From positions 1 through 51,137 of the IMG/VR virus record IMGVR_UViG_3300037294_000204: a stretch of DNA of 51,137 nucleotides. The stretch is one strand, 5' to 3'. Below the pieces are notes generated by a model, which was not told the origin of the DNA, made no database searches, and was given only the letters and a program-made list of their open reading frames with translations. Within the stretch, counting starts at the first letter, position 1. Every line of letters starts with the position of its first letter. Shown here in pieces: positions 1-51,137 of this stretch. The position numbers and the translations under genes are program-made. The DNA comes from a virus.

Positions 1-26
1 TACAGGAAAATTCCAGGAGTTAAAAT

Positions 27-1469
27 ATGCCCTTACAAATTCGCAGAGGCACTGACGCAGAACGATCAGCAATGACGCAGCCGTTGGCGGCAGGAGAATT
101 AATATACGTAACAGATACCCAACGATTGTTTGTTGGTAACGGAGCCACTGTAGGCGGCGTTGGTATTACCGGTTATACAGACAGTGATGCTAAGGATGCT
201 GCTGCAACATTGTTTACAAACGATGCAACTCATACCGGTATTAGTTTTTCCTATAACGGAACTACTAACGAAATCAGTGCTAGTGTTGATTTATCTGCAT
301 TCGAAGGTCTAATCGAAGCAGATTTAAAAGGGTCAGTCTTTGCAGATGATTCTACACTATTAGTTGATGCGGTGAGTGGACGCATTGTTGGTCCAGTATT
401 TTCCAATGTAACTGGTAACGTGGTCGGCAATGTAACTGGTAACTCAGAAGGATATCATACTGGCGATGTCAACGGTAGTGTATTTGCAGATGATTCTACA
501 CTATTAGTTGATGCGGTGAGTGGACGCATTGTTGGTCCAGTATTTTCCAATGTAACTGGTAACGTGGTCGGCAATGTAACTGGTAACGTGGTCGGCAATG
601 TAACTGGTAACTCAGAAGGATATCATACTGGCGATGTCAACGGTAGTGTATTTGCAGATGATTCTACACTATTAGTTGATGCGGTGAGTGGACGCATTGT
701 TGGTCCAGTATTTTCCAATGTAACTGGTAACGTGGTTGGTAATGTAACTGGTAACGTGGTTGGTAATGTAACTGGTAACGTGGTCGGCAATGTAACTGGT
801 AACTCAGAAGGATATCATACTGGCGATGTCAACGGTAGTGTATTTGCAGATGATTCAACCTTGTTAGTTGACGGTATAAATTCTAGCTTGCATACTTCTT
901 CCTTGACAATCGAAGGAAACACATTCACATCGCTCAGTAATGACATAATATTTGGTTCAACGACTGATAAAATGTCTATTAGAATATGGCAAGATGATAT
1001 CAACTTCCCATTTTTAGTAGCTGGCGGAGTTATTGACTCCGGCGACAGTCCGTGGTTCTCGACAGAAATATCTAGGGGAACTAATTTATCACCAGCAATA
1101 GTGCAACAAAACGACTTGCTGAGCGGAACGCTTTTCAAAGGGTTCGACGGCAGCACATTTGTGCGAGCTGCAACAATCGCAGCCCAAGTTGATGATGTAG
1201 TTGTAGCCGATTCAAGTATGGTTCCAGGAAAGCTGTTGTTTGTTGTACAGTCAAGTCTTGCAGGCGCAGTTGCAAACGATAGTTTATTTTTAACATTTAA
1301 TAGTAAAGGTACATTAAGTGCTCCAGTTATACAAACTGGGTTGTACGCAACTATAGACTTACCGGCGGCTCCTGCCTTTGGAATGATAGTGTACAATACT
1401 ACAACAAATAAATTCCAAGGCTATCAAAACACAAGCGGTACTACTCCAGAATGGGTAGATTTAAGCTAA
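27..1469 (+). CDS. Repeat-containing tail-fibre protein
   Basis: A 480-residue virion fibre protein, probably a trimeric receptor-binding or collar fibre. Residues 1-45 (LQIRRGT, AAGELIYVTDTQRLFVGNG) match the N-terminal attachment module common at the start of phage fibre and major-tropism-determinant-like proteins. Residues 102-269 hold three long repeats (GSVFADDSTLLVDAVSGRIV, then SNVTGN, 8-residue VVGNVTGN units, SEGYHTGDVN) and a fourth partial one. The C-terminus (FGMIVYNTTTNKFQGY) resembles the end domain of many marine phage fibres. An AGGAG ribosome-binding site 7 bases upstream fixes the ATG. The same SVF-DDST-LVDGV repeat occurs in the 686-residue fibre gene at 44164, which links both ends of the window to one structural programme. 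A 193-codon antisense frame inside the gene is a shadow. Fibre class is well supported; exact position in the virion is not. Confidence 0.85.
   Translation: MPLQIRRGTDAERSAMTQPLAAGELIYVTDTQRLFVGNGATVGGVGITGYTDSDAKDAAATLFTNDATHTGISFSYNGTTNEISASVDLSAFEGLIEADLKGSVFADDSTLLVDAVSGRIVGPVFSNVTGNVVGNVTGNSEGYHTGDVNGSVFADDSTLLVDAVSGRIVGPVFSNVTGNVVGNVTGNVVGNVTGNSEGYHTGDVNGSVFADDSTLLVDAVSGRIVGPVFSNVTGNVVGNVTGNVVGNVTGNVVGNVTGNSEGYHTGDVNGSVFADDSTLLVDGINSSLHTSSLTIEGNTFTSLSNDIIFGSTTDKMSIRIWQDDINFPFLVAGGVIDSGDSPWFSTEISRGTNLSPAIVQQNDLLSGTLFKGFDGSTFVRAATIAAQVDDVVVADSSMVPGKLLFVVQSSLAGAVANDSLFLTFNSKGTLSAPVIQTGLYATIDLPAAPAFGMIVYNTTTNKFQGYQNTSGTTPEWVDLS
330..875 (+). repeat. Nested tandem repeats in the fibre gene
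   Basis: Long direct repeats start at 330, 474, 642 and 834 (last one partial). Their periods are 144, 168 and 192 bp, each 24 bp longer than the one before. The extra length is an inner 24-bp unit encoding VVGNVTGN, present once (420-443), twice (564-611) and three times (732-803). Copies are nearly identical at the DNA level; the first two inner units of the third block differ by two silent changes (ggttggt versus ggtcggc). All periods are multiples of three, so frame is kept. Confidence 0.95.
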
Positions 1470-1499
1470 TCAATATTAGTGTTAAACTTGCAAAACTTT

Positions 1500-1507
1500 C
1501 TTAAATA
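1500..1507 (+). promoter_or_regulatory. Candidate T4-type late promoter (CTTAAATA)
   Basis: CTTAAATA lies in the gap between the fibre gene and the TauD-like gene, 25 nt before the ATG at 1533. It resembles the better-supported CTTAAATA at 20158-20165. The region is AT-rich, so chance occurrence is possible. Confidence 0.45.
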
Positions 1508-1532
1508 ATATTCTAACCGAGAAAATTAGATT

Positions 1533-2612
1533 ATGAGAGTTTCAAAAATACCAGGGCTAGGCCGATTCGGCGTGTTCATTGACGATGTTAATTTTGAAAA
1601 ATTAAGTGTAGAAGAATGGAATGAAATCGGCCAGCTGCACTTGACTAACTTAGTTACAATTATTAGAGATTGTAATTTAAATTGGAAAAATCAAACAGAA
1701 TGGTTGATGAAGTGGGGCGACACTCGATATGGCATACGCTATAACATCTTAAAAAAATATGCAGGAAAGACCTGGAGTCAGGTGATAAAACTTGCAATAG
1801 CCAACGATCCCAGTATTGATGATATTGATAAACTGAGATTATCTAATATTGCTCGTATGCAGGAAATCGATCCAACTACAGGACGGCATGTTATGCGGGT
1901 TTCGGGCAAAAAAGATCAAGATGGCAATCCGTTAGGAATGTTTGCAGAAGGCGAACTTGCTTGGCACAGCAACGAAAGTGGAACATTGACATTTACTCCC
2001 GGAGTAGCACTGCTGAGCAGTGAAGGTATGGTTGGGAGCTCTACGGGATTTTTAACTACTCCAGATTACTATGAAACGGTTTCAAATGCATTCCGTAGTG
2101 AACTAGACGAAATGATTCTATTACATAGATTTACCCCGGGTAAAATAAATCCAGGCCTAAGATTAGAACAAGACGAAGTTATGCACGCCAATATGTGCCC
2201 GGTAGACAACACTGAAATTCCTATTGTGATGCGTAGTCCAGGCGGCATTGTAGGACTGCATTATTCAATTAATACAATATATAGTATCAAAGGTGCTACT
2301 AAAGAAGAAAGCGATAAGGTATTTGACGAGATCAACAAGGGAGTATTTGTAGAAAAATATACGTATGATCATTGGTATCAAGGAAACAGTGATTTCTGTT
2401 TATTTGATAATAGCATTACCTTGCACAGAAGACTTGGCAGCACTGACAACAGACTGGCATACCGTGTACAGCATGATTATAGCAATCTTCAAGAAGATTT
2501 CTGGCAACCATACTTAACAGATGAATATGCTAAAAAATACGAAGACGAAATTATAGACTTTGTAACCACAGCAGGTATCAACGATTTTAAACTTCCTAGA
2601 AGAGAGATATAA
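1533..2612 (+). CDS. TauD/TfdA-like 2OG-Fe(II) oxygenase with altered iron triad
   Basis: A 359-residue protein with the plan of the taurine-dioxygenase family, which uses iron, 2-oxoglutarate and O2 to hydroxylate small substrates. The landmarks are AWHSNESG (residues 143-150) at the usual WHTD iron-binding site, the GMVGSSTGFLTT strand that matches the family's GG-T-F region, a distal histidine in LFDNSITLHRR (H298), and arginines R307/R311 for the 2OG carboxylate. The expected HxD aspartate is asparagine (H145-S-N147). In related folds, loss of this carboxylate is linked to halogenation or altered chemistry, so the reaction cannot be assumed to be hydroxylation. The stop overlaps the next ATG (TAATG), so it is translationally coupled to the nitroreductase-like gene. 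Family call is good; substrate unknown. Confidence 0.75.
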   Translation: MRVSKIPGLGRFGVFIDDVNFEKLSVEEWNEIGQLHLTNLVTIIRDCNLNWKNQTEWLMKWGDTRYGIRYNILKKYAGKTWSQVIKLAIANDPSIDDIDKLRLSNIARMQEIDPTTGRHVMRVSGKKDQDGNPLGMFAEGELAWHSNESGTLTFTPGVALLSSEGMVGSSTGFLTTPDYYETVSNAFRSELDEMILLHRFTPGKINPGLRLEQDEVMHANMCPVDNTEIPIVMRSPGGIVGLHYSINTIYSIKGATKEESDKVFDEINKGVFVEKYTYDHWYQGNSDFCLFDNSITLHRRLGSTDNRLAYRVQHDYSNLQEDFWQPYLTDEYAKKYEDEIIDFVTTAGINDFKLPRREI

Positions 2613-3316
2613 TGTTAAAAGATGTGTTGTCGAAGAGATTCACTGCCAAGCATTGGGATTTAGAAAAAAATATAGAACAATCAAAGATAGACTATATTAT
2701 TGACTGTGCATACCTTGCACCGAGTAAACTTGCAGCTCGACTACACAAAATTGTTGTACTAACTGAAAGTTTCAAGGCAACAGAAATAAAAAATTGGCTT
2801 TTTTACGAACACACACATACTACTGACGGTGATAGAGCAAAAGAAAACGGAATATCTTTAAAGATGTTTAATGGTCAGTATCGTGCTCCTATAGTGTTAG
2901 CTTGGCTTAATCCAATAGACCTACCAGCTCAGATTCAAAGAACCTACAGTGGCGTAACTATGTCAGTCAACGCTCCTGATTTTCAACAACGGCAAAACGA
3001 CATATTCATAAGCTCTATGTGTGCTGTTGCAGCAGCAGAGGAACAGGGATTAAACACTGGGTTTGGATCCTGCCACGACCATAGTGAAGTTGCTAAAAAA
3101 TTAGGGGTTAACGGGTATCTGTGTCCTATTGTAGTCGGTATTGGTTACGCTAGAGACATGTCTAAAGAAGAATCAGAGCACGGTGTGCTAATACCAATAG
3201 TTGATCATACAGATACTATTATCGGATTTGATGCATCTAATATTGCAGCTGACAGGGATTCTTCGCCCAATCGGAAATTTGCACAGCTGGCGGACAGTAT
3301 GATCATCACCATCTAG
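2612..3316 (+). CDS. Nitroreductase-like flavoprotein
   Basis: A 234-residue protein resembling the FMN-dependent nitroreductase family. The N-terminus has KRFTAKHWD and then YLAPSKLAARLHKIVVL, the counterpart of the family's R-S-R and APS-N-QPW-F-VV motifs. The middle segment AAAEEQGLNTGFGSCHD matches the helix and glycine-rich turn typical of the family (A-A---GLGT-w---), and LGVNGYLCPIVVGIGYA matches the closing P----GyG strand. Length is normal. In this family FMN-bound enzymes carry out oxidations and reductions, including azoline oxidation and iodotyrosine-type dehalogenation. Here it is co-transcribed with a TauD-like gene, so a redox tailoring role is likely. Its 3' end overlaps the convergent gene below by 11 bp. 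Confidence 0.65.
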   Translation: MLKDVLSKRFTAKHWDLEKNIEQSKIDYIIDCAYLAPSKLAARLHKIVVLTESFKATEIKNWLFYEHTHTTDGDRAKENGISLKMFNGQYRAPIVLAWLNPIDLPAQIQRTYSGVTMSVNAPDFQQRQNDIFISSMCAVAAAEEQGLNTGFGSCHDHSEVAKKLGVNGYLCPIVVGIGYARDMSKEESEHGVLIPIVDHTDTIIGFDASNIAADRDSSPNRKFAQLADSMIITI

Positions 3317-3866
3317 GTAATCGATCAAGCTGTTCTAAAAAGACAACGGTATTTAACTTCCAAAAAGTTTGTAGATGCTCTCTATAGTTGTGCTCGAATG
3401 ATCTGGTTAACGCACCGGTTTTCTCTAGAGCAGGGCAGTAGGTGTTGTGTACCAGTCTTTGTGACCCTACATCACTAGGATGTGTTGTAATGTATAAATC
3501 TTTATTAGCACCTGCCGCCCATTCTATACACCTTGGTATAAAAAATTGTGCTGTGGCATTTTGATGTTGTTGACAAGTGTAGCCTAAACTTCTTAGATGC
3601 GTTCTAGGCAGCAAGTGTGTTAACACACAAGTTCTTGCACATATTCTATAGGAATTTTCTAAAAAGTCTAAACTATGTGCTGCTACAGATCCTGCAGCAA
3701 TTCCGTCATAATAGAGAATCCAAACTGCCCATTCTCTTTCTTTGCGAAAGCAGTCAACTAGCATATGCTGACTACTGTTGTTGTTAAATCCTTTAGTTAA
3801 TGCTTGTTGATAAAAGTCACTGAGATTTAGATCTTCAGTCCACTGTACTAATTTATATAAAGACAC
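3306..3866 (-). CDS. Conserved phage protein, possibly GNAT-like
   Basis: About 186 residues if begun at the GTG at 3866. A TTG at 3917 would add 17 residues but overlaps the upstream gene by 65 bp and has no ribosome-binding site. Segments such as WAVWILYYDGIAAGSVAAHS, ENSYRICARTCVL and LYITTHPSDVGSQRLV have the strand-helix order of a GNAT acetyltransferase (substrate strand, acceptor strand, late YITT strand). The acetyl-CoA loop R/Q-x-x-G-x-G/A is not clear, so this is a weak structural guess. The C-terminus ends FWKLNTVVFLEQLDRLPRW. It is the second gene of a minus-strand pair with the kinase-like gene upstream and is convergent with the nitroreductase-like gene. Confidence 0.4.
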   Translation of the reverse strand: MSLYKLVQWTEDLNLSDFYQQALTKGFNNNSSQHMLVDCFRKEREWAVWILYYDGIAAGSVAAHSLDFLENSYRICARTCVLTHLLPRTHLRSLGYTCQQHQNATAQFFIPRCIEWAAGANKDLYITTHPSDVGSQRLVHNTYCPALEKTGALTRSFEHNYREHLQTFWKLNTVVFLEQLDRLPRW

Positions 3867-4542
3867 GCTTGGCTCTATCAATAAATGCTCTAGGGTAGTT
3901 GTTACTGAAACTTTCAAAAGCTAATAGCTGCATAGTTTTAGTGGTCTGTGGCACATCCCAGTCGATACCTAATGCATCAGTTTTTATCTTCATTTCTTGC
4001 TGTCTTTCCTTACTAATGTGACTTAGGTGATCCCTAACAGTTATAGGACCTTCACCTGTTTGATATGTAAAAAAATAATTAATGCTTTTCAATTGACCGT
4101 CAACGATAAAATAACTGCTCGGATGTAAACTATATTTCCATAATCCCAAAGTTTTATGACTTTGAAAAATTGATAACATCTGTTCTTGCCAATCAGGTAG
4201 TACTTGATCATACATGCATTTTTTATCAAAATGTTCTTGCCAAAAATCCACTCCGTCAATTTTTAAATATATCTTTTTTTCATGTATGTCTATATCTAAC
4301 AATTCTGGAATCTGATGTGGATAGTGCTTAGACATTAATGTTAAAAACTTAACTTCACGTTTCCATTTTTCTTCCATTAGATCGGCATCAACTACTTCAT
4401 TCTTACCTTGATGATAATCGCTGTCATTATGATACCACTGACAGAAAGTTTTTTTATCATCGCTTATAAAGCTAGTATATATTAAGTTATTTCGGCACAG
4501 TCCATTGCCTGGCACATTATTGTAATAGTAATTAAAATTCAC
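3853..4542 (-). CDS. Kinase-like fold protein, paralogue of the gene at 9341
   Basis: A 229-residue protein similar throughout to the minus-strand gene at 9341-10024: FNYYYN versus WNYYYK at the start, then RNNLIYTSFIS versus RSNMLYTPLIN, IPELLDIDIHEKKIYLKIDG versus SPEIIDIDHGRRRIFFKWHG, and VLPDWQEQMLSI versus VCPNWQHQLHSI. The order (L-IDI strand, hydrophobic strand, long helix, then LHPSSYFIVDGQLKSINYF) recalls a small protein-kinase/aminoglycoside-kinase C-lobe, with degenerate H-D-N and DFG positions; activity is doubtful. Start chosen at GTG 4542, 7 nt downstream of a late promoter. A more distal GTG at 4572 would place the promoter inside the gene and spoil alignment with the paralogue. 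Confidence 0.55.
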   Translation of the reverse strand: MNFNYYYNNVPGNGLCRNNLIYTSFISDDKKTFCQWYHNDSDYHQGKNEVVDADLMEEKWKREVKFLTLMSKHYPHQIPELLDIDIHEKKIYLKIDGVDFWQEHFDKKCMYDQVLPDWQEQMLSIFQSHKTLGLWKYSLHPSSYFIVDGQLKSINYFFTYQTGEGPITVRDHLSHISKERQQEMKIKTDALGIDWDVPQTTKTMQLLAFESFSNNYPRAFIDRAKRVFI

Positions 4543-4549
4543 GATACAG

Positions 4550-4557
4550 TATTTAAC
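4550..4557 (-). promoter_or_regulatory. Late promoter GTTAAATA (minus)
   Basis: On the minus strand GTTAAATA is followed by CTGTATC and then a GTG start at 4542. It abuts the plus-strand TATAAATA at 4558, giving two back-to-back late promoter elements within 16 bp. Confidence 0.6.
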
Positions 4558-4565
4558 TATAAATA
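4558..4565 (+). promoter_or_regulatory. Late promoter TATAAATA (plus)
   Basis: Exact T4 late consensus 8 nt before the ATG at 4574. T4 late transcripts usually begin about 5-7 nt after this element, so the mRNA would have almost no 5' leader. It would drive the six-gene oxygenase/radical-SAM operon 4574-9319. Confidence 0.75.
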
Positions 4566-4573
4566 AATTCACT

Positions 4574-5194
4574 ATGCATAATGTTGATAACGCTGTACAA
4601 AAATTAAATTTTACAATAGATATAAACGAATTATCTGAATACTATAACACTCTACAATTAAATTTTAAACATTTACATTGGACATGGGAAAACAATTATA
4701 TTCATTTAAACGACGATGCATTAACCTCATGTGTAAATAATTGTGAAACATTAATGCATGGCTGGGTGTTGCAAAGTGATATGGCAGATCGTAGTATGTT
4801 GCCGTCTATGCTGAGATCAAAACACCCTAGGGTTCCGTGGTACGACACTGAATTGATATTTGGTTTGGCTAAAAGACTAACCGAGGCAATCCCATTTGCT
4901 TACAGGTGGACCTTGTTTGTGCTGCCGCCTGGCGGAAAAGTGGTAAAACATACCGATCAAGGAGAATATGCAATTCATATACCGTTGCATTGGGATGATA
5001 ACTCTATTTTTATATTCGGCGACGCACCTGAGACAACAGAGATTACCTTTCCGCCCACAGGAAATGCATACTTGGTTGATGCTGAAATTCCCCATGCAAC
5101 AGAAAACAGCTCTTATAGTGATCGAGTAGGATTAATTTTTAGAATAAAAAGAGAATATCTTCCCGATCTCTTAAACATAAAAGGAATTATATGA
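4574..5194 (+). CDS. Aspartyl/asparaginyl hydroxylase-like 2OG oxygenase
   Basis: A 206-residue protein of the Asp/Asn beta-hydroxylase type. The jelly-roll core is in the C-terminal half: YRWTLFVLPPGGKVVKHTDQ gives the iron-binding H126-T-D128, AIHIPLHWDD the following strand, then TGNAYLVDAEIPHATENSS supplies distal H174 and SDRVGLIFR supplies R184 for 2-oxoglutarate. In this family the enzyme hydroxylates Asp or Asn side chains of proteins or peptides, which fits an island of tailoring enzymes. It is the first gene of a plus-strand operon directly behind TATAAATA, and it overlaps the next gene by 4 bp (ATGA). The N-terminal 90 residues are not recognised and may form a substrate-binding lobe. 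Confidence 0.75.
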   Translation: MHNVDNAVQKLNFTIDINELSEYYNTLQLNFKHLHWTWENNYIHLNDDALTSCVNNCETLMHGWVLQSDMADRSMLPSMLRSKHPRVPWYDTELIFGLAKRLTEAIPFAYRWTLFVLPPGGKVVKHTDQGEYAIHIPLHWDDNSIFIFGDAPETTEITFPPTGNAYLVDAEIPHATENSSYSDRVGLIFRIKREYLPDLLNIKGII

Positions 5195-5994
5195 TAAAAG
5201 GAATAGACGGTAAAGCATATTACGATATCGAACCATTTTTAAACATGCAAGAGTTTGATAAGCTGCAACCTGAAATTTATAAAGGTTTTGCTGAGGCAAG
5301 AGAGTTTGCAAAAGAAGGAACTTGGATGAAACCGGGTTTTACATTTAACGATATGAGTTATCAGCTTCATTGGAAACCTATATATCAAGCTATGCAAGAG
5401 TTTTTAGAGCTACCTGACAGTGATCCTATTAAACAAGCAGGGTTGTCGTTATATAAAGATTTTTCAAATTACCAACAACGCAATAAATTTACAAGATTTT
5501 TAAAAATGGCAATGGGAGCATACGATCCTTACATTTATTATTTTCTATGGGAAGAAGGCAGTTGGGACGACAGGACTGCAAAAAGAAAACTTACACCAGA
5601 AGCAGAATATTTTCCAGGGGTTGTAACATGGATCGAACAGTTAATAACAGACAACATTTTCGAACATATAGGCCGTGTTATATTTTTTCATTGCGAAGCT
5701 GATGGAATACCGTTTGAACATCGAGACCTAGATGCAAAGAACGGGGTTGATGTGATCGTTCCTCACAAAAATGAATTTATACATATTCGACCAGATACTA
5801 GAAATCAGTTTTATATTTGGGATCCAGAAGTTAAGATGAAACACGGACTTAACACTAGAGCCGCTTGGTGGAATGATCAAGATTGGCACGGTGGTAATCG
5901 TACTATGTCTCAGACCTACGGATTGCGCATTGATGGCAAATTTACAGACGATTTTCGAAAGAAACTAAAAATTGATCATTTAGAGAGTTATTAA
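5191..5994 (+). CDS. Putative 2OG-Fe(II) oxygenase-like phage protein
   Basis: A 267-residue protein. Its C-terminal half has jelly-roll oxygenase landmarks: VIFFHCEADGIPFEHRDLD with H177-R-D179 as candidate iron ligands, FIHIRPDTRNQFYIWDP as following strands, and AAWWNDQDWHGGNRTMSQ with distal H233 before YGLRIDG (R246). The N-terminal half is helical, with no familiar domain. It belongs to no narrow family I can name. The pattern H-x-D, then H about 55 residues later, then R 13 residues on is characteristic of the superfamily. It is coupled to both neighbours: ATGA with the Asp/Asn-hydroxylase-like gene and TAATG with the B12-radical-SAM gene. This suggests the three products act on the same substrate. 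Confidence 0.6.
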   Translation: MIKGIDGKAYYDIEPFLNMQEFDKLQPEIYKGFAEAREFAKEGTWMKPGFTFNDMSYQLHWKPIYQAMQEFLELPDSDPIKQAGLSLYKDFSNYQQRNKFTRFLKMAMGAYDPYIYYFLWEEGSWDDRTAKRKLTPEAEYFPGVVTWIEQLITDNIFEHIGRVIFFHCEADGIPFEHRDLDAKNGVDVIVPHKNEFIHIRPDTRNQFYIWDPEVKMKHGLNTRAAWWNDQDWHGGNRTMSQTYGLRIDGKFTDDFRKKLKIDHLESY

Positions 5995-7616
5995 TGTATC
6001 ACGGAATATTATTTACAGAATGTACATCTCAAAATTGGCTAGGGCGTGGGTATGGTGTACATAGACTAGCCAACGAATTAAGAAAATACGGATTCAATAT
6101 TTTAGTTGTCGACTTTGCCTTTGCAGTAACAATTGAAATGTATAAAGAAATTTTAGATAACAGTGTTGGACCGGAAACATATTTTGTTGGATTTAGCACT
6201 AGTATTTTCCCTTACAGAATGCAAGACGTTGAAGGTCAAAAGCGAGCGTCATTATTACAACATTCTTATGCAAGGGAAAGTTCGGCTACCTTTTTAAAAC
6301 TTGAAACAGAACCGTGGTATTGTGCAGGACTACCTATGCAGTTTGCAAATGGATTGTCAGCGCCTTGGTTAGAATATGTTAAACAACGCAACCCCAAAAC
6401 TAAAGTCATCTTTGGTGGCAGTAAAACATGGGAATATTTTGAAACTCCGGGTATTGATCATTTTTTTATAGGCATGGCTGAAACTATGTTTGTCGATTGG
6501 ATGCTATCTGTATCAGGAAAAGGTCCAAAGAGAATATTTAATCCTATTGTTAATTACGACATTAAAGCACAGGGCGATAAAGAAAAATTTGATTTTAAAT
6601 TGTCTACTACAAAATATGAAGTTGAAGACTTTGTTATGCCTTACGATGCACTGGGATTAGAAGTAGGTCGAGGTTGTAGATTTAGTTGTAGCTTTTGTAC
6701 TTGGCCGTTGATAGGACAAAAAAATATAAATGATTATTTAAAAACACCCGAAATGCTAAGAGCAGAATTAATAGAAAATTGGGAAAAATGGGGAGTATGG
6801 AAATACTACATAACAGATGATACATTTAATGATAGTACAGAAAAACTTCAAGCATTTCATAGCGTAGTTAAATCATTACCGTTTACTCCTATATTCTGGG
6901 GATTTTTTAGATTAGATTTATTAAGATCACACCCAGAACAGATTCCATTAGTTAAAGAGTGCGGATTTAAAGATATTATCGTAGGAATTGAAACCTTTAA
7001 TTCAGTTGCTGGAAAAAATATTAAAAAAGGTGCTAAAAGTGAAAACTTAAAACAAGCATTAATTGATTGTAAAGCTGCCTGGGGAGATGATGTCATGATC
7101 AGTAGTCAATTTATCACTGGGTTACCTGGGGAAAATTCAGAGTCTATTAGATATTCGACTGAATGGTTTATGAGGGATGATGCTCCTATTGATGCAATAG
7201 GATTAGTGCCACTGAGATTATATGCTCCGGATAAATGGGAACAATTTAGAGTTACTAGCGAGTTCGAACGAAACTATCAAAAATACGGATATAGTTTTCC
7301 TGATCCTGTAAACAGACCGTGGTATTGGGAAAAAGATGACGGAACCGATATTAAAAATTACAACGATGCCAAATTATTGGCCGAGGAATGCGAACAGAAG
7401 CTAAGTACCATATCTAGAAAAAGAAAATGGATTTTTAAACATAGTCCATTCGGCAAAGAAGACCTTACAGTAGAACGAATAAAATCATTATCGTGGGACG
7501 AGTATAAGCAAATTCCAACAGTTTCCGGTAATATGTTATTGGTAAAAGATCAAGTGATGAAAGATTATTTTACTCCATTGTTACAATTTTTAAGAGATAT
7601 GCATGCCGACAAATAA
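5994..7616 (+). CDS. B12-binding-type radical SAM enzyme
   Basis: A 540-residue protein. Residues 1-190 have a Rossmann-like cobalamin-binding plan: a start strand, GVHRLANELRKYGFNILVVD, YFVGFSTSIF, KTKVIFGGSKTWEYF and HFFIGMAETMFVDWM. Residue 222 onward is the radical-SAM barrel, with GRGCRFSCSFC supplying C228, C232 and C235 for the 4Fe-4S cluster, then YYITDDTFND, FWGFFRLDLL, DIIVGIETFN and SSQFITGLPGE. Relatives methylate or rearrange unactivated carbons, or act as in the BchE/MiaB-like groups. The usual DxHxxG cobalamin ligand is not seen, so cobalamin may be bound without a lower His ligand or not at all. It follows two oxygenase-like genes by TAATG overlap and precedes three more 2OG oxygenases. 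Confidence 0.8.
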   Translation: MYHGILFTECTSQNWLGRGYGVHRLANELRKYGFNILVVDFAFAVTIEMYKEILDNSVGPETYFVGFSTSIFPYRMQDVEGQKRASLLQHSYARESSATFLKLETEPWYCAGLPMQFANGLSAPWLEYVKQRNPKTKVIFGGSKTWEYFETPGIDHFFIGMAETMFVDWMLSVSGKGPKRIFNPIVNYDIKAQGDKEKFDFKLSTTKYEVEDFVMPYDALGLEVGRGCRFSCSFCTWPLIGQKNINDYLKTPEMLRAELIENWEKWGVWKYYITDDTFNDSTEKLQAFHSVVKSLPFTPIFWGFFRLDLLRSHPEQIPLVKECGFKDIIVGIETFNSVAGKNIKKGAKSENLKQALIDCKAAWGDDVMISSQFITGLPGENSESIRYSTEWFMRDDAPIDAIGLVPLRLYAPDKWEQFRVTSEFERNYQKYGYSFPDPVNRPWYWEKDDGTDIKNYNDAKLLAEECEQKLSTISRKRKWIFKHSPFGKEDLTVERIKSLSWDEYKQIPTVSGNMLLVKDQVMKDYFTPLLQFLRDMHADK

Positions 7617-7642
7617 TGTAATTAATCATAGGAATATAAAGA

Positions 7643-8188
7643 ATGAATCTCATATATAATTATAAAAATTGGATCCCAGAAGGGCTCATTGAAATGATTT
7701 TAAAAAACGATGGCAACATTGTTCCTGTGTATCAACCAGAAAAGTGGACTGGAGTTCCCGAATGGGACTGTGCTCGAATTGAGTTAGAAAATGCAGGCTA
7801 TCCTGATTTAAAATATAAATTTCATCAATACACAATCGAAACTCCGTGTGTTCAACAATTTATAAAAGAAACTGGATGGAAATATAATCATCCAATATTC
7901 CCGCATTGGTGCGAGTACGGTCATTGGTGGATTGTAAAATATGCGCCTGGTGATATGCAACCGATGCATTTTGATCCGCACCTAACTGGCACAACTGATA
8001 GCTTACGATATACTATGATGCTAACTGATTTTGAAGATGGTCATATTTTTACTCATGATGATTATCTCCTCAACAACTATAAAATAGGAGATTTATTTCA
8101 GTGGTCCGACGCAAAGATGGTTCACGGTGCAGCTAACATAAGCATGACTCCGAGAATATCACTACAATTGAGCTTTTACAATAAATGA
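7643..8188 (+). CDS. 2OG-Fe(II) oxygenase, tandem copy 1
   Basis: A compact 181-residue jelly-roll oxygenase. WWIVKYAPGDMQPMHFDPH holds the iron ligands H109-F-D111, RYTMMLTDFEDGHIF the next strands, KIGDLFQWSDAKMVHGAANI the distal H161, and SMTPRISLQLSF the R171 that would bind 2-oxoglutarate. All canonical residues are present. The product aligns end to end with the next gene (YNYKNWIPEGLIEMI versus GNYADWITPGLVEKI at the start; HGAANISMTPR versus HGVVNLSMIPR near the end), so this is a local gene duplication. An AGGA site at 7630 supports the ATG. Marine T4-like phages often carry such small 2OG oxygenases; substrates are unknown. Confidence 0.8.
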   Translation: MNLIYNYKNWIPEGLIEMILKNDGNIVPVYQPEKWTGVPEWDCARIELENAGYPDLKYKFHQYTIETPCVQQFIKETGWKYNHPIFPHWCEYGHWWIVKYAPGDMQPMHFDPHLTGTTDSLRYTMMLTDFEDGHIFTHDDYLLNNYKIGDLFQWSDAKMVHGAANISMTPRISLQLSFYNK

Positions 8189-8760
8189 AATATATAGGAA
8201 ATTATGCTGATTGGATAACTCCTGGGTTGGTTGAAAAAATTGTATCAACTAAAGGAAATCCTACTGTACTAAATCAACCTAAAACATGGGTTGGTCATCC
8301 TTCTCATGAGGAATGGTACAAAAAATTCTGTGATGCAGGATATGATCGGTTGAACTTTTATTCAAACATGTACACTAAGATGACTGATGATATAAAAGAA
8401 TTTAAAATTTCACCGCCAATTGATCTCAACGGAAGAGAATGGGATTGGTGGTTTATTAAATTTCTTCCAGGAAGTGTTGCATGCATGCATTATGACCCGC
8501 ACACTAAAATACAAGCTACTGCCACTCGATATTGGATGGCACTGATGGATTATCATCCCGGGCATGTGTTTGTGTCTGAGGGAGGAAATATGATGACTGG
8601 GTATAAAGCAGGCGACCTGTGGGAGTTTGATCAAGCAGATCTAATACACGGCGTGGTTAATCTAAGTATGATTCCTCGAGCAACTTTTCAGTTCACAACA
8701 TTTGAACTTGGCCTCAAACACAATAAGAAAGAATTCTACACTGATCAGGACAGAAAGTAA
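8185..8760 (+). CDS. 2OG-Fe(II) oxygenase, tandem copy 2
   Basis: A 191-residue paralogue of the preceding gene, overlapping it by 4 bp (ATGA). Core motifs are WWFIKFLPGSVACMHYDPH (H102-Y-D104), RYWMALMDYHPGHVFV, KAGDLWEFDQADLIHGVVNL (H155) and SMIPRATFQF (R165), so the iron and 2OG sites are intact. It differs from copy 1 most in the segment before the HxD motif, where substrate loops usually sit, suggesting the pair act on different positions or substrates. The C-terminus has an extra charged tail (HNKKEFYTDQDRK) absent from copy 1. Confidence 0.8.
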   Translation: MKYIGNYADWITPGLVEKIVSTKGNPTVLNQPKTWVGHPSHEEWYKKFCDAGYDRLNFYSNMYTKMTDDIKEFKISPPIDLNGREWDWWFIKFLPGSVACMHYDPHTKIQATATRYWMALMDYHPGHVFVSEGGNMMTGYKAGDLWEFDQADLIHGVVNLSMIPRATFQFTTFELGLKHNKKEFYTDQDRK

Positions 8761-8761
8761 T

Positions 8762-9319
8762 ATGTTAGATACCGATTCATCAACGTTTTTATTTAATTTC
8801 TCAAATAAGATAGATTTTGAATCTATTGTTACCTCTCTTGTTCTTAATCCAGGAAAGGATGTGTTACCTAATAAAGAATTATGGAGTAAATTAAATCCTG
8901 GGTATATTGAATTATTTTCTTTATGGGAAGCGGGTAATTTTAATCTTGCCTCAGCTAAGTGGACAAACTATTATCCAGGTAAAGATTATGATAAATCAGT
9001 TACCACTACTTTTGAAGAACAGTTAAACGTAAAAACTGCTAGATCCTGGATCAGCAGAGTAGATCCAGGATATTGTACACCGTGGCATTGGGACACTGAT
9101 GATAACGAACAACATTATCTGAGTTTAGGAAAATTAAAAAGATTTAGTTGTCATGTGAGTAAACCCGAATTTGGTCACGTATTCTTGTTAGGAAAAGAAG
9201 CTCATTATTTTTGGAATCAGGGTGATACTCACGAATGGAACAATTATCATGCGTGGCATGCTGGTTTTAATTGTGGAGTAAAACCTAAATTCATGTTAAA
9301 CTTATTAGCTTACGAGTAA
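8762..9319 (+). CDS. Diverged 2OG-Fe(II) oxygenase-like protein
   Basis: A 186-residue protein, begun at the ATG at 8762 one base after the previous stop; an upstream TTG would overlap that gene by 59 bp. The segment SWISRVDPGYCTPWHWDTDD gives H109-W-D111, FSCHVSKPEFGHVFLLG the next strands, and NQGDTHEWNNYHAWHAGFNC the distal H166. The arginine expected about ten residues later is missing (GVKPKFMLNLLAY has lysines), so 2-oxoglutarate binding may differ. It is the last gene of the plus-strand operon and ends 21 bp from the convergent kinase-like gene; no hairpin terminator is visible in that gap. Confidence 0.65.
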   Translation: MLDTDSSTFLFNFSNKIDFESIVTSLVLNPGKDVLPNKELWSKLNPGYIELFSLWEAGNFNLASAKWTNYYPGKDYDKSVTTTFEEQLNVKTARSWISRVDPGYCTPWHWDTDDNEQHYLSLGKLKRFSCHVSKPEFGHVFLLGKEAHYFWNQGDTHEWNNYHAWHAGFNCGVKPKFMLNLLAYE

Positions 9320-9340
9320 CTCTATATACAATACAGGGCT

Positions 9341-10024
9341 TTAACAATATAGTTTGTTATATACTGTTACAAGAGCATCATTAGGCCATTTAACATATGT
9401 TTCTAATGCTCTTTTAAAAAGTATTTCTACATTAACAATGCTGCCGTTCATTGCTTCATCAAATCTACCCATTGAATTAGGGCCTACCATTCCTTTAATC
9501 AACTCAAACTCAATAAACGGGTTTTCTTTTGATATGCAAGCATAAAAGTCAAAGGTTCGTAGTATGTTATCGTCATCAAAAAAGAAACAATGAGGATACA
9601 AACTGGGTTTGTAAAATCCCATATCTAGAATGCCAGACACTATAGAATGTAATTGGTGTTGCCAGTTAGGACAAACTTGATCGAGAGTTCTGTCACTGTA
9701 TACGATAGTGTTTAGAGTTTCCCCGTGCCATTTAAAGAATATACGTCGACGACCATGATCAATATCGATGATTTCTGGACTCCACTTGCAATTTCTAAAC
9801 TTTGATAAGTTAGTTATTTCTTTGTTAAAAAAGAAATCTATAAGTTCTTTAAAATTTTCTCGCGGGCCGTGTTTTAATTGATAATCGTTTTTTGAATCCC
9901 AGTTCATACAGAATATATTTCCTTCGGGATTTATTAACGGAGTGTAAAGCATATTCGAACGAGTGAGCCTATTTACAGTAGGATCAAATTTGTAATAATA
10001 ATTCCAATTTTCTAAATCTGTCAT
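9341..10024 (-). CDS. Kinase-like fold protein, paralogue of the gene at 3853
   Basis: A 227-residue protein. NWNYYYKFDPTVNRLTRSNM, SPEIIDIDHGRRRIFFKWHG and QVCPNWQHQLHSIVSGILDM align with the gene at 3853-4542. SLYPHCFFFDDDNILRTFDF resembles a kinase catalytic loop followed by a DFG-like turn (H/D...N then FDFY), which is why a kinase/phosphotransferase-like fold is inferred. No glycine-rich loop is clear. It is the last gene of a minus-strand operon with a 2OG oxygenase and a twitch radical-SAM gene, overlapping the former by 4 bp. A copy in each of two operons suggests a component needed with each enzyme set. Function unknown. Confidence 0.55.
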   Translation of the reverse strand: MTDLENWNYYYKFDPTVNRLTRSNMLYTPLINPEGNIFCMNWDSKNDYQLKHGPRENFKELIDFFFNKEITNLSKFRNCKWSPEIIDIDHGRRRIFFKWHGETLNTIVYSDRTLDQVCPNWQHQLHSIVSGILDMGFYKPSLYPHCFFFDDDNILRTFDFYACISKENPFIEFELIKGMVGPNSMGRFDEAMNGSIVNVEILFKRALETYVKWPNDALVTVYNKLYC

Positions 10025-10692
10025 TGTACTATCTCTAAATTAAAATATGATTCAACTTGCTCGTTGAGAGAATCTATCACACTACTGTCTGTGGTAAATG
10101 TTGCTTTGAATTCTTCCCCGGAGAAATTGTTCAACAGGCCTTTTTTATTTTGATTGTTGAGCCACGGACTGACTAAATCGTCAAAAATATACCTACGGTC
10201 TTCTACAATTTTTTTTAAAGTAAGTTTTACATTTATCGGATTAGGAATATTACCTCTAACTAATAATTTTCTAACCACTAATTGAATTCTAGGAACATTA
10301 CTGAAATTTACGGCACTATGACGAATTGAAGTGTCTAACTCGTACCACTGAAAATCTTTGGTAAGCTCGAACATTTGACATGTATTGAGGTTTATTAAAA
10401 ACGAATCTTTGGCTGCTAATGTAGTATGCCATCTGTCATCAATATCCGAATGCCCTATGTAACATTTACCGGGATCTAGTTTAATAATTCTAGCCTCGCC
10501 TGTATCGAATGGCAATGTTTTTAATAATTTATCCCAGGCTGAATTTTTAAATTCTTCTTTAATAGTCCAAGGATCGTAGAAAAAATTGTCAGTGGGAGTG
10601 TTAATAGACATTCTAAAATTAATATCAGGCAGATCAGTAACCGCTTCTGAAATAATTTTAGAATTTATTTGTATATTAAGTTTTTTAAACAT
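10021..10692 (-). CDS. Asp/Asn-hydroxylase-like 2OG oxygenase
   Basis: A 223-residue protein. ARIIKLDPGKCYIGHSDIDD provides iron ligands H81-S-D83; the strands SFLINLNTCQMFEL follow; WYELDTSIRHSAVNFSNVPR provides distal H125 and R135. The spacing matches the aspartyl/asparaginyl hydroxylase group, as in the gene at 4574. The last 75 residues (helical, from KLTLKKIVEDRRYIFDD) are an extension not expected for a minimal jelly-roll and could recognise a partner. The ATG at 10692 overlaps the stop of the twitch radical-SAM gene, so the two proteins are probably made in step. Confidence 0.75.
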   Translation of the reverse strand: MFKKLNIQINSKIISEAVTDLPDINFRMSINTPTDNFFYDPWTIKEEFKNSAWDKLLKTLPFDTGEARIIKLDPGKCYIGHSDIDDRWHTTLAAKDSFLINLNTCQMFELTKDFQWYELDTSIRHSAVNFSNVPRIQLVVRKLLVRGNIPNPINVKLTLKKIVEDRRYIFDDLVSPWLNNQNKKGLLNNFSGEEFKATFTTDSSVIDSLNEQVESYFNLEIVQ

Positions 10693-12113
10693 TATAATAA
10701 ATGTGAAAGTTCGGGAAATATGTCTTTAAAATCAGTATTACGTTGCGTATCCATTCTTTCTATATATTCTTTAAAATCGGGTAACAAATTAGTATGATCT
10801 TCAGCATCCATCCAATCTAGAATACCTTCCCATCTTTTCCACCCATATGGATTAGTTTTCCAAAATTCATCATCTTGTGTGTAGTTATCCCATAACCATT
10901 GTTTTAATTCAGCAAACAGTGTTCTTACTTCTAATTTATCTTCAGTAGGCAATACACGTAGACTTAACCAAGTGGGAATCCATAATAGATGTACACCGAT
11001 CAACCCTCCTCCCATCATCTGGCCCGCAGCATTGGTATCCATATTGATCTTTTTAAATTTGCTATTAACTTTCCATTTGATCATTTCTGGAATATGTTTA
11101 ATGTTTAAAATTTGCACAGCTAGTGCTATGTTAGTTTGAATATTACCAGGAGCGTTATCTAAAATATCTAGATTCTTTTTAATAACTTCCCACTTACTTG
11201 GATACCGTATATAATGATTTCGTTCTTCTATGCCGTCAAGGCTAAATCCTACCTTGACCTTACGAAATTTTGCCCATATCTTCATAATTGCGTCGTCTAA
11301 CAGTAGTCCGTTGGTATTGTAACGAAGTGTAATCTTATCAGCGTATCCACGTTTAATAATTTCTTCTAAGAATTGTGTGTGCTCACGTATCATTAACGGC
11401 TCGCCACCAGCAAAATATAATTGTTTTAAATTAGGGATTTGCTCGTAAATTTCTTCCCAAAATTTAGGATTTTTATGCCAGAAATTATTAAATTCGCTCC
11501 GTTGCCAACTTAACTGTTTTTTGATCAACGGACTTTGAAATAACGGATATACTTTTTTATGCTCGCCTACCCATTGACTGCTATCATGTGGACTGCACAT
11601 AATGCATTTAAGATTGCAAGTATGTCCTAACCGGAGATCTAAGTATTCTAATTTAAAAGGAACAGTTCCGTTAGCACCAGTTTGGGCTATTAGTTCAGGA
11701 ATATCAATTTTTTCATCTTTAAACCATGTGCCGGTTTCCCAAATCCTTTTACTAGCAATACCTTTAGCTTCTTCATCAAAACATTTTTTGCAACTAGCAG
11801 GAGCTTCGCCAGCCAGCATTGATTTACGAACTGATTTCATGTAATTGTTATTAAATGCTTCAGTAGGAAGATCATGTGAAAAGTTTGCAGGCTGGCCGTC
11901 CTCCATCTTAACTAGTCCGACTGTGTAGTCTCCGCTATCAGCACCACTGGCATTTGCAACACAGCATACTCTCATGTCACCGTTTGGGCGAGTAGCTAAG
12001 TGTATCCATGGAAGAACACAGAAGCTAGGGCTCCCCGTTAGGTCTTGTAACTGTTTTTGCCATTTGCCCAGCTGTGTATCTTCCGATTGTATCCAAAAAG
12101 TTTTTTGTTTCAT
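10692..12113 (-). CDS. Radical SAM protein with N-terminal twitch domain
   Basis: A 473-residue enzyme. The N-terminus is a SPASM/twitch-like auxiliary cluster domain placed before the barrel: FCVLPWIHLATRPNGDMRVC (C32, C50, C51) and ASCKKCFDEE (C108, C111). The barrel starts at LDLRLGHTCNLKCIMC (C166, C170, C173), followed by LYFAGGEPLM, TLRYNTNGLLL and KVGFSLDGIEE. This order, auxiliary domain first, is characteristic of twitch-domain radical-SAM proteins found in bacterial surface-polysaccharide and peptide-modification loci; a precise reaction is not known to me. Its ATG lies 4 nt from a consensus late promoter and it heads the minus-strand operon ending at 9341. A second protein of this type is encoded divergently at 12997. 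Confidence 0.85.
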   Translation of the reverse strand: MKQKTFWIQSEDTQLGKWQKQLQDLTGSPSFCVLPWIHLATRPNGDMRVCCVANASGADSGDYTVGLVKMEDGQPANFSHDLPTEAFNNNYMKSVRKSMLAGEAPASCKKCFDEEAKGIASKRIWETGTWFKDEKIDIPELIAQTGANGTVPFKLEYLDLRLGHTCNLKCIMCSPHDSSQWVGEHKKVYPLFQSPLIKKQLSWQRSEFNNFWHKNPKFWEEIYEQIPNLKQLYFAGGEPLMIREHTQFLEEIIKRGYADKITLRYNTNGLLLDDAIMKIWAKFRKVKVGFSLDGIEERNHYIRYPSKWEVIKKNLDILDNAPGNIQTNIALAVQILNIKHIPEMIKWKVNSKFKKINMDTNAAGQMMGGGLIGVHLLWIPTWLSLRVLPTEDKLEVRTLFAELKQWLWDNYTQDDEFWKTNPYGWKRWEGILDWMDAEDHTNLLPDFKEYIERMDTQRNTDFKDIFPELSHLL

Positions 12114-12117
12114 GAAA

Positions 12118-12125
12118 TATTTATA
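12118..12125 (-). promoter_or_regulatory. Late promoter TATAAATA (minus)
   Basis: Exact T4 late consensus on the minus strand, followed by TTTC and the ATG of the twitch radical-SAM gene. With the plus-strand element at 12140 it forms an inverted repeat: TATAAATATTTCATGAAA reads outward in both directions. Confidence 0.8.
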
Positions 12126-12139
12126 GAATTATCTGATCA

Positions 12140-12147
12140 TATAAATA
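12140..12147 (+). promoter_or_regulatory. Late promoter TATAAATA (plus)
   Basis: Exact T4 late consensus followed by TTTC and the ATG at 12152. It would transcribe the five-gene operon 12152-17017. The spacing leaves essentially no leader and no room for a ribosome-binding site. Confidence 0.8.
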
Positions 12148-12151
12148 TTTC

Positions 12152-13000
12152 ATGAAAGTTAAAATCGCTCCTTACTATTCTAAAGAGTTTTTAGAGACTG
12201 ACAGACCGCAGCCGTTATCTGATGATTTTATCGAATCGTTGATCATCGATGCACTTGACGGAAATATTGAAAAAGATATCAGTAATGAAGTGTACAATAA
12301 ATTTAAATTAGAGTTGATCAGTTTTATATCGTCAAGTACCCTTAATAACTTAACAGGCTTAGAAAAGTTTACCAACATCGACATATGCTCAGGGTGTACT
12401 CAATTTATTGATACTATCTATATGAAAGGCCCTGTTCAAACTTTTGAAGGCGATTACAGATACCATCAAAGATTAAATTCTGATATAGAATACACCAATG
12501 TGGGAAATTTAAAAAGAAACGTACCATTAATAATTGCCATGCCGTTTCCGAGTACAGGTGCAATGCATGAATCAATGCATTTAATTTTAGATGAGGCATA
12601 TGCTAAACAAATTCCTGTACACATAGACGGCGCATGGATTACTTGTTGTAGAAATATAAATTTTAACTTTGATCATCCCGCTATAGAAAGTGTTGCTATA
12701 AGTTTAAGTAAAGGGTTAGGGTTAGGATGGAATAGAGTAGGATTGCGATGGAGTAAAAATACCAACGACGATGCTATCTATGTAATGAATAAATTTAATA
12801 TGAATTTAAAAATTCCGGTAATAATAGGCAGACATTTCATGAAAAATTTAAAATCAGATTATTTGTGGAACACTCATGAATCAAGTTATTATAAAATTTG
12901 TAAAGATTTTAATTTAACTCCAACAAATAGTATATACCTAGCAATGAACAACGGCCAGCCAACTGGCGTTTCTCCTCTTATAAGATACCTAGCCCAATGA
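12152..13000 (+). CDS. PLP-dependent aminotransferase-like protein
   Basis: A 282-residue protein with fold-type I PLP enzyme landmarks: QIPVHIDGAWITCC, where D159 would contact the pyridine nitrogen, and SVAISLSKGLGLGWNRVGLR, where K187 is the candidate Schiff-base lysine followed by a phosphate-binding arginine. Upstream, ICSGCTQFIDTIYM resembles the cofactor phosphate loop and LIIAMPFPSTGAMHES the strand and loop before the aspartate. It is shorter than typical class I/II aminotransferases (about 380-420 residues), mostly through a reduced C-terminal domain. It may be a decarboxylase, lyase or C-S enzyme, or work only in a complex. It is the first gene behind a late promoter and is coupled by ATGA to a twitch radical-SAM gene. 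Confidence 0.65.
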   Translation: MKVKIAPYYSKEFLETDRPQPLSDDFIESLIIDALDGNIEKDISNEVYNKFKLELISFISSSTLNNLTGLEKFTNIDICSGCTQFIDTIYMKGPVQTFEGDYRYHQRLNSDIEYTNVGNLKRNVPLIIAMPFPSTGAMHESMHLILDEAYAKQIPVHIDGAWITCCRNINFNFDHPAIESVAISLSKGLGLGWNRVGLRWSKNTNDDAIYVMNKFNMNLKIPVIIGRHFMKNLKSDYLWNTHESSYYKICKDFNLTPTNSIYLAMNNGQPTGVSPLIRYLAQ

Positions 13001-14253
13001 AGAGTAAAACATTTTGCATGCACCCGTTCACAGGGTTAGCCACTCGTGAAGATGGTGCAATATGTGCATGCTGTAGAAGTCATCCTGTTGGGGTTATTCA
13101 AAAACAGTCATTAGAAGAAATATGGAATAATGACACAATGCGACGTATTAGAAAGCAGGTGCTTAATGATGAGAGGCCGCCTGAGTGCGAACCGTGTTTT
13201 AATCTAGAAGACCAAGGAGTTGAAAGTCTTCGACAACGACATATTGCTGGCAAAATACCCGAAGCTAGAATTAACCTGTACCCAGACGCACTAGACAAGT
13301 TAACCGCTGACTATGCAATGCCATTTGAAATTCCCACCATTGAATTAAAATTGAACAATCTGTGTAATCTTAAATGTCGTATGTGTCATCCCATGGATAG
13401 TACCAGCTGGAATGATTGGAGTGAAGTTAAAGAATTCTACAAGAAAGAAGGCAACATTATGTATGCTATTGTAGAACAACATAACTTAGAAAACAAGCCA
13501 TTTTTAGACAAGTTTCAAGATAATCCCGAATGGTGGAATAGCTTAGAAAAATTATTGCCGCACTTTAGAAGGGTGGAGTTTGCAGGCGGCGAACCCCTAA
13601 TGGATCCTCAGCACTATCGTATTTTAGACATGCTTGCTCCGTACGGCGATCAAATTGAAATCAAGTATGCGACCAATTTGAGTATGTTAGGCAAGAGCAA
13701 TCGTACTGTTTGGGAATATTGGCCCAAGTTTAAGTCGGTGGCAGTAAATGTAAGTATAGATGGACTATACAATAGTTACGAGTATATTCGCGGCAATGCT
13801 TCGTTTGCTGAAATGATTAACAACATAAAACAAATAAAAACTATACCTAATATTAGTCGCATTGTTGGTGCTGTTACTGTGCAAGTTAGCAATGTACTGA
13901 TATTAGACAAAATGATTGAATATTTTTTAGACGATATTGGTATTATTTTTCATACACATCGTGTTGAGTATCCTAATGTATTGTCTGCGCAAGTACTACC
14001 ACCAGAGTTACGACAATTAGCAATTGACAGGTTGCAATCTGTCAGTCTACGAGTTAAGAACTTTAAACTAGTTAACCAACATCCCGAACTGTTGGAGTAT
14101 ACACTAGGACAGATACAAGACAATATTAATTATCTTCAGGCAAGAGATCAACAAAACAAGTGGGCAGATTGTGTAGAATTCAACCGTAGGCTCGATTTAA
14201 GTCGTAATCAAAGTTTTACCGAGGTTACTCCAGAGTTCAAACCGTATGTTTAA
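12997..14253 (+). CDS. Radical SAM protein with N-terminal twitch domain
   Basis: A 418-residue enzyme with the same order as the gene at 10692. The N-terminal auxiliary domain (KTFCMHPFTGLATREDGAIC, C7, C23, C25, C26, and PECEPCFNLE, C64, C67) precedes the barrel at KLNNLCNLKCRMC (C123, C127, C130), then VEFAGGEPLMD, KYATNLSML and VNVSIDGLYNS. The CMHPF start and EIWNNDTMRRIRKQVL helix are typical of the domain that binds extra Fe-S clusters. The two twitch proteins are clearly homologous but far apart in sequence. The gene overlaps both neighbours (4 bp before, 8 bp after), in an operon with PLP, unknown and classical radical-SAM proteins. Confidence 0.85.
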   Translation: MKSKTFCMHPFTGLATREDGAICACCRSHPVGVIQKQSLEEIWNNDTMRRIRKQVLNDERPPECEPCFNLEDQGVESLRQRHIAGKIPEARINLYPDALDKLTADYAMPFEIPTIELKLNNLCNLKCRMCHPMDSTSWNDWSEVKEFYKKEGNIMYAIVEQHNLENKPFLDKFQDNPEWWNSLEKLLPHFRRVEFAGGEPLMDPQHYRILDMLAPYGDQIEIKYATNLSMLGKSNRTVWEYWPKFKSVAVNVSIDGLYNSYEYIRGNASFAEMINNIKQIKTIPNISRIVGAVTVQVSNVLILDKMIEYFLDDIGIIFHTHRVEYPNVLSAQVLPPELRQLAIDRLQSVSLRVKNFKLVNQHPELLEYTLGQIQDNINYLQARDQQNKWADCVEFNRRLDLSRNQSFTEVTPEFKPYV

Positions 14254-15052
14254 ATTAGTTTTGACTAACGGTCACGAGGATACTGTACTGTGCTTTAGAG
14301 TAAGAGACACTGCGATTGCACAAAAGTGGTTTAAAGAATTGCAAAAGACCTATCCGTTATATGAAACTGATCGATTTAGTAATTGGGGATCTCATAATTT
14401 TATTGAGGAATTAAATAGTTGTATCTCAGTCATTAACAATTATAAGAATGTAATAGATACATATGTGAATACTAATACATCACAGCAAGATTTAAATTAT
14501 CTTCATAAATTTTTTGAAGATCTGAGAGGAGAGATAACGGTAGGAACTCCGTGGTTTAACAATGCTCCTGTTGAAGTAAAACATGCGGTTGAACGATTTA
14601 ATATTGTTATACATCAGTTTGAAGCAGCATTGAGAACTGATAAGTTGCATCCAACAGTCGTTGTAACTTTTGCCGATCGACCACGATTTGAGCTAACTAC
14701 AACGGATATGGATCAGTTTACCTACAAATGGGGCCGAGGTACTGTGTATATTAATTACTGTCATGTAGGAAAAACAGTATTGGATATTTTTAAAGATCAG
14801 GATAACATATCGGAAGCGATTAGGCCACAAACACATTACAGTGCAGATTTTATGATAAAATTCGGGCCAGCGACAAATTGGCTTGTGTATTTTGTAAGAT
14901 CAGCAATCATCAATAAGTGGGTTAAGAGACAAAACTTTAAATTTAAAAATTTAAATATAGGTATGATTCCCGTAGCAGACTTAATAACTGTCATTGATAA
15001 AAAGAAACTGCTTACATTTAATAAAGTCAAGGAAGTAAATTGCATAAAATAA
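14246..15052 (+). CDS. Unrecognised protein inside the radical-SAM operon
   Basis: A 268-residue protein I cannot assign. It starts MFKLVLTNGHEDTVLCFRVR, has a helical middle (WFKELQKTYPL, LNYLHKFFEDLRGEI), then a strand-rich part (VVVTFADRPRFELT, WGRGTVYINYCHVGKTVLDI) and ends basic (KNLNIGMIPVADLITVIDKK, ENCIK-type tail). No cysteine pairs, signal peptide or membrane segment are seen. It overlaps the twitch radical-SAM gene by 8 bp and the next radical-SAM gene by 13 bp, so it is co-translated with both. As the only non-enzyme-like member of this operon it is a candidate carrier, recognition factor or substrate, but that is inference from position only. Confidence 0.7.
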   Translation: MFKLVLTNGHEDTVLCFRVRDTAIAQKWFKELQKTYPLYETDRFSNWGSHNFIEELNSCISVINNYKNVIDTYVNTNTSQQDLNYLHKFFEDLRGEITVGTPWFNNAPVEVKHAVERFNIVIHQFEAALRTDKLHPTVVVTFADRPRFELTTTDMDQFTYKWGRGTVYINYCHVGKTVLDIFKDQDNISEAIRPQTHYSADFMIKFGPATNWLVYFVRSAIINKWVKRQNFKFKNLNIGMIPVADLITVIDKKKLLTFNKVKEVNCIK

Positions 15053-15936
15053 CATCAGCGTGGCCGCATCAAGATCAGCTTAAAGTTGAGTGGAATTTAG
15101 GAAAGAGGTGTAACTATGACTGCACTTATTGTCCTAATAGTATCCACGATAATTTTAGTCCACATACCGATATCACTGTGCTAAAGGCAACCGTTGATAA
15201 ACTATGCAACATAGGCAAGCCGTTGCGTCTTAGCCTAACGGGAGGGGAGCCATGTGTACACCCAGACATTGAAGAGTTATTAGAATATTTTAAACACAAC
15301 GGTGTCTTCTGGGTCAATATTACTACCAACGGAACACGAGGATATCGCTGGTATTTGAAAAATGAAATGTTTTTTAATCATCTTGTGTTTAGCCTGCATT
15401 TCGAACATGAATGGAGTAGAGTAGTAGATACTATCTTAAAATATTACGACGAAACTGAACAAGACTTTTTTGTCAATGTTATGGCACATCACGATAAGAT
15501 GGATCATGTTCGATCAGTTGTTAAAAAGTTTAAAGAATTGGGCATTCGATATGCTGTTCGTAGAATACGATGGACTGAGGGAGATCATAACGTGTTTGAC
15601 GATATGCGATACAACGGTAATGATCTACAATGGATATTAGAACAGGATGCAACTGTTAAACCCAACTGCCGAATAGATGATGATAAAATTATGCATGCCA
15701 ACGATGTTATCAAACTTCATCAAAATCAATTCAAAGGATGGACATGCAATGCGGGCTTAGAAAGTCTTATGATCAATTGGGACGGTGATGTGCATCGTGC
15801 TACCTGCAGGGTGGGTGACAGTTTGGGTAATATATTTCAAGATGAATTCAGTGTTCCTACTACGCCTATTACATGTACGAGAGAATGGTGTACCTGCGCC
15901 GCTGATATTCCACTAACTAAAATTAAAAATGATTAA
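15040..15936 (+). CDS. Radical SAM protein with C-terminal Cys cluster
   Basis: A 298-residue radical-SAM enzyme. The cluster motif is VEWNLGKRCNYDCTYC (C24, C28, C31); LSLTGGEPCVHPD and WVNITTNGTRGYRW follow, and LHFEHEWSRVVD lies in the barrel. The C-terminus, WTCNAGLESLMINWDGDVHR then TCRVGDSLGNIF and CTREWCTCAAD, has six or more cysteines in a SPASM/twitch-like pattern and probably binds an auxiliary Fe-S cluster. Start is TTG at 15040: AAGGA lies at 15029-15033 with good spacing and no ATG fits the conserved N-terminus. Related architecture recurs in the genes at 15929, 16983, 18097 and 23043, so these form one phage-specific family. The reaction is unknown. Confidence 0.85.
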   Translation: MHKITSAWPHQDQLKVEWNLGKRCNYDCTYCPNSIHDNFSPHTDITVLKATVDKLCNIGKPLRLSLTGGEPCVHPDIEELLEYFKHNGVFWVNITTNGTRGYRWYLKNEMFFNHLVFSLHFEHEWSRVVDTILKYYDETEQDFFVNVMAHHDKMDHVRSVVKKFKELGIRYAVRRIRWTEGDHNVFDDMRYNGNDLQWILEQDATVKPNCRIDDDKIMHANDVIKLHQNQFKGWTCNAGLESLMINWDGDVHRATCRVGDSLGNIFQDEFSVPTTPITCTREWCTCAADIPLTKIKND

Positions 15937-17017
15937 AACTACAGCTATCAATTCATTAAAAAAAGATCCTATGATGGTAACATGGGACATAGGTCGTCGC
16001 TGCAATTTTGACTGCACATACTGCGAAAGCACCCGGCATGATATTGTTAGTCCGTATACACCTTTTGAAGAATTAAAAAATACGTTTGAGTTTATCAAGA
16101 ACTGGACAACGATTTATAATACACATCGAAAAGATAAAATTGAAACTAATATTAATTTTACCGGTGGTGAACCAACAATCAACCCAGATTTTTGGAAATT
16201 GATAGAATATATCCGAGCCGATAGTGAACCGTATTTTTTAAGTCTTACCACTAACGGTAGTTGGGGTAAAAAATACTCCGAAAAAATAATTAACAATTTT
16301 AATGGAGTTACTATAAGTTATCACGCCGAAGCCAGTGAAAATTATAAAAAAAGAACAATCAATAATATTTTAGAATTGTCTAAAACCGATTTGTGGTTGC
16401 AGGTCAATGTAATGTTGCATGTGGATCATTGGCAAGAAACTACAGATGTATGTGATTTATTAAAAGAAAATAATATTCGATACAATCCTCGACCAATTGG
16501 AGATGGAAATCAAGATAGGACGGGATGGTTTACAGACAACGACGGATCAAAAAGAAGAACATCGCACACATATAAAACAGAACAAAAAGTGTGGTTTTTT
16601 AAAAATTTAAATATACCTTATTCCAAAGATTCAGGAAATGAAGGAAACACATTAGGCAGACAATGCTGTGGTGGCCGGTGTTTGAAAGGAAAGGTAGATG
16701 GAGAATGGGTTCCTATAACACTGGTTAATACAGAATTTAAAAACTGGAAGTGTATGGTCGACTGGTATTTCCTACATATAGATCAACATACTGGGTTAGT
16801 TTATCATCATCAAACTTGTCAAGCTACACACACTGGTCGGGGACCTATTGGATCATTGGTAAACGCTGACACATTATTGACTGATTTAGAAAATCGAATG
16901 AAAAATCCTGTGCCGATTGTGTGCCCTAACGATCGATGCGGGTGTGGTATGTGTATACCAAAAGCTAAAGAAGATTCAGACTTTAATGAGATATGGGAAT
17001 CGTATACTTCTGCATAA
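15929..17017 (+). CDS. Radical SAM protein with C-terminal Cys cluster
   Basis: A 362-residue radical-SAM enzyme: MVTWDIGRRCNFDCTYC (C25, C29, C32), INFTGGEPTINPD and LSLTTNGSWGKKYSEK. After the barrel comes GRQCCGGRCLKG, a double-cysteine insertion, then WKCMVDWYFLHIDQHTGLVY, QTCQATHTGRGPIGSL and CPNDRCGCGMCIPKA. The closest relative in the window is the convergent gene at 16983, which shares the CCGG insertion, the W-C-V-W-F strand and the CGMC-PKA ending. The last gene of the plus operon from 12152, it overlaps its neighbour before by 8 bp and the convergent gene by 35 bp. The CCGG block may add Fe-S ligands beyond those in the 15040 protein. Confidence 0.85.
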   Translation: MIKTTAINSLKKDPMMVTWDIGRRCNFDCTYCESTRHDIVSPYTPFEELKNTFEFIKNWTTIYNTHRKDKIETNINFTGGEPTINPDFWKLIEYIRADSEPYFLSLTTNGSWGKKYSEKIINNFNGVTISYHAEASENYKKRTINNILELSKTDLWLQVNVMLHVDHWQETTDVCDLLKENNIRYNPRPIGDGNQDRTGWFTDNDGSKRRTSHTYKTEQKVWFFKNLNIPYSKDSGNEGNTLGRQCCGGRCLKGKVDGEWVPITLVNTEFKNWKCMVDWYFLHIDQHTGLVYHHQTCQATHTGRGPIGSLVNADTLLTDLENRMKNPVPIVCPNDRCGCGMCIPKAKEDSDFNEIWESYTSA

Positions 17018-18104
17018 TTTTAGTATAGAGCAATTCTGTTTCTGCTTTAGGAGCACACATTCCGCATCTGCATAACTCTTTTTTGCAAGTAATCACCGGA
17101 AGTGTGTTATTTTCTAAATTGCTTTTAAGCGTTGATAAAATTTGGTCGGCCTGATCTATAGATCCAATCGGGCCCACTGTGCCATCAAACGTCATTCTAC
17201 AATCTTTATTTAGATATATATTTTTTTCAACTTGTTTAACAAAGACAAAGAACCAATTAACACTGCAACTCCATCCTTCAAAGCGATTGTCAGGAACAAA
17301 AAATACTTGTTCATTAAAATTTTCATCTACCGCAAACGACTCTCCGCCACAACATGCTCTCCCCACTTTTGACATGTTAGTCTTGTTAGGTGATTTTTTA
17401 GCATCTTCTAATTTTTTGGATTCAATTTGAATAGTGCTTTTTCTTTTATACAACGTATCAAACCAAATAACTTGTTCTTGTTTGTAATTAAACTTTGTGT
17501 TGCCTTTAATTTGATCTAACTGTCTAGGAATATACTTGATGTTGTTGTGTTTACAAAACTCTATCATTTCTAAATTGTTTTCAAAATATTCAGGGTGCAT
17601 CATAATAGAACACTGATACCACTTGTCTGTATCTCTCAACAATAATAAATTATTTTTGGTCTGCTGTTGTTGTCTATGAGTGCTTTCTGTATGATAAGAA
17701 ACAGTAAATGAATCAACACTGTTTAAAATTTGTTTCCATTTCTTTTCAGTAGTCACTGCATTAGTAATACAATGGATTCTCAATTGCCATACATCTTTAT
17801 ATTTTGCATGTCTCTTGCGAGCTTCTTCTAGAATCTCTACAAAATTTGGATGATATATTGCTTCGCCTCCAAACAGATTTAATAAAACAACTTTATGATT
17901 GTCTGGTTTGTATTGCATATAGAGATTTGCATATTCTAATAAAAAATCTAAAGTGGCTAGACAGCTTTCATAACTGGGGTTACTTATTGAATTGTCATGA
18001 CTTCCACAATAGCTGCAATCTAGATTGCATTTCATATTCAGTTCCCAATCTATATGAAAGATTGGAGATTGATTAATAGGTTCTAATGTTTTGAAGTTAG
18101 GCAT
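16983..18104 (-). CDS. Radical SAM protein, paralogue of the 15929 gene
   Basis: A 373-residue radical-SAM enzyme: IDWELNMKCNLDCSYC (C26, C30, C33), LLNLFGGEAIYHPNF (GGEA instead of the usual GGEP) and IHCITNAVTTEKKW. It shares with the 15929 protein the RACCGGESF block, SCSVNWFFVFV, CRMTFDGTVGPIGSI and a CRCGMCAPKA ending, so the two are diverged copies arranged tail to tail. The poly-Q stretch HRQQQQTKN is unusual. It is the last gene of a three-gene minus operon begun at 20152; its ATG overlaps the upstream gene by 8 bp. Confidence 0.85.
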   Translation of the reverse strand: MPNFKTLEPINQSPIFHIDWELNMKCNLDCSYCGSHDNSISNPSYESCLATLDFLLEYANLYMQYKPDNHKVVLLNLFGGEAIYHPNFVEILEEARKRHAKYKDVWQLRIHCITNAVTTEKKWKQILNSVDSFTVSYHTESTHRQQQQTKNNLLLLRDTDKWYQCSIMMHPEYFENNLEMIEFCKHNNIKYIPRQLDQIKGNTKFNYKQEQVIWFDTLYKRKSTIQIESKKLEDAKKSPNKTNMSKVGRACCGGESFAVDENFNEQVFFVPDNRFEGWSCSVNWFFVFVKQVEKNIYLNKDCRMTFDGTVGPIGSIDQADQILSTLKSNLENNTLPVITCKKELCRCGMCAPKAETELLYTKIMQKYTIPISH

Positions 18105-19068
18105 ATTTGTTTATAATTATTTCGCTAGTGCATTGGCATATCAGTTGTTTGCAAATAACTGGTACAAGTGTTGGATTAAAGTTATTGATAAATTCTAAAT
18201 CATATAGATTATAATGATAATTTAATCCCCATATTTTTTGTTTACAATTTCCAGAGATTGTACCATCCTGAAAAATTTCTATGTGATCTACTCCGAGATT
18301 GCAGGTCCAGCCAGTAAAATGATTAATTTTATTTATGGTGAACCAATTGTTACTGGGGATTTGTATCTTCTCAGTGTCAGTGTCAACCCATGTAATTTTC
18401 TTCCAAACTGGATCTCTATTTACAGTGTTATACCAATCCATGTCTGGCATACGCTTGACTGTATCAGCAAAATATTTTTTTTGTTCTTCTGTATATTTTG
18501 TTTCACCATTATAATGTACACTCTTTGCAATAATAGGCCAAGGACAATTACTTAGTTTTAACTTTTCAATTATTGAAATACATTTTTCAAAATTGTTAGG
18601 ATCCATTAACACATTAGCAACAGTATTCACTCCTTTTTCGTAGATTATATCTGCTACTTCTATAACATGATCAGTATCAACAAACTCGTGATGAACTGAA
18701 ATTTCAATATCGTCAAACTTATCAGCGTTATCTATCCACCAATTTGATTTTCTAGATCCATTGGTACTTATGTTGATAATTGCGCCGAATTCTTCTTTAA
18801 GATACTTTGTTAAAATTGGAAGATCTTTCCATAATGTTGGTTCGCCACCAATTAGATAAAATTGAAATAAATCTTTACCGTTCTTTTTATAGAAATTTAA
18901 TAAATGAGTTAAATTATTTTTAACAAGTTCTATATCTGGCCAACGTACTGTACCTTCGTTACTACCAGGAAAACAATAATTACATTTATAATTGCATAAA
19001 TTTCCTAACATGTATTCTATTCTTAACATGTTAGGAGGATAATTATTAGTAATTCTTTTAATTTTCAT
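18097..19068 (-). CDS. Radical SAM protein with C-terminal Cys cluster
   Basis: A 323-residue radical-SAM enzyme: IEYMLGNLCNYKCNYC (C25, C29, C32), FYLIGGEPTLWKD, INISTNGSRKSNWW and IEISVHHEFVDTD. The C-terminus WTCNLGVDHIEIFQDGTISG, NCKQKIWG and CKQLICQCTSE gives the same auxiliary-cluster pattern as the 15040 protein (W-CN-G, then C-x-G, then C-x4-C-x-C). The NWW after the TNGS motif is shared with the 23043 protein. Middle gene of the minus operon 20152-16983, overlapping both neighbours by 8-11 bp. Confidence 0.85.
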   Translation of the reverse strand: MKIKRITNNYPPNMLRIEYMLGNLCNYKCNYCFPGSNEGTVRWPDIELVKNNLTHLLNFYKKNGKDLFQFYLIGGEPTLWKDLPILTKYLKEEFGAIINISTNGSRKSNWWIDNADKFDDIEISVHHEFVDTDHVIEVADIIYEKGVNTVANVLMDPNNFEKCISIIEKLKLSNCPWPIIAKSVHYNGETKYTEEQKKYFADTVKRMPDMDWYNTVNRDPVWKKITWVDTDTEKIQIPSNNWFTINKINHFTGWTCNLGVDHIEIFQDGTISGNCKQKIWGLNYHYNLYDLEFINNFNPTLVPVICKQLICQCTSEIIINKYA

Positions 19069-20152
19069 TTAAATTTATTTTTTCAACAATTTGTTCTTGG
19101 GGCTTAGTAAATAATTTTTCCGATGAGGAACCGCAAATCCTGGCACATGTTGTTAATTGTTTTCTATTCCAATAATCATACCATACTGTTTGCCAGTTAG
19201 TTGATTCAATAATATCGCTAATAGACAAATTTAATGCATTCAGCTGATCAATTCCTCCCAAGTCAGCTATTAAATTAGAATACTGACCACTGATAGTTTG
19301 TCTAATGCCATTAATAATACTATCGGGGTCAGTGTAATACAATGGAGAACTGGCAATAAAACAACACGGGTATACTATTTTTGCTGCATCAATATACACT
19401 TCATTGCTGTCTAATGCCTTACACGAAACTACTGCATTGTTAGTCCACGATTTTATTTTTTTAATAGTGTCTTTATTAATAAACTGTACTTGGTTATCTG
19501 TAGGCGGTTCAATATAGTATAGTACGTTTCCTGCATTGTCTCTTACATCGAATTGCGAAGACCCTACAAATCTAGAAGAATTTTTTACATTAAATCCAAC
19601 AAATCCTAACTCTTTTGCTCGTTTCTTAGCTTCATCAACTTGGTGTTCGTTATGTTTAAATTTTATAAACACCCACTCAGCACAGCCACCATTGTTAATA
19701 AATGCAGTAGCATTTTTTATAACATTGCTGTAAGTAGTACCTTTTCGGTATAGATGATGAGTATCTTCTAATCCATCAATCCCAAATATTACTCTATGAT
19801 TTTTTGGTAATTTAGATGGTAATGATTCCCACCACGATGTAGATCTTGCTCCACCGTTTGTGTGTATTCTTAAATTGATATTTTGATTTACAGTTGAGAC
19901 ATATTCACACATGTCTGCTAAATTATGATTTATGATTGGGTCGCCAAAGTTTCCGCAAAAATATAAACTTTCTACTTGAGCTAATACTGCCCTTGATATA
20001 ATATTCTTAAAATCGTCAGTTGTCCAATCATTTAATATTAAATTAGGGTTGTCAACCCCACCGTGAATATTTCTACTACACATAGGACAACTTGCTTGGC
20101 ATCGATTAGTAATTTCTAAATGAATGCTCTTGAGTTCGGAAAATTTAAACAT
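19058..20152 (-). CDS. Radical SAM protein with C-terminal cysteine region
   Basis: A 364-residue radical-SAM enzyme. ATG 20152 is chosen: it is 5 nt from CTTAAATA and gives MFKFSELKSIHLEITNRCQA, the expected N-terminus; a GTG at 20182 would add ten residues lying over the promoter. The cluster motif is CQASCPMC (C18, C22, C25); LYFCGNFGDPIINHN replaces the usual GGEP strand, a form seen in radical-SAM proteins with SPASM-like tails; LRIHTNGGARSTSWW and VIFGIDGLEDT follow. The C-terminal half has VVSCKALDSNEVYIDAAK, YPCCFIAS and TCARICGS, a plausible auxiliary cluster site. First gene of a three-gene minus operon. Confidence 0.85.
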   Translation of the reverse strand: MFKFSELKSIHLEITNRCQASCPMCSRNIHGGVDNPNLILNDWTTDDFKNIISRAVLAQVESLYFCGNFGDPIINHNLADMCEYVSTVNQNINLRIHTNGGARSTSWWESLPSKLPKNHRVIFGIDGLEDTHHLYRKGTTYSNVIKNATAFINNGGCAEWVFIKFKHNEHQVDEAKKRAKELGFVGFNVKNSSRFVGSSQFDVRDNAGNVLYYIEPPTDNQVQFINKDTIKKIKSWTNNAVVSCKALDSNEVYIDAAKIVYPCCFIASSPLYYTDPDSIINGIRQTISGQYSNLIADLGGIDQLNALNLSISDIIESTNWQTVWYDYWNRKQLTTCARICGSSSEKLFTKPQEQIVEKINLNEN

Positions 20153-20157
20153 GAATA

Positions 20158-20165
20158 TATTTAAG
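20158..20165 (-). promoter_or_regulatory. Late promoter variant CTTAAATA (minus)
   Basis: CTTAAATA, then TATTC, then the ATG at 20152. Same layout as the promoter hub at 12.1 kb with two base changes. Drives the operon 20152-16983. Confidence 0.6.
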
Positions 20166-20180
20166 TAGTATGCACGGAAC

Positions 20181-20188
20181 ACTAAATA
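20181..20188 (+). promoter_or_regulatory. Late promoter variant ACTAAATA (plus)
   Basis: ACTAAATA, then TTTTC, then the ATG at 20194. CTAAATA also occurs before the genes at 36740 and 36355, which supports it as a working variant in this phage. Confidence 0.6.
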
Positions 20189-20193
20189 TTTTC

Positions 20194-20826
20194 ATGAATA
20201 CTAATCACTTATTTTCAATACCGGTATCCACTGCAGATCTTCCTCCAATTTCTAAAAACATTATTGATTTTATCAAACAAATCGAATATGTACCTTGGTA
20301 TAATGCTGATAACTACTATCTTTCGATATCCAAAGAACGGCAAGTGTTAGATACTTTTAAAATTCTGCAACCGTTGCACCACGACATAATGAAGGCTGCT
20401 AACCAATATTGGCATGATGTGATCGAAGCCGATAATTCAATAAATTTAAAAATTAGACATAGTTGGATAACTCGTCATAAGCCAGGAGAATGGAATCCTG
20501 CACATACCCATTCCACTAGTTTGTTTACATCGTGTATATATTTTCAAGGTAATAAAGATTCAGGTGACCTTATTCTTAAAAAAGATAATAATTATCTTAA
20601 TTTGTTTCCAAGTATGATCGATATAGACTATCATACCAGTAACTTAATAAACACTAAAAAATTTGTTATTACTCCGACCGATAATTTAATTGTATTTTTT
20701 CCTAGTCATTTATTGCATGAATCGTCTAGAAATCTTGGAACAACTGATAGATATGCTTTAAATGTAGATTATTGGTTTGAAGGTACTTTAAGAAAAAATA
20801 GCAATGGATTTGATTCTATTTTTTAA
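20194..20826 (+). CDS. 2OG-Fe(II) oxygenase of the TIGR02466-like type
   Basis: A 210-residue protein, begun at the ATG 5 nt after the late promoter; an in-frame ATG at 20170 would precede that promoter. The core reads RHSWITRHKPGEWNPAHTHS (H104-x-H106), LFTSCIYFQGNKDSGDLIL, then NLIVFFPSHLLHESSRNLGT (H175) and DRYALNVDYWF (R186). The FPS-LLH strand and H-x-H in place of H-x-D are typical of this small marine-phage oxygenase family. It is a single plus-strand gene, convergent with the QueC-like gene (11-bp overlap). Chemistry beyond 2OG-dependent oxidation is unknown. Confidence 0.8.
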   Translation: MNTNHLFSIPVSTADLPPISKNIIDFIKQIEYVPWYNADNYYLSISKERQVLDTFKILQPLHHDIMKAANQYWHDVIEADNSINLKIRHSWITRHKPGEWNPAHTHSTSLFTSCIYFQGNKDSGDLILKKDNNYLNLFPSMIDIDYHTSNLINTKKFVITPTDNLIVFFPSHLLHESSRNLGTTDRYALNVDYWFEGTLRKNSNGFDSIF

Positions 20827-21682
20827 ATGCATGAGAAATGCCCCATTCTCTCTCAAGGCACCAGTAGCAAGTTTTACAAACAGGAATAGTATCTCCGGGA
20901 GTATAGGTTGTATAATCTAAATCTTTAAATATTTCTGGATTCATTTCTACATCACCTTCGCAACTTCTAGTCATATCTAATAAATTTTCTAATCGCAGTG
21001 TTATGTATTGTTCTACTGTCCATCGTTTGTCAACAAAAGCTATAGGACTTATAAACCAGGGATCATTCTCTTTATCATACTTGTACATCGTGTAGTGAAA
21101 TGCATTTTCTTCTGTTAATGTATCGATATCTATAACTCTATCGTTGGGCTCGTTTTCAAAATTTACAAGTTTTGGGGATCGATTTATAGCTGCATATATT
21201 GCAGAAATTCCAAGTTTTTTTGTCATAAATTTATCAAAATTAATAGTTTCGATAACCCCACCCGGGAATGTTTTTCCTGGAAAATTGCCGGGAAAGTCTT
21301 TTCCAGTAACAGGGAAAAATTTAGGTTCTAAAATTGGAGGAATTAAGTTTTGATATCGGGTTGTAATGATATCATCAAATTCATTTTTTAAATACTCGTA
21401 TGTTATTGTTCCGTGATAATCTTGCCACGGTTTTGTGTCCCACCATCGAATATGATTTAAAATAACAACCTTGGTTTTATATTTTTTTTCTTTTATCAAC
21501 GAACATATTAGATATGTTAGCATTGTTGAATCGGCCCCGCCAGAGCAATTGATACCAATTAATGGCCAATTTTTATCTAACAATATTGGGTATCCGTCTG
21601 GCAAATATTCGATTATATTGTTTGCCAGACTGTTTTTATATAGAGTTTCTAATTCTTGGTAATTATTATAGTTGGTTATCAT
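20816..21682 (-). CDS. QueC/ExsB-like PP-loop ATP pyrophosphatase
   Basis: A 288-residue N-type PP-loop protein. LIGINCSGGADSTMLTYLI holds the SGGxDS ATP-binding loop (residues 47-52). The C-terminus carries MTRSC (C241) and PVCKTCYWCLEREWGI (C269, C272, C275), matching the T-x-SC then CG-C--C--R zinc site of QueC, which makes 7-cyano-7-deazaguanine. The middle is not QueC-like: it has a proline/glycine repeat (FPVTGKDFPGNFPGKTFPGG) and a longer helical region. It could be a true QueC homologue, as marine phages use 7-deazaguanines to modify DNA, or a PP-loop enzyme activating another carboxylate. Last gene of the minus operon 24023-20816, it starts one base after the SGNH-like gene's stop. 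Confidence 0.65.
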   Translation of the reverse strand: MITNYNNYQELETLYKNSLANNIIEYLPDGYPILLDKNWPLIGINCSGGADSTMLTYLICSLIKEKKYKTKVVILNHIRWWDTKPWQDYHGTITYEYLKNEFDDIITTRYQNLIPPILEPKFFPVTGKDFPGNFPGKTFPGGVIETINFDKFMTKKLGISAIYAAINRSPKLVNFENEPNDRVIDIDTLTEENAFHYTMYKYDKENDPWFISPIAFVDKRWTVEQYITLRLENLLDMTRSCEGDVEMNPEIFKDLDYTTYTPGDTIPVCKTCYWCLEREWGISHAFKK

Positions 21683-22456
21683 TTAAAATCTTGTAGGAGT
21701 GGTTCGGCAGTTGATAGCATCAATGTCATAGTTAACATCAATTTTCAATGTGTCGTTAAGATACAAAAACGCTTCAAGGGGAGTAGGATGTTTGTCTATT
21801 CTATCGGTATTTATTATAGTTTCTAGTAATGGATATTTAATATTTTGAAACAAATCTTTATACATATTGATAACATCGGGTGCCATCAAATATAGTTCAT
21901 TGATTTCAATTCCTTGAGATAACTGCCGTTGACAGATAGTCCATCTTTTCTCTATCTCTTCTATTGTTATCTTATCATTGCGAATATCGTTATATACTTT
22001 ATCATAATCAAATCGTATTAATGGAATACTGTTAAGATTAACCCAGTCAACTCCCAAATTCGATAACATGTGTTGAGTTGCTTCGATAGCTGCTAAGTCT
22101 CTGATTAGATTGCCGGTCTCAAACTTACCAAAATCGTTCATCCATTTTTTTCCGTATATCTTTTTTCGTTGATCTGTAACTGCAAATGTCCATTTATCAG
22201 TGTACCTGTCCTCTCTTAGAGCACTAGTCCACATTATACCAATCAAATCGCCTTTAGAAAAATTATTTCGTTTATGGCATTCGACAATGGAATTAAAGAT
22301 GAATTGATTACCAGCAGCATGTTCTCCCCAGTTTTCATAAATTGAAAAATGTTGTCCAATTAGGTCTGCCCAGGTAGTCCATTTATATTTGGTAAAACTG
22401 CAACCAAATGAAAAAAATCTATTATAAGATTTTAAATTTATGTTTTCAACTAGCAT
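21683..22456 (-). CDS. SGNH/GDSL hydrolase-like protein
   Basis: A 257-residue protein. FFSFGCSFTKYKWTTWADLI places a serine in a GCSFT variant of block I. NWGEHAAGNQFIFNSIVECH gives the block II/III glycine and asparagine, GDLIGIMWTSALREDRY a central strand, and TDRIDKHPTPLEAFLYL a D-x-H-P block V with the catalytic Asp/His. Such proteins hydrolyse or transfer acyl groups and are common in polysaccharide-modification loci and in marine phages. It overlaps the methyltransferase gene upstream by 7 bp and directly precedes the QueC-like gene. No signal peptide is seen, so it likely acts in the cytoplasm. Confidence 0.7.
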   Translation of the reverse strand: MLVENINLKSYNRFFSFGCSFTKYKWTTWADLIGQHFSIYENWGEHAAGNQFIFNSIVECHKRNNFSKGDLIGIMWTSALREDRYTDKWTFAVTDQRKKIYGKKWMNDFGKFETGNLIRDLAAIEATQHMLSNLGVDWVNLNSIPLIRFDYDKVYNDIRNDKITIEEIEKRWTICQRQLSQGIEINELYLMAPDVINMYKDLFQNIKYPLLETIINTDRIDKHPTPLEAFLYLNDTLKIDVNYDIDAINCRTTPTRF

Positions 22457-23052
22457 TGCCTACCTATAATCATGTATCTAGTATACAACGGCAACTCTAA
22501 TTCTCCTGCCCATACAACATTAAGATGGCTTTGCTGTTTAAATTCTTCTAGGCTACTTGCAGTTCTAACATGCTCCGGTATTGCATAGTTGTTGCTTTGC
22601 ACCACTATCAAACTATTATAGGGCATACCGCTTAACCATAAATCATATTGATCCTGTGCGATGTGTTCGCAGCTGGTGTTGATAACGATATCTGCATCGC
22701 TTCGGATAGCGCACATGTCAGCGGTGACTGCACGGAATCTGCCATCCATCTCTTCTATCTTATTCATTGTTGTGGCAATAGATTCACATGTAGGATCTAT
22801 ATCTATGCTTCTAATATGCTTAGGGTCAAAATAAGTTGATTGAAAGAGCATACTGGCCAACACTCCTACCCATCCACCGTGAATATCTATAGTTGGGCGG
22901 CCATTACCGTCTGCTACTGAGAACAGGTTTTGTATTAACCATTCTTTACTTTTAATCTGACCAGCCCAAAACGAGTCAAGTGTTCGCATAGGATCAGGAC
23001 TGTTCCTAATGGCACACATCCAGTGATGTAGGTGTTCTGTATTTATTTGCAT
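22450..23052 (-). CDS. Class I SAM-dependent methyltransferase-like protein
   Basis: A 200-residue Rossmann-type protein. TIDIHGGWVGVLASMLFQST is the SAM-binding motif I region, with glycines after an acidic strand; IRSIDIDPTCESIATTMNKI is motif II, with D-x-D at the end of strand 2; RFRAVTADMCAI is motif III; and ADIVINTSCEHIAQDQYDLW is the motif IV strand and catalytic loop. Length fits a minimal methyltransferase without a target-recognition domain. It overlaps the radical-SAM gene upstream by 10 bp and the SGNH-like gene by 7 bp, so all belong to one operon. Substrate unknown. Confidence 0.7.
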   Translation of the reverse strand: MQINTEHLHHWMCAIRNSPDPMRTLDSFWAGQIKSKEWLIQNLFSVADGNGRPTIDIHGGWVGVLASMLFQSTYFDPKHIRSIDIDPTCESIATTMNKIEEMDGRFRAVTADMCAIRSDADIVINTSCEHIAQDQYDLWLSGMPYNSLIVVQSNNYAIPEHVRTASSLEEFKQQSHLNVVWAGELELPLYTRYMIIGRQC

Positions 23053-24023
23053 TTTGGTATTTTGCTATCTGCTGAACTTACGCACGAAGGAGTTATACAC
23101 TTCTGCGGTTTTGTAAACAGATCGAACCCTGTTAATATATTTCCCAACGGTTGGTCATGGCAACTGTAACTACGCTTGACTTCAGTACCTCTTATTATAA
23201 CACTTTGATATCCTGAATTGCAAGTCCAATCTTTAAAACGATTAAATCCGTAGGCATTAAATCTCTCAGCTTGGTCAAACAGATATTCAGTATTGTCCGC
23301 ATCATACAGGGCTATTTGATATGTTTCTTCGCCATTGGCATGCTGGGGGAATCCTGTTTGCATCTTGTCAATCATGTCTTCAGTGTAGCCCTCTACAATG
23401 CCGCTGGCAGTGGGGTCGCTTTGCGGTTTCAGTGTGACATTGATACCTCGAGCACGCAGTCTAGCCATTCTATCATATAGTTCGTAGAACTTTTCTGGAA
23501 CCATCACTTGATTAACAGTAACATGAACTTGCTCATACATTAGTTGAAGACACTTGTCTCCAAACTCTTGCTCCCGGGCGAACTCATCGTGAAAGCTGGC
23601 TGTGATACTACGGCGTTGCAACATTTCGGTATTCCTACACCAAGTGTTCCACCATTTACTGCCAGGTGACAAATTGGTAGTCATGTGTATGCTTTGATAT
23701 GTGCTTTCTAGTTCGTCTAGGTGCTTGACTAAATTCAATAACTGTTTATATGCAGTTGGTTCGCCGCCGCTGAAACTCCAATGGAATTCTGTAAATCCAT
23801 TCGATCTAGCCTGCCGTTTTATTTCATCGATGGTGTCGATATACACTTCAAAAGGTTGATAATCAAGTTTGTCTGACCTTGCATAGGGCCAGCAATAACT
23901 ACAATTGTAATTGCAGAACCGGCCAAGTATCCAACTTGTAGAGAATAATGGGCGAGATAGCATTGTCCGTTGTCCAAATCGAACAATATTTTGGAAAGGA
24001 ATATCTTGGAAATTAACTGTCAT
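23043..24023 (-). CDS. Radical SAM protein with C-terminal Cys cluster
   Basis: A 326-residue radical-SAM enzyme: STSWILGRFCNYNCSYC (C37, C41, C44), FHWSFSGGEPTAYKQL and IHMTTNLSPGSKWWNTW. The end reads WTCNSGYQSVIIRGTEVKRS, YSCHDQPLGNIL, then KCITPSCVSSADSKIPKCK, the same auxiliary-cluster plan as the 15040 protein, whose tail is CTCAADIPLTK. An N-terminal extension of about 12 residues distinguishes it. First gene of a four-gene minus operon with methyltransferase, SGNH-like and QueC-like genes. Its ATG is 10 nt downstream of GTTAAATA. Confidence 0.85.
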   Translation of the reverse strand: MTVNFQDIPFQNIVRFGQRTMLSRPLFSTSWILGRFCNYNCSYCWPYARSDKLDYQPFEVYIDTIDEIKRQARSNGFTEFHWSFSGGEPTAYKQLLNLVKHLDELESTYQSIHMTTNLSPGSKWWNTWCRNTEMLQRRSITASFHDEFAREQEFGDKCLQLMYEQVHVTVNQVMVPEKFYELYDRMARLRARGINVTLKPQSDPTASGIVEGYTEDMIDKMQTGFPQHANGEETYQIALYDADNTEYLFDQAERFNAYGFNRFKDWTCNSGYQSVIIRGTEVKRSYSCHDQPLGNILTGFDLFTKPQKCITPSCVSSADSKIPKCK

Positions 24024-24033
24024 AATGTGCTAT

Positions 24034-24041
24034 TATTTAAC
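24034..24041 (-). promoter_or_regulatory. Candidate late promoter GTTAAATA (minus)
   Basis: Same octamer as at 4550-4557, followed by a 10-nt gap and the ATG at 24023. A second look-alike, TATAAATG, lies at 24055-24062 on the same strand and is weaker in position. Confidence 0.5.
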
Positions 24042-24051
24042 AGTTAGGGGC

Positions 24052-24080
24052 TTGCATTTATAAAAAGAAGGTTGTATAAT
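24052..24080 (+). promoter_or_regulatory. Sigma70-like promoter of the tRNA-like gene
   Basis: TTGCAT (24052-24057), a 17-bp spacer and a perfect TATAAT (24075-24080). The start point expected 6-7 nt later falls on G24087, the first base of the tRNA-like acceptor stem. Confidence 0.65.
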
Positions 24081-24086
24081 TAACTT

Positions 24087-24198
24087 GTGGTCGTAAGCAA
24101 ATAGGCAAAGCTCCCGCTCGACCCATAGTCGAGAGTGGGGACGGGACGATGAGTGTAACTCGCAGTCTTTGCAGGTTCGGATCCTGCCGATCACACCA
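24087..24198 (+). tRNA. Oversized tRNA-like RNA with encoded CCA
   Basis: A 112-nt element with tRNA ends. The 5' GTGGTCG pairs over seven positions (one G-U) with CGATCAC, followed by A and CCA. A five-pair T-arm GCAGG/CCTGC encloses TTCGGAT. A D-arm-like AGC...GG...AGCT begins after two bases. The middle is about 20-35 nt too long for a normal tRNA: TCCCG and CGGGA flank a perfect hairpin CTCGAC-CCATA-GTCGAG, followed by GAGT-GTA-ACTC. The anticodon could be CAU (in the first loop) or GUA (TGTAA, Tyr-like) and I cannot decide. It could be a tRNA with an inserted helix or intron, or a tRNA mimic. GCAAAG and CTTTGC can also pair, as an alternative fold. Confidence 0.5.
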
Positions 24199-24219
24199 TA
24201 TTTTTAAAAGGAAAATAAT

Positions 24220-24417
24220 ATGTCAAACACAGTAGAACAGATGAAAGCGGATATGGAAGTGGCACTAGCCGAATACTCAAAGTTTATCGCAGGTAACAGC
24301 TCTGCAGGTACTCGTGCTCGCAAGGCACTGCAGGAAGTTGGCAAAGGTGTAAAAGCTCTACGTAATGAAATCACAGCAGAAAAGAACGTAAGAGCAGAAG
24401 CCAAGAAGGCTGCTTAA
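24220..24417 (+). CDS. Small histone H1-like basic protein
   Basis: A 65-residue, all-helical, lysine- and alanine-rich protein. The segment AEYSKFIAGNSSAGTRARKALQEVGK resembles the conserved core of small bacterial histone H1-like proteins (F-------GN-AAGTRARK---E). Such proteins bind DNA non-specifically; in a phage a role in genome condensation or host nucleoid change is possible. AAGGA upstream supports the ATG. It is the first protein gene after the tRNA-like element and is followed without a gap by the 142-residue gene. Family resemblance was judged by eye. Confidence 0.6.
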   Translation: MSNTVEQMKADMEVALAEYSKFIAGNSSAGTRARKALQEVGKGVKALRNEITAEKNVRAEAKKAA

Positions 24418-24846
24418 ATGTATCCCCAAGACGATGATGTAATCGTTCTTGGTGCTGGCACTAACACTATCACTATAGATCCTAGTTATTATAATTTAGG
24501 TGCTACTGTTGGGGGATTTACTTCAGCTGCCGGTTACAACGGTATCTCGTATACTACAGGTACTACTAGTCCTTATACCATAAACACCAATAGCCCTTAT
24601 AACACTGCCAAGGTTGTGCTGGATGAAAAAGGCATTGAAATAAAAGCTGGTGCCGATCTTGTAGTAGGTGGTAAGAGTCTAATGAAGGTGCTTGCTGGCA
24701 TTGAAGAACGTCTGGGCATCCTACATCCCAATCCAGAGTTAGAAGATCGTTGGGACGAGTTGAAAGAACTGCGTGAGCAATACATAGCAATGGAAAAGGA
24801 TCTTTTAGAAAAAGAAAAGATTATGAAAATATTAAAGGAATCTTAA
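24418..24846 (+). CDS. Conserved phage protein with C-terminal coiled helix
   Basis: A 142-residue protein. The N-terminal half is rich in G, T, S, N and Y with no charged helix (DPSYYNLGATVGGFTSAAGY), as in virion surface or fibre-tip segments. The C-terminal half, LMKVLAGIEERLGILHPNPE then LEDRWDELKELREQYIAMEK, is a typical ending of small proteins in marine T4-like phages and probably forms a coiled coil. Its ATG follows the previous stop directly and its stop touches the ThyX start. Function unknown; a minor structural or scaffold role is a guess. Confidence 0.6.
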   Translation: MYPQDDDVIVLGAGTNTITIDPSYYNLGATVGGFTSAAGYNGISYTTGTTSPYTINTNSPYNTAKVVLDEKGIEIKAGADLVVGGKSLMKVLAGIEERLGILHPNPELEDRWDELKELREQYIAMEKDLLEKEKIMKILKES

Positions 24847-25518
24847 ATGAATGTTCAACTACTCAGTTACAGCCAACCCACTGAACAATTTAGATCACAC
24901 GGTATCACGGATGCGCAGGAACTCATTGCGTATTGCGCCCGTGTTTCCAATCCCAGCAATCAGTTCAACACAGACACAAGCGAAAAACTCATCAGATACC
25001 TGGTCAAACACGCACACTGGAGTCCACTCGAAATGGTTTCAGCTTGCGTTGAAATCACAACAACAAGGGATATTGCTCGACAAGTTCTGCGACACCGCAG
25101 TTTCAGTTTCCAAGAGTACTCACAAAGATACGCTGATCCAACAAAGGATCTCGAGTTTGTACTGCGAGAAGCTCGTCTGCAAGATACAAAAAATAGACAG
25201 AACAGTATAGAAACTAACGATGATAGACTGACTACAGAATGGCATCGTCGACAGCAGTTGGTTATTGATCTTGTAAAAGAACAATACAAGTGGGCTATTG
25301 ATAACGGCATTGCCAAAGAACAAGCTCGTGCAGTTCTTCCAGAAGGTAATACTGTAAGTCGCATGTATATGTCAGGAACCTTACGTAGTTTTATACACTA
25401 TTGTGAATTAAGAATAGATAATGGTACACAGAAAGAACATCAATTGGTTGCGTTGGCTTGTGCTAAGGCAATTGCTGAAATCTTTCCAATGACAGAAAAA
25501 TTAATTAACAAGGAGTAA
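24847..25518 (+). CDS. thyX: Flavin-dependent thymidylate synthase ThyX
   Basis: A 223-residue ThyX, which methylates dUMP to dTMP using FAD, NADPH and methylenetetrahydrofolate. The signature is exact: VLRHRSFSFQEYSQRYADP, with R82-H83-R84, seven residues, then S92 and R94-Y95. HWSPLEMVSACVEI is the typical upstream segment, and AIDNGIAKEQARAVLPEG then RMYMSGTLRSFIHYCELRID the conserved C-terminal substrate-binding part. Full length. ThyX is a common nucleotide-supply gene in marine T4-like phages and allows thymidine synthesis without dihydrofolate production. It lies in a plus-strand run with small genes on both sides; overlapping antisense frames here are shadows. Confidence 0.97.
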   Translation: MNVQLLSYSQPTEQFRSHGITDAQELIAYCARVSNPSNQFNTDTSEKLIRYLVKHAHWSPLEMVSACVEITTTRDIARQVLRHRSFSFQEYSQRYADPTKDLEFVLREARLQDTKNRQNSIETNDDRLTTEWHRRQQLVIDLVKEQYKWAIDNGIAKEQARAVLPEGNTVSRMYMSGTLRSFIHYCELRIDNGTQKEHQLVALACAKAIAEIFPMTEKLINKE

Positions 25519-25520
25519 TT

Positions 25521-26192
25521 ATGTACGCAACAACATACCGTTCAGCCACTGAACTAAATGAAGCAATGGGTAGAGTCTACGGACACATGGGCATCGCTGT
25601 TATTATCAGTATGATCGTGAGTTATTTTGTAGGAACAACTCCCGAACTACTGCAATTCTTTTTTACAGGTATTACAAAATGGGTTGTAATTTTTGCACCG
25701 TTAGCGGCAATTCTTGCAATGACGTTTGCAGTTGACCGTTTTGATAAACAAGGACTACGGTTATTCCTTTATGGATTCTCTGCACTAATGGGACTGAGTT
25801 TTGCCACTATCTTTGCAGTCTACACTATGGGCAGTATCTTTACAGCCTTTATGGGGGCCGGTGTGTTGTTTGGTACTATGAGTCTGTATGGTTACTTTAC
25901 TAAGAAAGACCTAACAGGAGTAGGATCATTAATGTTTGTGGGATTGATTGCAATCATTATTGCCAGTATCATTAACATCTTTATTGGTAGCACTGTGATG
26001 CAGATGGTTATCTCGGCAATCGCAATTATTGTGTTCTTGGGACTAACTGCATACGATACACAGAAAATTAGGCAGATTGTGTCACAGGGTGGAGACACTG
26101 GCAAACAAGAAGTAATGGGAGCATTAACTCTGTACCTAGATTTTATCAACTTGTTTATTCACCTGTTGCAACTGTTTGGTAATCGCAAGTGA
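25521..26192 (+). CDS. Bax inhibitor-1/YccA-like membrane protein
   Basis: A 223-residue multi-pass membrane protein with about seven hydrophobic helices: MGIAVIISMIVSYFVG, WVVIFAPLAAILAMTF, LFLYGFSALMGLSFATIF, IFTAFMGAGVLFGTMSLYGY, GSLMFVGLIAIIIASIINIF and VMQMVISAIAIIVFLGLTAY. The soluble end TAYDTQKIRQI and LTLYLDFINLFIHLLQLFG are hallmark motifs of the BI-1/YbhL/YccA family, in which conserved aspartates form a pH-sensing pair. Bacterial members interact with FtsH and affect membrane proteostasis. In a phage it could modulate FtsH, ion leak or lysis timing; this is inference. A strong AAGGAG precedes the ATG. Confidence 0.9.
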   Translation: MYATTYRSATELNEAMGRVYGHMGIAVIISMIVSYFVGTTPELLQFFFTGITKWVVIFAPLAAILAMTFAVDRFDKQGLRLFLYGFSALMGLSFATIFAVYTMGSIFTAFMGAGVLFGTMSLYGYFTKKDLTGVGSLMFVGLIAIIIASIINIFIGSTVMQMVISAIAIIVFLGLTAYDTQKIRQIVSQGGDTGKQEVMGALTLYLDFINLFIHLLQLFGNRK

Positions 26193-26572
26193 TGTCTAAA
26201 GAACTTGATCAGTTCTGTAAAAACTACGAAGTTAGGGTAGTTAACGATACTGGGAGGCATGCTCGGTATCGTGCTCCACAGTTTTTTACAGATCCATCTG
26301 GAGCCGACATTATTCAAGATCATGTAGAATATCAAACTGAAAAACTCTACACGCTACAGATACCCGAAAGCCGTTTGAACACACTGATGGAAATGGAAAG
26401 ACGATTCTTCAATGCTAATCGCTATAGTGATCGACCTGTTGCAATGTTTGAAGTGCTGATGGAGAAAGAACGTGAAGAAGCACACTTTCGATACACTAAT
26501 GCTTCTGTACAAAAAGCATACGAGCAATACTCAATTATGTTAAATTTAGCGGGATATCAAAGGAAGTTTTAA
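26192..26572 (+). CDS. Conserved phage protein of unknown function
   Basis: A 126-residue soluble protein. The start is the ATG at 26192 overlapping the previous TGA; a GTG three bases earlier is also possible. It begins MSKELDQFCKNYEVRVVNDT, contains EYQTEKLYTLQIPESRLNTL and a helical MEMERRFFNANRYSDRPVAM, and ends in a charged helix (EKEREEAHFRYTNASVQKAY). Many arginines and glutamates, no cysteine motif, no membrane segment. Conserved small proteins of this style are typical of T4-like early regions. It is the last gene before the consensus early promoter at 26581. Confidence 0.6.
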   Translation: MSKELDQFCKNYEVRVVNDTGRHARYRAPQFFTDPSGADIIQDHVEYQTEKLYTLQIPESRLNTLMEMERRFFNANRYSDRPVAMFEVLMEKEREEAHFRYTNASVQKAYEQYSIMLNLAGYQRKF

Positions 26573-26580
26573 TATAATGG

Positions 26581-26609
26581 TTGACTTGTAGATAGTATAC
26601 TGTTATAAT
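26581..26609 (+). promoter_or_regulatory. Early sigma70 promoter
   Basis: TTGACT, 17-bp spacer ending TGT, TATAAT at 26604-26609. The TGn before the -10 makes it an extended -10 promoter. It drives the 26638 gene, whose leader carries AAGGTGAG before the ATG. Confidence 0.85.
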
Positions 26610-26637
26610 AAGTACATAAACAACAAGGTGAGATAAC

Positions 26638-27471
26638 ATGGCACAGCACAGTAATTATTGGAGTTGCAGTAAATTTGCAGATTGGCTTCGCGGCACTAAA
26701 AAGCTGTCAGTTGGTACCAGCGAACAATGGGATGAGTGGACCACTACAGCCCAAATGAAACACAATTTTCGTTACTGGCTAGCAGAAGAAGCACTGGATT
26801 ACATTCAAGACTTTGTCACATGGCCTGTAAGGAAAATCTACGATGTCAAGTATTATATTAACAATCGCTGGGTTACTCGTACTCACGCTCTTACTGCACA
26901 TCCTAGGGATATCAAGCCCGGTGGCTGGCGTGATGTGGGCTACCGCTTTCTTCCTTGTTTGTTTAATGAGCTGGTAGATTTTGTTGAGGTAGAAACAGCC
27001 TGGATGCAGATTGCTTGGGGTGATAAGACCGAACGAGAAAAATATGCGGCCCCATTCTATGCTACAGGTTGGTTTCGCTGGAGAACATGGCGTTGCCCTC
27101 AAGCCGGACTTGACCACTTGAAGTGGGCGGCAGCACTGAAGCACGACGAAGACTACTGCAAAGACCAAAAGTACTATGGTAAGCCAACTCCGCAAGCTGT
27201 AAAGGCACAGGAAGTGATGGACTTGTATACCTGGTGGACTACTACATATCGAGCTCGTCCTGACCCATATGATGCGTCAGGGTGGACTGCGGTGTGTGAA
27301 AAGTCTCGTGAACTCAACGGTGGCAAGTGGACCATGACAACTCCTGCTAGTCTCAAGAAGGAAAGTACACAGTGTCACAAACTGCTACAAAAAATTGAAG
27401 CAGCCTATGAGAAAGAAGATACCGAAATGCTGATTCGCCTGATAAAAGTGCGCCACGGACTATGGACATGA
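26638..27471 (+). CDS. Tryptophan-rich conserved phage protein
   Basis: A 277-residue protein, very rich in Trp, Tyr and charged residues (YWSCSKFADWLRG, WTTTAQMKHNFRYWLAEEAL, WFRWRTWRCPQAGLDHLKWA, LYTWWTTTYRARPDPYDASG). No nuclease, kinase or polymerase motif is visible. It stands directly behind a strong early promoter with a good ribosome-binding site, so it is probably made early in infection and in quantity. The base composition is more balanced than in the radical-SAM island. It overlaps a 53-codon gene by 4 bp (ATGA). I recognise the general type from T4-like marine phages but can give no function. Confidence 0.65.
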   Translation: MAQHSNYWSCSKFADWLRGTKKLSVGTSEQWDEWTTTAQMKHNFRYWLAEEALDYIQDFVTWPVRKIYDVKYYINNRWVTRTHALTAHPRDIKPGGWRDVGYRFLPCLFNELVDFVEVETAWMQIAWGDKTEREKYAAPFYATGWFRWRTWRCPQAGLDHLKWAAALKHDEDYCKDQKYYGKPTPQAVKAQEVMDLYTWWTTTYRARPDPYDASGWTAVCEKSRELNGGKWTMTTPASLKKESTQCHKLLQKIEAAYEKEDTEMLIRLIKVRHGLWT

Positions 27472-27629
27472 AACCCACTAGTGCATTTCGGGTATGGATA
27501 TATAATATTTGGATGGACAATCGTGAAGAACGGTTGACAGTAGGCAGCGATCCTGTTACAATAAAAGAATATTGGAACAATTATAAATGGTGGTTAAAAC
27601 GTGAGTACAGACATCAATCAAAACGATAG
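27468..27629 (+). CDS. Small basic phage protein, 53 residues
   Basis: A short frame starting in an ATGA overlap with the previous gene: MKPTSAFRVWIYNIWMDNRE, then LTVGSDPVTIKEYWNNYKWW and a basic tail ending at TAG 27627-27629. The composition (Trp, Tyr, Asn, Arg) matches its neighbours and coupling supports translation. Its DNA also carries the early promoter at 27534-27562, and its last 29 bases overlap the next gene's GTG start, so the same bases serve coding and regulation. Function unknown. Confidence 0.6.
   Translation: MKPTSAFRVWIYNIWMDNREERLTVGSDPVTIKEYWNNYKWWLKREYRHQSKR
27534..27562 (+). promoter_or_regulatory. Early sigma70 promoter inside a small gene
   Basis: TTGACA, 17-bp spacer ending TGT, TACAAT at 27557-27562. 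It lies wholly within the 53-codon gene and would serve the GTG-started gene at 27601 with a leader of about 30 nt. Confidence 0.7.
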
Positions 27630-27846
27630 CATCGGTGAGCTTTATCAAGAGTATTGGGCAATACATGCTAAAATGATTGATAAGGATCATAACCCCTTAG
27701 AGATTGCTGCAATCTTGGTATCGCAAGCCTTGGCCATTTATAAAACTATTTTAGACAACGACGAATACAACGATATGGTTGATAGTATTTCCGCCAGTAG
27801 AGGTCAAATACAAGAGTTAACCCCAGACATAGGAATTTTACATTGA
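27601..27846 (+). CDS. Small conserved phage protein
   Basis: An 81-residue acidic, helical protein with a GTG start (MSTDINQNDSIGELYQEYWA, DHNPLEIAAILVSQALAIYK, DEYNDMVDSISASRGQIQEL). The helix pattern and the AAILVSQALAIYKTIL core resemble small T4-like marine phage proteins, but no function is known to me. It overlaps the gene before by 29 bp and the TTG-started gene after by 4 bp. Confidence 0.65.
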   Translation: MSTDINQNDSIGELYQEYWAIHAKMIDKDHNPLEIAAILVSQALAIYKTILDNDEYNDMVDSISASRGQIQELTPDIGILH

Positions 27847-28172
27847 AAACACAAACACCAGCAGAAGGCATTCTTTTAATCAAAGATTGGGGTGCATCGA
27901 GGATGTATAAAGCTGTATGTGACTGTGGCGATAACGATTGCACTCACACAATAGACATCGAAGCAGATGATTTTGGAGTGCATGTCACGGTTTATACACG
28001 GACACGAACTAACTTTTGGTCTATGTCACGGTGGTCTCATGTTTGGCGGCTGTTGACTAAAGGACACACTAATTTTGAAACTAGTATTGTGTTATCTGAG
28101 CAAGCAGCTCTTAACTATGCCGAAACGTTAAAGAAAGCAATAAATGATGTCAAAAGTTTCAAAAAGTCCTGA
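27843..28172 (+). CDS. Conserved small phage protein with CDCG motif
   Basis: A 109-residue protein with a TTG start overlapping the previous TGA. MYKAVCDCGDNDCTHTIDIE holds three close cysteines and a histidine that could bind one metal, followed by beta-strand segments (FGVHVTVYTRTRTNFW, RWSHVWRLLTKG) and a helix (SEQAALNYAETLKKAIND). The layout, a C-x-C-x4-C-x-H knuckle joined to a beta sheet, suggests a small binding protein. The function is not known. Confidence 0.6.
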   Translation: MKTQTPAEGILLIKDWGASRMYKAVCDCGDNDCTHTIDIEADDFGVHVTVYTRTRTNFWSMSRWSHVWRLLTKGHTNFETSIVLSEQAALNYAETLKKAINDVKSFKKS

Positions 28173-28716
28173 TCGACATAGTTTTCAAAAAACTGGATAT
28201 GTTAATCGCATGACTGAAAAAGAACAACCTTTAAATAAGGACTACCTTGATCTATTCGAACGGATAATAGATGATCATGCTCACAAGTTCGACGACCCTG
28301 AATCTCGAAAAAATAATATGGAGTATGATCTTCTGACTACAGATTGGATCCTTGAAAAAGCTCGAGACAGCGAATCATATTCTCAAAATATCTATTCGGC
28401 AATCTGTAACAACGATTTCCAAAAGTTAGAGGTTATACCTGTACTCAAAGGTGAAACTTGGGGCGCCTCGTGGCGGAGTGCTGGCGGCATTGTCGCGGAC
28501 ATGCGACAGGAAGGTGACTATATTAATTGGTACTGTAGTGGTATTGGCAATAAAGATACTGGGTACGGACTAAGCCATGATCAAACAGAAGCCACAGCAG
28601 GATATGTACCAGAGGGTTGTATTACTGATGAAATCCGATGTGATTTGCAACGGCTTGGATGGGCAATAGTGCCGGGCGGTGATTGGGAAAAATTTAAAAA
28701 AGAAAACGAAAAGTAA
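28144..28716 (+). CDS. Conserved phage protein of unknown function
   Basis: A 190-residue soluble protein. Two starts are possible: ATG 28144 (29 bp overlap with the gene before) or ATG 28210 (MTEKEQPLNKDYLDLFERII), which has no overlap but no clear ribosome-binding site. The first half is helical and acidic (DHAHKFDDPESRKNNMEYDL). The second half, GETWGASWRSAGGIVADMRQ, DYINWYCSGIGNKDTGYGLS and GCITDEIRCDLQRLGWAIVP, is rich in Gly and Trp. No catalytic motif recognised. An early-region gene by position. Confidence 0.55.
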   Translation: MMSKVSKSPDRHSFQKTGYVNRMTEKEQPLNKDYLDLFERIIDDHAHKFDDPESRKNNMEYDLLTTDWILEKARDSESYSQNIYSAICNNDFQKLEVIPVLKGETWGASWRSAGGIVADMRQEGDYINWYCSGIGNKDTGYGLSHDQTEATAGYVPEGCITDEIRCDLQRLGWAIVPGGDWEKFKKENEK

Positions 28717-28718
28717 AA

Positions 28719-28913
28719 ATGAACTACGAATTTTACGAAGTTTGGGGTATTGAAGAAGATGGTTTCGAAGAATTGTTGGAAACAACCAGCAGTAAAACAC
28801 AAGCAGAAGAACTAGCACAAGCCAATTTAGGATTGGGATATTTCCAAACGGTGATATATCTAGAAAACGAACAGGGCGATTTGGCCGAAATTAACCGTTT
28901 TGAACACAGTTGA
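28719..28913 (+). CDS. Small acidic phage protein
   Basis: A 64-residue acidic protein (MNYEFYEVWGIEEDGFEELL, KTQAEELAQANLGLGYFQTV). It begins two bases after the previous stop and ends just at the -35 box of the next promoter. The alternation of strand, helix and strand suggests a tiny alpha/beta fold. Function unknown. Confidence 0.55.
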   Translation: MNYEFYEVWGIEEDGFEELLETTSSKTQAEELAQANLGLGYFQTVIYLENEQGDLAEINRFEHS

Positions 28914-28938
28914 CATGATACAGTTTTGGTGTTATAAT
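28910..28938 (+). promoter_or_regulatory. Consensus early sigma70 promoter
   Basis: Perfect TTGACA (28910-28915), 17-bp spacer ending TGT, perfect TATAAT (28933-28938). Drives the 395-residue gene, which has AGGAG before its ATG. Confidence 0.9.
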
Positions 28939-28967
28939 ATATATAATTAAACAAACAGGAGTATTAA

Positions 28968-30155
28968 ATGGCTACTAAAGCAAATATACGAGCACGTACC
29001 CGAGGTAATCCAGATCCTAAATGGGCCGAATGGGAGACTATGAATGGCGAAGAGTACCACAACTATCGTCGGCGTGCTATCCAATATTACTATTCCGAAT
29101 ACAAGACTGCCGATCTAATGGCGGACGTTTATGCTTGGATGAAAGAAAACAAATATACCGCAGAAGATATTAAGTTTGCTAAATCTAATGGTTCTTCAGG
29201 AATGACTCAAACTGCAATCATTGCACGTTGTCTACGCACTGGCATGCCTGATTTTAATCCTAAACACAATGAACACTGGCAGGTACTAGGCGGAACTAGC
29301 GGAGAAATTAAACCAGTTACCAACTTTGTAAAAGAACGGATTGCCGAAGCAATTGCTAAAGGAAAAGCAGGATATGTTGAACCTGTAGAAGTCGATCCTG
29401 ATGCTCCTAAAGCGTATGTTCCTAGTATTCAAGAACGTGTTCGCGATGCTGCTTGGGCAATGACTGATGAAATTGAAGATGCATTAGAATTGTTTAATGC
29501 AGACATGGATGCGTTTGATCCTAAATCGTTTAACATGTTAAAGTTGTTGCGAGGAAAACAGGTTAAAGCTGCTCATGCTCGTATTATTAAAGACCTGTAT
29601 GTTAGACAGCATGAAGAATTAGCGGAAGCTAACGGCACTAAAGATGAGCAATTGAAAGAAGCCTATGCACATATGTCAAAGGCTACTCTTAAAAAGATTA
29701 CACTGTTCTATCAAGAAATCGTAAGTGCTTGCGACATGTTGGCACAAGAGGCCAAAGTCAATCGTAAGCCAAAAGCTCGTAAGGCCAAACCTGTAGAGAA
29801 GATCATTGGTAAACTTAAATATGCTAAAACACACGAGCCACTAAAGTTAGTTTCAGTTAATCCTGCTGATATCGTTGGCAGCAAAGAATTGTGGATTTAC
29901 AATGTAAAAACACGTAAATTGGGCAAGTATGTTGCAGCTGAGTTTCACGAATTAGGTATTAAAGGCACAACAATTACAGGATTCAACGAAACACTCAGTG
30001 TACAAAAAACGCTGCGTAAGCCAGAAGATCAATTCAAAGAGTTCAAAGCTGCTGGCAAGGTGCAGTTACGCAAGTTCTTAGACGATATCAAAGCTGTAGA
30101 TATCAAACTAAACGGACGTATTAACGAAGATACTGTACTGCTCAAAGTGCAATAA
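28968..30155 (+). CDS. Conserved phage protein, basic and helical
   Basis: A 395-residue protein transcribed from a perfect consensus promoter and closed by a hairpin terminator, so a single-gene early unit. N-terminal ANIRARTRGNPDPKWAEWET and YHNYRRRAIQYYYSEYKTAD are helical and basic. The middle has an acidic helix pair (TDEIEDALELFNADMDAFDP) and a lysine-rich hinge (VNRKPKARKAKPVEKIIGKL). The C-terminal third, LWIYNVKTRKLGKYVAAEFH then TTITGFNETLSVQKTLRKPE, is beta-rich and resembles a conserved domain of T4-like marine phage proteins. A nucleic-acid-binding role is plausible from charge alone. Function otherwise unknown. Confidence 0.65.
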   Translation: MATKANIRARTRGNPDPKWAEWETMNGEEYHNYRRRAIQYYYSEYKTADLMADVYAWMKENKYTAEDIKFAKSNGSSGMTQTAIIARCLRTGMPDFNPKHNEHWQVLGGTSGEIKPVTNFVKERIAEAIAKGKAGYVEPVEVDPDAPKAYVPSIQERVRDAAWAMTDEIEDALELFNADMDAFDPKSFNMLKLLRGKQVKAAHARIIKDLYVRQHEELAEANGTKDEQLKEAYAHMSKATLKKITLFYQEIVSACDMLAQEAKVNRKPKARKAKPVEKIIGKLKYAKTHEPLKLVSVNPADIVGSKELWIYNVKTRKLGKYVAAEFHELGIKGTTITGFNETLSVQKTLRKPEDQFKEFKAAGKVQLRKFLDDIKAVDIKLNGRINEDTVLLKVQ

Positions 30156-30172
30156 ATAGTGATGTAGGCTAG

Positions 30173-30200
30173 AAAGCAGGGTTAGGCCTGCTTTTCTTTT
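30173..30200 (+). terminator. Rho-independent terminator
   Basis: Perfect 8-bp stem AAAGCAGG/CCTGCTTT with loop GTTAGG, followed by TCTTTT. It closes the unit from the promoter at 28910. Confidence 0.9.
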
Positions 30201-30204
30201 GGCG

Positions 30205-30212
30205 GATAAATA
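30205..30212 (+). promoter_or_regulatory. Late promoter GATAAATA
   Basis: GATAAATA lies 4 bp after the terminator tail and 7 nt before the ATG at 30220. An AATAAATA at 30151-30158, across the previous stop codon, is a weaker look-alike upstream of the hairpin. Confidence 0.65.
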
Positions 30213-30219
30213 CATTACT

Positions 30220-31314
30220 ATGAATAACATCGACAATATTTTAACCGCATTGGGCGATGAGCTTAAAGGGTTAGCGCAACAAAGTGCGCCAAATACTAAA
30301 GAGATAGCTCGTAAACTTCCGTTACGGTCCTTGACGGGAGATCACATCAATGGCGGCACCGTGCAAAACTTTGCCAGTACAGGTATCAAAGATACTGCTA
30401 CAAAACCACAACTAACTATTGACGATTTTGGAGTTCATGCCACTAGGTTAACTGTAGAAAATTTAGAAAATTTAACAGTGAGTGGCACATTAAAAGTTAA
30501 GATTTTAGAAGTTGACGAAATCAAAGCTGACATTAAATTTGAAAAAGATACTCCTATTGTATTTTCGGGCGATCAGTTAGACGGAAAAGGACTATTATGG
30601 GCGGGCAGTGGTCATACTAAACAGTTTATCTTTTCAAGTAAGCCGGACAGATTCTTTGTATCAGAGAATATGGACTTTGCTCGCGGTAAAAGTATCACAG
30701 TTAACAATATTAAACTGATTGACGAAAACGAACTAGGACCGACTGTTACAAAAAGTAATCTCCGTGAAGTTGGACAGCTGAACGGTTTAATTGTCAACGG
30801 CAACGTTAGAATTGATCAATATATTGTGTACGATAGTACAACTAATAGATTAGGCCTAGGCACTGAAGAACCTAATGCTGCTCTTAGTATTGTAGACAGC
30901 GGAGTGGAACTTGTTCTAGGTTCCAAAGACAGCGTGAAAGGATTTATCGGCACCTACGCTAGCAATAATTTAGAATTAGGTACAGATAATACTGCTAGAA
31001 TTAGCATAAGTGCTAGTGGTAATATATCATTAGGTAATAGTAAACTTGCACCCGTGCAAGTATCAGTTCATGGCAAACTATCGGTAAGAGTTAATACTCC
31101 TGATCCAGAAGTTGACTTGCATGTTAACGGTGCAATCAAATTTAACAACAGACTGCAAAAATACGATAAAACATATCCTATTTCAGGATCGTATAACGAA
31201 GGAGATATTGTGTGGAATATTACTCCTAAAATGAATACCTATGTCGGTTGGGTATGTATACAAACTGGAGCGCCCGGATTGTGGGCGCCATTTGGTAAGA
31301 TTGGAAATTCATAA
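30220..31314 (+). CDS. Tail-fibre-like structural protein, copy 1
   Basis: A 364-residue protein; ATG 30220 is chosen over an upstream TTG because it follows the late promoter. Strand-rich repeats fill the body: LTVENLENLTVSGTLKVKIL, DGKGLLWAGSGHTKQFIFSS, ELGPTVTKSNLREVGQLNGL, LGLGTEEPNAALSIVDSG, FIGTYASNNLELGTDNTARI and LHVNGAIKFNN. The pattern R-G-G-T-xP--L-V-g, then dLh--GaikFn, is that of phage fibres with triple-beta or shaft repeats and of intramolecular-chaperone-type tails. The end YVGWVCIQTGAPGLWAPFG matches common phage fibre C-termini. It is duplicated by the next gene. Confidence 0.75.
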   Translation: MNNIDNILTALGDELKGLAQQSAPNTKEIARKLPLRSLTGDHINGGTVQNFASTGIKDTATKPQLTIDDFGVHATRLTVENLENLTVSGTLKVKILEVDEIKADIKFEKDTPIVFSGDQLDGKGLLWAGSGHTKQFIFSSKPDRFFVSENMDFARGKSITVNNIKLIDENELGPTVTKSNLREVGQLNGLIVNGNVRIDQYIVYDSTTNRLGLGTEEPNAALSIVDSGVELVLGSKDSVKGFIGTYASNNLELGTDNTARISISASGNISLGNSKLAPVQVSVHGKLSVRVNTPDPEVDLHVNGAIKFNNRLQKYDKTYPISGSYNEGDIVWNITPKMNTYVGWVCIQTGAPGLWAPFGKIGNS

Positions 31315-31315
31315 G

Positions 31316-32149
31316 ATGTCTAAAATAAATGAGCTAGCAAAATTATTAACAGAGGTCTTATCAGAAGGTAAGGATATTGATTCTTCAGAATTTCCATTTA
31401 TTAATATAACTGGTGATATAAACGGTAAAGGGATATTATGGACTGGGCAAGGATATAATAAACAATTTATATTTTCTTCTAATCCTGATAGATTTTTTCT
31501 ATCTGAAACATTAGATCTTGCTCGAGGTAAATCTATTTCAATTAACAATATTGATGTTTTATCAGAAAAAGAACTAGGACCAACAGTTACTAAAAGCAAT
31601 TTACGTGAAGTCGGACATTTAAAAGGACTTATTGTAGATGGTGGATTTAGAGTAAATCAATATTTGGTGTATGATGCCAACACTGATAGACTTGGACTAG
31701 GTACTGAAGAACCCAAAGCAGCATTAGATATTGTTGATCAGAATATAGAAATAGTAATCGGAGCATCAGATCCTAACGTAGGATTCATTGGTACTTTCAA
31801 TTCTACTGATTTAGAATTAGGAACTGATAACACTGCTAGAATTACCATACAAGCAGGTGGCAATATTGTACTAGGTAATCCTTCTCAAGGTGACTCTAAA
31901 GTTACAGTGTTAGGAAAATTAGGTGTAAATGTTTCATCTATTGATCCTAGAAGCTCATTACATGTTAATGGTGCTCTAAAATTTAACGACAAGCTACACC
32001 TAAGTGGAAACAGTGAACCTACTTCAGGTGCGTTCAATGAAGGTGATATAGTATGGAATACTGATCCTCGTCCTGGAAAATTTGTAGGGTGGGTATGTAC
32101 AAGAGCTGGTAATCCCGGAGTGTGGAACGGCTTTGGTCGAATCGAATAA
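31316..32149 (+). CDS. Tail-fibre-like structural protein, copy 2
   Basis: A 277-residue protein, begun at ATG 31316, one base after the previous stop region; a more distal in-frame start would run 76 bp into copy 1. It aligns with copy 1 along its whole length (GKGILWTGQGYNKQFIFSSN, ELGPTVTKSNLREVGHLKGL, LGLGTEEPKAALDIVDQN, FVGWVCTRAGNPGVWNGFG) but lacks the first ~85 residues of copy 1, which contain its own shaft segment. The pair is a recent tandem duplication, now diverged mostly in surface residues and synonymous sites. Possibly alternative or heteromeric fibre subunits. Confidence 0.75.
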   Translation: MSKINELAKLLTEVLSEGKDIDSSEFPFINITGDINGKGILWTGQGYNKQFIFSSNPDRFFLSETLDLARGKSISINNIDVLSEKELGPTVTKSNLREVGHLKGLIVDGGFRVNQYLVYDANTDRLGLGTEEPKAALDIVDQNIEIVIGASDPNVGFIGTFNSTDLELGTDNTARITIQAGGNIVLGNPSQGDSKVTVLGKLGVNVSSIDPRSSLHVNGALKFNDKLHLSGNSEPTSGAFNEGDIVWNTDPRPGKFVGWVCTRAGNPGVWNGFGRIE

Positions 32150-32744
32150 TCTAAAAGCCGTTGTTATTGGCAACGGTGAAAGTCGCCGGCTCGTTGAACT
32201 AGAAACTTATAGACCGGATCATACATTGATAGGGTGCAATGCCCTTCATAGAGATGTTACAGTAGATCATCTTGTATGCTGTGATCGACGAATGGCTGCA
32301 GAAGCTACTGATAATCAAGAAACTAAAAATACACTGATCTATGTCCGCCCAGATTGGTTCCATTTTTTTAGAAAAATACAAAAAAATAAAAACATTAGAC
32401 TAGTTCCTGTTTTACCTTACACGGGTGATACAAAGAAAGATAATCCTGATCATTGGGGCAGTGGCGGGTTTGCTATTCTGTTAGCAGCAAGTTTAAAATT
32501 TGACAGTGTTGAATTAATTGGGTTTGATTTATATCCAATAGACAAAGCAGTCAATAACATCTACAAAGATACAATTAATTATTCCAAAGCCAACACTCAG
32601 CCTGTTGATTATTCTTATTGGGTATATCAAATATCTCAAATCTTTATGTATTATCCTAATACACAGTTCATTATAAGAAATCATGCATTATGGCCTATGC
32701 CAAGCGAATGGCAGAAAAATAACGTCGAGTTTGTTGCATTATAA
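32133..32744 (+). CDS. DUF115/MAF-like protein, possible sugar-transfer enzyme
   Basis: A 203-residue alpha/beta protein with a TTG start overlapping the fibre gene by 17 bp. KAVVIGNGESRRLVELETYR, HTLIGCNALHRDVTVDHLVC, CDRRMAAEA and WGSGGFAILLAASLKFDSVE then IGFDLYP follow the order strand, NG-S-, strand ending in G-NA, D---CCD, and GS-G as in DUF115/MAF-like and sialyltransferase-like phage proteins that handle nucleotide sugars. Function is not proven. It precedes QueD and the GT-like gene at 33538, and might join in glycosylating virion proteins. Confidence 0.5.
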   Translation: MVESNNLKAVVIGNGESRRLVELETYRPDHTLIGCNALHRDVTVDHLVCCDRRMAAEATDNQETKNTLIYVRPDWFHFFRKIQKNKNIRLVPVLPYTGDTKKDNPDHWGSGGFAILLAASLKFDSVELIGFDLYPIDKAVNNIYKDTINYSKANTQPVDYSYWVYQISQIFMYYPNTQFIIRNHALWPMPSEWQKNNVEFVAL

Positions 32745-32747
32745 ATA
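32740..32747 (+). promoter_or_regulatory. Late promoter TATAAATA
   Basis: Exact late consensus straddling the previous stop codon, 87 nt before the QueD-like ATG. A second element, TTTAAATA, is at 32794-32801. Confidence 0.65.
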
Positions 32748-32752
32748 GTTTT

Positions 32753-32794
32753 CTAGTATACTAGTTACTAGTGGACTAAGACGCTCATCCCACT
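32753..32794 (+). other. Structured leader before the QueD-like gene
   Basis: Contains a 12-bp palindrome CTAGTATACTAG (32753-32764), a second ACTAGT (32767-32772) and a 5-bp stem AGTGG/CCACT (32770-32774 with 32790-32794). Could be an operator, an RNA hairpin or chance. I do not see a recognisable preQ1 riboswitch. Confidence 0.4.
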
Positions 32795-32834
32795 TTAAAT
32801 ACTCTGCGTGTCATTGTTAACAAGGAAAACAACA

Positions 32835-33383
32835 ATGGCAAAATATCTTTCAACAAAAACATACGGCACAGACAGAGGGCTGTCATGTTGTTTTAGACAA
32901 TGGCGTGCCAATCATAGTCATTGCAGTCTATTGCATGGATACAGTCTTGGCATTAGACTGGTATTTGAATCAACTGAACTAGACGAAAAGAACTGGGGAA
33001 TGGATTTTGGCAGCATGAAGCCATTCAAAGCCTGGGCTGATTGGATGTTTGATCATACAACAGTTATTGCTCAGGATGATCCTAATCTAGATTTCTTTAA
33101 GAAGATGGCGGCTATTGATAGTCCAACTTTCAAAGTGCCCGAGGCCAAGCCCGGCGAAATGGTGTTGAATAGAGATAACTTTACGCCATTCCAACGAGGC
33201 GGCTTGTGCGACCTACGCATTGTAGAGGGCGTGGGCTGTGAAATGTTTGCCAAGATGTGCTTTGACAAAATGGCAGATATTTTGAAAAATGGAACTCACC
33301 GCTATCCAATCAATCCTACAGTACGCATTAAAAGCGTGGAAGTATTTGAACATGCCGGAAACTCCGCAACCTACGAAGGCTAA
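32835..33383 (+). CDS. QueD/PTPS-family protein (6-carboxytetrahydropterin synthase-like)
   Basis: A 182-residue member of the 6-pyruvoyl-tetrahydropterin synthase/QueD family. ATG 32835 with AAGGA 8 nt upstream is chosen over an in-frame TTG 27 bp earlier. HSHCSLLHGYSLGIRLVFES gives catalytic C30 and H34, and MDFGSMKP the conserved strand after it. EMFAKMCFDKMADILKN and VEVFEHAGNSATYEG are the C-terminal helix and closing E-----TA-Y motif. The zinc motif is HGY rather than HGH (Y36), so one zinc ligand appears replaced, a form also common in marine phage copies. QueD feeds the 7-deazaguanine route, in which QueC acts later; a QueC-like gene is at 20816. No clear QueE or FolE is in the window. 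Confidence 0.85.
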   Translation: MAKYLSTKTYGTDRGLSCCFRQWRANHSHCSLLHGYSLGIRLVFESTELDEKNWGMDFGSMKPFKAWADWMFDHTTVIAQDDPNLDFFKKMAAIDSPTFKVPEAKPGEMVLNRDNFTPFQRGGLCDLRIVEGVGCEMFAKMCFDKMADILKNGTHRYPINPTVRIKSVEVFEHAGNSATYEG

Positions 33384-33534
33384 ACTTTGGCGGATTTGGT
33401 CAAAAGCACTAGGTGAGAAAGCAGGGGCTACCAATCAGGAAGCTGATAGGGTAGCACTTGTTCGTACTGCAATTGTATTGTGTTATATCGTCACTAACAT
33501 GTTTATTATTGCAGGAGTAATTAGACATTGGTAG
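33352..33534 (+). CDS. Small single-pass membrane protein
   Basis: A 60-residue protein begun at the ATG 33352, overlapping the QueD-like gene by 32 bp. A hydrophilic head (MPETPQPTKAKLWRIWSKAL) and a charged linker precede one transmembrane helix, TAIVLCYIVTNMFIIAGVIR. Cysteine in the helix. No lysis-type motif can be claimed, though size and topology would suit a holin-like or membrane-anchor role. Three bases separate it from the glycosyltransferase gene, with which it may be co-translated. Confidence 0.55.
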   Translation: MPETPQPTKAKLWRIWSKALGEKAGATNQEADRVALVRTAIVLCYIVTNMFIIAGVIRHW

Positions 33535-33537
33535 AAA

Positions 33538-34341
33538 ATGGAATTGTTAACCGAAACTAAAGCAGAACGTAAAGCTCGTAAAGCTGCTGCGCAAGCAGAA
33601 AAAGAACATACGTCATCAGCAGCTATCCCACAAACTGATCGAGATCAAATAACAGTGCTGTGTGTTAGGTTAGGCAATAAGTATGGGCGAGAATATGTAG
33701 AAAGATTGCGCAATATGGTCAGCAGGCATATTACAATACCTTACGAGTTTGCCTGTTTAACGGACGATCAACATCCGATCGAAGGCGTTCGCAGTATTGT
33801 GATATCTGATCAAGGCTATGCAAAAAAATGGTGGCATAAGGTGCATATGTTTAATCCTTTGATGCCGTTAAAAGGACGTATACTATATCTTGATCTTGAT
33901 GTTGTTATTAGTGATAATATTGATAAGTTGGCATTATTTGATACAAACTCATTTGTAGGTATATTAGACTTTAATAGAAAGTTTCATGCTAGTTGGAAAT
34001 ATCTCAACAGCAGTGTTATGGCGTGGAATCACGGAACACAAACACACATTTACTCCCAATTTAAATCTAATCCAAACGAAGCTATGCGGCTGCAAGGTGA
34101 CCAAGATTGGATTTGGAAGGTGGCAAAGGATCAGATCAAATGGTGGCCGAGAGAATGGATACAGAGTTATAAATGGGAAATTCGCAGTCGCGATGAGTTA
34201 GATCTAAGGAACAGTAAGCGGCAATTCAAAACTGTTCGAGACGATGTTATAATTCCAAAAAACTGTGCTATTGCTGTATTTCACGGCGATCCAAATCCTC
34301 TAGACGTACAAGACAAATACGTCATTGACAACTGGCGATAA
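33538..34341 (+). CDS. Glycosyltransferase-like protein (GT-A, GT8-like)
   Basis: A 267-residue protein. A basic leader (KAERKARKAAAQAEKEHTSS) is followed by the GT-A plan: QITVLCVRLGNKYGREYVER as the nucleotide strand, YEFACLTDDQ, WWHKVHMFNPLMP, and ILYLDLDVVISDN with the metal-binding D119-L-D121. Then SSVMAWNHGTQTHIYSQF, LQGDQDWIWKVA and AIAVFHGDPNPLDVQ, the H-G metal ligand near the end typical of GT8-like enzymes. The fold transfers a sugar from a nucleotide donor. The target may be virion proteins, modified DNA or host surface glycans. Its 3' end carries the -35 box of the next promoter. Confidence 0.75.
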   Translation: MELLTETKAERKARKAAAQAEKEHTSSAAIPQTDRDQITVLCVRLGNKYGREYVERLRNMVSRHITIPYEFACLTDDQHPIEGVRSIVISDQGYAKKWWHKVHMFNPLMPLKGRILYLDLDVVISDNIDKLALFDTNSFVGILDFNRKFHASWKYLNSSVMAWNHGTQTHIYSQFKSNPNEAMRLQGDQDWIWKVAKDQIKWWPREWIQSYKWEIRSRDELDLRNSKRQFKTVRDDVIIPKNCAIAVFHGDPNPLDVQDKYVIDNWR

Positions 34342-34353
34342 AGGTGTTATAAT
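34325..34353 (+). promoter_or_regulatory. Consensus early sigma70 promoter
   Basis: Perfect TTGACA (34325-34330), 17-bp spacer ending TGT, perfect TATAAT (34348-34353). The ATG at 34360 is only 6 nt from the -10 box, so this transcript would be leaderless as well. Confidence 0.85.
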
Positions 34354-34359
34354 AGTAGC

Positions 34360-34668
34360 ATGACAAATACTACTACACCTGAAGAACTACACAAGTTGCT
34401 ACTTGAAAATGAGTGCATTGTGACATTTAGTAAAATCAACGGCGATGTTCGAGAGATGCCGTGTACTCTGCGAGAAGATATTGTACCACCTGCGCTGGTA
34501 CACGAGACTAATACAGATAATCCAATTGACTTTCCAAAAGTTAAAAAGCCTAATCCGGCTGTTATGAATGTTTGGTGCACAGACAAGAAAGAATGGCGCA
34601 GTTTCCGTATTGCTAACTTTGTATCAGTGAAAGTAAAAAATGAAACTAACGCCGTACAGCCGGAATAA
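34360..34668 (+). CDS. DUF2693 (WYL_2) Sm-like domain protein
   Basis: A 102-residue small phage protein. IVTFSKINGDVREMPCTLRE and AVMNVWCTDKKEWRSFRIAN match the DUF2693 plan (VTF-K-NG--R-m-cTL then ---V-D---k-WRSFr---), a beta-barrel of the Sm/SH3-like type seen in many phages. Members are assumed to bind nucleic acid or act as small regulators; no role is proven. Its promoter leaves no leader, as noted. It overlaps the next gene by 29 bp. Confidence 0.8.
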   Translation: MTNTTTPEELHKLLLENECIVTFSKINGDVREMPCTLREDIVPPALVHETNTDNPIDFPKVKKPNPAVMNVWCTDKKEWRSFRIANFVSVKVKNETNAVQPE

Positions 34669-35035
34669 AATTTTAGAAAGCATGTCTCGTTGGGATATGC
34701 CTAAGGAGTTTGCCGATCCTATGTACAACTATATTGTACACGGATTTAATCCTGGCAGTTGTTTTACAGCAGTTCTAGCCAACGACTTTCGCCGTGCTAT
34801 TGGTTCTAGTCATCCTAACAATACTGTAGAAGCATTTAAAGCATTAGCCGATTGGATCGAAGAATGTATGCCTCCTGAAACAAAAGGTAGCTACAACAAT
34901 GTTGAAGTTTGGTGCAATTTGCCCGAACAGACTCGTAGATCGATATTAGCAGATTACGAAATTATCCTTACCGAAGCAGAAGAGATTTGGATGGCTTTGC
35001 AAGGTAAGCCCACAAATGAACCACAGTTGTATTAA
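34640..35035 (+). CDS. Conserved phage protein of unknown function
   Basis: A 131-residue helical protein. MKLTPYSRNKILESMSRWDM, FADPMYNYIVHGFNPGSCFT, AVLANDFRRAIGSSHPNNTV and AFKALADWIEECMPPETKGS are consistent with a widespread T4-like phage small protein whose function I do not know. The HGFNPGSCF turn is distinctive. It is coupled to UvdE by TAATG overlap. Its ATG sits inside the DUF2693 gene, 29 bp before that gene's stop. Confidence 0.65.
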   Translation: MKLTPYSRNKILESMSRWDMPKEFADPMYNYIVHGFNPGSCFTAVLANDFRRAIGSSHPNNTVEAFKALADWIEECMPPETKGSYNNVEVWCNLPEQTRRSILADYEIILTEAEEIWMALQGKPTNEPQLY

Positions 35036-36072
35036 TGAAAGAATCTATGATTAAACGCCTCGGCTTTGCCTGTAAATGGCTCAATGACCCCAATGAATGT
35101 GGGGGCATGAAAGTGAATGCTGTAGATCGCGAACTCAACGGTCGTAGCACCACCATGCGCTGGTTGCGTGAACATCCACTAGAAGCCGAACAGCGACAAT
35201 GGGACATTATGAATCACAACACTGCCGCTGCTATAAAAATGATTGAACGTGTGGCCACACTGCCGCCCGAACGTAGAATGGTGCGATTGGGTTCAGAAAT
35301 GTTGCAGGGCTACACTGAAAAAGACTGGAAAGACTGGTGGCAACAGCCCGATATTCAGAGGCATCTTGAAAAGATCTTTGCGCCCGTAGGTGAAACAGCA
35401 CGACGCCTAGACGTGCGTATTAGCTTCCATCCCGGACAGTTCTGTGTGCTGGCCAGTGAGAATCCCGGCATTGTGGAACGAAGCATGGAAGAGTTTGAGT
35501 ATCATGCTGACATGGCCAGGTTCATGGGTTATGGTAAGACATTTCACGACATGAAGCTGAACATACACATTTCAGGCAAGCGTGGACCCGAAGGCTTTAG
35601 AGAAACATTTGGCAAGCTCAGCCCCGAAGCTCGCAACTGCATCACTGTAGAGAATGAAGAAAACTCATGGGGCTTGGATGCTTGCTTGACATTGGCTGAC
35701 ATTGTGCCCACGGTGCTGGACATACATCACTACTGGATTCGCGAAGGTACCTACATTCAGCCCACAGATGACCGCATCAAGCGTGTGGTAGATTCGTGGC
35801 AAGGCGTGCGACCTACCATGCACTACTCCATGAGCAGAGAAGACTATTTGGTAGATCATGTGACTAATGTCATGCCCGATTATGCACAACTGCTGGCAAC
35901 TGGACACAAGAAACAAAAGTTACGAGCACATTCGGACTTCATGTGGAACACTACCAACAATGAGTGGGCTGTACAGTTCCTAGAATACTTTGACATCATG
36001 GTCGAGGCCAAAGGTAAGAATCTTGCTAGTGAGCAGGTCTACAACTGTGCTGTTAGATTAGGACTGTTATAA
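35035..36072 (+). CDS. UV-damage endonuclease UvdE/UvsE-like
   Basis: A 345-residue TIM-barrel endonuclease that would nick DNA 5' of pyrimidine dimers and other lesions, starting repair without UvrABC. Family segments: MIKRLGFACKW (start strand), ERRMVRLGSEMLQGYTEKDW, VRISFHPGQFCVLASENPGI with the metal-binding H, MKLNIHISGKRG, CITVENEENSWGLDACLTLA with the conserved ENDE-type acidic cluster, TVLDIHHYWIREG, MHYSMSREDYLVDH and LRAHSDFMWNTTNNEW. All expected metal-binding His/Glu/Asp residues appear present. Its DNA is visibly richer in G+C than the flanking genes, which may reflect recent transfer. It suits a phage living in sunlit water. Confidence 0.9.
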   Translation: MKESMIKRLGFACKWLNDPNECGGMKVNAVDRELNGRSTTMRWLREHPLEAEQRQWDIMNHNTAAAIKMIERVATLPPERRMVRLGSEMLQGYTEKDWKDWWQQPDIQRHLEKIFAPVGETARRLDVRISFHPGQFCVLASENPGIVERSMEEFEYHADMARFMGYGKTFHDMKLNIHISGKRGPEGFRETFGKLSPEARNCITVENEENSWGLDACLTLADIVPTVLDIHHYWIREGTYIQPTDDRIKRVVDSWQGVRPTMHYSMSREDYLVDHVTNVMPDYAQLLATGHKKQKLRAHSDFMWNTTNNEWAVQFLEYFDIMVEAKGKNLASEQVYNCAVRLGLL

Positions 36073-36081
36073 TTGTTAAAA

Positions 36082-36105
36082 AAAATCCCCAATCAAGGAG
36101 ATTTT
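36082..36105. terminator. Bidirectional hairpin terminator
   Basis: AAAATCCCC and GGAGATTTT form a 9-position stem with one C-A mismatch and loop AATCAA, with A-rich and T-rich flanks. It sits between convergent genes ending at 36072 (plus) and 36122 (minus). Confidence 0.7.
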
Positions 36106-36121
36106 CTAAAACTAATCAGTA

Positions 36122-36355
36122 TTAGCCTGCTGGTTTTGCTCTGGGCTTCGGCTTGGGTTTATTCGAGCCTGGTTTTAGTGCAGCCGGTTTACGTTTTTGA
36201 TAATACTTCTTTTTTGGTGCAGGCTGAGCAATACTTTTAACCACTGCTTCGCTGGCTTTTTCAGCTACCGGAGTAACTGCTTCTACTTTATAAGGCACTT
36301 CTGCTACTGTTTCTGCAGGTGTACTACCAAAGAGTTTTTTAATGAATCCGAACAT
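36122..36355 (-). CDS. Small Lys/Pro/Ala-rich protein
   Basis: A 77-residue protein begun at the ATG at 36355, which has GGAG 8 nt upstream. It has an amphipathic N-terminus (MFGFIKKLFGSTPAETVAEV), an alanine/valine middle, and a very basic tail of K, P, R and Y (KKKYYQKRKPAALKPG, then KPKPKPRAK). The tail recalls nucleic-acid-binding or membrane-targeted basic proteins; the N-terminal 8-10 residues could associate with membrane. No family recognised. A late promoter variant lies 23 nt before its start. Confidence 0.65.
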   Translation of the reverse strand: MFGFIKKLFGSTPAETVAEVPYKVEAVTPVAEKASEAVVKSIAQPAPKKKYYQKRKPAALKPGSNKPKPKPRAKPAG

Positions 36356-36378
36356 GTTGTGTTCTCCTTTTAGAAAAA

Positions 36379-36385
36379 TATTTAG
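36379..36385 (-). promoter_or_regulatory. Late promoter variant CTAAATA (minus)
   Basis: CTAAATA on the minus strand, 23 nt before the ATG at 36355, leaving room for the GGAG site: a conventional leader, unlike the island operons. It lies inside the last residues' region of the neighbouring 95-residue gene's 3' end. Confidence 0.5.
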
Positions 36386-36669
36386 TATTTTCCCACCGGC
36401 AATGTGGTAGATGCTGGAAAGTCCCATATCTTTTTTTGTTCCACTCCTTTGCGTTGAGCAAAACGTTTAGCATCGCAGCCACTACAACAATGAAAATAGT
36501 TGTTGCTTAATCTCTTACGATTAACATGTTTTAGATCTCTCATAAATTCTGTATCACAGTTATCACATCTAAAGACCGCTAAGGTCTTTTTTCTTGTGTA
36601 TGTGTGTTCGACTCCTGCTTTACTGAGTCGAACATATTGATTTTCTTGTGTTTCTATTTTGATGAACAT
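36382..36669 (-). CDS. Small zinc-ribbon-like phage protein
   Basis: A 95-residue protein with two cysteine pairs: FRCDNCDTEFMRDL and NYFHCCSGCDAKRF, the C-x2-C ... C-x2-C spacing of a zinc ribbon. Between them is the basic KHVNRKRLSN. The N-terminus is a short beta hairpin (MFIKIETQENQYVRLSKAGV). This is the pattern of zinc-finger modules in phage homing endonucleases and small regulators, but there is no nuclease domain. Its ATG is 4 nt from TGTAAATA on the minus strand. Confidence 0.65.
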   Translation of the reverse strand: MFIKIETQENQYVRLSKAGVEHTYTRKKTLAVFRCDNCDTEFMRDLKHVNRKRLSNNYFHCCSGCDAKRFAQRKGVEQKKIWDFPASTTLPVGKY

Positions 36670-36673
36670 AGTG

Positions 36674-36681
36674 TATTTACA
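36674..36681 (-). promoter_or_regulatory. Late promoter variant TGTAAATA (minus)
   Basis: TGTAAATA, then CACT, then the ATG at 36669: the same close spacing as in the 12.1-kb hub. One or two bases from consensus. Confidence 0.45.
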
Positions 36682-36702
36682 TTAGGCTTATAAAACTTTG
36701 GG

Positions 36703-36709
36703 CTAAATA
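36703..36709 (+). promoter_or_regulatory. Late promoter variant CTAAATA (plus)
   Basis: CTAAATA 30 nt before the ATG at 36740. The leader has an AGGA site (36730-36733), so initiation here is conventional. Divergent from the element at 36674-36681. It would drive the main structural block. Confidence 0.55.
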
Positions 36710-36739
36710 TTAGAATACGCTTTATTCTTAGGATGAAAA

Positions 36740-39700
36740 ATGGCAAGAAAACCAATTGATATCGGAGCCGTAGGTAATGACGGCACAGGCGACAGTATTC
36801 GCGATTCGTTTAGAAAAGTAAACGACAACTTCCAAGAACTATACAGTTCCTTAGGATTAGGTGAGACATTACAGTTTATAGGCCTCGATGATACCCCATC
36901 AACCTATAAAGGAGAAAACGATCCAACTACTGGATCAACTCCTATCGTAACTGTTAATAATACAGAATCAGGGGTAGCATTTAAAACACTAGCTCCCGGT
37001 AACGGTATTAGTATTGATTTTATTACTAATCCTAATGAAATTACTATTAATGCAGACTTTGCTGAAATATCAGCAGATACATCACCACAGCTCGGCGGTG
37101 ACCTGTCTATGCGTTCCGGTGGGTTGCAGTATAGGATTTATGATGCGGGTACTACAATATCACCGTTGTCACCAATTTACAAGCACGAGCTAGTTAACAA
37201 GTCCTATGCCGATAGTAAAATAGCTCGAGCTGGTGCAAATGCAATTGATCCGGAAACAGGACAAGTTAATGCTGCATTGGGCCGAATGAGCGGTCCGTTG
37301 ATTCTTTCTAGAGATCCCGAGCCGGATGATGATATAAATTTTGACGGATTGACTGCTGCAACAAAACGATATGTTGATAATTCTGCGTTTGGATCAAGTG
37401 TTAACTTATATGTAGCGTTATCAGGTACCGATGAACGAACAGGAGTTTCAAAAGCTCTTCAAGGGCGAGCATTGGCGTATGCTTATCGTACACTAGAAGC
37501 TGCACTAAAACGTGCTGAAGAATTGGTAAGAGAGGCTCCTATAACATTAGGACCTTACAAGAAAGTACTAACATACAACGACGGCGCAGCTGACTGTACA
37601 TTAGCAGCTATTGAATCGTCTCCTACCTCTGGTGACGGGTTTGCTGGATTTTTAAAGATAAGTGTCGACACTGTTGTTCTTAACGGTGTAGGTGCAAACT
37701 ACTACCCTGGAGATTTACTCAGCGTTACAGGTGGTGTATTGTCAACCGGCGGCGGCGCATGTATTATTCAGGTATTATCTACCTTAACTACTCCTGGATC
37801 TATTTTAACTTACAGAATCGTATCATCAGGTTCATATTTAACATTACCGGGATCGTCATCTGTTGCAACTGCAATCTCAGAATCTGCTGCTCCTGTTGGA
37901 GTAGGTGCAATCGGAGTTGGGGCAACATTTGACATTACATATAGAGTTAATTCAGTAGAAATAACTAACGGTGGCACCGGCTATTCATTGGCATCTGTTA
38001 GAATTGCAGGCGGAGGCGGCACTGGAGCATTTGGTACAGCTATTGTAGTTGGTGGAGTTATTACCAGCATTACTGTTAGTGACAGAGGTACAGGATTTAC
38101 ATCGCTGCCTACACTGAGTGTGGATCTTCCAAGATTTTTAATTTATACAAATAATTACAGAACTGATTTCACCGGCGATGTAACTACTAATACTGCAGAA
38201 GCAGTTAGAGGCAGAGACATTAGAGAAGGGCTGTATCTACAAGGTCAAGATTCCGGAGCACTTGCTGAAATTGTATCACATCAAGGTGAGTTAGACAGTG
38301 AAGGCAATGAAATATTCGATGTTGATATTAAGTTTGGATCATTTATTCCAGGCGAAACTATTGCCTACGGTGATATTGCTAAAAATATTCAAATCACCGT
38401 TTTAGTAGAAAGTGGCGAGTATTATGAAAACTATCCCCTAAAAGTTCCTGCTAACGTATCTATTGTTGGTGACGAATTCCGTCGTGTTATTTTTAGACCA
38501 CGTCAAGGTACTTCTAGCTCTCCCTATGCGTTTCAGCGATTCCGTAGAGATTTAGTCATCGACGGTCTTACAACTGCCATAGGTAATGAGTATGGGTATC
38601 ATTACTTGCAAGATTCTAGTCAGCCAGTATACCCTAAGATTGATAACAAAGGTGCATATACTTCTACTGCGGCCCTATTAGAATTAAACAGGGTGTTTTT
38701 TCAAGAAGAAATTATTGCTTGGGTCAATGAGCAAATCAGTTCTGAAACTAGTCCGTTTTCAGCGTCTTTTGCGTATAATGTTTCTTTATTCAAACGAGAT
38801 GTCGGATTGTTAGTTGATTCGTTTGTGTTTGACTTGAAGTACGGAAGTTACAATAGAACTATTTCTGCGGGTCTAAAGTATTATCAAAGTGACAGCGCAG
38901 GAATATCCATTACAACTCAGTTAGAAGAGTACCAAGCAGTATTAGAAAAATTAGAAAGTTTAATGCTGGCAGTAATTGCAAATACTGAAATCACTCCAGT
39001 ATTCCAAGATTTGTTTTTGCAAATTGTAGACCCTGCATATTCTGCTGAAGCAGGAAGTGACACTGTTATTTCTACCTTATTGGCAGTATTATTAGATGTG
39101 ATTGACGGATCAGGAAGTGTAAATTATCCTAAAGAAAATCAAGAGATGGATGTGTTCCTTGCCAACGATGCTGTGCGCTGGCAGGCCATTAGTGCTCAAG
39201 GCCACGGTGGCTTTATGAGCGTGTTAGACCCTGAAGGACAGATTCTTGCCAAGTCTCCGTATTTCCAAGAGTGTGCTAGCTTCTCTAGAAGCAAAGACCG
39301 TCAAGTGTTTGCAGGCGGTATGTTCGTTGATGGCTTTGCAGGTAACTTAGAATTTAAAATTTCCGAAGTTGTTACCCCGACTAGACTGGGAGTGTTCGGC
39401 CTTGATAGATTTCCGCAGCTACCTGCATCATTTATTGTAGCAGACTCAGTCTATCGTATAAATTATGTTAGAGATTTTGTCTACGACAAAGACGGATCGT
39501 CTGCAACGTTTGTATTAGACGAAACTACTCCTTGGCCATTTAGCGTATTTGAATATAATTCAGCTGCATGTTTCCGAGACGTTGGACTAATACTCGACGG
39601 TCTCGGTTATGACATTGCATTTGGTTCGAACTACTGGACTAGACTTAATGGTATTACTTATAGATTAGGACAGAGTGTTGTAGTTATTGAAGAGCAACGT

Positions 39701-42700
39701 GCAATTACTCTTAGATCAATCGCATATGCTCACACATTAGCCAATGCTGAGATTACCAGTTACCCCTCTGTACAAGATGTAGTAGATTTTAGTAATACCA
39801 CTATTGCAGACATTATTGAAAGAGGAACAGTGGCTGCACCTGTGTTGTCATTTACCTTACCTGCTGATGTGTCTACAGATGTTGCTAATGCCTACACATT
39901 ATTACTAGCCAATCGGAATTACATTGTTAGTGAAGTAGACGGTTGGATACAGGCACAGATTGCTGGTGATATTAGTCCGTGGGAATTAGGCGATATATAC
40001 CAGTCTTCAAGAACTCAGCAAGATACATTGTATGCTGTTGAAGCAGTAATACACGATTTAATTTACGGTGGTAATACAGCAACAAGAACAGCAGCGTTAA
40101 AATATTATAATAACTTAACCGGTGAATTTTTATTAGCCTCAGGACAGGATACTCGATTTGCAGCAGCGATTGATTACGCTAATTATCTAACAGGAAGGGT
40201 TATTCAAAACTTTGCACCAGCAGTGACATACGGAGCATTGGCAAGAACTACTGGTACTGGTGCAACTGCAACTGAAGCGGCAACTATTAATACATTAATG
40301 ACTGCTATCTCAGGTGCCATTAGTGTTGCTGATTTTGCAACAGCGGCTGCTGCGATCACACTTATAACACCTACTATAAGCGGATTGTCTTACGATGCAG
40401 ATAATATTGCAGCCAGAGCAGCAATTGCATTAGCAAAAACAACTATTCAAAGTTCTGTTATTGCGTTTGTAGAAGAGAATGGAAACAAATACGAAGTATT
40501 AATGCCGGGTAACCGTAGTATGTTGGCCAATGACTTTACACAGATCAACGACATGGGCTACGGCGCAGTTGGTCATAATGGCGGATTAATCGAACTTGTT
40601 TCAATGTTTACCTACTATTGCTATACTTCATACTACTCAATAAACGGTGCTCAGATTCGATCAGTAGGCGGTTCTAGTGCTCACGGTGTATATGCGCTGG
40701 TTGCAGAAGGTGCTGACCCACTGGAAGTTCCAACACCAACAACTATATACGAAGAATTGAGTCAACGTGTTGATTGTTATGCTCCAAGTCCTGCATATGC
40801 AAATGACGTGGAAGGACTGTTTATTTTTGTAAACAATTTTCAATATGCACCATTAGGTGGCAGTGAGCTAGAAGTTAACCACAGCGGGATCATTTATAGA
40901 TATCCAGTTACCTCATCAACTACCGTATCTTTACCAGACGGCGTTGCTAGATTAAACTTAGGAGCAGCTGGTGGTGGAGGTGCCTCCGGATTGTTTGCAC
41001 AGATATCTGATGCAGATAAGATGACACTGCGAGTTGGAACACAGTTAAAACTAACAGGTAGTTTAGAAAATGTTGCGGTTAGACCTTCGACTGGTTTAAA
41101 ATTAAGAGAAACTCCAGAAACTGTTTATCGTGTGCTGGCATTTAATACAGCCTCAGATGATAACGGACCGTTTGAGGTACAGGCTACTGCAGGTGATCCG
41201 GGAATAATTCAAGTGTTGGCAACTGTTACTACAATTGCAACAAATGTGTGTACTACTGATGGAAATCATAAATTAGCACTCGGCGATAAGTTTATTCCAA
41301 CTTCAACTGCTAACGGATTTACATCGGGGGTCACTTACTACATTATTAGTGTTCCTAATTACAATCAGTTTACTGTATCTACTTCTCCTACCGGCAGTGC
41401 TGCAACAGTATCTAATGGAACTGGATTAAGCATTAAAGGTATCAAGACCCATAAATTATTAGAAAATTACAGTATAAATTTTACCACCTCAGTAACATTG
41501 CCTAGTCCACTGAGTGTAGAAAACTATTTTGTTACATCCAGTAATTTAACCGATACTGAATTTGCAGTATCTCTTACAAAGAATGGGGTTCCTGTAGTAA
41601 TCACTAATGCAGGTACTGGCACACACTCTTATGCACCTGTAGGCATTACTTTATCTCAAACTAGAGAAAATTATAATTATCTAGATTTTACAATATTCCA
41701 ACCAGGTGAGTACACAGACGATTTTGCTACTGGACAAGTCTGTACTATTTCAGTAGCTGATCTTACTGAAATATCTCTAGTTGGACATCCGTTTGTTGAG
41801 AACGATGTTATTAAATTTACAACTACAGGAACACTACCAGCTGGATTATCTACACTATTTAGATATTTTGTTATTGCTGGTGGATTAGGTGCTGATGTAT
41901 TTCAGATCAGTGTAGAACTAGGTGGCGATCCTGTTGCGGTTACTGCCGCAGGCAGCGGAACTCACTCTGTTGGTACAGTTACTGGTAGAGCAGGCGACAA
42001 TACATTTGCTGTTGTTGCTGTTGGTGCTCAAGAAAACAGTCGAGTGGCTGGTTCTAAATTTGTTTTCTTAGGTGAAGAATACATTATCAGCACTTATCAA
42101 CCAGAAAGTGTAACTAACGAGCCGTTTGCTAGATTAGTATTGAATAGACCATTAGCTGATTCTATTAATCAATTCGCTTCAAGCTATACAGTTAAAGCAG
42201 GCGTTGCAATTCGATCTAGTGGATCATTAGGAACATTAACAATTCGTATTTCGTTAGTTCGAGTTACCAGTCACGATTTGCTAGAAATAGGAACTGGTTC
42301 ATACGCAGACACTAACTATCCAAAAGAAATTTACGGACAGTCTGTTAATGCACCGAGCCCGGATACAGAAACTGCAGAAAGAGATGTCGGACGGTGCTTC
42401 TATGTAACTACTGATCAATTTGGTAACTTTAGAGTAGGACCATTCTTTGCAGTTGACCAAGGTACCGGTCAGGTTACATTCTCGGCGAGTATTGCTCTTT
42501 CAAACTTAGACGGTATTGGGTTTAAACGTGGTGTACCAATTAGTGAATTTTCAACAGATTCAGGATTCACTGATAATGCAACTGATACTGTTCCAACAGA
42601 AAATGCTACACGTATCTATATCGAACGTAGATTAGGAGTGATGCATGATGGCGGCAGTGTGATTGAATCACAATTGTTACCTACACCTAGCGGCGGCTTT

Positions 42701-44164
42701 ATGGCACTAAGTGGCCAATTGCCTATGAAAGGTCAAATAGATATGGACGATAACAAGATCGTAAATCTTACTGACCCGACTAATCCGCAAGATGCTGTTA
42801 ACTTAAGAAGTTTAACTTTAGATAACTTTCAAGACTATGCAGGTTCTAATGTACAAGCTGGCCAATTCTTAGTACTTACTGGTGCTGGAAACACATTAAC
42901 TAATGTCAGCATTACTGGTGATGTAGTGACTACCCAAGCTGGCAGTAATTTAAATGTCCAGATAGTTAATAATGTCATAGTAGACAGCGATGTTAACACA
43001 ACAGCTAATATTTTGCAGAGCAAATTACTGATGTCACTAGCAACTGCAACGGCAGCTGCCCCAGGTGGAACAACTGCTGCTAAACAGGCATTAAGCGGGT
43101 TAACTAGCTTTAACAGTGCAGACTTTACTGTAATTGATGGATGGGTGACATTAAAATCTAACTCTGTTGCAACAAGCGATCTTGCACAACTGTCTAGTAA
43201 GACAGTTTTAGGTAATTCTACGCTGTCAACCGATAATGCTTCAGCAGTACCATTTACTACTGTTGTTGATAGCGGCCTTGGAATTAAGAAATCACAATAT
43301 TCTGGGGTGGGTTTCTTAAAAAGAAATTCTTCTATTAGCAATGTATCAGATTCTGATTACGGAGTTATAGATGCTATAGCAGGATCATCGATCCTAACAG
43401 GGGCGAGCCAACTTATTGTTAGAGATGTTAACGGAGATTTTGGAGGTCGAACTATAGATATTAGTCAGATTAAAGTTGATACAAAACTTTCTATAGATAG
43501 CGACGTTACAGCAACTGGAGGGTATTTACGATATTATGGATATGACAGTGGCGGCGGCATATTAATATCTAACGGTTCACTAGCAGCAGATAAAAAATCA
43601 GATTATTGGAATGATAGTCATATATTTAAAACACAAAACGGAGTTTCATTAGCTCCTATTACGGCATCTGCAATACAAGTCACAGCTATTACAACCGGAC
43701 TGTCGTCGACTACTGGTACAATTACAGGGCGCTGGACATTAACTGGTACAAGTCCAAACGAATCAAGATTACAATCAACATACTCCGCTGACCTAGCAGA
43801 GCACTACGAAGGTGATAAAGATTACCAAGTCGGCACAGTGTTAGTGTTTGGTGGGGACAAAGAAGTTACTACTACCAATGTTAAAGGTGATACAAGAGTT
43901 GCAGGAGTTGTTTCTAATACCGCAGCATTTGCAATGTATGAAGCATGCCCGGGTCTTAAAAATCTAGTTGCCCTGCAAGGACGTGTTCCGTGTCGAGTAG
44001 TTGGTCGTATTAAGAAAGGAGATATATTGGTAACATCAGGAATTCCAGGAGTGGCTATGGCTGCGGTAGGCGATGTTAAGGTCGGTACTGTAGTTGGTAA
44101 AGCACTAACAGATTATAACAGTGACCATATTGGTACACTTGAAATTGCAGTAGGGAGAACATAA
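36740..44164 (+). CDS. Giant tail/fibre structural protein, 2474 residues
   Basis: A very large virion protein. Residues 1-38 carry the NDGTGDSIRDSFRKVNDNF motif shared with neighbouring fibre genes. Residues ~545-590 (VESGEYYENYPLKVPANVSI then VGDEFRRVIFRPR) look like a beta-helix cap. Three copies of a helical module with DVG---D---D---G-- occur near residues 680, 942 and 1095 (FKRDVGLLVDSFVFDLKYGS, CFRDVGLILDGLGYDIAFGS, LYAVEAVIHDLIYGGNTATR). Three beta repeats follow at about 1507, 1568 and 1680 (ending GTGTHSY/GSGTHSV). The last ~125 residues (SADLAEHYEGDKDYQVGTVL, VFGGDKEVTTTNVKGDTRVA, VALQGRVPCRVVGRIKKGDI) match the Peptidase_G2-like self-cleaving or capping domain of marine phage fibres. 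TAATG couples it to the next gene. Confidence 0.85.
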   Translation: MARKPIDIGAVGNDGTGDSIRDSFRKVNDNFQELYSSLGLGETLQFIGLDDTPSTYKGENDPTTGSTPIVTVNNTESGVAFKTLAPGNGISIDFITNPNEITINADFAEISADTSPQLGGDLSMRSGGLQYRIYDAGTTISPLSPIYKHELVNKSYADSKIARAGANAIDPETGQVNAALGRMSGPLILSRDPEPDDDINFDGLTAATKRYVDNSAFGSSVNLYVALSGTDERTGVSKALQGRALAYAYRTLEAALKRAEELVREAPITLGPYKKVLTYNDGAADCTLAAIESSPTSGDGFAGFLKISVDTVVLNGVGANYYPGDLLSVTGGVLSTGGGACIIQVLSTLTTPGSILTYRIVSSGSYLTLPGSSSVATAISESAAPVGVGAIGVGATFDITYRVNSVEITNGGTGYSLASVRIAGGGGTGAFGTAIVVGGVITSITVSDRGTGFTSLPTLSVDLPRFLIYTNNYRTDFTGDVTTNTAEAVRGRDIREGLYLQGQDSGALAEIVSHQGELDSEGNEIFDVDIKFGSFIPGETIAYGDIAKNIQITVLVESGEYYENYPLKVPANVSIVGDEFRRVIFRPRQGTSSSPYAFQRFRRDLVIDGLTTAIGNEYGYHYLQDSSQPVYPKIDNKGAYTSTAALLELNRVFFQEEIIAWVNEQISSETSPFSASFAYNVSLFKRDVGLLVDSFVFDLKYGSYNRTISAGLKYYQSDSAGISITTQLEEYQAVLEKLESLMLAVIANTEITPVFQDLFLQIVDPAYSAEAGSDTVISTLLAVLLDVIDGSGSVNYPKENQEMDVFLANDAVRWQAISAQGHGGFMSVLDPEGQILAKSPYFQECASFSRSKDRQVFAGGMFVDGFAGNLEFKISEVVTPTRLGVFGLDRFPQLPASFIVADSVYRINYVRDFVYDKDGSSATFVLDETTPWPFSVFEYNSAACFRDVGLILDGLGYDIAFGSNYWTRLNGITYRLGQSVVVIEEQRAITLRSIAYAHTLANAEITSYPSVQDVVDFSNTTIADIIERGTVAAPVLSFTLPADVSTDVANAYTLLLANRNYIVSEVDGWIQAQIAGDISPWELGDIYQSSRTQQDTLYAVEAVIHDLIYGGNTATRTAALKYYNNLTGEFLLASGQDTRFAAAIDYANYLTGRVIQNFAPAVTYGALARTTGTGATATEAATINTLMTAISGAISVADFATAAAAITLITPTISGLSYDADNIAARAAIALAKTTIQSSVIAFVEENGNKYEVLMPGNRSMLANDFTQINDMGYGAVGHNGGLIELVSMFTYYCYTSYYSINGAQIRSVGGSSAHGVYALVAEGADPLEVPTPTTIYEELSQRVDCYAPSPAYANDVEGLFIFVNNFQYAPLGGSELEVNHSGIIYRYPVTSSTTVSLPDGVARLNLGAAGGGGASGLFAQISDADKMTLRVGTQLKLTGSLENVAVRPSTGLKLRETPETVYRVLAFNTASDDNGPFEVQATAGDPGIIQVLATVTTIATNVCTTDGNHKLALGDKFIPTSTANGFTSGVTYYIISVPNYNQFTVSTSPTGSAATVSNGTGLSIKGIKTHKLLENYSINFTTSVTLPSPLSVENYFVTSSNLTDTEFAVSLTKNGVPVVITNAGTGTHSYAPVGITLSQTRENYNYLDFTIFQPGEYTDDFATGQVCTISVADLTEISLVGHPFVENDVIKFTTTGTLPAGLSTLFRYFVIAGGLGADVFQISVELGGDPVAVTAAGSGTHSVGTVTGRAGDNTFAVVAVGAQENSRVAGSKFVFLGEEYIISTYQPESVTNEPFARLVLNRPLADSINQFASSYTVKAGVAIRSSGSLGTLTIRISLVRVTSHDLLEIGTGSYADTNYPKEIYGQSVNAPSPDTETAERDVGRCFYVTTDQFGNFRVGPFFAVDQGTGQVTFSASIALSNLDGIGFKRGVPISEFSTDSGFTDNATDTVPTENATRIYIERRLGVMHDGGSVIESQLLPTPSGGFMALSGQLPMKGQIDMDDNKIVNLTDPTNPQDAVNLRSLTLDNFQDYAGSNVQAGQFLVLTGAGNTLTNVSITGDVVTTQAGSNLNVQIVNNVIVDSDVNTTANILQSKLLMSLATATAAAPGGTTAAKQALSGLTSFNSADFTVIDGWVTLKSNSVATSDLAQLSSKTVLGNSTLSTDNASAVPFTTVVDSGLGIKKSQYSGVGFLKRNSSISNVSDSDYGVIDAIAGSSILTGASQLIVRDVNGDFGGRTIDISQIKVDTKLSIDSDVTATGGYLRYYGYDSGGGILISNGSLAADKKSDYWNDSHIFKTQNGVSLAPITASAIQVTAITTGLSSTTGTITGRWTLTGTSPNESRLQSTYSADLAEHYEGDKDYQVGTVLVFGGDKEVTTTNVKGDTRVAGVVSNTAAFAMYEACPGLKNLVALQGRVPCRVVGRIKKGDILVTSGIPGVAMAAVGDVKVGTVVGKALTDYNSDHIGTLEIAVGRT

Positions 44165-46224
44165 TGGCATTTAATAACAACATAACTCCGGGGGCGCCTC
44201 CCTTACTATGGAGTAACATTTATGATGCATTTACATTAATAAATGAAAACTTTGTCAGTTTGGTTGCAACAGTGGGTGACGGGTCTGGGTTAACTCCAAT
44301 AGACTTCAGTACACTAGACACTGATGTATCACCGTCTACAGATAACTTGTACAATCTAGGTGCATCAGGCTATGCCTGGAGAACAATTCACGCTGCCGGA
44401 TACGTAGTTGATACACCCGATGCAGGCAACGGTGTTTGGATTGGTGCTGCGCAGATTAAAGGAATTGAAGCTCATGTTGATATCCCAACAGGATCAACAA
44501 TCAACGGTTCTTTAATTATCGATCCTACAAACACATTCTTTAAAATTATTGATGTTGATAATGGTAATAGCATAGAAGCACAGGGGTTTGGCGATACTGT
44601 TAAATTTTTATCTGGTGATGGGATTTCGATGGTGGTTGATTCTGCAGGGGAATCGATAACTTTTAACAACGAAGGTATACTAGGTGCATTGGCAGGTAGC
44701 GGTATTGGAATATCCGATGCCTCAGGTGTTATTACTGTCACTAATACTGGCGTACTAAGTTTAACCAGTACTACTGCTCTACCGAATGAAAGAATACCCG
44801 GAGCTGGTATTAATATTAATAATAGCACCGGCAGCGGAATTAAAATTACTAACACAGGTGTTATTGGTATCTCGAGCGGAACTGGAATTATAGTAATCCC
44901 AGATACTGCTACTGGAATTTTTACTATTGTAAATTCTGCACCAGTAGGCAACACATTTTCGTTTGTAGAAATAAACGGAGATTCTGATAATAGATTAGCA
45001 GCCGATACAATTAACGATATACTTTCTATTAACAGTGGTCAAGGTATCACATTAACAAAAAATGTGTCTACCGATGCATTGACAATTACAGTTGATCCAA
45101 ACTTTAACTTAACTGGCAATGTACTTGGCAACACAACTGGATATCATTACGGAGACGTAACAGGGTCAGTCTTCAGTGATGACTCTACTAAAATTATTGA
45201 TTCTGTAGAAAATAAAATCTATTCAACATTCTTTGGTAATTTAACTGGCGATGTTACAGGTAGTGTGTTTGGAGATGATAGTACATTACTAGTTGACGGT
45301 GTTAATAGTAAGATTGTTGGCGACATTGAAACAGCAAGTTTAAGAACAAGCGACAATAATATAGCATTAGGCAATAGTGCAGGTTTTACTAACCAAGGTA
45401 CATATGGCATTGCACTTGGATTTGGTGCAGGCGATGCTAACCAAGGCCAAGCTGCAATCAGCATCGGCTACACAGCAGGTCAAACAGATCAAGGCAATAG
45501 TGCAGTAGCAATTGGTCCAAATGCCGGTAACACCAATCAAGGCACCAACGCTGTATCAGTGGGACTACAAGCGGGGCAAACTAGTCAAGGCGCACACAGT
45601 GTGGCTGTTGGTAGTGAGGCTGGACGAACCACACAGGGTCAGAACGCTGTAGCTGTTGGTAAGGCAGCCGGTACTCAAGGACAGGGATTGGGTGGAATTG
45701 GAATTGGAGTCAGTGCTGGACAAACCAATCAGGGCACCTACGCTGTGGCTGTGGGCGCAAGTAGTGGCTTGGACAATCAGGGCAGTTATGCCGTGGCCAT
45801 TGGAGCTATTGCTGGTACCACCGCTCAGGCCGACAACTCCATCATTGTTAATGCTACAGGAGTACCGCTGGAAAACACCACTGCCAGCAGTTTAGTAGTG
45901 GCTCCTATTAGAAATCAACCCGGTGCCAATGGTGTTGTACAGTACAATTCGACCACAAAAGAAGTTTCTTACAGTTCTTCTGTGAGCGGTGTATTTACGG
46001 GCAACATATTTACCAACTTGATTGATTCCGCAGATTCATCTCAAATTGTTGTAACTCCGATAACAAAATTTGAATCAGATGTTGTGGTAGAAAATGATCT
46101 AACAGTTGCTCAAAAAATAACAGTTAACGGTAGTAGAGTAATTAATTTAGTTCAATTGCAATCAGTAGTGGCGGCTAGCACAGACTTTGCTAACTTCAAA
46201 ACTAGAATAGCAGCATTGGTATAA
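44164..46224 (+). CDS. Fibre protein with YadA-head-like repeats
   Basis: A 686-residue fibre. The N-terminus (WSNIYDAFTLINENF) is a degenerate form of the shared AF-KVN-NF motif. SVFSDDSTKIIDSVENKIYS and SVFGDDSTLLVDGVNSKIVG match the repeat of the fibre gene at 27. From base 45361 ten 16-residue repeats follow (consensus AVAIG--AG-TNQGT--), as in the head of trimeric autotransporter adhesins, whose left-handed beta-rolls bind surfaces. The C-terminus ends in a short helix (VAASTDFANFKTRIAALV), possibly a trimerisation tail. Probably a trimeric adhesive fibre. Confidence 0.85.
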   Translation: MAFNNNITPGAPPLLWSNIYDAFTLINENFVSLVATVGDGSGLTPIDFSTLDTDVSPSTDNLYNLGASGYAWRTIHAAGYVVDTPDAGNGVWIGAAQIKGIEAHVDIPTGSTINGSLIIDPTNTFFKIIDVDNGNSIEAQGFGDTVKFLSGDGISMVVDSAGESITFNNEGILGALAGSGIGISDASGVITVTNTGVLSLTSTTALPNERIPGAGININNSTGSGIKITNTGVIGISSGTGIIVIPDTATGIFTIVNSAPVGNTFSFVEINGDSDNRLAADTINDILSINSGQGITLTKNVSTDALTITVDPNFNLTGNVLGNTTGYHYGDVTGSVFSDDSTKIIDSVENKIYSTFFGNLTGDVTGSVFGDDSTLLVDGVNSKIVGDIETASLRTSDNNIALGNSAGFTNQGTYGIALGFGAGDANQGQAAISIGYTAGQTDQGNSAVAIGPNAGNTNQGTNAVSVGLQAGQTSQGAHSVAVGSEAGRTTQGQNAVAVGKAAGTQGQGLGGIGIGVSAGQTNQGTYAVAVGASSGLDNQGSYAVAIGAIAGTTAQADNSIIVNATGVPLENTTASSLVVAPIRNQPGANGVVQYNSTTKEVSYSSSVSGVFTGNIFTNLIDSADSSQIVVTPITKFESDVVVENDLTVAQKITVNGSRVINLVQLQSVVAASTDFANFKTRIAALV
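45361..45840 (+). repeat. Ten 48-bp adhesin-like repeats
   Basis: Ten in-frame units of 48 bp coding for 16 residues, from IALGNSAGFTNQGTYG to VAIGAIAGTTAQADNS. Units after about 45560 use visibly more G and C at third positions than the first units, although the protein pattern continues without a break. Confidence 0.9.
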
Positions 46225-46236
46225 TCGGAGCAATAA

Positions 46237-46449
46237 ATGACAAAACAAACAATCAACGTAGGCACAACGGCCAACGATAAAAAAGGCGACAGCTTACGGG
46301 CAGCGTTCCAAAAAGTCAATGCCAACTTTACAGAATTGTATGCTGCAACTTATACACCAGCAGTATCCGGAGATTGGACAGGAACAGCGCCTACTACTGT
46401 AGCAGCAGCATTAGACAGAATAGCAGCAGCTTTAGGTCCAATTGCATAA
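46237..46449 (+). CDS. Short fibre-family protein, 70 residues
   Basis: A 70-residue protein consisting almost only of the shared N-terminal module: INVGTTANDKKGDSLRAAFQ then KVNANFTELYAA, followed by a short helix (TTVAAALDRIAAALG). A CGGAG site supports the ATG. It may be a stand-alone adaptor that occupies the same attachment site as the larger fibres, or the remains of a longer gene. The C-terminal 30 residues resemble the linker segment seen after the module in many phage fibre proteins. Confidence 0.7.
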   Translation: MTKQTINVGTTANDKKGDSLRAAFQKVNANFTELYAATYTPAVSGDWTGTAPTTVAAALDRIAAALGPIA

Positions 46450-46450
46450 C

Positions 46451-46458
46451 GGTAAATA
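46451..46458 (+). promoter_or_regulatory. Candidate late promoter GGTAAATA
   Basis: GGTAAATA lies in the short gap between two fibre-family genes, 18 nt before the ATG at 46477; the leader carries a purine-rich AAAGAGAG. Two bases from consensus. Confidence 0.4.
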
Positions 46459-46476
46459 CTATAAAGAGAGCGCATA

Positions 46477-47052
46477 ATGACAGTACAAACAATTAATATT
46501 GGTAATCAAGTAAACGACGGGCTAGGCGATGATTTACGCACAGCTTTTCAAAAAGTAAATGCTAACTTTACAGATTTAAGTGCGCAGTTAACTATCACAG
46601 CGTCTAATGTTGGTGCAACTGGTGCTGGCGTTTTTAAACAAAAAGTTGGAACCGATCTAGAATTTAAAAATTTAGTATCCGGTACAAAAATATTATTAGA
46701 CGAAACTGAGACTGCTATTATAATTAATAACACTGAGCCAGATGCTTTTATTAGATTCGATACTAACTCAGGTAATATGTTGGCCAGTACGCATCAGCAA
46801 ATAACATTAAGCGGTGGGCCTTCAACAAACTCTACTACTAATAGAAACGATATCGAAGTTTCAACATTTGGATCTACTGTACTTTTTAAAACTATTATTC
46901 CTGTAACTGATATTTTAACATCTTATGATTTTGGATCTATTACCGGAGAGTTTGACAATGCAATGCAGTTAGTCTATGCTGCATCAAATATTGACTTTGG
47001 ATTTATTACACTTCCCGGAACAGTTAGTTTAGATTGTGGCACCATTGTTTAA
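46477..47052 (+). CDS. Fibre-family structural protein
   Basis: A 191-residue protein opening with the shared module (INIGNQVNDGLGDDLRTAFQ then KVNANFTDLS). The rest is beta-rich (GVFKQKVGTDLEFKNLVSGT, ILLDETETAIIINNTEPDAF, STFGSTVLFKTIIPVTDILT). The closing segment is hydrophobic (FGFITLPGTVSLDCGTIV). The size fits a small tail or baseplate-associated protein. AAGGAG 3' of its stop leads to the Ig-like gene. Role in the virion not known. Confidence 0.7.
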   Translation: MTVQTINIGNQVNDGLGDDLRTAFQKVNANFTDLSAQLTITASNVGATGAGVFKQKVGTDLEFKNLVSGTKILLDETETAIIINNTEPDAFIRFDTNSGNMLASTHQQITLSGGPSTNSTTNRNDIEVSTFGSTVLFKTIIPVTDILTSYDFGSITGEFDNAMQLVYAASNIDFGFITLPGTVSLDCGTIV

Positions 47053-47064
47053 GGAGCTATCCAG

Positions 47065-49530
47065 ATGATTACCTGGATTACACCAGTAGGCAGTTTAGGA
47101 TTATTAACTGAACGTGTCAACATTACTATTCCGTTAGAAGCAACTTCTTCTGTTGGTGCCGTTACGTTTTCTGTAATTGCCGGAACCTTACCTAGAGGGT
47201 TACGACTTACAGGAAATCAAATACTAGGATCTCCTGTCGAGCAGCGTGTTTATACTGAAAGTAAATTTGTTGTTCGTGCTAGTGATAGTACTGACATTGA
47301 AGACAGAACATTTATTTTAGGTGTTGATGGCTCTGATCAACCTGTATGGTTGACTCGAGAAGGATTTTTAAATGTTGGGCAGGGCGAGGCATATTTTGTT
47401 TTAGATAATGCACAGGTTGATTTTCAATTAGAAGTTGCTGATCCTGATTTAATAGCAGGCGATACATTAACATTTTATCTAGTTCCCAACGGAGGATTAC
47501 TGCCTCCTGGATTAAGTCTCAGCAGTGATGGTATTATATCTGGATTTACGGATCCTATATTTGCTCTTGAGTATACAGGTAGTGTCTATGGCGGGTATGA
47601 CACTGCACCATTAGATGTTACCCCGTTGGATTTCGTTGAAGCTAAATCCAACGGGTACGATACATTCTTATTCGATAACGTAACTTTTGATTATAACGAG
47701 CCTAGCCGTACTCCTCCAAGACTAAGCAGAATTTATAATTTCTTGGTCGGAGTGACTGACGGAATTTATACAGAAACTAGACTGTTTAAAATTTATGTAG
47801 TTACGGAAGAATTCCTGCAGGCCGACAACAGCATTGTTCAAGTTGATACAAATTTGTTTCAAGCTGATGCTAGTAGCTTTAGAGTACCAATTTGGATTAC
47901 TGAAAGCAACTTGGGACGAGTTAGGGCTAATAACTATGTGACTATTTTCTTAGAAGTCTACGATCCACCATCACTTACAGGTACTATCACATATTTTATT
48001 CTTCCCAACAATCCTGACAACAGTGATAGTCAACTGCCGCCGGGCATGGAGTTAGATACTTTTACTGGCGATCTAGCAGGAAAAGTACCGTATCAAGCAC
48101 GAATTACAAAATCATATACATTTACTGCTCGAGCAACAAATTTTCCTGCCGCGCTGGCATATACATCATATACCTATAAAGGAGACTGGAATTCGTCAAC
48201 AACTTATAGTGTCAATGATGCAATTCAATTTTTAGGAATTGTTTACGTATGTCTGATTGCACACAGAAATAGAATTCCCACTGACGAAACATATTGGTAT
48301 GCGGCTACATCGTTTACTGATAAAACCTTTACTGTTGATGTTATTGGTGAAATTGAAAGTGCAGTTAATTGGATATCAAATACCAATCTAGGAACTATCA
48401 AGCCAAATCAACCTAGTCGATTATCTGTAGAAGCTGAAACTTTGTTAAATGGTGGAAGTATAGGCTATAATTGGGTCAGCGGAAAGTTGCCTCCGGGATT
48501 AACATTTTACCCTACTGGATTAATTGAAGGTAAAGTTAAACAATTTGCAGACGATGCTGGATTAGGGTTAACTAGATTCTATGAAAGAGCAGATAGTGCA
48601 GAAGATAGTTCTACTGCATCTAGAAATTTTGAAGAAATTTGGGATACAGGTACCACTAGCTTTGATAGAAAATTCACATTTACTATTAGAGCAAGAGACA
48701 GTGTAAATTTTGCCACGTTAGATAAAATATTTTATATCACAGTGGTTGCAGATAACAACAAAACATTTGCCAATTTATACCTAAAGGCTTTCCAGTCAAA
48801 AGATAAACGATTAGAATGGTATAATTTTATTACCGATGCTACTATTTTTAAACCGTCTGACATGTACAGATACGGCGATAGTAATTTTGGTATTCAAACT
48901 TCATTACGTGTGTTAGTGTATGCTGGTATTGAAAGTGTAGAAGCAGTAAACTATGTGCAGGCAATGAGCAGAAATCACAATAACAAACGTATAAAGTTTG
49001 GTGATTTAAAAGTAGTCAAAGCTAAAGAAGCAGATACACAAGAAACTATATACGAATTAATATATGTAGACATTATAGACGATTTAGAAAAGAATAGGAA
49101 AAGTATCAGCAGCACTGTTAACTTGTCCGATACCATAAACAGTAAAATCCTAATCAGTTACGATGCTATTAAGATTGACAGTGATATTCCCCTAGTCAGT
49201 GACAGTGATCATCAACGAGTATTTCCAAATAGTATTAAAAATATGAGAAATAGAATTAAGGGTGTTGGAGAGAACGATCGTGAGTTTTTACCACTTTGGA
49301 TGAGAAGTATTCAAGACTCTGCAAACTATGAACTCGGATACACCAAGGCGTTGCCGTTATGCTACTGCATTCCTGGTAGTTCGGCGGCAGTGTTATCAAG
49401 AATTCGGGCAAATGGGTTTGATTTTAAATCTATCAACTTCGAAGCAGATAGATATATAATAGATATTATAGACGGAACTATAGAGGATAAATACCTTGCA
49501 TTTCCGCAACGTGGAGAAAAATTACCGTGA
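47065..49530 (+). CDS. Ig-like (He_PIG) repeat structural protein
   Basis: An 821-residue virion protein with at least four putative Ig-like modules: SVGAVTFSVIAGTLPRGLRL with QRVYTESKFVVRASDS, LTFYLVPNGGLLPPGLSLSS with GIISGFTDP, GTITYFILPNNPDNSDSQ with LPPGMELDTFTGDLAG, and SIGYNWVSGKLPPGLTFYPT with GLIEGKVKQF. The LPPGL then G-I-G turn marks each. A carbohydrate-binding-like WNSSTTYSVNDAIQFLGIVY, with a W--y-Y-vnD-V-y-G--Y pattern, sits between modules 3 and 4. The last ~200 residues (KDKRLEWYNFITDATIFKPS, LPLCYCIPG) are a distinct tail-specific domain. Likely a long extended tail or whisker protein. AAGGAG precedes the ATG. Confidence 0.8.
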   Translation: MITWITPVGSLGLLTERVNITIPLEATSSVGAVTFSVIAGTLPRGLRLTGNQILGSPVEQRVYTESKFVVRASDSTDIEDRTFILGVDGSDQPVWLTREGFLNVGQGEAYFVLDNAQVDFQLEVADPDLIAGDTLTFYLVPNGGLLPPGLSLSSDGIISGFTDPIFALEYTGSVYGGYDTAPLDVTPLDFVEAKSNGYDTFLFDNVTFDYNEPSRTPPRLSRIYNFLVGVTDGIYTETRLFKIYVVTEEFLQADNSIVQVDTNLFQADASSFRVPIWITESNLGRVRANNYVTIFLEVYDPPSLTGTITYFILPNNPDNSDSQLPPGMELDTFTGDLAGKVPYQARITKSYTFTARATNFPAALAYTSYTYKGDWNSSTTYSVNDAIQFLGIVYVCLIAHRNRIPTDETYWYAATSFTDKTFTVDVIGEIESAVNWISNTNLGTIKPNQPSRLSVEAETLLNGGSIGYNWVSGKLPPGLTFYPTGLIEGKVKQFADDAGLGLTRFYERADSAEDSSTASRNFEEIWDTGTTSFDRKFTFTIRARDSVNFATLDKIFYITVVADNNKTFANLYLKAFQSKDKRLEWYNFITDATIFKPSDMYRYGDSNFGIQTSLRVLVYAGIESVEAVNYVQAMSRNHNNKRIKFGDLKVVKAKEADTQETIYELIYVDIIDDLEKNRKSISSTVNLSDTINSKILISYDAIKIDSDIPLVSDSDHQRVFPNSIKNMRNRIKGVGENDREFLPLWMRSIQDSANYELGYTKALPLCYCIPGSSAAVLSRIRANGFDFKSINFEADRYIIDIIDGTIEDKYLAFPQRGEKLP

Positions 49531-50090
49531 CGAGCAATATTAATACCGCAGCAATAAATGAAAACTTTCCTGTAGCTGGACAGGATAACGACACACAGGT
49601 GTTTAGAGACAATTTTGATACTATCAAAACAAACTTTGCATCTGCTAAGACTGAGATAGAAGATCTACAGGATAATGTAGTTCGAGTAGATCAAGATAAC
49701 GATTTAAACAGATTTTTAATTCAAAATGCAACATTGCAAAATAATGTTGAGAAAATTATCCCTTCTGAATTGTCTATTATAAGTGGTATAGTTAATGTGG
49801 AATTTGGCAGTGGATCGTATCAAGTGTTTACTATTGCCGCCGATACTGCTATTGGATTTAGCGGATTTCCTGACACCGCAGTTGCAGTGGGCAAAGTTAC
49901 TGTAGAATTATACGGTGACGCCGTTGAACGGACTATTACATTTACTGCAACAGGCAGCACAGTATTTAAAAAATCTGCAGACTTTCCAGTAACACTTACT
50001 GTAACGTCAGCAACCAATCCTACTATTATCGAAATTTGGCAACACAGCAGTGATGCAATATTTTTAAACTATCTAGGACAGTTTAGCTAA
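49527..50090 (+). CDS. Tail/fibre-associated structural protein
   Basis: A 187-residue protein with a GTG start in GTGA overlap with the previous stop. NINTAAINENFPVAGQDNDT then QVFRDNFDTIKTNFASAKTE is another version of the fibre N-terminal module (D-N---FRDNFD-IK-NF), followed by a short coiled coil and a beta domain (VNVEFGSGSYQVFTIAADTA, KVTVELYGDAVERTITFTAT). This order is common in T4-like marine phages next to large tail genes. A baseplate/tail connection is likely. Confidence 0.7.
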   Translation: MTSNINTAAINENFPVAGQDNDTQVFRDNFDTIKTNFASAKTEIEDLQDNVVRVDQDNDLNRFLIQNATLQNNVEKIIPSELSIISGIVNVEFGSGSYQVFTIAADTAIGFSGFPDTAVAVGKVTVELYGDAVERTITFTATGSTVFKKSADFPVTLTVTSATNPTIIEIWQHSSDAIFLNYLGQFS

Positions 50091-50320
50091 TGTTTCACCC
50101 CCTCAGCGGCGATCTAACTCAATTCAAAGATCAAGATGTTGAAAACAAACTTCTTGAATTGAACAAAAAATATTACGCAGCAGCACGGTTAGGCAGCCAA
50201 GATCTCTTGACACAACTATCAACTTTCATTACAATATATAAAGAGGAGCTCACTATGAGACACACTCAAAAATTGAAACAGGCTGATGGGGATATGAGTC
50301 AATTGATTAATGTCGACTAA
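50090..50320 (+). CDS. Small conserved T4-like phage protein
   Basis: A 76-residue helical protein (MFHPLSGDLTQFKDQDVENK, LLELNKKYYAAARLGSQDLL, TQLSTFITIYKEELTMRHTQ). It matches in style a short protein seen beside structural and chaperone genes of many T4-like marine phages. Likely all-alpha and probably dimeric. Overlaps the genes on both sides (TAATG before, 11 bp after). Function unknown. Confidence 0.7.
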   Translation: MFHPLSGDLTQFKDQDVENKLLELNKKYYAAARLGSQDLLTQLSTFITIYKEELTMRHTQKLKQADGDMSQLINVD

Positions 50321-50771
50321 TACAATAGAACAGCTAATTGAAGGTGTAATGAGGCATGGTCCAGATATTTTGGATCATTGTCAAACTGCTGACGATTTAA
50401 GCCAATACATTAGTCGCTTGCAGTTAGAGCGGCTGAACTATCCAATCCCCCCAACAGAAATAAATTCAAAGCATTGGTTTATCCCTAATGATCATTGTCT
50501 TAATCTTACAGAAATACTGTACGAAATGTGCAATACTGATGAACAGAAAGATCGAGTCAGTCAAGAATTAGAGCTATATATTAAACATGGTATGTATGAC
50601 ATACTGCAAGTTATGAAATACCTAGTAGATACACTGAGAGAAAACAACGTAGTGTGGGGTGTAGGCCGTGGTAGTTCAGTTGCAAGTTATGTACTCTATT
50701 TGATAGGGGTACACCGTATAGACAGCGTTAAATACAAGCTGCCAATAGAAGAATTCTTTAAGGAGATATAA
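50310..50771 (+). CDS. DnaE-like fragment protein
   Basis: A 153-residue protein. The segment WGVGRGSSVASYVLYLIGVH then RIDSVKYKLPIEEFF (residues 116-150) closely resembles the PHP/palm junction of bacterial DNA polymerase III alpha (VGPGRGSAAGSLVAY-L-IT-IDP-KY-LLFERF). The first 110 residues are helical and not polymerase-like. Catalytic aspartates of the palm are absent, so it cannot polymerise alone. Marine phages are known to carry such a short DnaE-related protein; it might bind the host polymerase or a primer end. Not a broken gene: it has its own start and AAGGAG follows. Confidence 0.75.
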   Translation: MSTNTIEQLIEGVMRHGPDILDHCQTADDLSQYISRLQLERLNYPIPPTEINSKHWFIPNDHCLNLTEILYEMCNTDEQKDRVSQELELYIKHGMYDILQVMKYLVDTLRENNVVWGVGRGSSVASYVLYLIGVHRIDSVKYKLPIEEFFKEI

Positions 50772-50772
50772 A

Positions 50773-51003
50773 ATGGGTAAGACACATATGAGTATGCGAG
50801 GCAAAGAAGTAGACTTAGAAAGAATGAGTATGCGCTTTGAGAAAACTCCCGCAGTAGGAAACATGAAGGTAAATGCTCGCGGGGACCAATTGGGTGAAGG
50901 CGGAAAAATTGTCAAGACTAGAGAACAGGTCTTACAAGAATTCTATGCTGCAAATCCCAATGCGCTTCGTGAAGAAGTGGGAACACGGGCTAATAAAAAA
51001 TAA
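50773..51003 (+). CDS. Small basic conserved phage protein
   Basis: A 76-residue, charged, mostly helical protein (MGKTHMSMRGKEVDLERMSM, KTPAVGNMKVNARGDQLGEG, GKIVKTREQVLQEFYAANPN). The GN-KVNARGD-LG-GG-i-k motif is distinctive and conserved in small proteins of T4-like marine phages next to the co-chaperonin. A strong AAGGAG (50759-50764) fixes the ATG. Function unknown. Confidence 0.7.
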   Translation: MGKTHMSMRGKEVDLERMSMRFEKTPAVGNMKVNARGDQLGEGGKIVKTREQVLQEFYAANPNALREEVGTRANKK

Positions 51004-51011
51004 GGTATATC

Positions 51012-51137
51012 ATGGCAACATCATTCGAAGCACGAAAAATTAAAGTACAGCCGCTATCCAAAGATATTTTGGTTATCAACATGGATATGGGCGAGATGAA
51101 AACTGCTGGTGGCATTGTTATTCAAAGCGATGACGGC
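51012..51137 (+). CDS. GroES-like co-chaperonin, 5' part
   Basis: The first 42 residues of a gene that runs off the window. KIKVQPLSKDILVINMDMGE then MKTAGGIVIQSDDG follow the GroES pattern (v-PL-DrVlV------E-kT-GGIvip). It is preceded by AAGG and an ATG at 51012. In T4, gp31 plays this role for head-protein folding with host GroEL; here the clear GroES similarity suggests a host-derived or independent co-chaperonin with the same job. The mobile loop and roof are at least partly outside the window. Confidence 0.75.
   Translation, partial: MATSFEARKIKVQPLSKDILVINMDMGEMKTAGGIVIQSDDG

Follow-up and report, generated by a model that had tools for sequence, protein, structure and literature searches.

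Gene content of the island

The window, by which we mean the whole stretch of 51,137 nucleotides analysed here (IMG/VR record IMGVR_UViG_3300037294_000204), represents part of the genome of a jumbo T4-like myovirus and contains a 22-kb island that encodes nine radical-SAM and eight 2OG-oxygenase-like proteins. The genes of this island overlap or are at most 38 nt apart, in agreement with the tightly overlapping operons noted in a preliminary description of the same DNA. The left border is formed by a gene for a tail-fibre-like protein with an Mtd_N domain (PF18454, 1e-9) and GNVxGNVTGN repeats (27..1469, +).

All nine radical-SAM ORFs listed in the preliminary description are present, and each reaches the PF04055 cutoff and has the CX3CX2C motif, which is 98-100% conserved within each family; 4-8 extra cysteines are conserved at >=90% in eight of the nine families. 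The N_Twi_rSAM model (NF033640, cutoff 170 bits) is passed by the proteins at 10692..12113 (−; 398.8 bits; core, 34/34 well-covered loci) and 12997..14253 (+; 329.1 bits; N-terminal SPASM/twitch, SPASM 3.4e-10), the latter being the most conserved core enzyme, and the other seven fall below it. Three more belong to the core, namely those at 15040..15936 (+; PF04055 1.6e-13; 32/34), 19058..20182 (−; PF04055 at cutoff; 34/34; 34% identity to an L219 protein, 1e-79), and 23043..24023 (−; PF04055 3.3e-11; 31/34), which is the last island gene. The protein at 18097..19068 (−; PF04055 2.3e-11) is a common accessory (23/34), those at 15929..17017 (+; PF04055 2.3e-12) and 16983..18104 (−; PF04055 3.4e-8) are further accessories, and that at 5994..7616 (+; PF04055 7.8e-14) resembles the B12-type HpnJ/PhpK enzymes (TIGR03471 4.9e-20, below cutoff).

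The eight 2OG-like proteins were recovered as well, three by Pfam cutoffs and five by invariant HxD...H motifs. The former are TauD-like (1533..2612, +; PF02668 4.6e-10), Asp/Arg-hydroxylase-like (4574..5194, +; Asp_Arg_Hydrox, PF05118 1.5e-5; H126xD invariant), and a 2OG-FeII oxygenase (20170..20826, +; 2OG-FeII_Oxy_5, PF13759 5.7e-12). The five proteins without a Pfam match, aligned with 53-63 relatives, show an invariant HxD, a distal His, and a mostly conserved R/K: 5191..5994 (+; HRD177...H233...R, invariant in 55 sequences), 7643..8188 (+; HFD109...H161...R171), 8185..8760 (+; HYD102...H155...R165), 8762..9319 (+; HWD109...H166; related to an Asp_Arg_Hydrox gene of phage Mosig), and 10021..10692 (−; HSD81...H125...R135; a core family, 34/34 full loci). 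The HxD/E...H triad with R/K is invariant in these five and in 4574, the R/K being less clear in 8762. The protein at 1533, despite its TauD profile match, departs from the triad, since it and its relatives read WHSNES, with Asn at the expected iron-binding Asp.

Among the remaining genes, the nitroreductase-family flavoenzyme (2612..3316, +; PF00881 3.8e-6) is borne out by its profile, and structure prediction upholds a class-I SAM methyltransferase fold for the core protein at 22450..23052 (−; AF2 pLDDT 94.6; Foldseek; 30/34). The short PLP fold-type-I enzyme (12152..13000, +; a relative of a Mosig aminotransferase; 27/34 full loci) is based on a weak profile match (NF006967 5e-4) and a lysine motif. 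The PP-loop ATPase-like protein (20816..21682, −) likewise has weak matches (PF01171 0.0059; TilS_N 1.2e-4), and a PDB sequence search with it gave nothing useful. The putative SGNH-type protein (21683..22456, −) had no match and is unconfirmed. An accessory protein (3306..3917, −), found in 26 related loci and without a Pfam match, is GNAT-like by reading only, and a member of an unknown family (14246..15052, +) is 35% identical to an L219 protein of a Bdellovibrionaceae cluster. Overlooked in the preliminary description were a tRNA-like RNA gene (24087..24198, +) and two protein-kinase-like genes, at 3853..4572 (−; profile A3 vs TTK kinase 1.7e-6; Foldseek; likely a degenerate catalytic loop) and 9341..10024 (−; profile match; AF2 pLDDT 94; Foldseek). 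Although their fold matches kinases, the HRD region reads KxSLxP (consensus, by eye). A kinase fold match to WbdD was set aside because dozens of kinases have similar scores.

Conservation, late promoters, and a tRNA-like RNA

Relatives of 12997 were found on at least 220 viral contigs, and four core families (10692, 12997, 19058, and 10021) are each present in all 34 well-covered loci, in which 25 different gene orders occur. The co-occurring core comprises radical-SAM, 2OG-like, PLP-like, methyltransferase, and kinase-like genes. When the search was started reciprocally from 22450, each of the four core radical-SAM families was present in 15 of 16 long loci, and this reciprocal co-occurrence rules out a coincidence of loose genes. 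An Mtd_N-type fibre gene adjoins the island in nine of ten mapped records, and in several records the fibre lies at one flank and the tail module at the other. Independent scattering of the genes in related phages had been named beforehand as the outcome that would speak against a common pathway; it was looked for, and the result does not refute the pathway. The proposal of a virus-encoded tailoring pathway is thus well supported by co-occurrence, late promoters, and fibre-gene adjacency.

T4-type capsid and baseplate genes identify the virus carrying the island as a T4-like jumbo myovirus: the window has a gp9/10 domain, and gp23 of a syntenic relative is 70-72% identical to those of PA5oct, Phosso, and 2.275.O. 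These closest cultured capsid relatives have 0 (PA5oct), 0 (Vibrio 2.275.O), and 4 (Phosso) radical-SAM matches, compared with 7-19 per record in the island-bearing group. Neither tblastn of the fibre gene (27-1469) nor megablast of the island found a match in cultured phages, and a genome-collection search with 12997 returned no relative, the same search with 22450 giving relatives. Moraphages (PMC12619734) were rejected as the same lineage, the text containing neither radical-SAM nor a PA5oct/Rak2 link.

T4-type late promoter cores lie upstream of island operons, many of them exactly 11-12 nt before the ATG. Cores reading ATAAATA are located at 4559..4565 (+), 15 nt before the ATG of 4574, at 12118..12124 (−), 11 nt before that of 10692, and at 12141..12147 (+), 11 nt before that of 12152. 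ATAAATA is the top upstream 7-mer both in island loci (115/196) and in a 270-kb relative (27/41); in the latter it lies upstream of genes for the tail sheath, baseplate, and fibres. A TATAAATA-like promoter is thus shared by structural genes and the island, indicating, at the sequence level, T4-type late gene control, and island genes are probably switched on late in infection. Transcripts with the promoter 11-12 nt before the ATG are predicted to be leaderless; such transcripts would begin directly with the ATG that follows ATAAATATTTC.

The tRNA-like RNA (about 112 nt; model score 70.9 bits) is divergent from 23043 and sits at the island edge in 31 of 43 loci. It has an acceptor with CCA, D and T arms, and a long variable arm but no conventional anticodon loop, and the hairpin at the "anticodon" position is variable both in length and in its loop, in contrast to the 7-nt anticodon loop of a tRNA. 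ARAGORN and Rfam miss it. An ordinary tRNA gene was rejected because ARAGORN finds none and model scores separate the two (complete or almost complete copies reach 67-113 bits, ordinary-tRNA-like matches <=43), and the gene has so far gone unrecognised. From its D-arm GGAAUUGGUAGAC, long variable arm, and discriminator A, we presume a resemblance to a tRNA-Leu derivative. It is a long shot that this RNA serves as a dedicated amino-acid carrier without a usable anticodon, charged by a host synthetase, whose amino acid island enzymes would remodel on a fibre glycan or protein. If true, it would represent a new biosynthetic logic, in which RNA-carried substrates undergo radical-enzyme tailoring inside a virus-infected cell.

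Possible substrates of the proposed tailoring pathway

The preliminary description left a fibre protein, a glycan, and a metabolite as candidate substrates. A glycan is now favoured and appears somewhat probable, and a fibre protein stays a candidate. We tentatively propose that the island encodes a tailoring pathway which a jumbo T4-like phage expresses late, and that its product would be an unusual glycan decorating the phage's own fibres. A glycan is preferred because relatives of the methyltransferase neighbour glycosyltransferases in numerous bacteria and a GT2-radical-SAM fusion exists in one metagenome-assembled genome (MAG). In 25 of 34 sampled loci, bacterial relatives of 22450 have a GT4 neighbour (PDB 1e-17), with other predicted glycosyltransferases also nearby; the fusion is a single ORF beside relatives of 22450 and 19058, and Bdellovibrionota clusters hold island families together with GT2 genes. 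Vibrio phage K566, in which N_Twi_rSAM genes alternate with GT8/GT4 genes next to LpxC and PagP, also speaks for a glycan. The enzymes may act in succession on sugar residues, radical-SAM proteins performing oxidation, dehydration, epimerisation, or methylation, 2OG enzymes hydroxylation, and others SAM methylation and amino-group transfer, and the resulting glycan would be placed on fibres at assembly. Swapping accessory enzymes could then alter host recognition or, alternatively, hide the fibre from host decoys while leaving the fibre protein unchanged. Attachment of the product to the virion is possible but less probable than the glycan assignment itself, and late expression and fibre adjacency are no proof that the virion is the target.

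Several observations count against the glycan model. Neither the core nor the island of this window contains a canonical glycosyltransferase; such genes occur in the bacterial and K566 clusters but are missing from the phage core, and eight of ten phage records searched have no GT2. Within the fusion, the radical-SAM half shares only 21% identity with 15040. Peptides are the substrates of most characterised SPASM/twitch radical-SAM enzymes, and the peptide maturase SkfB is the closest relative of 12997 with a solved structure. Moreover, T4-like phages without such islands commonly carry 2OG genes (PMC3037559). Direct modification of side chains in the adjacent repeat-rich fibre or another tail protein, as in peptide natural-product maturation, is the main rival, although we consider it rather doubtful. 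SPASM/twitch-like cysteines in eight of nine radical-SAM families, similarity to SkfB, AlbA, and YydG, the resemblance of 2OG genes to Asp/Asn-hydroxylases, the border fibre gene, and late promoters are all consistent with it, but the island lacks a precursor peptide or leader and bacterial relatives adjoin glycosyltransferases. A RiPP cluster with a small precursor was rejected since no gap exceeds 38 nt; a structural protein is a conceivable substrate.

Late remodelling of host-surface glycans, against progeny binding to debris or for superinfection exclusion, seems unlikely: phage K566 has LpxC and PagP beside its radical-SAM/glycosyltransferase cluster and the cellular cousins are chromosomal, but late promoters and fibre adjacency suit virion assembly at least equally, and exclusion functions are usually early. 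The mixed natural-product type of enzyme set and the carbamoyltransferase, nitroreductase, and aminotransferase of the Mosig cluster might point to a pathway that makes a free metabolite, a cofactor, or an antibiotic in the infected cell. This is quite improbable: neither a transporter nor a carrier protein nor a backbone enzyme was seen, and the position beside fibres is conserved. DNA hypermodification by QueE/QueC-like use of radical-SAM and PP-loop genes is very improbable indeed; the PP-loop gene and weak QueE-model matches hint at it, but these score <=39 bits vs cutoffs of 206 and 260, so that 7-deazaguanine modification was rejected, QueD, FolE, and transglycosylase were not found in the island, and promoters are late rather than early or middle. 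Whatever the substrate, the joint retention of nine radical-SAM and eight 2OG-like enzymes across hundreds of contigs from uncultured jumbo phages implies costly, infection-relevant chemistry, and, if receptor-binding fibres are decorated, a chemical route for phages to alter host recognition.

Comparison with described systems

The earlier view that no such phage system had been described was too strong, as related clusters are published for Campylobacter phages CP220/CPt10, pelagimyophages, and Pelagibacter phage Mosig, none of which has been given a product. CP220 and CPt10 (Firehammervirus) are also T4-related myoviruses and encode 11-12 radical-SAM proteins, five of them in one interchangeable module (PMC2853527) adjoined by sugar-transferase-like genes. 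Unlike the island, they lack an Asp_Arg_Hydrox match and an N_Twi_rSAM match above cutoff, their module has a glycine amidinotransferase, which is absent from the island proteins, and identities reach only 23-29%. Pelagimyophages carry host-recognition clusters with radical-SAM genes (PMC7029224), located with tail fibres between VrlC and gp14. Mosig EXVC030M (MT647606) shares radical-SAM, Asp_Arg_Hydrox, TauD, nitroreductase, aminotransferase, and methyltransferase genes, situated between tail fibres and VrlC, but has two to three radical-SAM genes, no N_Twi_rSAM, and no core families at high identity; a tRNA-like RNA of the island type was not found in pelagimyophages or Mosig. The cultured Vibrio phage K566 (OZ196521) has two N_Twi_rSAM proteins over the cutoff and several more below, at 23-24% identity to island proteins, but these are interleaved with GT8/GT4 genes, adjoin LpxC and PagP, and lack an Asp_Arg_Hydrox match.

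Proteusin (polytheonamide) maturation also combines radical-SAM, B12 radical-SAM, 2OG, and methyltransferase enzymes, but the island has no precursor peptide and we do not claim membership. Bdellovibrionota MAG clusters (JAUHWH010000001 and DKGG01000001) are chromosomal N_Twi_rSAM clusters, one on a 0.94-Mb contig that also carries housekeeping genes, and they differ from the island in having glycosyltransferases inside or nearby and no 2OG-family relative by blastp. They contain relatives of 23043 (up to 51% identity) and 10692 (45%) together with the 19058, 12152, 15929, and 22450 families, and these shared families, along with the tRNA-like RNA, offer concrete handles for testing.

A gene set kept together in changing order

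Using the radical-SAM protein 12997 (window genes and families are named by start coordinate) as query, at least 220 relatives were retrieved, of which 80 with 75-100% identity were kept, and co-occurrence was counted in the 34 loci that spanned 21 kb or more. In these metagenomic contigs, and with family borders that depend on clustering, the radical-SAM families 19058, 12997 and 10692 and the 2OG-oxygenase-like family 10021 were present in 34/34 loci each, the radical-SAM families 15040 and 23043 in 32 and 31, 22450 (methyltransferase) and the kinase-like family in 30 each, and 12152 (PLP-type) in 27. Every locus contained at least three radical-SAM genes and one 2OG gene (medians 9 and 4), although the core genes appeared in 25 different signed orders. 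When the search was started in reverse from 22450, 12997, 10692, 15040 and 19058 were each found in 15/16 loci of at least 20 kb, some of whose contigs overlap with the first set. Thus, the independent scattering that the preliminary description had named as counter-evidence was not observed in either set, and the persistence of these genes together despite changing order and strand suggests selection for a joint function.

All nine proposed radical-SAM ORFs are present and reach the PF04055 cutoff, and the packing is as tight as described (largest gap within the island, 38 nt). Within each family, conservation of the three cluster cysteines is 98-100%; eight of the nine families also have 4-8 extra cysteines conserved at ≥90%, the pattern that SPASM/twitch domains carrying auxiliary clusters would show. 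Two of the proteins, 10692 and 12997, are members of NF033640 (N_Twi_rSAM; 398.8 and 329.1 bits, cutoff 170). At L020:978-2036 and in 27 further loci there is an accessory radical-SAM family that carries an HMPTM zinc ribbon (PF23545). Among the eight suggested 2OG enzymes, three exceed Pfam cutoffs and the other five are assigned by invariant HxD...H motifs. The TauD-like protein (1533-2612) reads WHSNES, with Asn replacing the iron-binding Asp, which is conserved in relatives. Structure prediction gave a class-I SAM methyltransferase fold for 22450. The protein-kinase-like family (3853-4572 and 9341-10024) has K-x-S-L-x-P in its HRD region and may therefore be a pseudokinase or have a different activity.

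Island borders and predicted late expression

An Mtd_N-type fibre gene or one like gene 27 of the window (27-1469, + strand) lies at the border away from 23043 in 9/10 records mapped with flanks, and the opposite side is occupied in several of them by the tail module (24220-36740), where 36740 carries a T4 gp9/10 N-terminal domain. Downstream of the island (24847-26192, 35035-36072), the window also encodes ThyX, a membrane protein of the Bax1-I family and a UvdE endonuclease.

Between 23043 and the tail module, the window has a 112-nt tRNA-like RNA element (24087-24198) with a 7-bp acceptor stem with A-CCA, a D-like arm, a T arm, a long variable hairpin and, in place of the anticodon arm, a middle hairpin of varying length and loop. 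ARAGORN and Rfam searches gave no match for it. Among 31 aligned sequences, both-side changes occur at four pairs of the acceptor and T stems, one with 13 such sequences. A covariance model detected the RNA in 43/75 sources at ≥34 bits (three truncated by the contig end) and once in G001, a 269,730-bp phage record; it was present in 31/43 loci with a visible border (e.g. L016:19000-19110). It is divergent from 23043 in 31/31 and lies 29-77 nt from its start in 30/31; in a pattern scan blind to the enzymes, a divergent 23043 relative adjoined it in 56/72 testable occurrences. The RNA is linked to the enzymes by position only and is the least explained part of the island.

ATAAATA is the most upstream-concentrated of all 7-mers, both in island loci (115/196 occurrences, background 2.6%) and in G001 (27/41 occurrences), where tail-sheath, baseplate and fibre genes follow it. 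The exact word TATAAATA is also rare overall (55 versus ~304 for shuffled words), and the element matches the T4 late promoter. In island loci, 78/137 placed sites are exactly 11 or 12 nt before ATG, mostly as ATAAATATTTC-ATG (e.g. L012, L028, L031 and window 12118-12147), too close for a ribosome-binding site to fit in between; in the window, two sites of this kind lie between the divergent genes 10692 and 12152. Unlike the island operons, the fibre gene has the element 39-41 nt upstream together with an AGGAG-like site. Judging from these sequences, the island operons would be expressed late from predicted leaderless mRNAs. An IF-1 homologue (PF01176, 1e-17) is encoded near the island in 23/80 loci (e.g. 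L066:7682-7897), and it is possible that this phage initiation factor is related to the leaderless start.

Glycan or peptide as possible substrate

Sugars are the favoured substrate because of glycosyltransferase neighbourhoods outside the phage core. Among 141 bacterial relatives of 22450, a GT4 glycosyltransferase (PDB E 1e-17) and a MurG-like GT-B (weak match, 0.0024) were each found in 25/34 sampled loci. One gammaproteobacterial MAG has 22450 and 19058 relatives with an ORF that matches GT2 over its first 108 residues (1.2e-7) and the radical-SAM SkfB over residues 338-514 (1.4e-14). A Bdellovibrionaceae MAG cluster combines relatives of 19058 (34%, 1e-79), 14246 (an island family; 35%) and 22450 with an N_Twi-like radical SAM, two relatives of a phage-locus accessory family and GT2 genes. 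In a 3.1-Mb Bdellovibrionia MAG, relatives of 23043 (51%), 10692 (45%), 15929 (radical SAM), 19058, 12152 and 22450 lie on a 0.94-Mb contig that also bears housekeeping genes; the MAG as a whole encodes 13 N_Twi_rSAM proteins above cutoff, many in one chromosomal cluster (L260 / G020:C15:638000-665000) and two adjoining two GT2 genes. In the cultured Vibrio phage K566, N_Twi_rSAM genes are interleaved with GT8/GT4 genes, adjoining LpxC and PagP. However, the phage core contains no canonical glycosyltransferase, GT2 was found in only 2/10 phage records searched, and known SPASM enzymes are biased towards peptides, all of which count against sugars. The preliminary observation is confirmed; the tailoring pathway proposed with it is partly supported, and the reading now leans more specifically towards late-expressed glycan tailoring.

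Virus lineage and published phage clusters

The 51,137-bp window is an entire IMG/VR record and probably a genome fragment. G001 is largely syntenic with window 3306-50773 and encodes a T4-type gp23 that is 70-72% identical to the capsid proteins of three jumbo phages, Phosso, Vibrio 2.275.O and PA5oct. These cultured relatives gave 4, 0 and 0 radical-SAM matches, respectively, versus 7-19 in each of 19 records of the window's group, so that the island belongs to an uncultured jumbo lineage rather than to the closest isolates of that lineage.

In the open-licence literature, we found no paper giving a product to such clusters and none on the present core set. Campylobacter phages CP220 and CPt10 encode 11 and 12 radical-SAM proteins, respectively, and have an interchangeable module of such genes (PMC2853527). 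T4-like cyanophages commonly carry 2OG genes (PMC3037559). Pelagimyophages possess a hypervariable host-recognition cluster containing radical-SAM cassettes (PMC7029224); in the pelagimyophage Mosig, this cluster brings radical-SAM genes together with genes for 2OG enzymes, a nitroreductase and an aminotransferase. The island is a new form of this already known kind of radical-SAM phage cluster.
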